From positions 1 through 41,031 of the forward strand of contig DYIZ01000044.1 of NCBI GenBank assembly GCA_020723385.1: DNA of 41,031 nt. Direction: 5' to 3'. Positions within the stretch are counted from its first letter, which is position 1, and each line of letters opens with the position of its first letter. Under the pieces are notes generated by a model. That model saw only the letters and a list, made by a program, of their open reading frames with translations. It was not told where the DNA came from and searched no databases. Both the position numbers and the translations under genes were made by a program. Below are positions 1 to 41,031 of the stretch, in pieces. Source of the stretch: Candidatus Aquidulcis sp. GTDB taxonomy: Bacteria; Chloroflexota; Anaerolineae; Anaerolineales; UBA4823.

Positions 1-64
1 CAGCGCCGCGGCGGGGGCCAGGGCGCGGGCGGTCTCGGCGATGGCGGGGTGCAGGTTGAAGGTA

Positions 65-109
65 GCAGGTGGCAGGTTTGCAGGTGGCAGGTTTGCAGGT
101 GGCAGGTTT
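65..109. repeat. Three perfect tandem copies of a 15-bp unit inside the CHAT gene
   Basis: The 15-base unit gcaggtggcaggttt occurs three times without a mismatch (65-79, 80-94, 95-109). The unit is a multiple of three, so the minus-strand gene reads NLPPA three times and keeps its frame. The repeat lies in a proline-rich linker after the NTPase domain and could change copy number by slippage without breaking the frame. Confidence 0.9.
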
Positions 110-526
110 CGAGGGAGGGGGCGGATTTCGAGCAGGCCGCAGGCGGCGAGGGCTTCGATAGCGGCGGGGAGGCCGAGGGCGGGTTCCTGGTGGGCGGCGG
201 CGGCCCAGCGGGGACAGTCGCCCCATTCGGCCCCGGTTCGGGCAGGATTCTCATCCCATTTCTCCTTATCCCCTGCCCCCCGATCCCCTTTTCCCTCCAC
301 ACGCTTCAAAAAATTCTCCCAATTGGCTTCCACGATCTGCGAGTCCAAATCCTCCTGCTCCAACCGCGCCAGGAAATACAACAGCAGGCGGGCGGTGGGG
401 GGCAGGGCGGCCGCCAGGGATGTCGTCCAGCGGGCGAGCACGGCCAGGAAATCGGTTTCGGTGTAGTCGCTTTCGCCGCGGGCGAAGAAATGGGAGACTT
501 TGGCATCGTCCCGACCCCCCACCCGG

Positions 527-548
527 CCTCCCCCCTGAAGGGGGGAGG
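527..548. repeat. GC-rich REP-like palindrome inside the CHAT coding region
   Basis: A perfect 9-bp stem (527-535 with 540-548) closes a TGAA loop and is flanked by a run of C and G bases (514-526). The layout of C/T-rich arm, G/A-rich arm and G-rich tail resembles the palindrome at 2662-2691. It sits in frame within the CHAT protein, in a segment between the NTPase and the C-terminal helical part, which suggests an insertion tolerated by a linker. Confidence 0.6.
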
Positions 549-2262
549 AGTCTGCCAGGCGATGGCGCAGGGCGGCGGGGGCGGCGGCCAGTTTGTCGGC
601 CAGCTCGAGCAGCTTGGGGTGGCCCTGGGCGGCGTCCAGGGCGCGGAACCACAGGTCGCGCGTGGCGGGGTCGGCGGAGAGGGCGCGCAGGTGGGGCAGG
701 CTGCGCCCCAGCAGGGCGCTCTCGCGCCAGCTCAGGGCGTGGAGGGACTGGATGCACAGGCGGGGGTGGTTTTGCAGGGCAGCCGGCAGGCGGCGGCTGG
801 TGAGCACGAGCCGCGACGCCCCGCGCTGCGCCAGGAGCACCTCCTCGATCAGCACACCCCATTTGGGGTCGCGCCACGCACCGCTTTGAGTCAGCAGGCT
901 TTCGGCGTTGTCTATCGCCACCAGAATGGCGCTGCGCTGCAGCACGTCTTTCAGGCGCGGGGCGGTGCGGCGAGCAAATTCTTCGGGGTGGTCAGCGTAT
1001 GCGGTGAGGCCCAGGTCGTGCAGGCTGAGCTGGCGCTCCATTTCGAGCAGGAAATCGGTGAAGACCCGCCCCGGCTCGTAGGATTGGTCTTCGTCGGGAG
1101 CTTTGAACCACACGTAGCCAGTGAAACGGTCACGCTCGTGGCGATAGGCCAGTTCCAGGGCGCAGGCGGTCTTGCCAGCCCCGGCCATGCCGTAGAACAG
1201 CACGCCCGCCAGCCCGCTTTCGGGGGCCAGGGCCTGGCTGGCGCGCAGCATGGGCCGCAGGCGATCCACAAAACGGGGCGGCTCCTCGGGAAAAGCCAGC
1301 CCCAGGCCGGCGGCGGGCAGGGTGTAATCGGGCTGGAGGGCGGGGGGAACGAGTTTCAGGCGCGCGGCGCGCCGCCCGAACAGCAGCGGGGTGATGGCGG
1401 AGGTCTCGGGAGCGATGGAGACGTTTTTCAGCGCCTCGGCCAGCGCCAGTTGCAGCGCGTCGGGCAGAGCGCGTTTCTTGTCCAGCAGGTGGTCGAACAG
1501 GCCGAGCAGCAGGGCGATGGAGAACTCGTCGCCCACGGCGTAGCGCATGGCCAGCACGGCGCAGTCCAGCCCCTCGGCCACCTGCTGCGCCAGGCTGGGG
1601 AACTGCGTGGCAGCCTGCGGCTGGTCGTCGGGCGGGGGCGGGTAGCCTTCGCGGGCGGCTTGGCCGGGTTTGCCGGAGGCGTCTGCGCTGGCGGGGCTGC
1701 CGTTCGCGGCCCGATCCAGCCGGGCGCGCTCGGCGTGCAGCGCATTCAGGCTGGCCGCGCCGGAATAGCACGCCGAAAGCGTGACCAACTGCGGCGGCGG
1801 CGAGGCGGCTTGCAGCATGGCAAGAAAATCGGCGGCGGGCAGGCAGTCGAGCGTACCGTCGTCTTTTTCGAGCACCAGCTCGCCCTCCAGCCCGTGCCCG
1901 GAGAAATGGACGATATCCCAACCTTCGCCGTCTTCGAGGGCTTCTTGCAGCGTCTGGCGGGTTGCGCCGTATTGCAGCGTGCGTATGGTCAGCGCCAGGC
2001 CGCGCGTTTGAGCCAGCCCCTCCAACTGGCATTTGAGCTGGTAACGCTCCTCCCGCAGATTGAGCGGCATGGTGTCGTCGGGCAGGCTGAAGATCGCCAA
2101 CACGCGCAACTGCTGGCGGGCGGCATCCTCCGCCGGGGGCGGGGCGGCGGAGGCGATGGTGTACACGAAGCGCAGCCCTGCCTCGGCGAGCGTCCGCCCA
2201 TCCAGGTGGGCGATCTCGAACGGGCGGAAGAGCAGCCCCTGGGCCGCGGCGGGCAGCACTAC

Positions 2263-2265
2263 CTA
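2263..2265 (-). other. In-frame amber (TAG) codon within the CHAT gene
   Basis: Codon 106 of the CHAT frame is TAG, between VTVV and VVLPAAAQG. The same frame continues for at least 750 more codons that encode recognisable CHAT and NTPase motifs, so the stop is a point event and not the natural end of the gene. A single C-to-T change from CAG would produce it. No other in-frame stop was found in the visible part. Confidence 0.85.
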
Positions 2266-2632
2266 TACCACGGTGACGGGTGGGCGGAGGTGTTTTTTCA
2301 GCGCGGGGCGCAGCCCGCCGAGGATCTTCTCACCGGCCCACTCGCCCAGGGCGTGCATCCACTGGCGGCGGCGCTCCAGGCTGGCCGCGTAGCCATCCCC
2401 GTATTCGAGCGGGGCGTGGTAATCCAGGCGGCCCGGCACATCGAGGAAATCCTGATATTGGGGGTCGGCGGGGTCGAGCGCCACGTCGTGATCGGCCAGC
2501 AGGTTGCGCCGCTCGTCGTACAATACCCAACGCCAGCGCGTTTCGGACTGGTAATCGGTAAGCTCGAGTTGCGGGGTCATGGGAATCTCCTTTATCCGCC
2601 CGTGGAGAGATGCGGGTTGCTGTGCTACACCC

Positions 2633-2638
2633 ATTATA
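2633..2638 (-). promoter_or_regulatory. Possible -10 box of the CHAT gene
   Basis: On the minus strand the sequence reads TATAAT about 55 bases upstream of the CHAT start codon at 2580. No convincing -35 hexamer lies at the expected distance, where the palindromic repeat begins instead. The call rests on the -10 match alone. Confidence 0.35.
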
Positions 2639-2661
2639 TAGCAAATAGGCGGGCAACGCCC

Positions 2662-2691
2662 CCTTTCTCTCCCAGAATTGGGAGAGAAAGG
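2662..2691. repeat. REP-like palindrome between the divergent CHAT and ABC genes
   Basis: A perfect 13-bp stem (2662-2674 with 2679-2691) closes a GAAT loop and is followed by a G-rich tail (2692-2701). It lies in the 261-base divergent intergenic region between the CHAT start (2580) and the ABC ATPase start (2842). The left arm CCTTTCTCTCCC closely resembles a segment inside the ABC gene at 10831-10855, indicating a dispersed repeat family. Confidence 0.7.
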
Positions 2692-2763
2692 TGGTTGGGG
2701 GATAGTGAGGGCAGAAAATGGATTTCACTTGCCAATAATACCTTACAATAACTGTACAATTAC

Positions 2764-2790
2764 TTGACAAAATATAAATATCCTGATAAT
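2764..2790 (+). promoter_or_regulatory. Sigma-70-like promoter of the ABC ATPase-permease operon
   Basis: A consensus -35 TTGACA (2764-2769) is followed by GATAAT (2785-2790, 15-base spacing) or TAATAT (2787-2792, 17-base spacing) as the -10. The start codon lies about 50 bases downstream, and the tract is markedly AT-rich compared with its surroundings. No operator or riboswitch-like structure is evident. Confidence 0.6.
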
Positions 2791-2841
2791 ATTGGTCTTG
2801 AAAGATAGATTACAAACCAACTACGAAAGCGAGATACCACA

Positions 2842-3624
2842 ATGTCTACTGACTTGATCATCCACACCCAATCTGTCGTCAAGACCTATAACACCGGTAA
2901 GGTGATTGTCCCCGCCCTGCGCGGGGTTGACCTGGACATCTTCCGCGGCGAGATGGTAGCAATTATGGGCCCCTCGGGCTGCGGCAAAACCACCCTGTTG
3001 AACACCCTCTCCGGCCTGGATGAGATCGATTCGGGCCTCATCGAAATTGATGGGCGCAACCTGTCAAAGATGGACGACAAAACCCGCACGCGCTACCGCG
3101 CCGAAAACATGGGCTTCGTCTTCCAGTTCTACAACCTGCTGCCGGTGCTGACCGCCGCTGAGAACGTCGAAATGCCGCTGCTGCTTTCCGAGAAGAAAGT
3201 CAGCGCCAAAGAGGCTCGCCGCCGCGCCCAGGAAGCCCTGGAAGCCGTGGGACTCTCCACGCAAGCCAACCAGCTTCCCGGCGAGTTGTCCGGCGGGCAG
3301 CAGCAGCGCGTGACCATCGCCCGCGCCCTGGTCAACGCGCCCGCTATCGTCTGGGCCGACGAACCCACCGGCGACCTGGACAGCCAGACTTCGCAGGACA
3401 TCATGGATCTGATGCGCCGCCTGAACCAGGAAAACAACCAGACCTTCGTCATCGTCACCCACTCCCCCGAGATCGGCGCGCAGGCTGACCGCATCATCTG
3501 GATGCGGGACGGGCGCATCGAAGACAACCCTGCGGCGGTTGCAGGCGCGCTGCCTGCCGATTTACTGGTGCGAACCCCGCTCGATGTCCAGGCAAGCCCG
3601 CTCAAACTTCAGCCGTCGTTCTAA
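2842..3624 (+). CDS. ABC transporter ATP-binding protein, LolD/MacB type
   Basis: This 260-residue protein is a complete ABC ATPase of the LolD/MacB/FtsE class. It has Walker [10 protein letters not shown] (43-51), a Q-loop Gln at 95, the signature LSGGQQQR (149-156), Walker [10 protein letters not shown] (169-177) and the H-loop His at 207. Its partner is the FtsX-type permease encoded downstream on the same strand. Such pairs are mechanotransmission exporters that move lipoproteins, peptides or antibiotics across the cytoplasmic membrane. The C-terminus extends about 35 residues beyond the usual end of the fold. The ATG at 2842 has only a weak upstream GAAAGCGAG, but the first motifs fit the usual family spacing. 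The substrate cannot be inferred. Confidence 0.95.
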
Positions 3625-3648
3625 TTGCCTATCCGAATGTCTGCTCAA

Positions 3649-3686
3649 GGCGGACGACAGTCCGCCGATGGACTGTCGTCCATCGG
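3649..3686 (+). promoter_or_regulatory. Overlapping alternative hairpins between ABC ATPase and permease genes
   Basis: A 12-bp perfect stem can form between GGACGACAGTCC (3652-3663) and GGACTGTCGTCC (3670-3681) with a six-base loop. Two other hairpins use the same bases and exclude it: GGCGGA/TCCGCC (3649-3654 with 3661-3666) and CCGATGGAC/GTCCATCGG (3665-3673 with 3678-3686). Mutually exclusive structures in the spacer of an operon could set the ATPase-to-permease ratio by attenuation or processing. A dispersed repeat unit is equally possible. No U-run follows, so it is not a standard terminator. Confidence 0.5.
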
Positions 3687-3791
3687 GAGCATCAAGTTAT
3701 TTGGCCAGGCGCCAAGAGTCAATCCAATTGCTTGTCACTTAGGGCCTTGCGCCCATTCTGTTACGGTTATTTACACTTAAAGAGGCATCCC

Positions 3792-6700
3792 ATGAATACA
3801 ATCTTCGGCATACCAGCCAATATCCTGCTCTACACCCTGCTCGCCCTTTCCGGGCTGATCGTGCTCGGCGTTGGCGTGACGGCGCTGCGCTTCCCGGTGG
3901 CCTTTCGCCTGGGCATCCGCAACCTGCCCCGCCGCAAATCTCAATCCTTCCTGATCATTTCCGGGCTGGCGCTTTCCACCCTGATCATCACCAGCGCCCT
4001 GGGGATCGGCGACACGGTGGATTACTCGGTCAAATCCGGCGTATATGACAACCTGGGCGGCATAGATATGCAGATCGCCACATCGAAGCTCAAGGCGCAG
4101 TCTAGCTTCAGCTTTGGCAGCGGCGCGCCCGCCACAACCGCCGCCGACAACTGGTTCGATGCCGGCGTTGCCAATGAAGTCGCCGGTCAGGTGGATGGCG
4201 TGACTCTGGATGCCTCGGTCGCCGCGGCGATCCAGACCCTGCCGGTGGTCAACAGCCAGACGAAACTCTCCGAAGCCGCAGTGGAAATCCGCGGCCTGGG
4301 AGGAGCCACCGGAAACGGGCTGCCCTTACCCGAAGGATTGAATTCCCTCGCCGATGGCGAAGTGCTGGTCAACCAGTCGCTGGCAACGGCGCTGGATGCA
4401 TCTATCGGCAACGAACTGATGATCATCAAAGGGATGCCGCAGACGTTCACGGTCGCCGGGATCGTTCCGGACGGTGAATTGGCCGGTTCCAGCCTGGCGG
4501 TGATACTGCCGCTCGAGCGGGCGCAGGTTTTCTTCGGCAAGCCAGGCCAGATTACAGCAGTGTTCGTCTCCAACCAGGGCGATTCCGAAACCGGCGCGGC
4601 CCTGAGCGACAAAGCCGCCAGCCAGCTCGAGCCGATAGCTGGCAGCCTGGTGGTCAACCCGGTCAAAGCCGAACAGCTCGACGCGGCTGCGACCAGCGCC
4701 GAGTTCATCACCACCCTGTTCGTCACCTTCGGCACGTTTTCCATCGTATCCGGCATTCTGCTGATCTTCCTGATCTTCTCAGTGCTGGCTGCGGAACGCA
4801 AATCCGAGATGGGCATGAGCCGGGCGGTGGGACTGCAACGCGCCGATCTGGTGCGGCAGTTCGTCACCGAAGGGCTGGCATACAATCTGTTGGCAGCCGC
4901 GCTCGGCGCTGCCCTGGGGGTTGGCGCGGCGATTTTGCTGGCCTCCGCCATCGCCAGTTTGTTGAGCAGCAGCACGCTGTCCGTCACCCCGCGTGTTTCA
5001 CTGCGCTCGGTGGCGATTGGCTACACCCTGGGGCTGGTCATCTCGTTCGTCACGGTGGTCTTCTCGGCGGTGCGCAACAGCCGGGTGAACATCATCGCCG
5101 CCATCCGCAATCTGAACCTGCCGGTACCGCCGCGCCTGCCGCAGTGGACGCTGTTCCTGCGCCCCTTCACGGTATGGAAAGCGGCCGTCCAAAAAGCAGG
5201 CCAGGGCAACTACGGCGAGGCGCTGCGATTGTTCCTGTTCGCCGGGCCGAAAGCGGTCTTGAGCTTTTGGGGCGGATTGTGGGCACGCGGCCCGGTTCTT
5301 CTGGCGCTCGGTTTCCTGTTCGCCTGGGTGGGCGTCAATGTCGCCAAGCAATCGGGCGTGTATGGCCTGGGGGTCTCGATGTTCCTGATCGGCCTGGGAC
5401 AATTTTTCCAATGGGTGCGCATCCCCTCCCGGTGGGCATATACCTTCACCGGGCTATCGCTCATCCTGTATTGGTCGCTTCCCACGCGTGAAATCGGCAA
5501 ATTGAAAGACCTGGGCAACAATCCCGGCGATTTCTTCATCAGCGGGATGTTCCTGGTGGGCGGAGCGATCTTGCTCTTCCTGTACAACGCCGACACGCTG
5601 CTCAATGTGTTCGCCGCTCTCTTCGGGCGGGCGCGCAGTCTGCTCTCGGTGGCGCGTGTCTCTGTGGCTTACCCGGTATCAGCCAAAGGCCGCACCGCCA
5701 CCACGCTGGCGATGTTCAGCCTGATCATTTTCACGCTGGTCAGCACAGCCACGATCACCAACACGTTTAGCAATTTCCTGGATGTGGAAGGCGGCTCAGG
5801 CGGGTACGAAATTTTGGTGCAGACCAATCCCTTCAACCCGGTTTCCGCCGATAAGTTCACCAGCGGCATTGACCAGCTCGTCGCCGACGGGAAGATCGAG
5901 CAGCCCGCCGCGTTGGCATCGGCGGTGTTCGCTCCGGTCAAGGCGCAAAGCCCGAATATGACCGCCAGCGCCAATTACGCCATCAACGGCGCGGATGCGG
6001 CCTTCTTCGAGACGAACAACCTGGCGCTGAACGGCATCGCCAAAGGCTACACCTCGGCCAGTGAGGTGTGGGCTGCTCTGCAAGCTGACCCCACCCTGAT
6101 CGTTGTGGATGGTTTCTCGGTCGAGCGCTCCGGCGACCCGACCTTCCAGCGGGATGAGAGCGCCTTTTATATCAGCGCCATCCGCGCCAGCGACACCGCC
6201 TTCGACCCGCTCAAAGTTCAAATCACCGGCAAAGATGGCACAGCGCATGAATTCACCGTCATCGGCACACTGGGCAGCGCACCCGCCTTCTATGGCGCGC
6301 TGATGAGCGCTGAAGCCGCCAAATCGCTGGGATATGAGGGGGCGAACCGCTACTTCGTGCGCCTGGAAAGCGGCGCGGACGCACAGATCACCGCCAATGC
6401 GATCAAAAGCACCTTCAGCACCGCCGGTCTGCAGACCTCGCTGTTGAAAGAACAGCTCGAAAAGAGCCGGGCGACGGTGCGCAGTGTGTTCTACCTGATC
6501 CAGGGATTCGTGGGACTTGGCCTGCTGATCGGGATCGCCGCCCTGGGTGTGATCACCATCCGGGCAGTGGTGGAACGCCGCCAGCAGATTGGGGTGCTGC
6601 GAGCGATCGGTTTCCAGCGGGGGATGGTGCAGAGCGTGTTCCTGCTGGAGAGCCTGTTCATCGCCGGGCTGGGCACGGTGATCGGTTACGGCCTGGCGCT

Positions 6701-6881
6701 GACCTTTGCCTATAACCTGTATTTACAGGTTGCCGCCGACCAGGGGCTGGCATTCCTGCCGCCGTGGGTGGTCCTGGCCGGGATTGGCGCAGCGATCTTC
6801 GCCGCCAGCCTGCTGACCGCCTGGCTGCCCTCCCGCTCGACCTCGAAAATTGTCATCGCCGAGGCGCTGCGCTACGAGTAG
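3792..6881 (+). CDS. ABC transporter permease with two FtsX domains
   Basis: This is a 1029-residue membrane protein. I chose the ATG at 3792 because AGAGG precedes it by six bases; an upstream ATG at 3732 would add 20 unlikely residues. The layout is an N-terminal TM pair (about 11-31 and 53-70), a large extracytoplasmic MacB-like region, a first FtsX TM block (about 305-430) with an ERKSEMGMSRAVG coupling segment, a central multi-TM hydrophobic insert (about 500-610), a second extracytoplasmic region, and a final FtsX block (about 895-1025) with ERRQQIGVLRAIG. The duplicated FtsX unit in one chain suggests that one polypeptide supplies both half-transporters. It pairs with the ATPase upstream; the gap of about 170 bases holds alternative hairpins. 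Substrate unknown. Confidence 0.93.
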   Translation: MNTIFGIPANILLYTLLALSGLIVLGVGVTALRFPVAFRLGIRNLPRRKSQSFLIISGLALSTLIITSALGIGDTVDYSVKSGVYDNLGGIDMQIATSKLKAQSSFSFGSGAPATTAADNWFDAGVANEVAGQVDGVTLDASVAAAIQTLPVVNSQTKLSEAAVEIRGLGGATGNGLPLPEGLNSLADGEVLVNQSLATALDASIGNELMIIKGMPQTFTVAGIVPDGELAGSSLAVILPLERAQVFFGKPGQITAVFVSNQGDSETGAALSDKAASQLEPIAGSLVVNPVKAEQLDAAATSAEFITTLFVTFGTFSIVSGILLIFLIFSVLAAERKSEMGMSRAVGLQRADLVRQFVTEGLAYNLLAAALGAALGVGAAILLASAIASLLSSSTLSVTPRVSLRSVAIGYTLGLVISFVTVVFSAVRNSRVNIIAAIRNLNLPVPPRLPQWTLFLRPFTVWKAAVQKAGQGNYGEALRLFLFAGPKAVLSFWGGLWARGPVLLALGFLFAWVGVNVAKQSGVYGLGVSMFLIGLGQFFQWVRIPSRWAYTFTGLSLILYWSLPTREIGKLKDLGNNPGDFFISGMFLVGGAILLFLYNADTLLNVFAALFGRARSLLSVARVSVAYPVSAKGRTATTLAMFSLIIFTLVSTATITNTFSNFLDVEGGSGGYEILVQTNPFNPVSADKFTSGIDQLVADGKIEQPAALASAVFAPVKAQSPNMTASANYAINGADAAFFETNNLALNGIAKGYTSASEVWAALQADPTLIVVDGFSVERSGDPTFQRDESAFYISAIRASDTAFDPLKVQITGKDGTAHEFTVIGTLGSAPAFYGALMSAEAAKSLGYEGANRYFVRLESGADAQITANAIKSTFSTAGLQTSLLKEQLEKSRATVRSVFYLIQGFVGLGLLIGIAALGVITIRAVVERRQQIGVLRAIGFQRGMVQSVFLLESLFIAGLGTVIGYGLALTFAYNLYLQVAADQGLAFLPPWVVLAGIGAAIFAASLLTAWLPSRSTSKIVIAEALRYE

Positions 6882-6899
6882 AAACAAATGCAGGTAACC

Positions 6900-6946
6900 A
6901 AAAATGGGTGTTTGAGGCAGTTTCGCTGCCCCAAACACCCATTTTT
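6900..6946. terminator. Bidirectional hairpin terminator between convergent genes
   Basis: A 21-bp stem with one mismatch (6900-6920 with 6926-6946) and a TTTCG loop lies between the permease stop (6881, plus) and the acetyltransferase stop (6958, minus). Runs of A at the foot of one arm and T at the foot of the other provide a U-tract in both directions, as expected of a shared terminator for convergent genes. Its outer arms resemble the palindrome at 17443-17497. Confidence 0.85.
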
Positions 6947-6957
6947 CGGTATTCCGG

Positions 6958-8154
6958 TCAATACTCATCCCAATGGCTCATCATCGGATGCAAATTGGGG
7001 AAGAGCACCCGCACCAGCGGAAGCGCCAAACCGCTGCAAGCCATGTCCGCCTGGCGGATGACTTCATCCGGCTCGTCCGAGCCAATCAGGAAGCGGGCAA
7101 GGTCTGCGCCACCGCGCAGGATGTTCTGGGTATCACCCTCGCTTGTTATTTCAACGTTTCCCTGCCCGATCTGCAAAATTGCCTTCTGCTCGCCGCCATC
7201 CAAAAGCAGGCTGCCCTGCCAACCCGCAAACCGAGAGTCTGCCAATCGTTTTTCGAGCAACGGGATGAGTTTCTGCAAAGTGCTGTGAAGGTTGATAATC
7301 CGCACGCGCCAGCCCGAAATATCGAAGTAGCGGTCTTCGACAATGCACGCCCCTTTGCGGAGACATTGCAGCATCGGGTGGTAATAGGGCAGGGTGAAGC
7401 AGGTCAGGCTGTCGTATTCCCCTTTTTTGAAGACATCGCCCAACACCGCCAACCCCTGGCGTGGATCGCCGGCAGCTTCCAGGCATTGGAGAATTTTTGG
7501 ATTATCCTCAGCCGGGAAGGCGCGGATATACCCCTCGAGTTTTCCCTGGTCATCGAACCAGGCGTACACACCGATATCATCGGGGTGGCGATTGCGGTAG
7601 GTAGGCCGAATGGCCGTGCCGGTGAAATCAGCGTGCGTCCGGTTGTAGAATGCATCGAATTCATCCATTTGTTCCGCCGCCAAAGGCCGATAGGGTTTGT
7701 AAAGATCCAATCCGGGGAGTTCTTCCAACTTCAAACGGTAATTGACATAGTTCCAGGCGCGTGCATACCCCATCTTGACATAGTGCCGGCCGCGCAGGAT
7801 GCTCAGGTCATAGCCATCCTGTAGCATGGCATCAAAGGAAGATTGCGCGGCGCGGTGCATCAAACCCTGTTTGCGGTAATCGGCGTGCGTCACAACCGCG
7901 CCGATCCCTGCCACTTTGAGCCGGATGGCTTCGAGCCGCATCAGGTATCCCCACACACCCCAGTGATGGATCATTTTGTCGCCATCCAGGATCACGCGGG
8001 AGATATTCCAATCGTAATGGCTGTTGCCGATGTAGTTCTCGCAGAATTGTTCGACATATTTTCCGCCGGTGAACACGTCGGCGGCCAGTTGAGCCATCGG
8101 GAGAAGGTGTTCATCGGCCACAGGGCAGATCATGCGAAAGTTTGTGTTGCTCAT
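6958..8154 (-). CDS. Eis-like GNAT N-acetyltransferase with SCP2-like C-terminus
   Basis: The protein has 398 residues, the length of the Eis family (two GNAT domains plus a sterol-carrier-like domain). The acetyl-CoA motif is IGAVVTHADYRKQGLM (about 84-99), with the R-x-x-G pyrophosphate loop at 94-97. The C-terminus ends in LFPNLHPMMSHWDEY, typical of this family, in which the terminal carboxylate takes part in catalysis. Eis enzymes acetylate amines of aminoglycosides and other polyamines or peptides. I chose the ATG at 8154 because AGGAGG lies ten bases upstream; an earlier ATG at 8262 would overlap the preceding ABC gene. It follows the ABC exporter genes in the same direction, fitting a modify-and-export pairing by inference only. 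Confidence 0.88.
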   Translation of the reverse strand: MSNTNFRMICPVADEHLLPMAQLAADVFTGGKYVEQFCENYIGNSHYDWNISRVILDGDKMIHHWGVWGYLMRLEAIRLKVAGIGAVVTHADYRKQGLMHRAAQSSFDAMLQDGYDLSILRGRHYVKMGYARAWNYVNYRLKLEELPGLDLYKPYRPLAAEQMDEFDAFYNRTHADFTGTAIRPTYRNRHPDDIGVYAWFDDQGKLEGYIRAFPAEDNPKILQCLEAAGDPRQGLAVLGDVFKKGEYDSLTCFTLPYYHPMLQCLRKGACIVEDRYFDISGWRVRIINLHSTLQKLIPLLEKRLADSRFAGWQGSLLLDGGEQKAILQIGQGNVEITSEGDTQNILRGGADLARFLIGSDEPDEVIRQADMACSGLALPLVRVLFPNLHPMMSHWDEY

Positions 8155-8203
8155 TGATAGATAGCCTCCTGTATTTTTCTGTAGAACAGTTGGTGCTGCT
8201 TCC

Positions 8204-10060
8204 TCAAACCGCCTCGGCTGTTCGTTCATACCATGCCGCCTGCGCCCGGAACATGCGGGCATATGGCCCGGCAGCAGCGATCAACTCGGCGTGGTTACCA
8301 TCCTGTACGATGCACCCGCGTTCCATCACCAGGATGCGGTCGGCGGTGCGCGCCAGGCCGAGGCGGTGCGTGACGATGATGGCGGTTTTGCCCCGCGCCG
8401 AATCGAGGAAAGTGCGGTACACCCGGTCTTCTTCGAGCGGGTCAATGGCTGCAGTCGGTTCGTCAAGGATGATTGTGTCGTGAGGGCGGTACAGGCCGCG
8501 GGCGATAGCCACGCGCTGCCATTCGCCGCCGGAGAGGTCTATGCCGCCAAACTCGCGCGAAAGCATGGCGTCGAGGTCGCTGCCGGGAGAGGTATCCCGG
8601 TGGTTGTAGAAGCCCGCCAGGGTGAGGGCCGCGGTTGCACGCTCACGCTCGGCGGCATCTGAGTCGCTTGCGGCGGGTTCGGCCTGCGGCGCGCCGACAC
8701 GGGCGTTCGGTGCCCCGACGCGCACGTTGTCGAGCAGCGTCATGCGGTAGCGCTGGTAGTGCTGGAAGACTGCCGAAAGCCGCTGGAAGCGCGTTTCATC
8801 GGCTGCCTCGCGCAAGTCCGCCCCGCCGATCTGCACCGAGCCGACATCGGGATGATACAGGCCGGCGATCAGGCGCACAAGCGTGCTTTTGCCGGCGCCG
8901 TTTTCACCTACCAGGGCCACCGATTCGCCGGGGCGGATCGAAAGCGTCACGTTTTCGATGGCGTTTTCGCCAGCGCCGGGGTAGCGGAAGCTCACCCGGT
9001 GCAGCTCCACGCCGCGGTCACGCGGCAGCGGCGCATGGCCGCCTTCTCGTTCCGGCGATTGCAAAAAGGCGAGGTAATTCCCGCCAAAGGCGGCATTCTC
9101 GTAGGCAAATCCCAGCCGGTCAAAGAGTTCCTCGAACCACTTGAAGATGGCATCCATGGCAAAGTACACCGCGCCGAACAGCCCCGGCGAAACCCGGCCG
9201 GTGAACACGAAACGTACCAGCAGGAGCAGGAGGCCCACGTACCCGGCGAGAGTCAACACTTTGAGGCCCAGGTCTATCGCGCCGCTACGCAGTTCGGTAT
9301 GCCACATCTCGCGGTTGTAGATGGCAAGCGCCTGGTCGTATTTGCGGCGGAAAAAGGGAACGGCCCCGCTGGTGCGGGTTTCCTTGAAAAATGCCCGATC
9401 CGTCAGACAGGCTTCGTAGTGGCCGAACTCGCGGCGCAGCGGGGCTACTTTGTTCTCGGTGTTGTAGAAGGCCGAAGCCCGGATTGCTCGCGAAAGGGCT
9501 ACCGGCAGGAAGGCGGCAAACACACCCAGTACCAGGGCTGGCTCAAGCGGGGCGAGGTATACCCCCAGGGCCAGGAAATAGCCCCCATGGAAGATCAGCG
9601 CGCACAAGAGAGTCTCCATAGCGTCAAAGCCGCGTCCGCGCCCGGCGTGGGCTTTTTCGATCCCATCGTAGAGCTCCGCCGCCTCGAAGCGGATCAATTC
9701 GAGCCGGCTGGCCTTCTCGGTCATTGCTTCGGTCATGCGGGCGTTGGCCAGGCGGGAGAGAACCTCAAACGAAAGGTTCATGGTGGCGTTCATCACCATG
9801 TAAAGAACGTTGACCCCGCCGAGCAGGAGAATCGTCCCCAAGGCAGCCTGGAACGTCAGGCTGCCGCCCACGAACAGCGGCAGCCGGTCGAGCAGGACGC
9901 GAATCAGGTGCAGGTCGGCGACGAGCAGCGCCGTGAAGCCGGCCGAGGAGAGCAGGTAGACCAGGAACAGCCACGGCTGCGTGCGGAAGGCCAGGCGCAG
10001 CATGGCGCGGATCACACGGGCGAACGAGGGGCGGGGCGGGTTGGCTTCAATCGGCTTCAT
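8204..10060 (-). CDS. ABC exporter half-transporter (TMD plus NBD), second subunit
   Basis: This 618-residue half-transporter has an N-terminal transmembrane region (about 30-300) and an ATPase domain with Walker A GENGAGKST (385-393), signature LSGGEWQRV (509-517), Walker B TIILDEPTA (529-537) and H-loop His 565. About 20 small polar and Ala/Pro residues (450-472) sit in the helical subdomain, longer than usual. The ATG at 10060 lies inside the 3' end of the upstream ABC gene (14-base overlap), so the two are translationally coupled and probably form a heterodimer of the bacterial multidrug or lipid exporter type. Both NBDs keep the catalytic Glu after Walker B, so neither site looks obviously degenerate. 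Substrate unknown. Confidence 0.93.
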   Translation of the reverse strand: MKPIEANPPRPSFARVIRAMLRLAFRTQPWLFLVYLLSSAGFTALLVADLHLIRVLLDRLPLFVGGSLTFQAALGTILLLGGVNVLYMVMNATMNLSFEVLSRLANARMTEAMTEKASRLELIRFEAAELYDGIEKAHAGRGRGFDAMETLLCALIFHGGYFLALGVYLAPLEPALVLGVFAAFLPVALSRAIRASAFYNTENKVAPLRREFGHYEACLTDRAFFKETRTSGAVPFFRRKYDQALAIYNREMWHTELRSGAIDLGLKVLTLAGYVGLLLLLVRFVFTGRVSPGLFGAVYFAMDAIFKWFEELFDRLGFAYENAAFGGNYLAFLQSPEREGGHAPLPRDRGVELHRVSFRYPGAGENAIENVTLSIRPGESVALVGENGAGKSTLVRLIAGLYHPDVGSVQIGGADLREAADETRFQRLSAVFQHYQRYRMTLLDNVRVGAPNARVGAPQAEPAASDSDAAERERATAALTLAGFYNHRDTSPGSDLDAMLSREFGGIDLSGGEWQRVAIARGLYRPHDTIILDEPTAAIDPLEEDRVYRTFLDSARGKTAIIVTHRLGLARTADRILVMERGCIVQDGNHAELIAAAGPYARMFRAQAAWYERTAEAV

Positions 10061-11834
10061 ACCAGTACCTCTGGCTTTCGTACATGCGGGCGTACAACCC
10101 GCCGGTCTGCATCAACTCGGCGTGTGACCCTGATTCGACGATGCGACCGTTATCCAGCACCAGGATCACGTCGGCGGTTTTGGTGGCCCCCAGGCGGTGC
10201 GTGATCAGCAGCGTGGCAGCCCCCTCGGTGAGGCGCTCGAAGCTGGCGTACAGTTCACTTTCGGCCAGCGGATCGAGGGCGGCGGTGGGTTCATCGAGGA
10301 TACGCAGCGCCGATGGCCGCGCCAGCGAGCGGGCCATCGCCACGCGCTGCCACTCGCCGCCGGAAAGATCCACGCCATCGGGGGCGATCTTTCCCAGGGG
10401 GGTATCCACGCCCCGGGGCAACCGCCCGGTCAGCGGGCCAAGTCCGGCGCGCTCAAAAACCTGCCCATCTTCGGCGGGTTCCTGCCCGAGGAAGACGTTG
10501 TCACGCAGCGACACGCCGTAGCGGGCGAAATCCTGGTAGACGATCGAGAAGAGGGCGCGCAGCTCCGCGGGGGAATACTCCCGCAGGTTGCGTCCATTGA
10601 CCCAAATGCTGCCCGACTCCGCCGGATAGAGGCCGGTGATCAGGCGGGTGACAGTGGTTTTGCCGCAGCCATTGGCCCCCACCAGGGCGTAATGCCTGCC
10701 GGCCTCCAGCGTCAGGTTCAGACCATCGAGGACATAGCGTTCGGCGCCGGGGTAGCGGAAGCGCACATCGCGCAGCTCGATCAAGGCGGGGGAAGCACTT
10801 GTCGCAACGGATACGCCGCCGGGCGCATTCCCTTCTTCTGGGAGAGAGAGAAAGGTTGTAAGATCCTTGAAGAACTCTGCATCCGCCGCCAGCCCATTGA
10901 CAGTATCCATGAAGCCCCAAACAATGTCGAAGCGCGTAAATGCCTGCGTCAGGGTGATGAACAGGCCAATCGAAACCGCGCCGGTTTGCAGGGAGGGCAG
11001 CAGCGCCAGCATAAGCAGCACCCAGACCGCCTGGTTGGTCAGGTTGCCGGTGTAGGCGTTGACATACCAGCGCAGCCGGGCGCGCAAGCGTACGCCGACG
11101 GCGGCGGTGAACGACTTGCGCCACATCCCGGCTACCATGCTGCTGGAACCGAACAAGGTGCGTTCAGCGGCGGCCTCGCGGCCGAGCATCACCTCACTGA
11201 GATAGCCCAGCCGCCGGTCGTGTTCGGCTACCTGGCGCTCGGCCTGGTAAAGCGCTTTGCCGCCGCGCACGCCGGTGACGAGGGCGAAACCGGCCACGGC
11301 GAACACTAACAGCGGCGCCCACCACACCGCCGATGCCAGGAGAATGAGCAGCCCGCCAACTTTGAGTATGAAAGCTGCCATGTCAATCAGGTGGTAATAG
11401 GTGGCCTTCAAACGCCCGCCTTCCGGGTTGGCCGCCACGCGTTGAATCAGATCCCAGGTGTCGCTTTGTTCGAGCAGGGCGTACTCCAGGCGGGTGCGTT
11501 TCTCGGTCAGGGCGGTGCGGTAGCGGGCGCGCAGCGCCAGCGTCAGGCGCAGGTCGGCCAGGTTGTGCAGCGAGGAACGCAGCCAGCCGAAGGCTGTCAG
11601 GCCCGCCAGCAGCGCCAGGTAGAAATAGACTTCGTCAAACGGTGCTCCACCGCGTGCCGTACGCACCACGGCGTCAATGAGGCGTGCGGCGACAAGCGTT
11701 GTGACGGGAGTCAGCGCAGCCCAGGCAAGATCGAAGAAGCCGTAAAAGAAGGCGGCAACGGGCGCGCAGCGAAAGGCAATGCCGGCGCTATCCAGCACTG
11801 TGTAGCGCCTGGGAGGCAGATTGATTGGCAACAT
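10047..11834 (-). CDS. ABC exporter half-transporter (TMD plus NBD), first subunit
   Basis: This half-transporter has 595 residues from the ATG at 11834. An AAGGA lies about 12 bases upstream; a longer frame to 12017 would run into the repeat-like element and is unlikely. The transmembrane region covers about 20-310, and the NBD has Walker A GANGCGKTT (386-394), signature LSGGEWQRV (490-498), Walker B LRILDEPTA (510-518) and His 546. The signature is identical to that of the next gene, consistent with an old duplication giving a heterodimer. Residues about 326-340, in the TMD-NBD linker, are encoded by a palindrome-like segment that matches the intergenic repeat at 2662-2691, so the linker seems to contain a captured repeat. 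Confidence 0.92.
   Translation of the reverse strand: MLPINLPPRRYTVLDSAGIAFRCAPVAAFFYGFFDLAWAALTPVTTLVAARLIDAVVRTARGGAPFDEVYFYLALLAGLTAFGWLRSSLHNLADLRLTLALRARYRTALTEKRTRLEYALLEQSDTWDLIQRVAANPEGGRLKATYYHLIDMAAFILKVGGLLILLASAVWWAPLLVFAVAGFALVTGVRGGKALYQAERQVAEHDRRLGYLSEVMLGREAAAERTLFGSSSMVAGMWRKSFTAAVGVRLRARLRWYVNAYTGNLTNQAVWVLLMLALLPSLQTGAVSIGLFITLTQAFTRFDIVWGFMDTVNGLAADAEFFKDLTTFLSLPEEGNAPGGVSVATSASPALIELRDVRFRYPGAERYVLDGLNLTLEAGRHYALVGANGCGKTTVTRLITGLYPAESGSIWVNGRNLREYSPAELRALFSIVYQDFARYGVSLRDNVFLGQEPAEDGQVFERAGLGPLTGRLPRGVDTPLGKIAPDGVDLSGGEWQRVAMARSLARPSALRILDEPTAALDPLAESELYASFERLTEGAATLLITHRLGATKTADVILVLDNGRIVESGSHAELMQTGGLYARMYESQRYWYEAD
10831..10855. repeat. REP-like imperfect palindrome inside an ABC transporter gene
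   Basis: This C/T-rich then G/A-rich tract is an imperfect palindrome. On the minus strand it begins with CCTTTCTCTC, matching the arm of the intergenic palindrome at 2662-2691, and is followed by a GCGCCC that parallels the flank there. It encodes the TMD-NBD linker of the ABC subunit without disturbing the frame. The match is by eye over a short length. Confidence 0.45.
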
Positions 11835-11910
11835 TGGTGTTGTGGTTTCCTTATGTCCTCTCAACGTTAGGACAGCTGATTGATTGACAAATCTTAACTT
11901 CAACTGGAGA

Positions 11911-12134
11911 TTCACCGCAGAGACCGTTGAGTCCGCAGAGTTTTTATTGGCAATGGAGCATAACTCGCTATTACGTTGGTCGAGTAGGCGTTTTTTGCCG
12001 TAATCGAGACCAGACATTGCGCCAAAACGCTGGTTTCGACAAACTCAACCGGCGTTTTGGTCACCGTTGATAGCGACTTATGCGGTACTGCTTTTATTGG
12101 TTTTCTCAGCGATCTCCGCGTACTCTGCGGTGAA
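11911..12134. mobile_element. MITE-like noncoding element with CACCGCAGAG inverted ends
   Basis: The 400-base gap between the ABC gene start (11834) and the APH stop (12235) has no gene. A 12-bp perfect inverted repeat, TTCACCGCAGAG (11911-11922) and CTCTGCGGTGAA (12123-12134), bounds 224 bases, with weaker similarity continuing inward from both ends. Inside is a second stem, CCAAAACGC/GCGTTTTGG (12022-12030 with 12052-12060), around GGTTTCGACAAACTCAACC. No transposase is encoded. Ends of this type recur as degraded repeats in many bacterial genomes. I see no clear target-site duplication, so mobility is inferred. Confidence 0.4.
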
Positions 12135-12234
12135 AAATTAAATTTATCAGTGCAGATTTCGACTGTTTGAACCATGCGCATCCTGTTTCAGCCAGGCGCT
12201 TAATCCTGGTCTGCAGAGGCAAAGAACTGCCTTA

Positions 12235-13284
12235 TCACAACTCGAACGGCCTTTCCGGCGAAAAGACGGGATCGAAAAAGCCCAGGTAAGGGATGTCGTT
12301 CTCGATACAGTGGATTTTGTAGCGCAGCCCGGCCTGGATTTCCTCGTCTGGCTCGTCCAGGTACTGAGCATAGTGCATCAACTCCTGCATCTGGATCAGG
12401 CGCAGGAAGAGCGGCAGGCGCGCCAGCCAATTGTCGCTGAGGGTGTTCTCGCGGGTGTAACCGGCCAGCACGTGTTCCATGTAACGATCCATGAAAGCCT
12501 TGCGCTCCTCCAGCGGGCGGAACATGGCCCGGCCGATCCCGCCCTCCCAGGCGCAGGCCAGGTCGTATACGAACCAGAAGTAACAGCTATCGTCGAAATC
12601 GAAGACGGTGATGTCGCCGTTGTCGTAATCCACGGTGAAGTTGCCATCGTTGAAGTCGTTGTGAATCAGGCCGTAGGAATCGGCATCTTTGGGCAGGGCG
12701 TGCAGTTCGGTGATGAGCTGATCGTATTTCAGGCCGATGATGGGCAACCGTTCCCGATAAGGAAAATCCTGATACTCCTTCCAGGCATGCCAATCGGGGC
12801 GGCGGATGGACTCGCTCAACGGCTGGTAGGTTTTCGCCAGCCGGTGCATCTGGCCCAGCACCCGCCCCCAGTTCTGGAAATATTCCTGGATTGGGACTCC
12901 TTCGCGGTAGCGGTAGCCGTTATCGGGCACGCGCATCCCCTTCCCTTTGACAAACGAAACCGCGATAAACGGGATCCCCCCGGCCGGAATCACCTCCAGG
13001 AGATTCCCGGGCTCGGATGGTACCGGTATGGAGAGACGTACCCCGCCCCGGGCCAGGTATTCTACAAAGTGCAGCTCGGCCTGGATGAGTTCCACGGGCC
13101 GGTCGGGGTTGTAGGTTATACGCAGGATGCGCGGCTGATCGTCCCGTTGGTATCGGTAAACGAGGTTGGCGCAGCCTTCGGAGTCGTCAAACTTGCTCAA
13201 GCGGTCTTTGGATGTGCCGAACAAGCAGGCGGCAGCGGGGAGCACTTCTCGCTCGCACAGTTCGGTGATTTGTTCTCTTCTCAT
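12235..13284 (-). CDS. APH-fold phosphotransferase
   Basis: This 349-residue member of the aminoglycoside phosphotransferase/choline kinase superfamily keeps the Brenner motif HNDFNDGNF (208-216; catalytic Asp 210, Asn 215) and the metal-binding VFDFDD (227-232). The N-lobe has ILRITYNPDRP, with an LRI in place of the classical lysine-bearing strand. Families of this kind phosphorylate hydroxyls on small molecules such as aminoglycosides, homoserine, choline or thioribose, or act as protein kinases. Paralogs lie at 17560, 19561 and 21708; they share the W-x-x-L-G-x-M/L-H-R helix before the active site and a Tyr-rich C-terminal helix. The ATG at 13284 has AGGAG six bases upstream. Substrate unknown. 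Confidence 0.88.
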   Translation of the reverse strand: MRREQITELCEREVLPAAACLFGTSKDRLSKFDDSEGCANLVYRYQRDDQPRILRITYNPDRPVELIQAELHFVEYLARGGVRLSIPVPSEPGNLLEVIPAGGIPFIAVSFVKGKGMRVPDNGYRYREGVPIQEYFQNWGRVLGQMHRLAKTYQPLSESIRRPDWHAWKEYQDFPYRERLPIIGLKYDQLITELHALPKDADSYGLIHNDFNDGNFTVDYDNGDITVFDFDDSCYFWFVYDLACAWEGGIGRAMFRPLEERKAFMDRYMEHVLAGYTRENTLSDNWLARLPLFLRLIQMQELMHYAQYLDEPDEEIQAGLRYKIHCIENDIPYLGFFDPVFSPERPFEL

Positions 13285-13370
13285 GTTGTTCTCCTGGTTA
13301 CATTTGTGTTCATGGCGACTTTGTGTGAGAACTCTTTTTTGTGGCCTTCGTGGCAGGAAGATAAGATTTG

Positions 13371-14303
13371 TCAGTCAATCAGCCGCTTGAACCAGGTATC
13401 GGTCACTTTCATGTCCGGCATCACCGAGCGGTAGAGGGCGTCGGCGGGGTCTTCGTTGGCGGTGGAGAAAACGCGGGTGCAGCCCAGATGCTGGAGCCGC
13501 CGCATTCCTTCGTACATAACGGCTTTGCCCAGCCCGCGCCGCCAGTGTTCGGCGGCAACACCCACCAGCACGGTGACGGCGCTGCGAGTGTAATCGTCGT
13601 AATAAATGGTGCAGAAGCCGGCGATCTCCCCGTTGGGGGCGGCGGCGACAATATCCAGGTCGCGGCGGTAGAGCGGGGCCGATTGGATGTTCCGATACCA
13701 GGAGTAATCGCCATCGTAGTGGGAATCCGGTTCGTCGGAATGGAAGGCGCGCCACGAACAAAAACTGCGGCTGGGATGTTCGCTTTCGTCGCCCATCGAG
13801 CGGAGGGTGTATCCCTCCGGGACCAGCGGGGCCGGCAGCGGGCCGATCAGATCACGCCGGTAGTGGTGGTTCCAGCCGGGATATTTGGCAAATCCCCGGC
13901 GGGTGAGCACCTCCTGGCGCAGAACATCATCCGCGAAGACCGGGGCGATGAGGTAGCGGCCGTTTTCTGTTTTTTGTGTGCAGTGCTCCTCGGCGTAGGC
14001 GAAGGCCGCCTCCTCCAGTTCGGGAGTGCGGAAGCGTGGGTGGATGTGCAGGCGGATTTCGCCGTTGCCGTAGGGATGCAGGACGGCGGCCAACTCGCCG
14101 GTCTCCGTTTCCCAGCCCACAGTGACCTGCTCGAAGGGCGGGGTCGCCTGGCAGGTGGCGATGAAATGCCAGAGCCAGTAATCCAGGCGGGCGACATTCC
14201 AACTGTGTTCGAGGCGGTTGTTGAGGATGAAGACCTCGCGCAGGAAGTTGCGGACGCGCCAGTAGTCGTCTGCGTGATGCAAGGGTTGGTGGTACAGTTT
14301 CAT
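13371..14303 (-). CDS. GNAT acetyltransferase with N-terminal degenerate half
   Basis: This 310-residue protein has a C-terminal GNAT domain. Acetyl-CoA motif A lies at about 246-262 (VLVGVAAEHWRRGLGKAVM), followed by EGMRRLQHLGC and a YRSVMPD tail that pairs with the acetyl group in the family. The first 150 residues look like a second, degenerate GNAT fold without a usable motif A. Its start codon overlaps the stop of the upstream beta-lactamase-like gene by ATGA. A close paralog of similar size and layout is at 31587-32495. Both have a strand of the type IAVAAPNGDFA/IVAAAPNGEIA before motif A. The acceptor is unknown. Confidence 0.88.
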   Translation of the reverse strand: MKLYHQPLHHADDYWRVRNFLREVFILNNRLEHSWNVARLDYWLWHFIATCQATPPFEQVTVGWETETGELAAVLHPYGNGEIRLHIHPRFRTPELEEAAFAYAEEHCTQKTENGRYLIAPVFADDVLRQEVLTRRGFAKYPGWNHHYRRDLIGPLPAPLVPEGYTLRSMGDESEHPSRSFCSWRAFHSDEPDSHYDGDYSWYRNIQSAPLYRRDLDIVAAAPNGEIAGFCTIYYDDYTRSAVTVLVGVAAEHWRRGLGKAVMYEGMRRLQHLGCTRVFSTANEDPADALYRSVMPDMKVTDTWFKRLID

Positions 14304-15703
14304 CGGATTTTCTCCAGAAATTTGAGTGCTGTGGCGTTTTCGGGGGCCAGCGCCAGGGCCTTTTGGATGGCGGCCTCAGCCTGAGGATGTTCGCCCTTGC
14401 GCAGGCGGAGCCTGGCCAGCAGAAGATACGAATCCAGGTGTTCGGGAAAAACGTACAGGTTTAACTCTAGCGCCTCGACAGCCCGGTCGAGTTTTTGGGC
14501 ACAGGTCATCTGATAGGCCAGGTTGAGTAGTTCGTCCTCGTCAAAGAAATAGGCAGAGTCATCCTTGATTTCAGCGTAGCGGGCGTAGGCTGCCCGGATG
14601 CCGCCGGTGATCCATGCCTCGCTGATCGGGATCATCCACGAAACGGTGTTGACGATGGGTTCCTTGTCCAGCATGGCATGGATGGCCGCCCGGATAGTGC
14701 GGCTGCGCGCCGAAGATTCCTCGTTGCACAGGATGATCGCCCCGCGTCCCTTCTCCGGCAGCAGGGTAAGAAAATCCGTCCAGCCGAAGCCCATTCCGCC
14801 GTGGCTGACTGTTTTCACCCCGTCGAAATGTCCCAGCGTCCAGCCCAGCCCGACATCTTCGTAGAGTGGGGGAAAGCCCCACGGGGCGATGGGCGCCCAC
14901 ATCTGCTCGAAACCGGCCGGGGAAAGGAGGCGCGGCCCGTTGAAGATGCCGCCATTCAGGCAGGTGATGGCCCAATGGCACATCTCCACCACGCTGGAAT
15001 GCAGGAAACTGGCTGGGGCGTCGGCGCGGTGGTAGGGATACACCGGGTTGACGATCATCTTCGGTGTGCGCAGATGAGGCACGGCTAACCGGTGACGGGG
15101 CACCTCCGGGAAAAAGAGCGTGCTTTCCGCCATACCTGCCAGGCGCAGGATGCGTGCCTGCATGTACTTCTCAAAGGTCTGGCCCGAAACCGCCGCGATC
15201 AGGACTCCCAGCACGTTGTAGGCGATGTTGCTGTAAGCAAAGCGTTCCCCCGGGTTGGCTATCATCTTGTGGCTAGCGAGGGCGCTCACATAGCGTGCGG
15301 GGGCGCCTTCGTCGCTTTCGGGGTGTGCCACCAGCTCGTCGTATTCGTCCTCGTCCATGTCGGGCATCCCGGAGGTGTGGCTCAGGATCTGCCGCAATGT
15401 GATTTGTGTATATCGGTCGTCATCCAGTCTGAAATCGGGCAGGTATTGAATGAGCGGCGCATCGAGTTCGAGTTTGCCTTGCTCGACCAGTTGCATCATT
15501 GCGGTGGCGACGAAGCACTTGGTGATGGATGCCACGCAGAAGATCGAATCGGGGGTCACGGGGACGCCGGTCTCCAGACTCTGCACCCCAAAGCCACGCG
15601 CATAGACAATATCATTCCCCTCCACAATCCCAACCCCCAATCCCGGGATTCCCCAGCGGGCGATGATTTCTTCAAGCACGGAGTCCAGTTTCTCGATTAG
15701 CAT
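14300..15703 (-). CDS. Serine beta-lactamase-fold hydrolase with TPR-like C-terminus
   Basis: This 467-residue cytoplasmic-looking protein (no signal peptide) has the class C / PBP-type triad: S59-x-x-K62 in ASITKC, Y157-S-N159 in AYSNIAYN, and an HGG motif in VSHGGMGFGW near residue 300. About 70 C-terminal residues contain a TPR-like helix pair (LLARLRLRKGEHPQAEAAI). Proteins of this fold include esterases, D-aminopeptidases and true beta-lactamases, and the sequence does not decide which. A strong AGGAGG precedes the ATG at 15703. The stop overlaps the next gene's ATG, so translation is probably coupled to the GNAT downstream. Confidence 0.9.
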   Translation of the reverse strand: MLIEKLDSVLEEIIARWGIPGLGVGIVEGNDIVYARGFGVQSLETGVPVTPDSIFCVASITKCFVATAMMQLVEQGKLELDAPLIQYLPDFRLDDDRYTQITLRQILSHTSGMPDMDEDEYDELVAHPESDEGAPARYVSALASHKMIANPGERFAYSNIAYNVLGVLIAAVSGQTFEKYMQARILRLAGMAESTLFFPEVPRHRLAVPHLRTPKMIVNPVYPYHRADAPASFLHSSVVEMCHWAITCLNGGIFNGPRLLSPAGFEQMWAPIAPWGFPPLYEDVGLGWTLGHFDGVKTVSHGGMGFGWTDFLTLLPEKGRGAIILCNEESSARSRTIRAAIHAMLDKEPIVNTVSWMIPISEAWITGGIRAAYARYAEIKDDSAYFFDEDELLNLAYQMTCAQKLDRAVEALELNLYVFPEHLDSYLLLARLRLRKGEHPQAEAAIQKALALAPENATALKFLEKIR

Positions 15704-15717
15704 TGTGGGGCTTCCTC

Positions 15718-15909
15718 CTATCCTCGTTTTTTTGCAAACATTCTCATCATGTAAATGGTGTTCACTCCGCTGACGATTTTATTCGTCTCCCAGAATATTT
15801 CGCTCTCACCCATTCTCCCATGATAAAAACGGAAAAAGAATAACTTTGTCAGCCAGCGCAAAGCAAAGGGTTTGTTTAGATCATAGAGTTGTTTTTTGGG
15901 TTGCGTCAT
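15718..15909 (-). CDS. Small basic protein of unknown function, translationally coupled
   Basis: This 63-residue basic, aromatic-rich protein contains LTKLFFFRFYHGRMG. I do not recognise it. It is probably real because its ATG (15907-15909) overlaps the stop of the upstream gene in an ATGA arrangement and it ends 14 bases before the next start, filling the gap exactly. There is no signal peptide; a short amphipathic or membrane-associated role is possible. No homolog can be named from the sequence. Confidence 0.5.
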   Translation of the reverse strand: MTQPKKQLYDLNKPFALRWLTKLFFFRFYHGRMGESEIFWETNKIVSGVNTIYMMRMFAKKRG

Positions 15910-16796
15910 GGCAATTCTCTTGGAACTCTGGCGCCCAGCCAGGAACGCAGCGGCTCGCGCACCTGAATATCAGTCATGACACTGGGATGAATGACACACT
16001 CCTCATAGGCAAAACAGACCAGGTCATCGAGCGCTGCAGCACGCCAGTCTGCGGGTACGCGCGTATGCAGGTTATACGGGTAATTGTAGGTGGGAGGCAG
16101 GATGCGTAGCCGCCCCGGTTCCAATGACGAGGCGACCAGGGCGCTCAAGATGGCCTGGAACAGAAAAATCTGGTGGCGCTCATCGGCGCAGGCGGCAGCC
16201 TGGAACGGCTCATCGCTGACCAGTTGCTGAAAGTGTTCATACCAGCGGTTCATCAACCCCAGGTTGGGATTGACGGCGTAAGCGTGGGAGTTGAAATAGG
16301 CGCGCAGGATTTGACCGTCCACAAAGGATGTGACCGTCTGGGGGATGTCCGTCAACCCCAGGGCGGTGTAGATCCCCTGCCAAAAGGGATCCAGCGGCTC
16401 GGTGGAGGGCAGCCCCACATTGCGGATGTGCACCGGGCGGAAAGCCGCGTCAAAATCTGTACTCAAATCGAAAAGCACGGGCGGTTGAACGACCAGGCAG
16501 GCCGGGTCAATCCAGACGAGGGCGCGCGTCCCGGTGGGGGCAAGCGTCTCAGCCCGCGCGCAGGCGGCAACTTTTCTCCCGAACGGATAGGCTGCCGCCT
16601 GGGATGAAACTGCAAGGGGCAGGATACGGGTTTGCTCGCCCTCGAGGCGCTTCAGCGCATCCGGGTGTTCGGAGAAAACCCAAAATGGCGCATCGGCCAG
16701 TTCCCCGCCGAAGGCGCGCAAGCTGTCAATCATCAGGCGAGCGGCAGGTTCGCTATTCGCGGTTGCAACAGTGAGGAAGATAAGATTAGCGGCCAT
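15906..16796 (-). CDS. Hypothetical protein, possible nucleotide-diphospho-sugar transferase-like fold
   Basis: The protein has 296 residues from ATG 16796, which lies 11 bases inside the end of the preceding flavoprotein gene; the ATG at 16907 would add unlikely residues out of phase with the overlap. The N-terminal MAANLIFLTVATANSE and the strand-helix pattern up to LVWIDPACLVVQPP (DxA/DxP acid cluster) resemble glycosyltransferase-like GT-A proteins that bind nucleotide sugars. No definite catalytic motif can be assigned. About 13 aromatic and Pro residues near the middle and YEECVIHPSV at the end mark the domain. Function is unassigned. Confidence 0.7.
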   Translation of the reverse strand: MAANLIFLTVATANSEPAARLMIDSLRAFGGELADAPFWVFSEHPDALKRLEGEQTRILPLAVSSQAAAYPFGRKVAACARAETLAPTGTRALVWIDPACLVVQPPVLFDLSTDFDAAFRPVHIRNVGLPSTEPLDPFWQGIYTALGLTDIPQTVTSFVDGQILRAYFNSHAYAVNPNLGLMNRWYEHFQQLVSDEPFQAAACADERHQIFLFQAILSALVASSLEPGRLRILPPTYNYPYNLHTRVPADWRAAALDDLVCFAYEECVIHPSVMTDIQVREPLRSWLGARVPRELP

Positions 16797-17349
16797 CGTT
16801 TTTTTCTGCTGCCAGGCGCTGACCAAGGTCGTAGGCCTGCTGGAGCAATTCGGGGTGTTTTTCGACATCGCCCACGTTCGACAACGAGCCGTGTACGATG
16901 CCGACAATTTCGCCTTTCAGGAAGCGGCACATGGTTTCGAAGGTGTGGATGGCATTGATACCGCCGGAAGTGTAGAGATCGGTGTCGCCGTAGGTCAGGA
17001 TGATGCCGAATTGTTTGTGGGCCACCTCCTGGAAGCCATACCAGCGGTCAATGCACAATTTCAATTGGGCGCTGAAGGTGAACCAATAGATCGGCGAGGC
17101 AAGGATAACGGCATCGGCGGCAGCCAATTTCGGGTAGAGCGGCAGCATGTCATCTTCGATGATGCACCAGTTGCCATTTTCCGCGCACAGTTCGCAGGCG
17201 TCACATGGGCGGATGTCCAGCCCGTGCAAATAGATGCTCTCGACCTGTGCGCCAGCGGCGAGCGCCCCCTGGGCGGCGCGGTCGGCAAGTGCAGCGCTGT
17301 TCCCCCGCTCCCGAGGGCTGCCTTTCAGAATGAGAATGTTTTTGGGCAT
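16786..17349 (-). CDS. NADPH-dependent FMN reductase with iron-sulfur-flavoprotein-type cysteines
   Basis: This 187-residue flavodoxin-like oxidoreductase has the FMN phosphate loop GSPRERGNS (10-18), and PIYWFTFSAQLK (near 90) forms the isoalloxazine-binding strand. Four cysteines in CX2CX2CX6C (C49, C52, C55, C62) match the [4Fe-4S] motif of archaeal-type iron-sulfur flavoproteins, which transfer electrons or detoxify oxygen radicals. The ATG at 17349 has AAAGGA nine bases upstream. It overlaps the next gene by 11 bases, so the two are probably one operon. A simple flavodoxin-like quinone reductase is an alternative if the cluster is not assembled. Confidence 0.85.
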   Translation of the reverse strand: MPKNILILKGSPRERGNSAALADRAAQGALAAGAQVESIYLHGLDIRPCDACELCAENGNWCIIEDDMLPLYPKLAAADAVILASPIYWFTFSAQLKLCIDRWYGFQEVAHKQFGIILTYGDTDLYTSGGINAIHTFETMCRFLKGEIVGIVHGSLSNVGDVEKHPELLQQAYDLGQRLAAEKNDGR

Positions 17350-17442
17350 GATGATTTTCCTTTCGGGTCAATTTATATCTTCTCAGGCTGTGCCCTTTCA
17401 CACTTCCCCCTGCCTCCTTCCCTCCGGGAAGAGGGGAGTAAT

Positions 17443-17497
17443 CCGAAAAATTGGTGTGCGCTGGGGGCGCAGCCCCCAGCGCACACCAATTTTTCGG
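17443..17497. terminator. Perfect 26-bp palindrome, terminator-like, between REP-like tracts
   Basis: Arms at 17443-17468 and 17472-17497 pair perfectly over 26 bases around a GCA loop. The arms end in CCGAAAAA/TTTTTCGG, so a U-run is available on either strand. It separates the APH gene (stop 17560) from the flavoprotein gene (start 17349), both read leftward, so a bidirectional signal is not required. C/T- and G-rich REP-like sequence flanks it on both sides (17403-17436 and 17503-17540), so it may belong to a repeat array. Its ends match those of the terminator at 6900-6946. Confidence 0.75.
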
Positions 17498-17559
17498 GCA
17501 TTTCCCTTCTTCCGCTTCGGGGGAGGGGCCAGGGGGGACTGAGAAGTTACGTAACTTTT

Positions 17560-18600
17560 CTATGTCTTCAAGTCACCCGATTCAAAAGCCACCACCGGGA
17601 TTTCGTCCTCAATGCGCTGGCGGAAATCGGCCAGCACGCCGGCGCGGCGTTCGGACAGGTTGCCCATATCCCAATATTTGTGGAAATAGGCGTAATGGAG
17701 CAGCTCGCAGTATTTCAGGAAAAGCGGGATGCGCTCCAGCCAGAAATCGCCGAACGGTTTCTCCTGGCGGTAGCCTGCCAGAAAATTGCGCAGGTAATTC
17801 AAGGCGTAGGCGCGGCGCTTGGCGGTTGCGGAGCGCGGCAGGGGCAGGCAGTTGTACAGCGCCACGCACACTTCGGCGGCGTACCAGGAATACTCGGCGG
17901 CGTCGAAGTCGAACAGGGTGATTTTCCCGGCATCTACAAGAAAGTTGCCGTGGTGGAAGTCGCCATGCACCAGCCCGAAGGAGGCGGCATCCTGGGGGAG
18001 GGCGTGCAGCCTTTGGAGCAACACATCCCGGCGCTGGTGGACGAGGGTTTGCTCAGACGGGACAAGGGATGCGTAGTCCAGTAGATCGTTGACGTGCCAG
18101 TCCAGGCGGCGGCGTTCCGGGTGAGGCTGGTAGCACTCTGAAAGGCGGTGCAATTTTCCACTCAGACGGCCCCATTCGACCAACAGCGTTTCCGGGAAAT
18201 GAACTTCGTCCTCATCTGGGTACATCTCGCCCGGCGCTTTCTCGAAGGCGTAGGCCAGGAAGCAGGCCCGCTCGTCGAGCGGGATGACTTCCACCCACTC
18301 GCCGCCCCTCGATGGCAAAGACAAGGCCACCGGCAGGCCGTTTTCGTCCAGGTAACGCACGAAATCCACCTCGGCCAGCAGCTGCTCGCGGGTCGAGCCG
18401 GTAATCTGCTCGGTGGTGTTCCACACGCCGGGAGCGATTTTCAGGATGCGGGGGAGACCTTCCAGCAGTCCCTCATAAACGAACGCTGAGCCTTCGAGCT
18501 CCGCCATGGAATCGGGATCAAAGCCAAAACGCCGCAGGGCTTCGGCAAGGATGGAGTCGGTGTAACGATTTTGGATATCGTGCAGCATGAAATCTCTCAT
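17560..18600 (-). CDS. APH-fold phosphotransferase
   Basis: This 346-residue member of the APH/choline-kinase superfamily has a full active site: HGDFHHGNF (212-220; Asp 214, Asn 219) and LFDFD (229-233) for metal binding. The usual ATP-lobe strand is LPRILKIAPGVW. It is a paralog of the genes at 12235 and 21708. The first ATG (18600) overlaps the preceding stop by ATGA; a second ATG at 18588, after GAGAG, is also possible. The gene lies downstream of a GNAT and a membrane protein in one overlapping run. The substrate is not indicated. Confidence 0.88.
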   Translation of the reverse strand: MRDFMLHDIQNRYTDSILAEALRRFGFDPDSMAELEGSAFVYEGLLEGLPRILKIAPGVWNTTEQITGSTREQLLAEVDFVRYLDENGLPVALSLPSRGGEWVEVIPLDERACFLAYAFEKAPGEMYPDEDEVHFPETLLVEWGRLSGKLHRLSECYQPHPERRRLDWHVNDLLDYASLVPSEQTLVHQRRDVLLQRLHALPQDAASFGLVHGDFHHGNFLVDAGKITLFDFDAAEYSWYAAEVCVALYNCLPLPRSATAKRRAYALNYLRNFLAGYRQEKPFGDFWLERIPLFLKYCELLHYAYFHKYWDMGNLSERRAGVLADFRQRIEDEIPVVAFESGDLKT

Positions 18601-19046
18601 TTGCCGTGTCCAACTCGGGCGTAAGAATAAAAAGTCGCGGCGAGATTGATAAAATACGTGACCAGGGTGACAAAGCCATAGGGTTTGCCAGCCAGGAAAG
18701 CATAACCGATCAAGGCAAACAGAGCCAGGTAGTAGATCAACAAATAGGGGCCAAGCAGCGCGGTATGGCGAAAATCCAGCTTCAGCAAGTAATCGAACAG
18801 AAATTCAACCGCCAGATAGGCCACCATGAACAACGGCAGCACCCAAAACGCCCACTTGCGCCCGCCCGCCAGGTTTGCCACAGCAATGGCAGCCAATGGG
18901 ATAGCCATCACCAGCGTGCCATAACCGAGCCAGTGCTCCCACGCGGCGCGCCCATAGACGCGATTCAGAAAAATCAGGCTGAGAACCAGGTTCAGCCAGT
19001 TGGCGATAACGACGACGGCGATGTCGAACGATACGTATAAGTTCAT
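18597..19046 (-). CDS. Small multi-pass membrane protein of unknown function
   Basis: This 149-residue hydrophobic protein has about five transmembrane segments, roughly at 7-27, 38-60, 67-85, 100-120 and 122-142. I do not recognise the family. The ATG at 19046 overlaps the stop of the GNAT gene (19043) by ATGA, and its own stop overlaps the APH start, so it lies inside a coupled run. An upstream ATG at 19124 would add 26 residues but overlap the GNAT gene heavily. Confidence 0.75.
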   Translation of the reverse strand: MNLYVSFDIAVVVIANWLNLVLSLIFLNRVYGRAAWEHWLGYGTLVMAIPLAAIAVANLAGGRKWAFWVLPLFMVAYLAVEFLFDYLLKLDFRHTALLGPYLLIYYLALFALIGYAFLAGKPYGFVTLVTYFINLAATFYSYARVGHGK

Positions 19047-19564
19047 CGCGGAACCTTTTCGATACGGTAGCGCATCAATTCGAGGCCCCAGAGCACCAGG
19101 GTCGTCACATAAGACATGCCGCACTTTTCGAGTACCCGCTGCGAAGCGATGTTTTCGGGATGAACCAGCGCGATAATGTGGGCCAGGCCGAAGTGTTCGA
19201 AACCAAAGCGCAATGAAGCCTGTGCGACTTCGGTGGCGTAACCTTTACCCCAGAAGGGGCGGTCGAGCAAGAAACCGACTTCTGTGTCGTCCAGTTCCGG
19301 CAGATACTGCAAGCCACCCCAGCCGACAATCTCCTGCTCGCCATCTGGCAGGATGCCCCAATTACCGTAGCCGTACTTCTCCCAATGCGCCTGCTGCCCG
19401 GCGACAAAGCGCTGGACTTTTTCCAGCGCTGGCGGAGCGGGATTAGGAAAGTATCGCAGAACACCTTCCGACTGATTGATCCGGTACAGCGCTTCGGCGT
19501 CTGCGGGTTGGAGGGGGCGTAAAGTCAGGTGAGTGGTTTTGAGGGGAAGGAGTAGTGTGTTCAT
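19043..19564 (-). CDS. RimJ/RimL-type GNAT acetyltransferase
   Basis: This 173-residue protein is of the ribosomal-protein N-terminal acetyltransferase type. It starts with TTHLTLRPLQPADAEALYRI and has the acetyl-CoA loop RPFWGKGYATE and the C-terminal V/HPENIASQRVLEKCG motif, all typical of RimJ/L-like enzymes. Many relatives in this fold acetylate small molecules or antibiotics, so the substrate cannot be given. Its start overlaps by ATGA the end of a short open frame belonging to the truncated APH remnant just upstream. Confidence 0.9.
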   Translation of the reverse strand: MNTLLLPLKTTHLTLRPLQPADAEALYRINQSEGVLRYFPNPAPPALEKVQRFVAGQQAHWEKYGYGNWGILPDGEQEIVGWGGLQYLPELDDTEVGFLLDRPFWGKGYATEVAQASLRFGFEHFGLAHIIALVHPENIASQRVLEKCGMSYVTTLVLWGLELMRYRIEKVPR

Positions 19565-19985
19565 CGTTTCAGGTATCCTATGAGTTTATTGCCGTTATTG
19601 TTCCGCCAGGGTTCATAGAGACGACCCGCCCCTTGGGGAAACCGGGTGTGAATATTTCGGCCAGCAAGCGGCCATCGGCGGTCGCCACCGGCGCGGGGAC
19701 AGGCAATCCCGCCAGGTGGTTGAGCGCCGCCAGCCAGGTTAATTCAGATGCGATGGCTTCTTTATCCCCCATGGCATGGATACGCAGCACATAGCGGTTG
19801 GGAAGGTAGGCGCCAGCGCCTTCGATGATGGTACCGGGCAAATCAACGCGGTAGATGATGTTTTCCCCATATTGGATAAAACCCAATTGGGCATCTCTCA
19901 ATCCGTAGACACCGAGGGCAGTTTGGGCCAGTAGACGCGCCCGGTGTAAGCGGGCGCGTCGGGGAAGTTCCCGAAAGGGTTTCAT
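19561..19985 (-). pseudogene. APH-fold gene remnant with internal deletion
   Basis: The frame beginning at the ATG at 19985 encodes the N-lobe of an APH-type kinase (YVLRIHAMGDKEAIASEL, PVPAPVATADGRL) for about 120 residues, then leaves the family pattern at VVSMNPGG and stops at 19578. The active-site HxDxxxxN half is absent. Shifted by one base, the last 57 bases encode YEPWRNNNGNKLIGYLKR and a stop overlapping the next gene's ATG, which looks like a natural C-terminus. An internal deletion of about 200 codons joined out of frame would give exactly this. Intact paralogs lie nearby, so it is best read as a decaying copy. Confidence 0.7.
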
Positions 19986-19992
19986 CTCAGCT

Positions 19993-21711
19993 TCACTTTG
20001 CATCCTCGATCCAGGCATTGTCATCCAAACCGATCTGAGGAACACGGTACTCGGGATCAATCTGGATTTCCAGCGGTCTGTCGTCGCTTTTGAATTGTAT
20101 AAGATTTTGCTCCCCTTTTACCAGATGTAGATCTATCAAGCGCCAATCCTCATCAGCCGAGGGTTTGTAACCCAGGGCGATGGCTAATTCATAATCCTGA
20201 TCAGCATCAATCTCAAGTTTCACCTGCACTTTATATCCCTCATTCACGGGCTGGATGGCAACATCACCAATGGCAAGATTGATCCTGGCATTGTGCTGGG
20301 TCCATTGTTCAAGGTATGCCGCCACATCCATTTCTGTAAATTTTTGCATGCTGGTTATAAAATCATCGTAACCTGTCTTTTGATTGTGCTGAGATTCATA
20401 AAAATCGCGCAAGCCGGCGATCAAGGCTTCGGAGCCTACCATCTGGCGCAACTGTTCCCAGACGAGAGCACCGTAATCATAGATCAAAATCCAATTACTG
20501 GAACAGCTATCATCCAGGTTGGCGAGACACCCCTTGCAGTCGTTGACTTCCTGCTCATCATATGCTTCGAGATAGCTAAGGCGGCTACTTGCCCCCGCCT
20601 CAGCTCCATACAAGGTCTCTTTTACCCAGGAGGCCATAAAATTAGCACCACCTTCCACCCACCATTCATCTAGACCGCCTTCCCAGGTCAGGCTCCAGGT
20701 ATTCCAGAGGTGATACCCCTCGTGGGCAATAAGGTGAGCGAACGTGTCTCTGGCAGTTGCGTCCTCGTCATAATTCAAAAAAGGCTGGATACTGGAGAGG
20801 AAAATGAGATTACCATTACTCTCCCCTCCACTTGCGTTGTCCAATAAATTCAGAAAGACGATTCGGAAGCTTTGGGCAGACGGTTCCCCGAATTTCTCCC
20901 GGTACAGCGACAGGATTTCGGCAGCCGTGTCAATCATCTGTGACGACAGGTTAATTGGTTCGGGTGCAAAAATCTCGATAATCATTCCCTGGATTTCTTT
21001 ACTCATGATGTTATATGGCGCGCAGGAAAATGAAGGGTCATACGGAATCTCGGACCGGTAGGTGTCTTTGACAAAGCCTTCGGTTTCTTCTCTGCTCACC
21101 GCTTCTCCGGGCAGCGCGCACTGGAGGGCGACTGGATGCGTGATGCTCATGGTAAACGGCGCTTCCAGGCGACCGGAAACCATCGGAAAAGCGCCGCTCT
21201 CCGGCCCTCCGGCATGGCTGCCCTGGGTACTGATGAACAAGTTGTAGATATTGCCCGCCAACCCATCCTGGATCGCTTCTGGCGGCAGATGATAGGCCAG
21301 GTTCACGACCAAGTTGCTGTCGCGGGGAAGCTTTTCTGCCGCCAGAATTTCGATCTCGGAAGTAACGCTCTTCCCCCACCAATTATCAGTGGTATAGCTA
21401 TCAACCTCTTGCCACTGTGTAATGGGAAGGGTATTCCCTGCGTCATCTTCCAATGTCAAGGTATCTACCAATAGATCATCCCCAAGGAATATGGAGAGCT
21501 TGCGGCCTTCTGCCAGGCTGCCGGTGATCGAAATTCGTTGTTGCGAACGGAAGATCCTCTGCGCAGGGTCCATCTCGATAGAAATATCGTAATACACGAT
21601 GCCGCCGTCTGAAGTACCTGCGGTTGATGATGATCGTTCACAAGCGCTCAGGATAGGCACGAGGATACAGATCAAGAGCAGAAGCGCCGTATAAAAGACA
21701 GGTTTTTTCAT
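19993..21711 (-). CDS. M1/M61-like gluzincin metallopeptidase lipoprotein
   Basis: This 572-residue secreted lipoprotein has a signal peptide ending in lipobox LSAC (Cys 24), followed by a Ser/Thr-rich tether. The zinc site is HEGYH (330-334) with a third ligand at Glu 353 in WVEGGANF, 19 residues after the second His, as in the M1/M61 gluzincin clan. An N-terminal beta-sandwich region precedes the catalytic domain. It should act on peptide N-termini at the outer face of the membrane. The stop at 19993 is eight bases before the next start, and its own start overlaps the stop of the APH gene at 21708 by ATGA. Substrate unknown; activity requires the Zn ligands seen. Confidence 0.88.
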   Translation of the reverse strand: MKKPVFYTALLLLICILVPILSACERSSSTAGTSDGGIVYYDISIEMDPAQRIFRSQQRISITGSLAEGRKLSIFLGDDLLVDTLTLEDDAGNTLPITQWQEVDSYTTDNWWGKSVTSEIEILAAEKLPRDSNLVVNLAYHLPPEAIQDGLAGNIYNLFISTQGSHAGGPESGAFPMVSGRLEAPFTMSITHPVALQCALPGEAVSREETEGFVKDTYRSEIPYDPSFSCAPYNIMSKEIQGMIIEIFAPEPINLSSQMIDTAAEILSLYREKFGEPSAQSFRIVFLNLLDNASGGESNGNLIFLSSIQPFLNYDEDATARDTFAHLIAHEGYHLWNTWSLTWEGGLDEWWVEGGANFMASWVKETLYGAEAGASSRLSYLEAYDEQEVNDCKGCLANLDDSCSSNWILIYDYGALVWEQLRQMVGSEALIAGLRDFYESQHNQKTGYDDFITSMQKFTEMDVAAYLEQWTQHNARINLAIGDVAIQPVNEGYKVQVKLEIDADQDYELAIALGYKPSADEDWRLIDLHLVKGEQNLIQFKSDDRPLEIQIDPEYRVPQIGLDDNAWIEDAK

Positions 21712-22730
21712 AGCCCACCGGGCATGAAATCGCGAAGCGGAGAGCGCTGGAAACTATCTCGAAGTTTATCCAGTTCTCTGCCCAGCTTTTGCCGCAAATT
21801 CGCTGTCCATTCAGGCTCATTTTCAACCGGGCCATCGGCAATCGAACGATAGACGCGTGCAAAAGCGATCAAGTTGTCCAGCCGTAGAAACAACGGCATT
21901 CGTTTTATTTCCTGTTCGTCCAACGGCCGCACCGAGTGGTAGCCATCCAGGAACCAAACCAACCGGGGATCGGTGAAATCAAAACACTCGAGCCGATCAC
22001 CGAATAATTCGCTCGAGAGGGCATTCGAGACATCCATGACAAACCAACTATATGCGCAATCATCCAGGTCATAAATCCCAATCTCTTTGCCAGACCAGAC
22101 GAGATTATCCAGCTCGAAATCGAAATGGATCAATCCATAGTTGGCTGTGTGGACGGTCAGTTTACAGAGTCGTTCCTCGACAGCGCCGGTCTCTTGCCAG
22201 ACCAGGGTTTCGCTCGTCGGAACCAGGGTGCGGATCATGGCAATTTGAGCCTGCCAGCCGGGCCGTCCATCAATTCTCAGGCCCTCACTGGCCCGGTGCA
22301 TTTCTCCGAGCGCCCGACCCCAGATTTTGATTGCCGTCTCATCGAGCGCGTCGAGTTCCAGGTGGTCGCCGGGTAAATAGTCAAACATAGAGCAGTGAAA
22401 AACTCCCAATGGGGTTTCAACACTCTCGATCAGGTTACCAGCCAAAGAACGCAAGGGCCTGTTCACACGAATTCCCTGCGCCGCCAGGTGTTCGAGATAA
22501 GTCAATTCGGCGGCAAGATACTGAAGATCGCGCTCGCTGGCATGATTGAAACGCAGCAGATAATCCTGCCCGTCCGCTCGAACTTTGAAGGCAAAATTAG
22601 CGCTCGCGCGTAGGCAATAGGCGTGGAAATCTGCCCTGAACCATCGCACCGCGATTTCATCGGCGATTGGGCTGCGCCATTCCTTGTCCACCGAATCGAA
22701 GAACTGTTTCATCAAGCTGAGTTTCATCAT
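21708..22730 (-). CDS. APH-fold phosphotransferase
   Basis: This 340-residue APH-superfamily enzyme has an intact active site: HFDFELDNL (202-210; Asp 204, Asn 209) and YDLDD (220-224). The N-lobe carries YLLRFNHASERD, and a conserved W-G-R-A-L-G-E-M-H-R helix comes before the catalytic loop. It is a paralog of the genes at 12235 and 17560 and most similar in layout to the spectinomycin/homoserine-type kinases, but no specific substrate can be named. The start MM at 22730 is kept because the second ATG gives almost the same protein. It is coupled to the peptidase gene by ATGA overlap. Confidence 0.87.
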   Translation of the reverse strand: MMKLSLMKQFFDSVDKEWRSPIADEIAVRWFRADFHAYCLRASANFAFKVRADGQDYLLRFNHASERDLQYLAAELTYLEHLAAQGIRVNRPLRSLAGNLIESVETPLGVFHCSMFDYLPGDHLELDALDETAIKIWGRALGEMHRASEGLRIDGRPGWQAQIAMIRTLVPTSETLVWQETGAVEERLCKLTVHTANYGLIHFDFELDNLVWSGKEIGIYDLDDCAYSWFVMDVSNALSSELFGDRLECFDFTDPRLVWFLDGYHSVRPLDEQEIKRMPLFLRLDNLIAFARVYRSIADGPVENEPEWTANLRQKLGRELDKLRDSFQRSPLRDFMPGGL

Positions 22731-22856
22731 AGGCTTCTAATGTTATCAACTCCCGCAAGAACGCTAAAAATCTTTCCTGATCAACGACATCCAGCCACTG
22801 GCTCTTTCCGTTTTTTTGCTCTTTTGCCTACGGCAGGAAATATCCCAGATACAGAA

Positions 22857-23681
22857 TTACTCTTCAAAACTCGTTTTGTACTTTTGCAAAATATCATCCA
22901 AATTCATGGCGTAAACTTCTACAAAATAATCCTTGTAGGCATCAGGGTTATCAATATACCTTTTCAAGTAATCCTGTAACTTTTCCATTCCATAGTTTTC
23001 AACAAGAAACTCGACGAAATATCTGTAATAAGCGTATTTTAACTTTACTTCTTCCGTTGACATCTTCAAAGGATTTTTTTCATAAAGGCTTGTAAAATAA
23101 AGGTCGTTCATTTTCGCTAATGTAAAGAACTCACTTTTACCATAAAAAGATCGCCCACTGTAGTATTCAGCGATGCCCTCGGTCAGCCAGCCCTGTCCGT
23201 GAATCTTCAAGGCCTTTGCAAAGGTTGTGTTTTGATCAATTAGCAAATGCGATAATTCGTGTTTCAAAATCGGTTCGATGCCCGTTTGAGACTTTCTTGC
23301 CATTGGCCCAATATAAATCACATTGACCAGGCTTAGCGATACTGAATATCCCGGACTCCTTAACCACGGCAAGAATCTTCTGATATCACTATCTTTATCC
23401 AAAATAAATATTTTAAAATCATCCACGTAATTCAGGCTATGAAACTGCTCTTCTTCTCGAAGCATTTCATCAACCCGATAGACAACCGAATCCTTTTCGG
23501 TTAAATCGCTTATATAAACTGTAGCTTTTGATGATTCGATTTTTTGATATCCGATTTTGAAGGGATTCCATGGGAAAAGGGGGCCCCAAAACAAGTAAGA
23601 TATGACGCCCATGAAAACCAGCAACAAGATCAAGTACCGTAACCATTTATTGGTGAAAATTGCTTTGATTTTCTTTTTCAT
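22857..23681 (-). CDS. Membrane-anchored gluzincin-like metallopeptidase, AT-rich
   Basis: This 274-residue protein has one N-terminal membrane segment (about 14-34) and a large extracytoplasmic part. HELSH (141-145) and GWLTEGIAEYY (164-174, third ligand Glu 168) form a peptidase MA-like zinc site. The protein is Lys-rich, and its codons are clearly AT-rich compared with both neighbours, which suggests acquisition by transfer. AAGGAG lies eight bases before the ATG. The 126-base gap to the APH gene holds no obvious signal. Its substrate is probably a cell-envelope protein, by inference. Confidence 0.82.
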   Translation of the reverse strand: MKKKIKAIFTNKWLRYLILLLVFMGVISYLFWGPLFPWNPFKIGYQKIESSKATVYISDLTEKDSVVYRVDEMLREEEQFHSLNYVDDFKIFILDKDSDIRRFLPWLRSPGYSVSLSLVNVIYIGPMARKSQTGIEPILKHELSHLLIDQNTTFAKALKIHGQGWLTEGIAEYYSGRSFYGKSEFFTLAKMNDLYFTSLYEKNPLKMSTEEVKLKYAYYRYFVEFLVENYGMEKLQDYLKRYIDNPDAYKDYFVEVYAMNLDDILQKYKTSFEE

Positions 23682-23702
23682 AGAGCGACTCCTTTTTAGT
23701 TT

Positions 23703-25499
23703 TTATTTCTCCACCCTACACGGGCCCCAAATGTACACGCCTGTCGCCTCCGCTGAAATTTCTGGGCAATGAGCTTTCACCCAGTCGCGGATGCCGGATT
23801 GGATAGGGTATTCTGGCTCATCTTTCAGGGCAGTGTAGTAGCGCACCTCGCCGCGTGCGACAAGGGCAGCAAATTGATCTACGGTCAGGATGGGATCGCT
23901 GCCGCGGAAGCCGCCCAGCGCCATGAAAGGCTGGCCTGTTTCCAAAATACCCAAAATAGCGATCCCCATATCATGTGTGGCTGCCAGGTAGTGCGCCCCG
24001 CTGCGATCCTGTTCAAAAATATCCAAAAGCTCATGTTTCAAAAACTCGACCTTTTGTACCGGTTGACAAACCCCATCGGGTGAAAAGACCTGCGGGCCGG
24101 CGTAGGGCAATGTCTCATTGGTGCAGGTGAATACCGGGATCAACGTCCAAACCAGGGGCGCGATCAACAATCCAAAAAGGCCGAAAGTGTATGCTGCAAC
24201 CTGGAATCTCGGCCAAAGCCGCCGGGCGACGAGCAACCCGGCTGTGGCCAGCATAACGCTGGCGGCGATCACAGGGATCAGCCAGGTATTCCAACCGGGG
24301 AAGGGCAACAAAATTACAATTTGAAGCCCTGCTGCAACCACCCCTGCAACTATCACACAAACTCGTTGCCACAAGCTGGCCTCGCGCCACAGCCGCCATA
24401 GCGCCGATACACCGATCCCAAAGAGTGCCGCCACGGCGGGGGCGATCGTCGCCAGGTAGTAGCGATGGAAAAACGTGGAAATACTGAAGTAGATCAACGG
24501 TGGTATGAGCCACGCCAGCCACAAAACCAGGGCATTCCGCCGTGAAGGCAATTCAGAGGATGTCTCCCGGCGAAGTTGCCAGATCGCCACGCCCGCGCCG
24601 ATCAGCGCCAGGGGCAGGATCCAGCCCATCTGGCCGCCCAACCGTTCGTTGAACAGGCGCAGCACCCCTGGCGGGCCGGAGAAGTAGGTGAAATCCTCGC
24701 CCCACAGCCGCGCCAGGCCGTTGTAGTTGAAAATCAGATTCGTGACGGTGTTGTTGGCGCTTCCGCCGACATAAGGGCGCAGCTCTGGGGGCGTCAGATC
24801 AACGGCCAGCACCCACGGGATGGCAACCAGCATGGCAACGCCGCACGCCCCGAGGCCATAGAGCAACCGTTTCCCCCTGGGCCAGGGAGCCGCCCACAAG
24901 TAGAGCGCCACGAATGCCGGGATTACCAGCAAGATTTGCAGCATCTTGATGTTGAAGGCGATCCCTACCAGCACGCCAGTCGCCATCAACCAACGGGGAG
25001 AATGGTCCTCGATGGCGCGGATCAGAGTCCAGGCTGCCAGGGTCAAAACGAGGATCATCAGTGCATCAGGCGCATTGTTGCGCTGGATGACCACACTGAC
25101 CGGCATCACTGCCAGCGCCAGCGAGGCCAGCAAAGCGGCATGTTCGCCAAACGAACGGCGCACCAGACGATAAATAACGTACACGGTCGCAATCCCGGCT
25201 AACGCCTGCGGCAGCAGCAGCGGTAACCCAGAAAATCCGAAGATTTTCGCCAGGGCAGCCTGAATCCAAAAGGCTAGCGGGACTTTATCGAGCGAGACGA
25301 AGCCCGTTGGGTCTACGGAGAGGTAGAAAAAATTGCGCCAGCTCGTCAGCATGGACTGGACGGCGGCGGCGTAGTAGATATTGCCCACCCCATTGGTGCC
25401 GACCAGGTTCAGCCGGTACAGGTTGAGAAAGGCCGAGAGAAGCAAGATGGCTAAGATTGGCAGCCGTCGTTTAGGAAAGAATGGCCTAAAGAAATTCAT
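23703..25499 (-). CDS. GT39 family dolichyl-phosphate-mannose-type mannosyltransferase-like protein
   Basis: This 598-residue polytopic protein has the loop-1 pattern of GT39 transferases: GVGNIYYAAAVQSMLTSWRNF, then SLDKVPLAFWIQAALAKIFGFSG, then about ten more TM helices. GT39 proteins use a polyprenyl-phosphate sugar donor at the outer face of the membrane and belong to cell-envelope or protein-glycosylation pathways. I chose the ATG at 25499, with GAGG five bases upstream; the longer frame to 25682 would overlap the upstream hydrolase gene. The C-terminal domain is soluble and near the end carries ICPWVKAHCPEI-like cysteines in a WVKAHCPE stretch. The glycosylated target is not known. Confidence 0.88.
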   Translation of the reverse strand: MNFFRPFFPKRRLPILAILLLSAFLNLYRLNLVGTNGVGNIYYAAAVQSMLTSWRNFFYLSVDPTGFVSLDKVPLAFWIQAALAKIFGFSGLPLLLPQALAGIATVYVIYRLVRRSFGEHAALLASLALAVMPVSVVIQRNNAPDALMILVLTLAAWTLIRAIEDHSPRWLMATGVLVGIAFNIKMLQILLVIPAFVALYLWAAPWPRGKRLLYGLGACGVAMLVAIPWVLAVDLTPPELRPYVGGSANNTVTNLIFNYNGLARLWGEDFTYFSGPPGVLRLFNERLGGQMGWILPLALIGAGVAIWQLRRETSSELPSRRNALVLWLAWLIPPLIYFSISTFFHRYYLATIAPAVAALFGIGVSALWRLWREASLWQRVCVIVAGVVAAGLQIVILLPFPGWNTWLIPVIAASVMLATAGLLVARRLWPRFQVAAYTFGLFGLLIAPLVWTLIPVFTCTNETLPYAGPQVFSPDGVCQPVQKVEFLKHELLDIFEQDRSGAHYLAATHDMGIAILGILETGQPFMALGGFRGSDPILTVDQFAALVARGEVRYYTALKDEPEYPIQSGIRDWVKAHCPEISAEATGVYIWGPCRVEK

Positions 25500-25510
25500 T
25501 TTGCCTCGAG

Positions 25511-27205
25511 TTATTTCGATGCGCGGTACTTTCGATAGGTGAGCCAATAGATCAGCAAACCAAACGGCCCTAAAAAGATCACCAGCAACGCCCAAAGCAG
25601 CCATTTTCCCCGAGGCGCTCGCGGGCTTCGCTCCAGCAGCCAAATGGTGATAACAAGCGACACGATCGTCACTGTGACCCAAATTGGCTTCAAACGATCA
25701 AAAATCGCCCGACTCCCCCACCCGAAAAGCGGCGGGAGCAAGACAGGGTGATCCTCCAGATATTGATTGGGATCATCCAATGCGGCAGCGTTCTCTTCCA
25801 TGCAAGGGAAGCTTTCAAACCCTTGCAACACCGTTTCAACATAGAAAGCTGAAACATCCACCTGCCAGGCGTTAGCAGCCACATACTCTGCATGGTCGAG
25901 AGCCATCTGATGGGAATATTCCTCGAGGCTGTGGCTGATGTCACCTGCGCCCGGCGCATGAACATCCAGCATCATTACGGGCGCTTGGCAGGAAAAATCG
26001 AGCTGCTCAAAGTCAATCGAGCGGATTTGTGGATTCTGGTTGGTGCGAAAGTGGATCTGCGCGCCGGCGGGATCGAAAACCGCGCTCCACACGGTATCTT
26101 CCACAGACACAGCTTTCAAAGCATCAAAGGCATAAGTGACAGCCGATTCTGAGCTTGTGGGCTCAAACGCTTTGACCCACTGGGCGGCAGTCACAAAACG
26201 GGTCAAAAAATCGCCCGAAAAATTCGGCAGAAAGCCTAAGGCTAGAACCTGAACGGGGACTTCTGGCGGGAGAACGTATTTACTCATATCTTCAGGGAGA
26301 GTCGCCATCTCCAGAACCAGCGTGACAGGGTTAGTCTCGCCTGGGTGAAGCGCGGTGAGACTAACTTCATCGCCTGCGGTATGTTGGGTAAGTACAGAGA
26401 AGAAAGTGTCTATGGACTGCTCACCCACCAACGCAACCCCATCAATGGCCGTGATCCAATCTTTCTCCCTGATCCCCGCTTTTGCCGCAGGGCCGTCCGG
26501 GGATACGCCGATAGCTTCCACCTTCCAATAGATCCCGGTTTCAAGAGCCGTCAGCGCGTCCTGGTAAGAGCTATTAGCCAGCGCCTTCACTGGGAGGGAA
26601 GCCCCAGCATAAACAACCATCTTGCCATTCAAAAATTCGATGATGGCGCACTCCCCTGTCCGATCACAAACCAGGTAATGGTCATATTCCATCGTACTTC
26701 GTGCGATTGCATCACTGGCAATCACCTCATCAATGGTGCTGTGATTATCGAGTTGATATTGAATCCAGAAGGGTGACCAGAGCGGCGGCCGCGCATCAGG
26801 AGCCTGGGCGACGGTATCGAGCAGAGACATAGTGCTGATCATCAAACCGGCCTCGTTCATACCTCCCCAAACCAATTGATACGCCGCGGCATTGAAGGTA
26901 ACGCTGCCGTATTTAGATATCCAGCGGGCATATTTACCAGAAGTGCTCGGTTCCCAGGCGGTCTTCAAAACATGCCGCTTGTTGACAAATGCCTGCCCAA
27001 CTTGCAGCGTTCCATGATCCATATTGGTCCCGAACACACAATGGTCACCATTGTCGAGGCAAAACGAGGTACACGCGCCACCTGAGGCTTCCAGGGCAAT
27101 CTGCTTGTCTACCAGAATAGATGTTGGCTCTGTATGGGGATATCCACAATTCATCATAACAATGGAGAGTGCCAGATATATTCCAAACAGCCGCTGTGTG
27201 TTCAT
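25511..27205 (-). CDS. Ntn-type linear amide hydrolase (C45/C59-like) with inserted PDZ domain and TM tail
   Basis: The protein has 564 residues from ATG 27205, five bases after the previous stop, with GGAG nine bases upstream. After a signal-like segment, the probable nucleophile Cys 45 lies in GACTSFCL, followed by VFGTNMDHG (58-66), the pattern of choloylglycine hydrolase / penicillin acylase-type enzymes. A PDZ-like domain (about 224-300, with GPAAKAGIREKDWITAIDG) interrupts this fold, and typical hydrolase sequence resumes afterward (AVTYAFDALKAV, SIDFEQLDFSC). Two TM helices end the protein (about 508-526 and 535-555). The enzyme would cleave amide bonds in an extracytoplasmic setting, with the PDZ perhaps recruiting a partner. 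Substrate unknown. Confidence 0.8.
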   Translation of the reverse strand: MNTQRLFGIYLALSIVMMNCGYPHTEPTSILVDKQIALEASGGACTSFCLDNGDHCVFGTNMDHGTLQVGQAFVNKRHVLKTAWEPSTSGKYARWISKYGSVTFNAAAYQLVWGGMNEAGLMISTMSLLDTVAQAPDARPPLWSPFWIQYQLDNHSTIDEVIASDAIARSTMEYDHYLVCDRTGECAIIEFLNGKMVVYAGASLPVKALANSSYQDALTALETGIYWKVEAIGVSPDGPAAKAGIREKDWITAIDGVALVGEQSIDTFFSVLTQHTAGDEVSLTALHPGETNPVTLVLEMATLPEDMSKYVLPPEVPVQVLALGFLPNFSGDFLTRFVTAAQWVKAFEPTSSESAVTYAFDALKAVSVEDTVWSAVFDPAGAQIHFRTNQNPQIRSIDFEQLDFSCQAPVMMLDVHAPGAGDISHSLEEYSHQMALDHAEYVAANAWQVDVSAFYVETVLQGFESFPCMEENAAALDDPNQYLEDHPVLLPPLFGWGSRAIFDRLKPIWVTVTIVSLVITIWLLERSPRAPRGKWLLWALLVIFLGPFGLLIYWLTYRKYRASK

Positions 27206-27210
27206 TTTTC

Positions 27211-29379
27211 TCACTCCAAAGGCTTGTCCTTTAGATAATCCAGCACAAGAATACACCCATTGTCGGAATTCGAAAGAACAATGACGGTATATCCGGTGTC
27301 GGGGTACATATTCAGGGATGAGCAAACTCCCGGAGCGCCGCCGCCGTGTCCTACCACGCGTTGCCCAGCAACCACCCGATCGAAGAAACCATAGGCATAG
27401 TTGGAATTTTCTCGGACAACGACTTTTCCAGTTAAGAGCAGCTCGGTTGATTCCGGGTTTAAAAGCTCGAAGCTCAATAAAGCATTACGGAAATTCAACA
27501 GGTCTTCCACGGTTGAGTAGCCGCCGCCGGCAGCAAAGCCCTCTCCAGGCATCAAAGCCGTGTTGCTGGTCAGGATGCCGGTCTCATTGCCCCAGATATT
27601 CCGGGTGGTGTAGCCCACAGCCAGGTTAGGCGTGTCGGCATCTATTTCGAACGCGCCGGTATTGACCATGCCGCTCGGGTCATAAATGTTTTGCTGGATA
27701 TATTCGTCATAACTCTGTCCTGAAACCCGTTCGATGATCAAGCCCAGCACAACGTAGCCGGCATTGCTGTATGAAAACTGCTCGCCGGGCTGGAATTGCA
27801 GCGGCTCGTTCACGAACAGCGGCAAAAAATCTGCGTTCGACCTGTATTGATGGGGGTTGGCGCTGAACTCTTCTGTGAACACATCCCCCAACCCCGATGT
27901 ATGGGTCAGGAGCTGGTGGATGGTAACTACGGTAGCGACCTCAGTATTTGGGTAGTCTGGGATATGCTGAATAATGGTGTCCTCGAGGGACAGTTTGTCG
28001 GATTCCATCAGTTGCAGAATGGCGACCGCCGTGAACATTTTGTTCATCGAACCCAGGTTGAATTTGGTATCAATCTGGTTGGGAATAGCCAGAGATTGAT
28101 CTGCCAGCCCATAGGCTTCTTCCAGGCGTATCTCACTCTCTTGGGCAATCAGCACCGCGCCAGAGAATTGGTCATTCGAGACCAATTCTTCCAGATAAGC
28201 CACAAAATCCGTAAACCAGGTCACGGATGGCTCTGCAGTCAATATCGGTGTGGCTGCAACGACGGGTGTTTCGACAGAAGTAATGCGCCATAACAATACT
28301 TCGCCGCGTTCGCCGCCGGAGGCGAATACTCGATCTACGGGCGAAAAAGCCACCGAGAAGATTTCTCCTTTGTGACCTTGTAAAGCGACCAACAGTTGAC
28401 CACTGGCTACATCCCACAACCGCACCAAACCATCAATACCACCGGAAACTAATAAACTGCTATCAGGTGAAAAATCAACAGCGCTCATTTTAAATTCATC
28501 AGCGACCAGGGTATACCTTAACTCGCCACTGCCGGCATCCCAAACCCGGATGGTTCGATCTCCGCTGGCTGAGGCAAGGGAGGCGCCGTCCGGTGAATAA
28601 GCAACTCGATAAACATTTGCTGTGTGACCGCCCAGTTTATGGAGCAGCTCCCCGCTGGACACTTCCCAGATGAGCACGCGAAAATCGGCTCCGCCGCCCC
28701 CTGATGCGATTCGACTGCCATCCGGAGAGAACGCTACGGAGCAGGATAACTCTTCCAGGCCGCGCAGTTCTCGCACCGGCTCTCCACTCCCCACATCCCA
28801 TAGCCGCACGATGCCATCTACATGGCCGGAGGCCATCATCGTACCATCTGGAGAGAATTCTACACCGCAAGCATCAAGCCCAGGATCATCTATCCGGCGG
28901 CTCACCTGCCTGCTGGATAGATCCCAGAATGCAATGGTCGCATCTTGCTCGATGGCGGCCAATAGTTGACCATCTGGTGAAAAATCTAAACCGCTCATGT
29001 AACCGGCGCCGCCTTGAAAAACTTGCATCATTTGGCCGGTGGCAACATCCCACAACCGGATAGTTCCATCATCCCCAGTGGAAGCCAGGAGACTCCCATC
29101 CGGTGAAAAATCGAGACTGCCCACGCCGCTGCTTTGACCAATCAGCGCCTGCGGGGTTGAGACTTCCACTCTGACGCCAACCGGTGTAAGGGTTGGCGTT
29201 ACGGGTGATGGCGTTTGGGCCAGGGGAATTGGCGTTGCCGTCGAGAGAGTGAAATCAGGCAGCCTGGGGGTGCTGGAAATGGTTGGGGGAGGCGCTGTAA
29301 CCGCGGCGGTTGCAGCCGGTCTACAACCAATCAGGATGAATAGAAGACATCCAGCTAAAGCGATAATTTTCGTTCTCAT
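27211..29379 (-). CDS. WD40 propeller fused to a serine beta-lactamase-fold domain, lipoprotein
   Basis: The 722-residue protein starts with a signal peptide and lipobox LIGC (Cys 19), then a Thr/Pro-rich linker (about 22-70), then seven WD40 repeats (about 85-370, each with FSPDG and a W-D or W-E end). These would make one full propeller. A beta-lactamase-fold domain follows, with S444-M-N-K447, Y537-S-N539 and GHGGGAPG. Bacterial WD40 proteins act as scaffolds; the fold's enzymes cleave esters or peptides. Joining both in one outer-surface protein is unusual. The ATG at 29379 has AGGTGA five bases upstream. Its stop lies five bases before the next gene, so they form an operon. Confidence 0.85.
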   Translation of the reverse strand: MRTKIIALAGCLLFILIGCRPAATAAVTAPPPTISSTPRLPDFTLSTATPIPLAQTPSPVTPTLTPVGVRVEVSTPQALIGQSSGVGSLDFSPDGSLLASTGDDGTIRLWDVATGQMMQVFQGGAGYMSGLDFSPDGQLLAAIEQDATIAFWDLSSRQVSRRIDDPGLDACGVEFSPDGTMMASGHVDGIVRLWDVGSGEPVRELRGLEELSCSVAFSPDGSRIASGGGGADFRVLIWEVSSGELLHKLGGHTANVYRVAYSPDGASLASASGDRTIRVWDAGSGELRYTLVADEFKMSAVDFSPDSSLLVSGGIDGLVRLWDVASGQLLVALQGHKGEIFSVAFSPVDRVFASGGERGEVLLWRITSVETPVVAATPILTAEPSVTWFTDFVAYLEELVSNDQFSGAVLIAQESEIRLEEAYGLADQSLAIPNQIDTKFNLGSMNKMFTAVAILQLMESDKLSLEDTIIQHIPDYPNTEVATVVTIHQLLTHTSGLGDVFTEEFSANPHQYRSNADFLPLFVNEPLQFQPGEQFSYSNAGYVVLGLIIERVSGQSYDEYIQQNIYDPSGMVNTGAFEIDADTPNLAVGYTTRNIWGNETGILTSNTALMPGEGFAAGGGYSTVEDLLNFRNALLSFELLNPESTELLLTGKVVVRENSNYAYGFFDRVVAGQRVVGHGGGAPGVCSSLNMYPDTGYTVIVLSNSDNGCILVLDYLKDKPLE

Positions 29380-29543
29380 AATTCACCTATTTTTCTTGAG
29401 TTGATTCACCTATATAACTTATTACACGCATCATTCCCGTTCATTACACCACTTTAGTGTTTGAGGAAGCGGGCTTATTATCCTTAATCAGCATGCCTCG
29501 ACTATGTATCGTCCAACGCCATGCGACTGATCAATGAAGATCA

Positions 29544-31475
29544 TCATGGCTGTCCTTCTCCTCTTGCCCACTCGACCGTGGGTATGATCCACTCGTCTAA
29601 CGGTTTGTATAAGAGGCCATGTCCTGTTCCAACGTTGAGCACGATCTCGTCATACTGGCCAATTCCCTCCCCGGTGGAAAACGAGAACATTTCCTGGCAA
29701 GAACCGGCCAGCTCATCCACAGAGTCATAAATCGCCAGAATGTTTCCGTAGAGATACATTTGCCCTTGCTTCAACATACCGGTCATCTCAGAGTTACAAC
29801 CGCCCAACAATACGAAGTTCATTTGCGAATTTTCCAGCGTATTGGAAACAAAGGCGGCAATATAGGCGCCTTTGGAGGCCCCCACGACGGTTATCTGGTC
29901 TGGAGGGACATTGGCTGCAAGCAGCAGGTTGATTTGCTCGACAGTTTTGCGGGCATAGATTTCGACGTCGGAATTCTTGGGCCGCTGCTCACTGATGACG
30001 ACAAAACCCTGGGATTGCAGCCGCTCCAGGATGGCGTCGTACTCGTATTCTCCGTAGACATCACTCACTGCTGGCAATCCCTGGTCTTCGATGATCTTGC
30101 CGTGGAGGTAGAACAAATACCTTTTGGCTGGATCAATGGTCCCAGGGAATCCGTAGGCAGAAGTTCCTGCCGTCGTTGCCGGGGTCGAAGTCGGCGCAGG
30201 TTGGTTGGAATGTGTCAGCACAGCCGGGAGGATGAATCTTTCCATGATCTCGAAAGGTTGGCCTTCGTCGTTGTCGTAATTGCTGCCGGTGAAGACAACC
30301 ACCATGTTCAAATCCGGGAAGACAGCAATCACCTGGCCGCCGTGTCCCGATGCGGCAAAGGAATGTACGGTCTCACCCGCGATGTGCACATCGCTCAACC
30401 ACCACAGGTATCCATACCCCTTCCCCCAGGTATCGTTGAAAGCCAGTGCGACATGCTCCCGGGTAGATTGCTCTACCCACGCCTGCGAAATGAGCTGCTC
30501 TCCCTGCCATTCCCCGTTTTGCAATATCAGCAGCCCCAGACGGGCCATTTCGCGCGGGTACATAGCCAAGATTCCGTCAATGTGTTCCCAGCCCCCCGAT
30601 GAAGTATCCCAAACCACACTTTTTGCACCCAGGGGTTCGAACAGGGATTGCTTGGCAAACTCTGGAAGTTCCATCCCGGTGGTTTTGATGAGCAAGGCAT
30701 TCAAAACAGTCGTGCCCGAAGTGCAGTACGCGAAGCTGGAACCCGGTGTGGTCTCCATTGGAAAACCTAGGATGTAATTAATGTCATCAGCCTGGCTGGG
30801 CTGGTTATTCAGGTAATAGGTCCGGGAATTTGGATCCCAATCATCACATTCCATTCCGGTTCGCATCGTGAGCAAATCTTCAATGGTGATGTTTTCCTTG
30901 CGCTCATCTGCATCGGACAGAGGCAGATATTCGGGAAAATACGGCACAACTTTCTCGTCAACACGCTTAAGGTAGCCCTGATCTATCGCTGCTCCGATCA
31001 AAAGTGAAGTGATGCTCTTGGTGACAGAGGCGATATCGTGACCGGAGTGCAATGTGAAGTGGTTGAAATATTCTTCGAATACCAGGCGCCCATCTTTGAC
31101 AATCAAGATACCGTCTATGTTTTGGTATTTGGGCTTTCCACTTGGCAGGGTGAGCGATTCGCCTCGCTCTCCGCGGTATATGGCATTGAGCATAGCGCTC
31201 ATTCTGCTCGCATCAATTCCTGCATCGGCCAACGAGGCAACCTCCCATCCATCCCCTATTTGTTCGGGGATTTTATCGTCCAGGCTGGCGGCAGCGTCAG
31301 GCGTCGGTGTGGGTTGAGGCGTGAAAGTGGCCGTCATCGTTGCAGGCGGAGGAACAGGCGTGTTGGTAAAAACAGGCCCGGTCGCGGTTGGGGCTGGCGA
31401 TGTAGCCGTTACCCCCGAACTGCATCCAGCCAGGAGCAGGATGAAAAATATCAACGCCACGTATCGGGCACGCAT
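29544..31475 (-). CDS. Serine beta-lactamase-fold domain fused to an alpha/beta hydrolase, lipoprotein
   Basis: The protein has 643 residues from ATG 31475 (AAGGA ten bases upstream; a GTG at 31502 is an alternative). It has lipobox LAGC (Cys 18) and a Thr/Pro linker. The first domain has S150-V-T-K153 and an ASGHGGQ motif; the middle motif is FAYCTSG, where most relatives have YxN. A second domain (about 430-643) has a nucleophile elbow GASKG in ITVVGASKGAYIAA and FLYLHGK near its start, like an alpha/beta hydrolase. One surface-anchored protein would therefore hold two hydrolases. The gap to the next gene holds no visible regulatory site. Substrates unknown. Confidence 0.85.
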   Translation of the reverse strand: MRARYVALIFFILLLAGCSSGVTATSPAPTATGPVFTNTPVPPPATMTATFTPQPTPTPDAAASLDDKIPEQIGDGWEVASLADAGIDASRMSAMLNAIYRGERGESLTLPSGKPKYQNIDGILIVKDGRLVFEEYFNHFTLHSGHDIASVTKSITSLLIGAAIDQGYLKRVDEKVVPYFPEYLPLSDADERKENITIEDLLTMRTGMECDDWDPNSRTYYLNNQPSQADDINYILGFPMETTPGSSFAYCTSGTTVLNALLIKTTGMELPEFAKQSLFEPLGAKSVVWDTSSGGWEHIDGILAMYPREMARLGLLILQNGEWQGEQLISQAWVEQSTREHVALAFNDTWGKGYGYLWWLSDVHIAGETVHSFAASGHGGQVIAVFPDLNMVVVFTGSNYDNDEGQPFEIMERFILPAVLTHSNQPAPTSTPATTAGTSAYGFPGTIDPAKRYLFYLHGKIIEDQGLPAVSDVYGEYEYDAILERLQSQGFVVISEQRPKNSDVEIYARKTVEQINLLLAANVPPDQITVVGASKGAYIAAFVSNTLENSQMNFVLLGGCNSEMTGMLKQGQMYLYGNILAIYDSVDELAGSCQEMFSFSTGEGIGQYDEIVLNVGTGHGLLYKPLDEWIIPTVEWARGEGQP

Positions 31476-31586
31476 ATCCGTTTGATTTCCTTGGGCAGAC
31501 ACCGCTCACTCTCGCTTGGTAAAAACGCTCTCCGGTCAGGCAAAAATCGTCACCAGGGTTGCCAGGCTGGCTCGATCTGGATCATT

Positions 31587-32495
31587 TCATGATCCCCTTT
31601 TCACCCAACACTCGCTGTTATACACTTTCGTGAAGCCGACAGATTGGTAAAACTCCAAATCCGAGCCGACATACGCGATAGTCGCCCCCAATGCAGCGCA
31701 CCGGCGGATGCCCTCCAACACCGCAGCCTTGCCAAGTCCTAACCGGCGGTAGGTTGGATCGGTGGCGACCGGCTCCACATAGCAGAAGCGTCCACTCGGC
31801 TCGTAGAACATGCCGCAGAAGGCAGCGAAATCGCCATTGGGGGCGGCCACGGCGATCTTCAGGTCGCGCCGCGCCTTGGGCGTGTCGAACATCCTGCGGC
31901 GGCTTTCGAGCGCATCAGCATCGTCGGGCGGCTCACCCTCGTGGTCAAAGCCGCGCCACAATACGCGATTGACCTTGACCCAATCGCACGCCTCTGCCAG
32001 GCTGGTCAGACGGAAACCTTCTGCAAGCGAGATAGGCGGTAATGGGTTGGGAATGTCGAAACGGTAAAGCGGGCGTGTTCCCTCCCGATCTTCTTCGTAG
32101 CCACGCGCCTGCACCAGCGCCAGGAATTCCGGGTCGTTGTCATTGGCGTAAGCCCAAAGGTATCGGCGGCCGTCTCTGCGAGAGATGCCTGTCAACTCCG
32201 TTTCAGCATAATCCAGCATCGCTTCACGCAGATGATGATAGGCGGGATGAAATTGGAAAAAGGCTTCGCCCAGGCACGATTCGTAGTGGCAGACGGCAAC
32301 GATTTGCCCCGAATCCTCCCAAACCCCTATTTTGCCCAGGTTGGATGCATCCAGCGCCTGATGGTAGTGCATGTATTCCCAGGCAGGTTCGAGCCAGTTG
32401 CCGTCCTGGTTGCCGGGTTGGTGGTGGGTGATGAGGAAATCAGACACGCGCTGGTAATCATCCGCGCCGTGATAGTGTCGAAAGGCAATCTTCAT
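31587..32495 (-). CDS. GNAT acetyltransferase, paralog of the 13371-14303 protein
   Basis: The 302-residue protein has a C-terminal GNAT domain with EPVATDPTYRRLGLGKAAV (acetyl-CoA loop R-R-L-G-L-G-K) and YVGSDLEFYQSVGF, where the final Tyr is the usual general-acid position. The N-terminal 150 residues form a degenerate copy. The layout and IAVAAPNGDFA segment match the protein at 13371. The ATG at 32495 has AGAGG six bases upstream and lies one base from the previous stop. The acceptor substrate is unknown. Confidence 0.87.
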   Translation of the reverse strand: MKIAFRHYHGADDYQRVSDFLITHHQPGNQDGNWLEPAWEYMHYHQALDASNLGKIGVWEDSGQIVAVCHYESCLGEAFFQFHPAYHHLREAMLDYAETELTGISRRDGRRYLWAYANDNDPEFLALVQARGYEEDREGTRPLYRFDIPNPLPPISLAEGFRLTSLAEACDWVKVNRVLWRGFDHEGEPPDDADALESRRRMFDTPKARRDLKIAVAAPNGDFAAFCGMFYEPSGRFCYVEPVATDPTYRRLGLGKAAVLEGIRRCAALGATIAYVGSDLEFYQSVGFTKVYNSECWVKRGS

Positions 32496-32496
32496 G

Positions 32497-33750
32497 TCAA
32501 ACCTCTTTGGGAATGGCCAGGCTGGGCCGGCCATCCCGGTAAGCAAGCTGGACCGAGAGCGCCCGGCCACGCTCATCCAGGTCGAATTCGAGCTTGAGCC
32601 AATCCGGGCAAAGGAAGCGATTCTCCCCGAGGGGGACCAGTTTCCAGGCGCCGCCCTGCCGGGAGTAGGTCAACGCGCCGCCCGCCAGCCCGATGGCGCG
32701 ATCCCCATATTGACCCACATAGCGCGCCAGGGTTGTTTCACCCAACCGGAGAGGCGCATAGGAATTGCGGGCAATTTCCAGGTCCCAATCCAGCTCCCGC
32801 TTGCGGATATCATCCTGACAGCCTTCGATCAGCCGTTCCAAGGCGTGCAGATGCGCCGCCTGCAAAGCCTCATCAGGCGGGACGGCGATATCTGGCTGCA
32901 CCCCCACGCCCTCCCAATCGCTTTGTGTGAAGGGGCTGATCGAGCGTCCGGAGGGATATTCCACCTGAAAATGCTCCTGGACGATCGCCATATCTGTGGT
33001 GTGCGCCGCGCCCAGGGTTGGCTCACCAATGACCGTGGCGCGCCCCATACTTTTGAGGATGTAGGCAAACGCTTCTCCGCCGGAACCGGTGACTCGGCTG
33101 GTGAGGATATACAGCGGCACATCCGGCATACATTTGCCCGGTACGTAGGGCATTGTCCATAATTGCTGGGTTTCATTGGTCGGGCGATAGAAGAACGAAT
33201 CATATAGTTTGGGTTCAGGTTTGACGAAATAGCTGACATACACCTGCAGGGTTTCGGCTTCTCCGCCGCCGTTCCGCCGTACATCGAAGATCAGCGCGTC
33301 GCAGTGGGAAACGAGCTGCATGAGCGCCACGATGCTATCGCCCGCTCCGGGGAAGCCGATCCAGGCAAAACTGTGTAAATCCACGTACCCGATGTTGCCG
33401 GGCAGGTGCTCGATCTTTTCGATGCCGAAATTCGCCCGGCAGACGTAAGCCTTTAGTTGAGCCAGCTCTTCATCACTGGCATGCTCCTCGCCGTAGAGGG
33501 TGCTGGTCAGCGTCGAATCATACAATACCGACCAATGCTGGTCGTCCGATGCCTGGCGCAGATCGGTAGTCAGCCGGTCAGCAAACTCGTGGGGAGAGAG
33601 AATGTCGTCATAATATCCCCGTTCCCATTGGGTCTCGATAAATCGGGCAATCGCCAGTCCCTTTTCGGGGAAGATATATTGTTCGCGCGCCAGGCGGGCG
33701 ATGTCTTGAACAATCGCCTGGCGAATGGCCGGGGTAAATTCTTCAATCAT
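32497..33750 (-). CDS. S41 family peptidase
   Basis: This 417-residue S41 (C-terminal processing peptidase / IRBP-like) protein has the substrate-binding and fold signature DVRRNGGGEA (156-165), then the nucleophile region LTSRVTGSGGEAFAYILK (216-233, Ser 223 likely catalytic), then VIGEPTLGAAH. There is no signal peptide, and the N-terminal IRBP-like helical region replaces a PDZ domain. It should cleave peptides in the cytosol or be re-routed; S41 members commonly process C-termini. It is followed one base later by a GNAT gene. The identity of the general base Lys is not certain. Confidence 0.88.
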   Translation of the reverse strand: MIEEFTPAIRQAIVQDIARLAREQYIFPEKGLAIARFIETQWERGYYDDILSPHEFADRLTTDLRQASDDQHWSVLYDSTLTSTLYGEEHASDEELAQLKAYVCRANFGIEKIEHLPGNIGYVDLHSFAWIGFPGAGDSIVALMQLVSHCDALIFDVRRNGGGEAETLQVYVSYFVKPEPKLYDSFFYRPTNETQQLWTMPYVPGKCMPDVPLYILTSRVTGSGGEAFAYILKSMGRATVIGEPTLGAAHTTDMAIVQEHFQVEYPSGRSISPFTQSDWEGVGVQPDIAVPPDEALQAAHLHALERLIEGCQDDIRKRELDWDLEIARNSYAPLRLGETTLARYVGQYGDRAIGLAGGALTYSRQGGAWKLVPLGENRFLCPDWLKLEFDLDERGRALSVQLAYRDGRPSLAIPKEV

Positions 33751-33809
33751 GGCATTTCCCTTTCAGGTTTCCCGTTTCTCCCAACACTTGCTGCTGAGTC
33801 CTCAGAAAG

Positions 33810-34064
33810 TCAATCCTTGAAAAACTCGAAGTTGGCTACATATGCCTCGTACACAATGGGGGAGGCGCTCATCGCGGCGATGCATCGCTCCACTTCAGTG
33901 CTGGAGGCGGTGATGATAAATTTCGGCCCGGTGCTATCGAAGTAAAGCCTGCCGCGACTGGAATCGCCGCCTTCCCGATAAGGATATGGCAGCGTACTCA
34001 AAAGCGATATGGCGCCAGCAAATGGTGTATCCATTTTGAAAACAACGCATATATCAATCGTCAT
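33810..34064 (-). CDS. Small hypothetical protein
   Basis: This 84-residue protein is of unknown function, with a central REGGDSSRGRLYFDSTGP stretch and no cysteine motif. The ATG at 34064 has AGAAGG six bases upstream, supporting translation. It is isolated by 59 and 57 bases from its neighbours, with no TM segment or signal peptide. I do not recognise a family. A small ligand-binding or dimeric protein is possible. Confidence 0.6.
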   Translation of the reverse strand: MTIDICVVFKMDTPFAGAISLLSTLPYPYREGGDSSRGRLYFDSTGPKFIITASSTEVERCIAAMSASPIVYEAYVANFEFFKD

Positions 34065-34121
34065 GGGCAGCCTTCTTTCAGCCGATGGCGCAGGTTCCCA
34101 CCTTCGGAATCAAAAAGTTTG

Positions 34122-34688
34122 TCACTGTTCCCACGCCTTCCTCAACAACGCAAGCATGTATAAATCAGCAAAACCTTTGTCGCCCCAATTTTCATATTCT
34201 CTCAACAAGCCCTCGTTGCGGAAACCGAGCTTCTCGAGCAGTTTTACTGAGGCGGTATTCTCAGGCATGACAACGGCATCAATCCGATTCAGGTTCATCT
34301 CCTCGAAACCAAGGACGATGATTGCGCTCAACGCCTCTGCCATAATTCCCTGGCGCCAGAAGGGGCGCGCCAGCTCATAGCCGATGGACGCCCGAAGATG
34401 CCAGGAATGGATCCCGTAATATCCGCAAGTGCCGATCACAAGATCATCCTCTTTCCGGGCGATCCCCCAGCGGATGCACCGCCGGTTGGTAAAACCGTTC
34501 TCCCAGGCCTGGATTTGATCGCTGGCTTGAGAGACACCCGTGAATGTAGCATCATCATAATAGCGGGTCACTTCATCGTCAGACAGGATGCCGAACAGTG
34601 CATTCGAATCTGATGCCTGCATTCTTCGAAGAACGAGCCTGGCAGTTTCCAATTGCGGAAAAGATTGAAAGATGTTATTGATTGACAT
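34122..34688 (-). CDS. RimJ/RimL-type GNAT acetyltransferase
   Basis: This 188-residue protein has the standard RimJ/RimL layout: RLVLRRMQASDSNALF near the N-terminus, LARPFWRQGIMAEAL as the acetyl-CoA motif, and VVMPENTASVKLLEKLGF near the end. These enzymes acetylate protein N-termini or small amines. No specific substrate can be given. It is the second RimJ/L-type gene of the window, not adjacent to the first. The start at 34688 has only a weak purine tract. Confidence 0.9.
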   Translation of the reverse strand: MSINNIFQSFPQLETARLVLRRMQASDSNALFGILSDDEVTRYYDDATFTGVSQASDQIQAWENGFTNRRCIRWGIARKEDDLVIGTCGYYGIHSWHLRASIGYELARPFWRQGIMAEALSAIIVLGFEEMNLNRIDAVVMPENTASVKLLEKLGFRNEGLLREYENWGDKGFADLYMLALLRKAWEQ

Positions 34689-34756
34689 TGTTTTCCAATG
34701 CTTTCAGGTGAGGTGATCGCCATTCTATCTTCGGCGGCTGGTTATTCTCGGAATAC

Positions 34757-35431
34757 CTATTCTTCGAGCAAAAGGTAGGATAGCCCTGCCACTTGTTTTG
34801 GCATCCCGGGTGTCACCTGGATTTCACTACCCATCCTTACAACGGCGATATCCGCGGGCAGCGTGCCAAGAAACTCTTCCAGCGTCATTGTCTCAGCAGT
34901 CGCCCAGCGTGCGCTGGCCGAGGCGCTGAAATGGGTGGGGATGATCGTCCGCGCCCCAAGCCTTTCCATCTCAGGCAGAAGTTGATCCAGCGGGAGCACA
35001 TATCCATCAATGTTCACCAGGATCACATCGGCATTTGCAATAGCCGCCCGCACGTTGGGTTCGGGGATCAAGCCTGCATCGCCCAGATGCACGATCTTGG
35101 CCTGCTCGATCTCGAACACAAAGACCACGTTACGCATGGTCTTCGAAGGGCCAGTCGGCGACCCCTCGCGGCTTTCATAGCCGGTTACCCGTACCATACC
35201 AACCTGATACGTACCAGGCTCGGTGATATGCTGAGGATCACCGCCAACAGCGCTCACGTTGTTATGATCAGAGTGAACATGGCTCACAGTAACAGCCTCA
35301 GCCTCCAGGTCGCCGGGGAGGGATCCCAGTCGAGGGGGGCGCTCATCGCCATAGGGATCGCTGACGATACGGGTGCCATCCGGGGCAGTGAGTAATGTAC
35401 ATGCGTTTCCAAGAAGTTGAATCGTCGTCAT
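34757..35431 (-). CDS. Metallo-beta-lactamase-fold hydrolase, UlaG-like
   Basis: This 224-residue MBL-fold protein has the metal motif HVHSDHNN (51-58), an additional Asp at 118 (HLGDAG) and His 167 (IIPTHF). The short length and NADVILVNIDG strand fit the UlaG-like or general hydrolase group, and not the long beta-lactamase type. It acts in the cytoplasm, as no signal peptide is present. The ATG at 35431 has AAAGGA eight bases upstream; a TTG two codons earlier (35437) is less likely. Such enzymes hydrolyse lactones or phosphodiesters, and which one is unclear. Confidence 0.87.
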   Translation of the reverse strand: MTTIQLLGNACTLLTAPDGTRIVSDPYGDERPPRLGSLPGDLEAEAVTVSHVHSDHNNVSAVGGDPQHITEPGTYQVGMVRVTGYESREGSPTGPSKTMRNVVFVFEIEQAKIVHLGDAGLIPEPNVRAAIANADVILVNIDGYVLPLDQLLPEMERLGARTIIPTHFSASASARWATAETMTLEEFLGTLPADIAVVRMGSEIQVTPGMPKQVAGLSYLLLEE

Positions 35432-35481
35432 TTTCAAAATCCTTTCTGGGTTGTGGTTTATACCGGCACTCGGCTAAATCG

Positions 35482-35841
35482 TCACTCCGGCAGAGCGGTC
35501 CGGGTTATTTTGATGACAACCGAAGCGGCGGGGTCGGGACAGCGCACGAACTCGGTCGTCACCCCGTCAGGGTCTATGACTTTTTCATACGGGGTGCCGC
35601 GGTATCTCCAGGGCAACGTGCCGCCATTTTCGAGGACGCGAATCATTCCCGTCAGGCTATCCACCAGCCAGGGGCATAATTGTCCAAGATCATCGGGGTA
35701 ACGGAATTTCTGCCCCACCTGAAGACGCCCATACATCCAGGCGCAGATGCCCTCTTTGGCGAAGTCAGGATAGGCGCCGTCGGCGTGCAGGCGCCCGGGG
35801 TTGCCTTCGAAAATTTCCAGTTCGATGACGTACTCTTTCAT
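35482..35841 (-). CDS. TIGR04076-like conserved protein
   Basis: This 119-residue protein has a motif series recalling the TIGR04076 family: EGICAWMYG (Cys-Trp/Tyr), LCPWLVDSL, NGGTLPW and EFVRCPDPAASVVIKI, with three conserved Cys. The family function is unknown. The ATG at 35841 has a strong AAGGAG six bases upstream. It lies 50 bases from the MBL gene downstream and about 130 from the WD40 lipoprotein upstream. The stretch 35842-35974 holds no gene that I can see. Confidence 0.72.
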   Translation of the reverse strand: MKEYVIELEIFEGNPGRLHADGAYPDFAKEGICAWMYGRLQVGQKFRYPDDLGQLCPWLVDSLTGMIRVLENGGTLPWRYRGTPYEKVIDPDGVTTEFVRCPDPAASVVIKITRTALPE

Positions 35842-35974
35842 GATGTTCTCCTTGCCCTGCGCGAGATCAAATCACATGTGCCTGGTTTTTTCCAGCACTG
35901 CTTTCAAATTATTCAATACACATCCCCAGATACGTTCCAGAAAATCAGCAATACCTGCCCATTCTTGCTCAGTA

Positions 35975-37123
35975 CTATCTTATGGCCCACACCTGCACCC
36001 CTTCTCCCCAAACGGAAAAGGCGATCAGGGTGCCATCCGGTGAAAAAGCCACCGCCCCGTGTTCCTGGTTTGGAACCCGGATCGTCTTTACGGCATCACC
36101 CGTTTCCATATTCCACACTTGCAACGCCTCGTGAACCGACGCTAACAAGCTGCCGTCTGGTGAGAAGGCAATTTGATATGCCGCCTGGCTGTTCTCTGGG
36201 AAATCTCTGATGATCTGGCTGCTGGCCAAATCCCATACCCTGACACCAATAGGATCGCCAAGCTCATTTGTAGCCATTACCAATTTTGTCCCATCTGGTG
36301 TGAACAAGATGTCATGGTAATCTATCCGCACCGAGACGTGAGTGAACGTGCTGGTTTCTTGCCAGGTGGCGGTATCCCAAAGTTTAATTACGTTCCCAGG
36401 CCGCTCATAACTAACCAATAGTGTATTTCCCTCGGGAGAGAAGACGAGATTGAAGATGTATTCGTAGTCGCTAACCAGGTTTGCCACCGGCTGGTAGGTT
36501 TCCAGGTCGATGATGACCACATTATTTGGCAAACCGGCCATGGCCAAAAGCCTGCCATCCGGGGAGATCGCCATAGCCCAGACACGCGATCTAAACGAAT
36601 AGGTAAACATTACCCGGCCAGTGAGATCGTATCCGGTCACCGCGCCATGGTCGCCGTAAGCGTTGACAATCATGCTCCCGTCCAGCGAAAGCGCCAGGGT
36701 GCCCCAGTACCAAATCCCTGCCGCCTCGTCTGTTGCATAGGTGCTCTGGGCTGGCAGAAAGACAGTTTTCTCCCAGGTATCGCGCTCCCAAACCAGCACC
36801 TCTCCGTTTCGGTCGCCGGTGATCATGGTTTGGCTGTCTGGTGTGAAAGCAATGGTATTGACGAACGAATCGGGCAAGTTCAAATCCATAACCTTTGCCA
36901 GCCGGGCTATCGTCTCGGTGTTAATGACCTGACTGAGGATAACTACCGTTGCCGAGGGCGCTATTGTTGCGGACGGTGATGAAGGCATGGCAGTCGCTGT
37001 GGGAGGCGCCGATGTCATGATCGGCGTAGGTATAACGGCAGTCATGGAAGGAACCGGCGTCGCGGCTGGGCTGCACGCGACAATCAAGGTGGACAGGACA
37101 ATCAAGACAAGAAACTTGTACAT
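35975..37123 (-). CDS. WD40 repeat lipoprotein
   Basis: The protein has 382 residues from ATG 37123 (GGAG eight bases upstream), with lipobox LIVAC (Cys 17) and a Thr/Pro/Ser-rich linker (about 20-60). Seven repeats with F/S-x-DG and W/Y-D/E endings follow (examples FTPDSQTMITGD, FSPEGNTLLVSY, FSPDGTLIAFSV), enough for one seven-bladed propeller. The earlier ATG at 37147 gives eight extra residues and is less favoured. Such propellers bind proteins and need no catalytic site. No enzyme domain is attached, in contrast to the protein at 27211. Confidence 0.87.
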   Translation of the reverse strand: MYKFLVLIVLSTLIVACSPAATPVPSMTAVIPTPIMTSAPPTATAMPSSPSATIAPSATVVILSQVINTETIARLAKVMDLNLPDSFVNTIAFTPDSQTMITGDRNGEVLVWERDTWEKTVFLPAQSTYATDEAAGIWYWGTLALSLDGSMIVNAYGDHGAVTGYDLTGRVMFTYSFRSRVWAMAISPDGRLLAMAGLPNNVVIIDLETYQPVANLVSDYEYIFNLVFSPEGNTLLVSYERPGNVIKLWDTATWQETSTFTHVSVRIDYHDILFTPDGTKLVMATNELGDPIGVRVWDLASSQIIRDFPENSQAAYQIAFSPDGSLLASVHEALQVWNMETGDAVKTIRVPNQEHGAVAFSPDGTLIAFSVWGEGVQVWAIR

Positions 37124-37167
37124 GGATTTTCTCCACAGGTTCGCCATGCATTTTTTTAGTGAGTTAC

Positions 37168-38166
37168 CTACGCGCCATCAACTTCCACGAACTCATTCTT
37201 ACAAGGGCGGCCTGCACAGACCAGGGCGCTGTTTTCACCGATCTTCATGAGGTAAGACCAGCATATTTCCAGCCCCTCCAATTTGTGATCGCACATTTTG
37301 TGTTCGTGGTTCTTCAAGGCCGCGATAATCAGGGGATCGGTAATATTGCCCTTATTCTGGTGAAACCATTCGTTCAGAAACGCTCCTCTGGCTGAAGTGT
37401 ATTCGATGCAACTATCGATTCTTTCCTGATCCGTGAATTGCTGCATTTCAGGTGAGTCATACAGTAACGTATTGAATTCAAATCCCTTGTCCGTGTAAGT
37501 TACCGTTGTTTTCTGCCGGTGAGACTCTACTTTGGCGATGGTGTTCTCTTTATCAACGATGACATACGTTTCTCCCCACACTTTGGGAATCTTCTCAAGA
37601 TATGCAACGGCTTTTTCCGTCGTTTCACAGGTATCCAGCACCCATCTCACCGCCAGATTCATCATGATCCCAGGGCCAGAATTCTCGTAAACGACCAAAT
37701 TGGTTGCCAATGCCAGCCCGGCCTCATTGACGCCGCCATATCGCGAAACCAGCGGCCAATGGAATGTTTCACCCATGCTTCTCAGTTTTCCATCGGGCCG
37801 GGTATAGCACAGGCGCAAATTCTCGCCCTCCCTTTCCATCCATTCATGATTACGCGCCAGAACAGGCATCCCGCTCCGGGTATGCTTGCCAGAAATCGCC
37901 ATCGTCAGACAAGATGAATGTTGGAAGCGATACGGGGTTGCCTCCAAGGTAACCGGGATGTAATAGTCTATTCCCAGGCTATCGGCAATCCCGCGAAACT
38001 CTTCGAGCAGATCAGGCGCATATACCCTGACCTGTTCCTCATAGGGACGTGATTTTTCCAGCACTTCTTTTGGATACTTGGGCGGATAACCATCGGTTCT
38101 TTTCAGAATCTCTCCCATTTGGATGCCAATCTCATAATGAGACCCGCGAAGTTCGATTTTTTTCAT
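37168..38166 (-). CDS. C45-type acyl-transferase-like Ntn hydrolase
   Basis: This 332-residue protein resembles the acyl-CoA:isopenicillin N acyltransferase (C45) family. The probable nucleophile Cys 86 is in SSCLTMAI, followed by VLARNHEWM (103-111) as in related N-terminal nucleophile enzymes, and RYGGVNEAGLA completes the conserved centre. The family autoprocesses at the Cys, so the first 85 residues may be a propeptide. It carries no signal peptide, so it works in the cytoplasm. The ATG at 38166 has AAAGGA eight bases upstream. The substrate, probably an amide of a small molecule, is unknown. Confidence 0.83.
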   Translation of the reverse strand: MKKIELRGSHYEIGIQMGEILKRTDGYPPKYPKEVLEKSRPYEEQVRVYAPDLLEEFRGIADSLGIDYYIPVTLEATPYRFQHSSCLTMAISGKHTRSGMPVLARNHEWMEREGENLRLCYTRPDGKLRSMGETFHWPLVSRYGGVNEAGLALATNLVVYENSGPGIMMNLAVRWVLDTCETTEKAVAYLEKIPKVWGETYVIVDKENTIAKVESHRQKTTVTYTDKGFEFNTLLYDSPEMQQFTDQERIDSCIEYTSARGAFLNEWFHQNKGNITDPLIIAALKNHEHKMCDHKLEGLEICWSYLMKIGENSALVCAGRPCKNEFVEVDGA

Positions 38167-38212
38167 CACGTATATCCTTTTCAGCATTGGAGGTGCTACT
38201 TTACCCTTGTCA

Positions 38213-39169
38213 TCATCCTGGCAAATGAATGGCGAACCGGCAACGCTCATCACCCTGGAGCACGGATACGAGCACCTCCACTTCGAGCTTCTGGCCGAAA
38301 ATCACTTCCCAGGGCTTCTTGTGGAATCCGGCGCTGCAATTACAGAAGATCGGCGCTACCTTCTCGCCGCTTTTAACAGCCTCGCGCGCCCACGGGCAGT
38401 GGCAATAGAAATAGCGCTTCAGGGTTGGATCGGTCTCGGCCAGGTATTGCTTGGTCATATAAGGAATTTTGACCTCGTAGATCACATTTCCAACCCGCAC
38501 CCCGCCGCCCATCTCCGGCTCGTTGCGCACGAATGCCAGCACATCATCAGTAATCTCCTGGGCGAAGAAAAGCCGCCCATCCCGCTGGCAGGCTTCCAAC
38601 TGCTCGACAAATGCCTGCTTCTTCTTGACAAGGTACTCGTCAACGTCTTTGCAAGATTGGTATATCTCGCGCCCGCTGGCGAAGTACTCATCCGGCAAGT
38701 CACGCAGGCTGGCTGACAGAAGATCCCGGCAGGCATCCGCTCCGACGGCAAGCGCCAGCCTCTCGATAACTGGATGCATATAGCGGGGTTTCTCCGGCGT
38801 CGGCAGGCCGAAGGGGGCCACGCCAATCCCGGAGAAGATCTCATCCCGCAGAGTCTCCCCGAAGCGCTCCGCGACGCGCCGGTACAGATTTTCCTGCGCC
38901 TCGCCGCCATCCAGCGATTCCACGAAGGCGACAAAGATGGCGTTATCCTTGATGAATAGCCCGTACCGCGCCAGGGTGAAGAAATTCTCCACGGTGTTTT
39001 GCCCCTCTCCGATGAGGATTTTCGAGAAAGCCCAGGCGCTCTCTGCTGACAACCCGCCGGATTGTTGTGCATAATTCTCAAACCGCTCGGCCAGAGCCAG
39101 GGCGGCATCGAGCTTCTCGGCAGGCACTTTGCGCCCTTCCAACATCGTGCGAAATCCTTGGGTATCCAT
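38213..39169 (-). CDS. Conserved protein with C-terminal CxC-CxC cluster
   Basis: The protein has 318 residues from ATG 39169, with AAGGA seven bases upstream. A start at 39199, overlapping the previous stop, is also possible. Two pairs of cysteines, C256-H-C258 and C276-N-C278, lie in a C-terminal domain that ends with QGDERCRFAIHLP, resembling the ligand-binding end of V4R or ATC-hydrolase-like proteins. This suggests a metal or thiol site. The helical N-terminal half has no assignable motif. The function is unknown. Confidence 0.7.
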   Translation of the reverse strand: MDTQGFRTMLEGRKVPAEKLDAALALAERFENYAQQSGGLSAESAWAFSKILIGEGQNTVENFFTLARYGLFIKDNAIFVAFVESLDGGEAQENLYRRVAERFGETLRDEIFSGIGVAPFGLPTPEKPRYMHPVIERLALAVGADACRDLLSASLRDLPDEYFASGREIYQSCKDVDEYLVKKKQAFVEQLEACQRDGRLFFAQEITDDVLAFVRNEPEMGGGVRVGNVIYEVKIPYMTKQYLAETDPTLKRYFYCHCPWAREAVKSGEKVAPIFCNCSAGFHKKPWEVIFGQKLEVEVLVSVLQGDERCRFAIHLPG

Positions 39170-39195
39170 ATCCTGTTCCTTCCCTTCTTCCTGGT

Positions 39196-40146
39196 TCATG
39201 AGAGAATATCGTCAATGGCTTCATCAATTCTTTGGGCCAGATCTGGCGGGTACCAGTGACCCTCATTGGGCGTGACAACGAACCGATGCGCGACGCCGCC
39301 TTCTTCGAAAGCCTTCGCCAGCTTACGCTGATCCTCCAGGCGGTTGTCCATCTCTGACGTGAGCAATAATCCTTTCTGCCCACGGGATCGAATACGTGTG
39401 ATTGCTTCGAGAGAATATGCTTCGGGCACAGGCGGACAGAGCACAATGAAGCCTCGGATGGGCAGGATTTGCTGCTCATCCAGCAGTAAGGTCAGGGTCA
39501 AGTGACCCCCGGCGGAAAATCCGCCCATCAGCACCTGCCCAGTATCTACGGAGTATTCTTTCAACACTGTTTGGTAAGCCGCCAGGATTTCCTGCCGGTC
39601 CTGGTCTTCTCCCAGCCAACTAAAGCCGCGCATCGAGACCGGACGCGATGACTGGGGATAAGCGACAATGAAATCGCTCGCCATCCGGGGCGAAGTCCAA
39701 CGCTCTTTGAAATCTGCCGCCGTCTCGTCGCCGCCATGCAGGGCGATGAAGAGTGGGTATTTCATCGCTGGATCGTATCTGGCGGGCGGAGCGATGCTCA
39801 ATTCGGGCCGGGAATTTTTCTGGGCCTCGTGCTGGCATTCCATCGAGCGTGAGATCACCTGTTGGAATATTCCCAACGTCTTCAATGGATTCCACAGGTC
39901 GCCCGTGAAATCCCATTGGCCATACCAGATGCCGTGATCCAGGCCATAGAGCAGTGAAGCTGCCGCTTTTTCCGCCTGGCCCAACAGTGCCTGGCAGGCC
40001 GCAAGGTTGTAGGCATTTGCCAGAACGTTTGCAGGGAATTGCGTCAATCCCCATTCCAATATCTCGGCCGCCTGCGTGTATTGTTCTTGCTGGAACAGCT
40101 CGCCAATTTTCTGGCGCATTTCCGCGTAAGTTGCATAAGTTTCCAT
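39196..40146 (-). CDS. TPR-like plus alpha/beta hydrolase fold esterase
   Basis: This 316-residue protein has an N-terminal TPR-like helical region (about 15-75, YNLAACQALLGQAEKA) followed by an esterase D / dienelactone-hydrolase-like fold. HGGDE (137-141) forms the oxyanion hole, GFSAGG (209-214) contains Ser 211, SEMDNR is the acid position and EGHWYP is the His. It should hydrolyse esters in the cytoplasm. The ATG at 40146 (spacing nine after AAGGAG) is favoured over that at 40152 (spacing three). It follows the methyltransferase gene without a gap. Confidence 0.85.
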   Translation of the reverse strand: METYATYAEMRQKIGELFQQEQYTQAAEILEWGLTQFPANVLANAYNLAACQALLGQAEKAAASLLYGLDHGIWYGQWDFTGDLWNPLKTLGIFQQVISRSMECQHEAQKNSRPELSIAPPARYDPAMKYPLFIALHGGDETAADFKERWTSPRMASDFIVAYPQSSRPVSMRGFSWLGEDQDRQEILAAYQTVLKEYSVDTGQVLMGGFSAGGHLTLTLLLDEQQILPIRGFIVLCPPVPEAYSLEAITRIRSRGQKGLLLTSEMDNRLEDQRKLAKAFEEGGVAHRFVVTPNEGHWYPPDLAQRIDEAIDDILS

Positions 40147-40152
40147 GGTCAT

Positions 40153-40929
40153 TTACTCCTTCTCAGTCTGTAGCTTGCGCGCCACCAGGCGCACAAAGGT
40201 GATGGAGCGTCCGGCATCGTCCTCGGCAATCTTTTCCGGGTAGCCGATGATACGCTCCCAACGCAAGTAAGTCTGGTAGCCTTCGCTATCTGGGAAATTA
40301 TCGGCCAGCAGCACTTCCACCTGGCTCGTCTTGAGCAGATGCTGACGCCACCATTCGGCGGAATGCCAGGCAGCGAGCGAACACGAATCCCAATAGGGCT
40401 TCAGGTGCTCGGGGATACGGTTGGGGTAATCTCCCGCAATTTCGGTATAGAACCCCGGTGCAACGATCCCCAATTGGCTGCCCGGCTTGAGCAGCGGCAG
40501 CAAATACCAGGGCAAATAAGTATCGCCGGTGGCAAAAAACCAAAGGGAGTTAATCGCAATGACGGCGTCGAAGAAATCCATCGGGAATGGCAATTCGAGC
40601 GCATCACAGCGCAAGGGGAAGACCCGGTCGGCAACGCCCGCTTTGCGGATACGCTCCCAATTCTCGGTCGCCCGCACCATTTTATCTACGGCCCACACCT
40701 GCAGGCCGAATTCTTTGGCCAGGAAGATCGAGCCGCCGGCTTTGCCGCAGCCCAGGTCGAGCACGCGCATCCCGGGTTTTAATTCCATCTCGTCGCACAG
40801 GCTCTCCAGCAGCCAGAAAGTAGGGCAGCCCATCTCCAATCCGACCTGCCATTCGGGGTCGTAATGACAAGTGCGCGGATAGCGTGGGTTTGCAAGCAAC
40901 TCTCGAGCCAGATCAAGGTTTGGTGTCAT
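40153..40929 (-). CDS. SAM-dependent methyltransferase, class I
   Basis: The protein has 258 residues from ATG 40929 (AGGAG seven bases upstream). Motif I is VLDLGCGKAGG (56-66), then AVDKM (80-84, acidic ribose contact), then FDAVIAINSLWFF. It is a class I methyltransferase of the small-molecule type, with no sign of a nucleic-acid-binding domain. A longer frame to 41016 begins within a repeat and is not preferred. The stop is immediately before the next start, so the two genes are probably coupled. Substrate unknown. Confidence 0.87.
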   Translation of the reverse strand: MTPNLDLARELLANPRYPRTCHYDPEWQVGLEMGCPTFWLLESLCDEMELKPGMRVLDLGCGKAGGSIFLAKEFGLQVWAVDKMVRATENWERIRKAGVADRVFPLRCDALELPFPMDFFDAVIAINSLWFFATGDTYLPWYLLPLLKPGSQLGIVAPGFYTEIAGDYPNRIPEHLKPYWDSCSLAAWHSAEWWRQHLLKTSQVEVLLADNFPDSEGYQTYLRWERIIGYPEKIAEDDAGRSITFVRLVARKLQTEKE

Positions 40930-40981
40930 AATTCGCTCCTCTCTGAAGGTTATTCCAGGTACAATTTCATTGCCGTTGTAG

Positions 40982-41031
40982 AGTCTCATAAAGTCGTATC
41001 CATTGAACTTTAACAAAGTCTCATAAAGTCG
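40982..41031. repeat. 15-bp direct repeat at the right window edge
   Basis: The sequence agtctcataaagtcg occurs at 40982-40996 and again at 41017-41031, a period of 35 bases. The second copy touches the end of the window, so the array may continue outside. It lies upstream of the methyltransferase start and could be a regulatory or duplicated element. Confidence 0.7.

What the first reader, a model, noticed from the sequence alone, without database searches (positions are those of the whole stretch)
1..2580. CHAT-STAND protein gene with one in-frame amber codon
The frame carries the CHAT His-Cys dyad and NTPase motifs over at least 860 codons, broken only by TAG at codon 106. CHAT proteases coupled to STAND NTPases are known or suspected immune and cell-death effectors. 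A single stop with an intact downstream frame suggests recent inactivation, readthrough or phase variation of a toxic enzyme.
Basis: partly seen in the sequence, partly recalled or inferred. Interest (0 to 1): 0.65.

Follow-up and report, generated by a model that had tools for sequence, protein, structure and literature searches.

The report
Nonsense-interrupted CHAT-STAND-TPR protease gene
This is a single rare gene for a caspase-like, immune-receptor-like bacterial protein whose reading frame is cut once by an ordinary stop codon near its start, most likely a recently broken copy (or an assembly error), and nothing found suggests a special decoding trick.

Summary
On the minus strand, 2580 to 1, there is one frame with a single TAG (2265-2263, codon 106). 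Window position 1 is a contig end, and the last 55 bases of another contig of the same genome (C52) equal window 1-55. There the frame runs on to a TAA, giving about 1462 codons with no other stop.

It encodes an N-terminal beta/helical region, a CHAT protease with an intact His-Cys dyad (H229/C271), an NB-ARC-like STAND NTPase and a TPR-like C-terminus. The only close relatives found are two tandem genes in one Acidobacteriota genome (about 40% identity; one full length, one truncated). Both keep the N-terminus, so homologs do not start downstream of the TAG.

TAG is a normal stop in this genome, and none of 41 tRNAs found has a CUA anticodon. There is no repeat at the TAG and no defence neighbourhood. 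Most likely it is a recent nonsense allele of a rare CHAT-STAND-TPR gene. A consensus error remains possible because reads were not available. Readthrough and phase variation have no support. Reinitiation at a GTG three bases downstream is not excluded, but unlikely. The case is ordinary and the interest low.

The parts
1..2580 (-). 5' part (codons 1-860) of a CHAT-STAND-TPR gene; it continues for 602 codons in contig C52 of the same genome to a TAA at C52:11391-11393
2263..2265 (-). in-frame TAG, codon 106, inside a predicted beta strand (residues 103-109) N-terminal to the caspase core
2587..2593 (-). AAAGGAG, a Shine-Dalgarno-like site 6 nt before the ATG at 2580; initiation signal looks intact
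   Evidence: sequence
2266..2580 (-). codons 1-105: N-terminal region (beta strands, two helices) conserved in both relatives; no Pfam match
2257..2259 (-). GTG codon 108, first possible in-frame restart after the TAG (gives a 753-codon open frame to the window end)
1750..2310 (-). CHAT domain match (PF12770), running across the TAG
1894..1896 (-). catalytic His (H229 in HFSGHG)
1768..1770 (-). catalytic Cys (C271 in TLSAC)
1168..1191 (-). P-loop GMAGAGKT (Walker A) of the STAND NTPase
907..930 (-). Walker B region AILVAIDN
793..801 (-). TSR (sensor-1 / RNBS-B-like)
616..624 (-). GHP (GxP motif of NB-ARC-type STAND NTPases)
50..109 (-). 15-bp tandem repeat, about 4 copies, read in frame as (NLPPA)n; similar DNA at 5 other places in the genome

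Best explanation
An ordinary nonsense-interrupted copy of a rare, sporadically distributed CHAT-STAND-TPR gene. The intact protein would work like other STAND effectors: the TPR-like C-terminus senses a trigger, the NB-ARC-like NTPase switches and oligomerises, and the N-terminal CHAT protease is activated to cut a cellular target, probably for defence or cell death (inferred from family knowledge, not shown). In this genome the ribosome would start normally at ATG 2580 and stop at codon 106, before the catalytic core. The copy would then make only a 105-residue fragment and be inactive. The otherwise intact frame points to a recent event, probably one allele in the population.
For: There is one stop in about 1462 codons across two contigs. 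The colinear intact relative of 1272 aa in a Bryobacterales genome matches both parts, at 38% over codons 4-754 and 41% over the C52 part. Dyad, P-loop, Walker B, TSR and GHP are all kept. Both relatives carry residues homologous to codons 1-105, and the predicted strand 103-109 contains codon 106. TAG ends two other window genes, one directly after a complete FtsX domain. Of 41 tRNAs none has anticodon CTA. The five other CHAT genes of this genome have no stop in the match. [quoted passage not shown]
Against: No reads and no second genome of the species were available, so the TAG itself is unverified. No other decay (frameshift, deletion) is present, which also fits an error in the consensus or a still-functional gene. 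Both valine codons flanking the TAG are GTA, which is rare in this gene (3 of 32 Val codons; 10% in window genes). This is unexplained, though it may be chance (about 1%).
Confidence: 0.62

Rival explanations
1. Consensus or strain-mixture error in a metagenome-type draft assembly; the gene is intact in the organism.
For: The draft has 239 contigs and 4.5% contamination. The gene straddles a contig break with a 55-base overlap. It is a single-base-scale defect in an otherwise perfect frame. Rare GTA codons sit on both sides of the TAG.
Against: Nothing else in the 1462 codons looks erroneous. No second allele of the gene is in the assembly. None of 18 other window ORFs checked contains an in-frame stop, but these were chosen as open frames, so this says little.
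Confidence: 0.27
2. The TAG is a regulatory break: a termination-reinitiation unit in which ribosomes restart at GTG 108 three bases after the TAG, or occasional readthrough, gives a low dose of the protease or a separate N-terminal fragment and catalytic core.
For: GTG 2259-2257 opens the rest of the frame. The caspase-like core starts near residue 156 in the model, so a protein from codon 108 would keep the whole core, NTPase and TPR. Bacterial in-frame stops with signs of purifying selection are described (PMC7918605).
Against: There is no Shine-Dalgarno-like site at a workable distance before GTG 108 (sequence). No CUA tRNA was found. The stop is not conserved in either relative. The CHAT-family match and a predicted strand are cut.
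Confidence: 0.08
3. TAG is reassigned to an amino acid in this organism.
For: The frame is open except for TAG.
Against: TAG ends window genes 3792-6881 (right after the complete FtsX domain) and 35978-37147. No CTA anticodon was found among 41 tRNAs. No other window gene checked has an internal TAG.
Confidence: 0.01
4. Phase variation of a toxic enzyme.
Against: There is no homopolymer or short tandem repeat at the TAG. The main tandem repeat in the gene is at 50-109, has a 15-bp unit and keeps the frame. A substitution-type stop is not a known phase-variation switch.
Confidence: 0.02

Closest known systems
CHAT-STAND conflict proteins of multicellular bacteria (caspase-superfamily or CHAT peptidase with STAND NTPase and repeat sensor; conflict systems described in PMC7159879, PMC8195603, PMC10907252)
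   Same: Effector peptidase at the N-terminus, STAND-type NTPase in the middle, superstructure-forming repeats at the C-terminus; occurs in a Chloroflexota-like genome
   Different: Gene stands alone without the partner genes of the ternary systems; a conserved N-terminal region of about 100 residues precedes the caspase core; very rare in the genomes searched; this copy carries a stop
TPR-CHAT (Csx29) of Craspase
   Same: CHAT protease with TPR in one protein; CHAT fold match
   Different: TPR precedes CHAT there, there is no NTPase, and it is tied to type III-E CRISPR; here the order is CHAT-NTPase-TPR, and no CRISPR gene was recognised among the ORFs scanned next to it
SAVED-CHAT protease
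   Same: Best structural match of the catalytic region: 8tl0, Z 15.7, 179 residues, 2.9 A
   Different: Activated by a cyclic-nucleotide sensor (SAVED), not by a STAND NTPase
Bryobacterales MAG palsa_130 tandem genes (L047)
   Same: Same architecture and order for the full-length copy, about 40% identity
   Different: The full-length copy has no stop; the second copy ends after the NTPase

Membership tests
CHAT protease (PF12770) | Profile match over curated cut-off | tested here: met
   41 bits vs 24; 40.1 bits in whole-genome search
CHAT protease (PF12770) | His-Cys catalytic dyad | tested here: met
   H229 (SGHG) and C271 (SAC), invariant in the three sequences
CHAT protease (PF12770) | Caspase/CHAT fold | tested here: met
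   Low-confidence model (pLDDT 57) still matches SAVED-CHAT, TPR-CHAT, separase and caspases
CHAT protease (PF12770) | Proteolytic activity | not testable with these tools
   Needs expression of an intact relative
STAND NTPase (NB-ARC/AP-ATPase type) | Curated profile match | tested here: not met
   NB-ARC 13.6 bits vs 23.5 for the window protein; relatives 22.2 vs 23.5 (NB-ARC) and 22.4 vs 26.7 (NACHT), just below
STAND NTPase (NB-ARC/AP-ATPase type) | Ordered motifs: RFVxR, P-loop, Walker B, T/S-x-R, GxP | tested here: met
   RFVDR, GMAGAGKT, VAIDN, TSR, GHP in order, conserved with both relatives apart from RFVDR (RFVGR in both) and GHP (GNP in the second copy)
STAND NTPase (NB-ARC/AP-ATPase type) | Fold | tested here: inconclusive
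   Low-confidence model (pLDDT 57); top Foldseek hits include a wheat NLR resistosome, Apaf-1, CED-4 and WRR4A among general AAA+ proteins
TPR sensor C-terminus | Profile match over cut-off | tested here: inconclusive
   Window/C52 part TPR_10 14.2 vs 27.5 bits; the relative reaches TPR_19 25.0 vs 25.0
Anti-phage defence system | PADLOC match or defence neighbours | tested here: not met
   No PADLOC match for the protein. Neighbours are ABC transporter/FtsX, GNAT, APH, beta-lactamase-like and arginase genes; one weak partial HEAT-ARM match 27 kb away
Programmed stop-codon readthrough / recoding | Suppressor tRNA or conserved stop | tested here: not met
   No CTA anticodon in the 41 tRNAs found (the set lacks e.g. 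tRNA-Asp, so it is not complete); stop absent in both relatives

The most novel reading that the evidence does not exclude
The TAG-GTA-GTG junction is a functional split: ribosomes end the conserved N-terminal region at codon 105 and restart at GTG 108. A separate regulatory fragment and a catalytic CHAT-STAND-TPR protein would then be made from one gene in fixed ratio.
Probability: 0.04. Interest if true: 0.5.

Novelty: new member of a known kind. Interest (0 to 1): 0.18.

Why it matters
It adds a rare CHAT-STAND-TPR architecture, shared across phyla by this genome and an Acidobacteriota genome, to the caspase-like conflict proteins. The stop itself matters little: a potentially self-harmful effector gene found broken in one genome fits gain-and-loss turnover of such genes, which is expected.

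Tried and rejected
(1) Alternative code: rejected, TAG ends other genes. (2) Suppressor tRNA: 41 tRNAs scanned, none CTA. (3) Homologs starting downstream: rejected, both relatives have the N-terminus. (4) Residue at codon 106: alignment gives Arg, Gln or Ile depending on gaps, and setting TAG to Gln biases the alignment toward Gln, so it is not used. (5) More relatives: none in 61 relatives at full length, none besides the own gene in 400 genomes of the same phylum at E 1e-20, no closer one in 297 genomes of the Acidobacteriota phylum, none confirmed in viral contigs, none in plasmids with the window protein. (6) Phase-variation repeat at the TAG: none. (7) Dispersed palindromic element at 501-575: only itself found in the genome; a degenerate palindrome search did not match it either, because the spacer was set wrongly, so this stays open. 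(9) Pfam CHAT did not come up when the protein was cut at the TAG, though it does with the 300-residue N-terminal piece; I read this as the filter plus loss of the N-terminal part and draw no conclusion. (10) Solved structures by sequence: no real relative.

Full report
Observation. Window 2580 to 1, minus strand, reads as one frame from an ATG with AAAGGAG six bases upstream. It has exactly one stop, TAG at 2265-2263, codon 106. Sequences of the same dinucleotide make-up have 16 stops on average and never fewer than 5 in 500 trials. Codon usage is gene-like on both sides of the TAG. The plus strand is stop-free for 916 codons, but the protein homology lies on the minus strand.

The gene is longer than the window. 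Window 1 is the first base of contig C143, and its first 55 bases equal the last 55 bases of contig C52, a typical k-mer overlap. Read separately, the C52 piece continues the frame for 602 further codons to a TAA at C52:11391-11393, with no stop. That makes about 1462 codons in all. The break lies next to a 15-bp tandem repeat at 50-109 whose DNA recurs at five other places in the genome, which may be why the assembly stopped there (inference).

Domains. CHAT is confirmed over its curated cut-off, with dyad H229/C271. A fold of residues 1-430 (low confidence, pLDDT 57) matches SAVED-CHAT (Z 15.7 over 179 residues), TPR-CHAT, separase and caspases. The NTPase falls just under the Pfam cut-offs but shows the ordered STAND motifs RFVDR, GMAGAGKT, VAIDN, TSR and GHP. 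Its model finds Apaf-1, CED-4 and plant NLRs among the best hits. The C-terminal part is TPR-like.

Relatives. One scan of 84,980 genomes gave one locus: two tandem genes in a Bryobacterales MAG. The first, 1272 aa, has no stop and is colinear with both parts, at 38% identity over codons 4-754 and 41% over the C52 part. The second ends after the NTPase and is followed by unrelated sequence. Residues before codon 106 are well conserved in both (for example W16, W18, D30, G79, E80, W81), so the true start is upstream of the TAG. Sampling of 400 genomes of the window's own phylum and 297 of the Acidobacteriota found no other close copy. The gene is rare and patchy, consistent with horizontal spread (inference).

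What the TAG does. It lies in a predicted strand (residues 103-109) that precedes the caspase core (model residues from about 156) but is inside the CHAT family match. TAG is a normal stop here: the permease gene 3792-6881 ends with it right after a complete FtsX domain. No amber-reading tRNA was found among 41, although that set is incomplete (for example no tRNA-Asp). No slipped-strand repeat is near. The simplest reading is therefore termination at codon 106 and an inactive copy. The intact remainder of the frame says that the event is recent or is an error. [quoted passage not shown]

What cannot be decided. Reads were not available, so a consensus error or strain mixture remains at about one in four. 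The two rare GTA codons flanking the TAG are unexplained. The ancestral residue at codon 106 cannot be inferred from relatives at 40% identity with a gap in this loop. A restart at GTG 108 would leave the catalytic core, NTPase and TPR whole; nothing supports it beyond position.

Context. Neighbours are a MacB/FtsX-type ABC transporter upstream and an arginase-family gene downstream in C52. PADLOC finds nothing for the protein itself. Five further CHAT genes in the same genome have no stop in the match. Function in defence or cell death is inferred from the architecture (PMC7159879, PMC8195603, PMC10907252), not shown.

Verdict: a real observation, correctly identified in outline, and ordinary in nature.

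Noticed in passing
window 27214-29379 (-): WD40 beta-propeller repeats fused to a serine beta-lactamase-like domain in one 722-aa protein.
   Followed up: no
window 25514-27325 (-): Choloylglycine-hydrolase-like domain fused to a PDZ domain.
   Followed up: no
window 50-109: 15-bp in-frame tandem repeat (NLPPA)n inside the gene; similar DNA at 5 other places in the genome (C46 twice, C117, C50, C37).
   Followed up: partly
window 501-575 and 235-300: Two short in-frame insertions relative to the relatives' protein (SPLQGGGRVGG and EGKGDRGAGDKEKWDENPAR) that look like dispersed non-coding repeats absorbed into the frame; a genome search for 501-575 found only itself.
   Followed up: partly
L016 (G000:C141:16000-22000): Two adjacent CHAT genes (712 and 694 codons) in tandem; the genome holds six CHAT genes in all.
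   Followed up: no
L047:4439-6688: Second tandem copy in the Bryobacterales genome is cut off after the NTPase, followed by unrelated sequence that looks like a dispersed repeat.
   Followed up: partly
window 1-2751 (+): 916-codon stop-free frame antisense to the gene, taken as a high-GC shadow.
   Followed up: no

Follow-up and report, generated by a model that had tools for sequence, protein, structure and literature searches.

The window analysed here (41,031 nucleotides, the entire contig C143 of a draft genome of Candidatus Aquidulcis sp.) carries an island of about 30 genes, all on the minus strand from position 6958 to the contig end, in which resistance-type kinases and acetyltransferases are clustered non-randomly and part of which recurs, with shuffled order, in related genomes. 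The explanation that we prefer, and to which the sequence leads us to give about an even chance, is that the run is an accessory chromosomal island of Anaerolineae whose enzymes would inactivate or export inhibitors and whose genes would be exchanged one by one. The preliminary description of this DNA had suggested a detoxification or small-molecule-processing system; this idea is favoured by the non-random one-direction island, its partly recurring neighbourhood and the likeness of its kinases to amicoumacin kinases, whereas its unity and a universal role in drug modification are not supported. The shuffled order, differing content, long gaps and many window genes without an ortholog in the recurring loci speak against one single system, and approximately half of the genes fall outside drug-modification families (M1, MA-type and S41 peptidases, a PMT glycosyltransferase, WD40 proteins, an FMN reductase and others). 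Since the window is the whole contig, the contig end cuts the island.

Gene calling together with Pfam reproduced the gene list described earlier: the single direction, three intact kinases with PF01636 and a truncated one, an Eis-like protein and four further GNATs (five in all), two amidase-like Ntn proteins, a methyltransferase, an esterase and an ABC pair (8204–11834) were all recovered. At the contig end lie the methyltransferase (40153–41016), an esterase-like alpha/beta hydrolase (abH; 39196–40152), a DUF6144-like protein (38213–39199; 25.1 bits, below the Pfam cut-off of 28.8), a C45/AAT Ntn hydrolase (37168–38253), a WD40 protein (35975–37147) and a 119-aa protein without a Pfam match (35482–35841), which we take to be TIGR04076-like. 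These are followed by an MBL-fold protein (34757–35437), GNAT5 (PF13302; 34122–34688), an 84-aa ORF without a Pfam match (33810–34064), an S41 peptidase (32497–33750), GNAT4 (31587–32576) and three PF00144 hydrolases, of which Bla3 (29544–31502) and Bla2, with WD40 repeats (27211–29379), are encoded here and Bla1 further along. The three proteins of beta-lactamase fold and the MBL-fold protein (as Lactamase_B_3, PF13483) are thus present as claimed, but PF00144 is a broad hydrolase family that does not demonstrate beta-lactam resistance, and membership of PF13483 is no proof of it either.

The central part encodes a CBAH (Ntn) hydrolase with a PDZ domain (25511–27325), a PMT_2 glycosyltransferase (23703–25682), an MA-type peptidase (22857–23681), the kinase APH3 (21708–22730), an M1-type peptidase (19993–21711), the truncated kinase (19578–20060; 160 aa, the N-terminal part only, no Pfam match), GNAT3 (PF13302; 19043–19564), a small putative membrane protein recognized by inspection (TM; 18597–19124, likely start near 19052, no Pfam match) and APH2 (17560–18600). 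A palindrome with 42-nt arms, 86% complementary (17427–17513), separates APH2 from an NADPH-dependent FMN reductase (16786–17349), and beyond an ORF without a Pfam match (15906–16907) come Bla1 (14300–15703, with a weak C-terminal TPR match), GNAT2 (PF00583; 13371–14303), APH1 (12235–13284), ABC exporter halves A (10047–11834; the ORF opens at 12017, the conserved part begins near 11834) and B (8204–10060) and, as the final gene, the Eis-like GNAT (6958–8262, likely start near 8154). An inverted repeat with 21-nt arms of 95% (6900–6946), terminator-like by inspection, separates the island from the convergent flank.

It had also been stated that many starts overlap the preceding stop by ATGA, and some of these overlaps are real, but they occupy only four or five of the 29 junctions: four at called starts (abH-DUF6144, APH3-M1, TM-APH2 and Bla1-GNAT2) and a fifth, GNAT3-TM, that requires an internal ATG. 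A scripted count gave nine, the remaining four being judged incompatible with the likely starts. Six intergenic gaps exceed 120 bases and so the island is not one operon; promoter and terminator scans gave counts close to those of shuffled sequence. Neither tRNAs nor Rfam families above the gathering score occur within the window, and, as described before, no PKS/NRPS assembly-line domain was listed for the 30 island proteins (Pfam, the two WD40 proteins being judged on their best 25 families). An anti-phage system was considered and rejected, since PADLOC models matched none of ten proteins picked among the 30.

The best solved relatives of APH1, APH2 and APH3 are amicoumacin kinases (142, 195 and 119 bits), followed by matches of 25–41 bits. 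They align with these kinases (PDB 6sui, 6sum) over most of their length and keep the catalytic loop HxDxxxxN; in contrast to them, the window kinases are only moderately similar and occur as three paralogs in a GNAT-rich island. The open-licence literature on amicoumacin kinase yielded no title describing the kinase among the matches listed (in one case the best 10 of 140,091). A kinase found by an aminoglycoside phosphotransferase search, ComG, is described as inactivating the peptide antibiotic corramycin (PMC10996006), and may be a comparable case. The truncated kinase shares 42% identity across 132 aa with a longer protein of the APH family in a relative (G005). NCBIfam resistance models gave no match above cut-off for the three kinases and two GNATs tested, nor among ten window proteins tested.

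Eis acetyltransferases form hexamers and consist of a first GNAT domain followed by a further GNAT-like region and an SCP2-like domain. The Eis-like protein resembles them in its PF13527 domain and its length of about 400 aa; PF13527 is the only Pfam domain found, the PDB match is weak (3n7z, E 0.0024), the AlphaFold model is poor (pLDDT 47) and, unlike Eis, the protein is without any NCBIfam match. The model of the DUF6144-like protein is likewise weak (pLDDT 60).

Seven APH and PF00583 GNAT genes were observed in the island against 0.43 expected (Poisson 4e-7, uncorrected for the picking of region and families after they had been seen), and the three APH genes within 11 kb, taken alone, give P 0.017; in the simulation GNAT matches less than 900 bases apart were merged and genes were placed uniformly. 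This enrichment speaks against a neutral accretion zone, an unlikely alternative in which accessory genes would accumulate at a site that tolerates insertion, have no common function and share a direction through transcription or replication bias. Such accretion would agree with the mixed functions, the truncated kinase, a GC content of 0.44 to 0.64 across 1-kb blocks, the repeats and a gene-by-gene mosaic, while it is at odds with the finding that members of one same set occur together in several genera of families f1 and f12, as do two GNAT paralogs in family f8.

The neighbourhood is partly conserved in relatives, so that the outcome named earlier as refuting a common system is absent. In the fullest example (L082, from another family), orthologs of eight window genes (51–80%) stand in one same-strand run, spaced by −14 to 23 bases, and a further locus (L026) has six (63–81%) within 8.4 kb. 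Locus L081 is apparently on the same contig as L026, and thus the GNAT2 and APH1 anchors are not independent. Where GNAT2 is at least 63% identical, a further window ortholog of at least 50% was found in five of eight loci and none in three; none was found in the seven loci at 47–59%. These loci came from the 14 next-best genomes other than our own (63 matches listed, two of them own) plus L056, leaving out a 139-residue fragment of 74% in G351. The corresponding figure for APH1 is three of six loci, with no further ortholog of at least 50% beside APH1 in L029, L030 and L031. As a control, 7 of 118 ORFs of the own genome, from two stretches, also match the loci compared, and five stretches of G005 contig C20 beside L014 contain no window ortholog. 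ORF picking was automatic and sometimes took an antisense frame, as for APH1 and GNAT2.

A rather unlikely rival is that of a dedicated pathway acting on one endogenous or scavenged compound and lacking an assembly line, of which the window would be a rearranged and expanded version; its shared set would comprise Bla1, GNAT2, a small GNAT, an ICMT-like protein, the DUF6144-like protein, APH1, GNAT4, GNAT3, the Eis-like GNAT and perhaps the ABC pair. The operon-like spacing of L082 fits this idea, as does the order of the shared genes, which is the same in L081/L026 except for an inserted kinase and SnoaL-like gene, and the 4-base Bla1-GNAT2 overlap is kept in another family (G378). However, L081 and L082 are closely related (85–97% in the five proteins compared) and their common order therefore says little, order and content differ among the window, G005 and G022, and single shared genes occur without the rest in L029–L031, L086 and L087. 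Compact in L081 and L082 are four to five GNATs, an amicoumacin-kinase-like kinase, ICMT-like and DUF6144-like proteins and, in L082, a PF00144 hydrolase. It is possible, if doubtful, that they represent a conserved module without an assembly line acting on one compound class, broken up and expanded in the window, with single genes exchanged by a non-integron route.

Beyond the shared set, most genes of the window have no ortholog in the loci compared, and gene order differs among the recurring loci. The Eis-like GNAT is the final shared gene in both L026/L081 and L082. The DUF6144-like protein is 75% identical in L082 and in L026/L081, where it is split in two, a 79% homologue of TM adjoins GNAT3 in G022, a 56% homologue of the 119-aa protein is found in G003 at 0.5 kb from APH1, and a fragment of the WD40 protein of 35975–37147 (84% over 73 aa) is found near APH1 in G005. 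ABC exporter half A is 84% identical in G005 and 78% in G009, and half B 85% in G005. Nucleotide similarity covers single genes or the pairs Bla1-GNAT2, GNAT3-TM and ABC-A/B and stops no more than a few bases from their ends. APH1 identity is 80, 70 and 59% within the family, 81 and 80% in another family and 72% in a Bipolaricaulis-labelled record, with 78% over 239 aa and, in another frame, 57% over 120 aa in an Acetothermia-labelled one; these identities are not in line with kinship, and they are no more than indicative of transfer. Occurrence is sparse, which counts against the preferred reading: including the own genome, ABC-A was detected in 3 of 400 genomes, the Eis-like protein in 1 of 396, APH1 in 4 of 38 and GNAT2 in 49 of 400, with only few candidates scored per genome for ABC-A and GNAT2. 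The class sample thus places the Eis-like protein in the own genome only, yet it has homologues in L028, L081 and L082, and the sample counts therefore understate spread. An FtsX protein of the left flank matched 1 of 24 other genomes (38%), too sparse to bear on the idea that the flank is an insertion hotspot.

Under the preferred reading of an accessory island, the kinases would phosphorylate, the GNATs acetylate and the hydrolases cleave incoming inhibitors, and the ABC pair would expel them; candidate targets are natural products, for example ribosome inhibitors of the amicoumacin-like or aminoglycoside-like kind. Members would work in small coupled groups (Bla1-GNAT2, GNAT3-TM and ABC-A/B) rather than as one operon, and may in this way benefit the host. 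If the enzymes do inactivate antibiotics, little-known Chloroflexota would harbour, on their chromosomes, dense and exchangeable collections of resistance-type enzymes that are distant from the known ones and lie in no detectable integron array, which would bear on the origin of resistance genes. The recurring set is compact enough for direct testing. In open-licence literature on resistance genes, gene clusters and integrons, no title on such islands in Anaerolineae appeared among the matches listed (in two cases the best 8 of 40 and the best 8 of 20).

As a long one-direction array of accessory genes the island is similar to sedentary chromosomal integrons, and the own genome has an integron integrase on contig C105 (451 bits against a cut-off of 265, the only match above it). 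A cassette array is nevertheless extremely improbable and finds no support: in this draft assembly the integrase lies on a different contig from the array, a consensus scan found no attC sites in the island beyond the level of shuffled sequence and no attC pair on C105, and, in contrast to cassettes, island genes overlap. The scan gave four pairs in the island (two places, both strands) against 0–6 in ten local shuffles, with 33 of the 130 bases of one place and none of the 157 of the other being intergenic; in a class 1 integron of E. coli it recovered the site behind aadA together with one false place. Multidrug-resistance islands and plasmid resistance regions likewise combine modification-type enzymes with an exporter, whereas Pfam gave no transposase or integrase among 32 window proteins, APH1, APH2 and GNAT2 had no plasmid match of at least 60%, and 13 kb of window sequence gave no plasmid match by megablast. 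Repeats are found around APH1, which is flanked by 27-nt inverted arms (11875–11901 and 13357–13383, 93% complementary, the second overlapping the final bases of GNAT2), and a 142-bp repeat (11950–12091) has an identical copy on contig C226 of the same genome.

That the contig was binned from another organism is very improbable. The draft comprises 239 contigs with an estimated contamination of 4.5%, but some of the same genes are present in genomes of the same family, and a second such run lies inside the 100-kb contig C27 among housekeeping genes (the dnaK region, by inspection). This larger run has four APH and 13 GNAT genes, CPT-GNAT and KNTase_C-GNAT fusions, an AadA_C protein and an ABC-F protein, which adds to the likeness to multidrug-resistance islands. 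The ABC-F (436 bits against an NCBIfam cut-off of 380) is the sole one of ten C27 proteins above cut-off. The C27 run holds clearer resistance-type proteins than the window and counts in favour of the preferred reading. One C27 match in the locus comparison was an antisense frame, and the C27 run partly recurs in G003.

The window comprises an entire contig (C143) of a 6.43-Mb genome in 239 contigs, whose host is taken to be a member of Anaerolineae, Chloroflexota. Approximately 30 genes are carried on the minus strand from 6958 to the contig end, and Pfam agrees with the enzyme families named in the preliminary description. The ATGA overlaps of start and preceding stop, described there as numerous, are found with called starts at 4 of 29 junctions, and at a fifth only via an internal start. 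Gaps of more than 120 bases occur at 6 of the 29 junctions, so the island is a series of several coupled groups and not a single operon. An inverted repeat (6900–6946) separates it from a convergent flank, where an ABC ATPase (by our own reading) and an FtsX-type permease are encoded on the plus strand left of 6900. Both strands of window 1–2751, where GC content reaches up to 70%, carry long open frames that overlap one another; a Pfam search with the minus-strand frame gave no match.

The best solved relatives of the three intact kinases, APH1 (12235–13284), APH2 (17560–18600) and APH3 (21708–22730), are amicoumacin kinases (142, 195 and 119 bits, respectively), followed by aminoglycoside phosphotransferase at 25–35 bits and, for APH3, homoserine kinase at 41 bits. 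Amicoumacin kinase is an antibiotic-inactivating enzyme. Among solved proteins the PF00144 hydrolase Bla1 (14300–15703) is closest to a PBP-related beta-lactamase-named protein and to IS11; its remaining relatives include peptidases and esterases, a mixture that leaves several kinds of chemistry possible. On plasmids, neither APH1 nor APH2 nor GNAT2 has a relative at 60% or above. The best-supported reading, to which we give an even chance, is an accessory island whose enzymes would inactivate and export inhibitors and whose genes would be exchanged one at a time. A dedicated pathway is ranked second and appears rather unlikely.

Conservation in relatives, on which the preliminary description had relied as a check, holds as recurrence of part of the neighbourhood and fails for gene order, which differs. 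A scan of named genomes with APH1 gave six loci: identity is 77–81% in three records named Anaerolineae, Anaerolineales or Chloroflexi, 70% in a further Anaerolineales record, 72% in a Bipolaricaulis-labelled record and 78% (better of two frames) in an Acetothermia-labelled record. Further window orthologs of at least 50% occur at three of the six: L026 (LaPlata bin-480) has GNAT2, DUF6144-like, GNAT4, GNAT3 and Eis-like genes, L027 (UBA6092, G005, with the same family label as the window's genome) has the ABC pair, and L028 has the Eis-like gene immediately before APH1. A WD40 fragment is also present at the G005 locus; contig C78 of G005 carries GNAT2 and GNAT4 with another GNAT in between, and in G003 a homologue (56%) of the 35482–35841 protein lies 0.5 kb from APH1. 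In the Bipolaricaulis- and Acetothermia-labelled bins (L029 and L031) APH1, spread over two frames in L031, is followed by a hydrolase approximately 29% like Bla1.

In 49 of 400 genomes of the order, GNAT2 (13371–14303) finds a match with an E value no higher than 1e-60. All eight non-own loci at 63% or more, except one fragment, were read, as were seven at 47–59%. Another window ortholog of at least 50% was present at five of the eight (seven in L082, five in L081, three in L084, and GNAT4 as the one in both L083 and L056); L085, L086 and L087 had none beside GNAT2, and neither did any of the seven at 47–59%. In L085 the only related neighbour is a homologue of L026's small GNAT. L081 is probably the same contig as L026, because the two contigs are equally long (23381) and their proteins are 100% alike; a string comparison gave no match, but it used an end that probably falls outside L026.

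L082 (G378), of family f12 against f1 for the window's genome, carries on a single strand TM (a small putative membrane protein), Bla1, GNAT2, a small GNAT, an ICMT-like gene, DUF6144-like, APH1, GNAT4, GNAT3 and Eis-like, with intergenic gaps of -14 to 23 bases. Eight of these are separated over 32 kb in the window with other genes interspersed, and the small GNAT and ICMT-like gene were not found there. The 4-base Bla1–GNAT2 overlap is common to both, and G022 retains GNAT3 followed by TM. Nucleotide similarity is limited to single genes or the pairs Bla1–GNAT2 and GNAT3–TM and stops no more than a few bases from gene borders. That the region is a neutral accretion zone is ranked third and likewise judged rather unlikely.

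APH1 identity is out of step with kinship, which suggests that APH1 may have been transferred; bin labels are possibly wrong. In the APH1 tree the window's copy groups with L026 and L027, and the rest is not resolved. A 142-bp repeat beside APH1 has an identical copy on contig C226 of the same genome. APH1 is flanked by 27-nt inverted repeats (11875–11901 and 13357–13383, 93% complementary), a possible remnant of a mobile unit. A palindrome with 42-nt arms, 86% complementary (17427–17513), lies between APH2 and an FMN reductase. Misbinning of the contig is ranked fourth and very unlikely. An integron array is ranked last and hardly credible. No attC-like site was found at island gene ends and no integrase, nor any transposase, among the window proteins scanned. 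Contig C105 of the same genome (8 kb, no attC-like pair found) encodes an integron integrase (L050 5778–6755) whose frame is open over 325 aa and scores 451 bits; it is 63% identical to a cyanobacterial plasmid integrase and adjoins a pyruvate-kinase-like gene.

APH and GNAT genes cluster in this genome more than by chance. With genome-wide sets of 25 APH matches and 57 PF00583 GNAT genes after merging, the island holds 7 against 0.43 expected, contig C27 has 13 GNAT genes inside 46 kb (maximum 6 in 5000 simulations) and 4 APH inside 20 kb (P 0.0014), and the window's 3 APH inside 11 kb give P 0.017 taken alone, all under uniform gene placement and with region and families picked post hoc, after being seen. 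As a control, 118 ORFs of the same genome from outside the window, the C27 run and contig C14 were compared with the loci read in the relatives, counting matches of at least 50%; seven matched and the remaining 111 had no match there. Four of the seven come from contig C186, itself with GNAT and Rce1-like genes, whose homologues in L026 lie on the opposite strand just past the island, and three from C27 27–31 kb, against L051. Because these seven match the same loci, the accessory neighbourhood extends beyond the window and the control is not clean. The GNAT and Rce1-like cluster of C186 (L012 2806–6448) corresponds to L026 15323–18053, where it faces the island, with four proteins at 74–83%.

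The C27 run (approximately 44.8–90 kb) is mainly on the minus strand with some plus-strand genes, and encodes APH, GNAT, MFS, methyltransferase-like, ABC and nucleotidyltransferase-type proteins and an ABC-F above the NCBIfam ribosomal-protection cut-off. Within it are fusions of a GNAT with a chloramphenicol-phosphotransferase-like (CPT) domain (L005 221–1273) and with a KNTase C-terminal domain, KNTase_C (L002 5013–6290), and an EF-G gene (L043 319–2406; 776 bits against a cut-off of 659). C14 has two further APH and GNAT matches on the minus strand. In L051 (G003, contig C19), homologues of the C27 ABC-F (71%), methyltransferase (65%), double GNAT (63%) and MFS (54%) share one strand over approximately 6 kb, together with additional GNATs.
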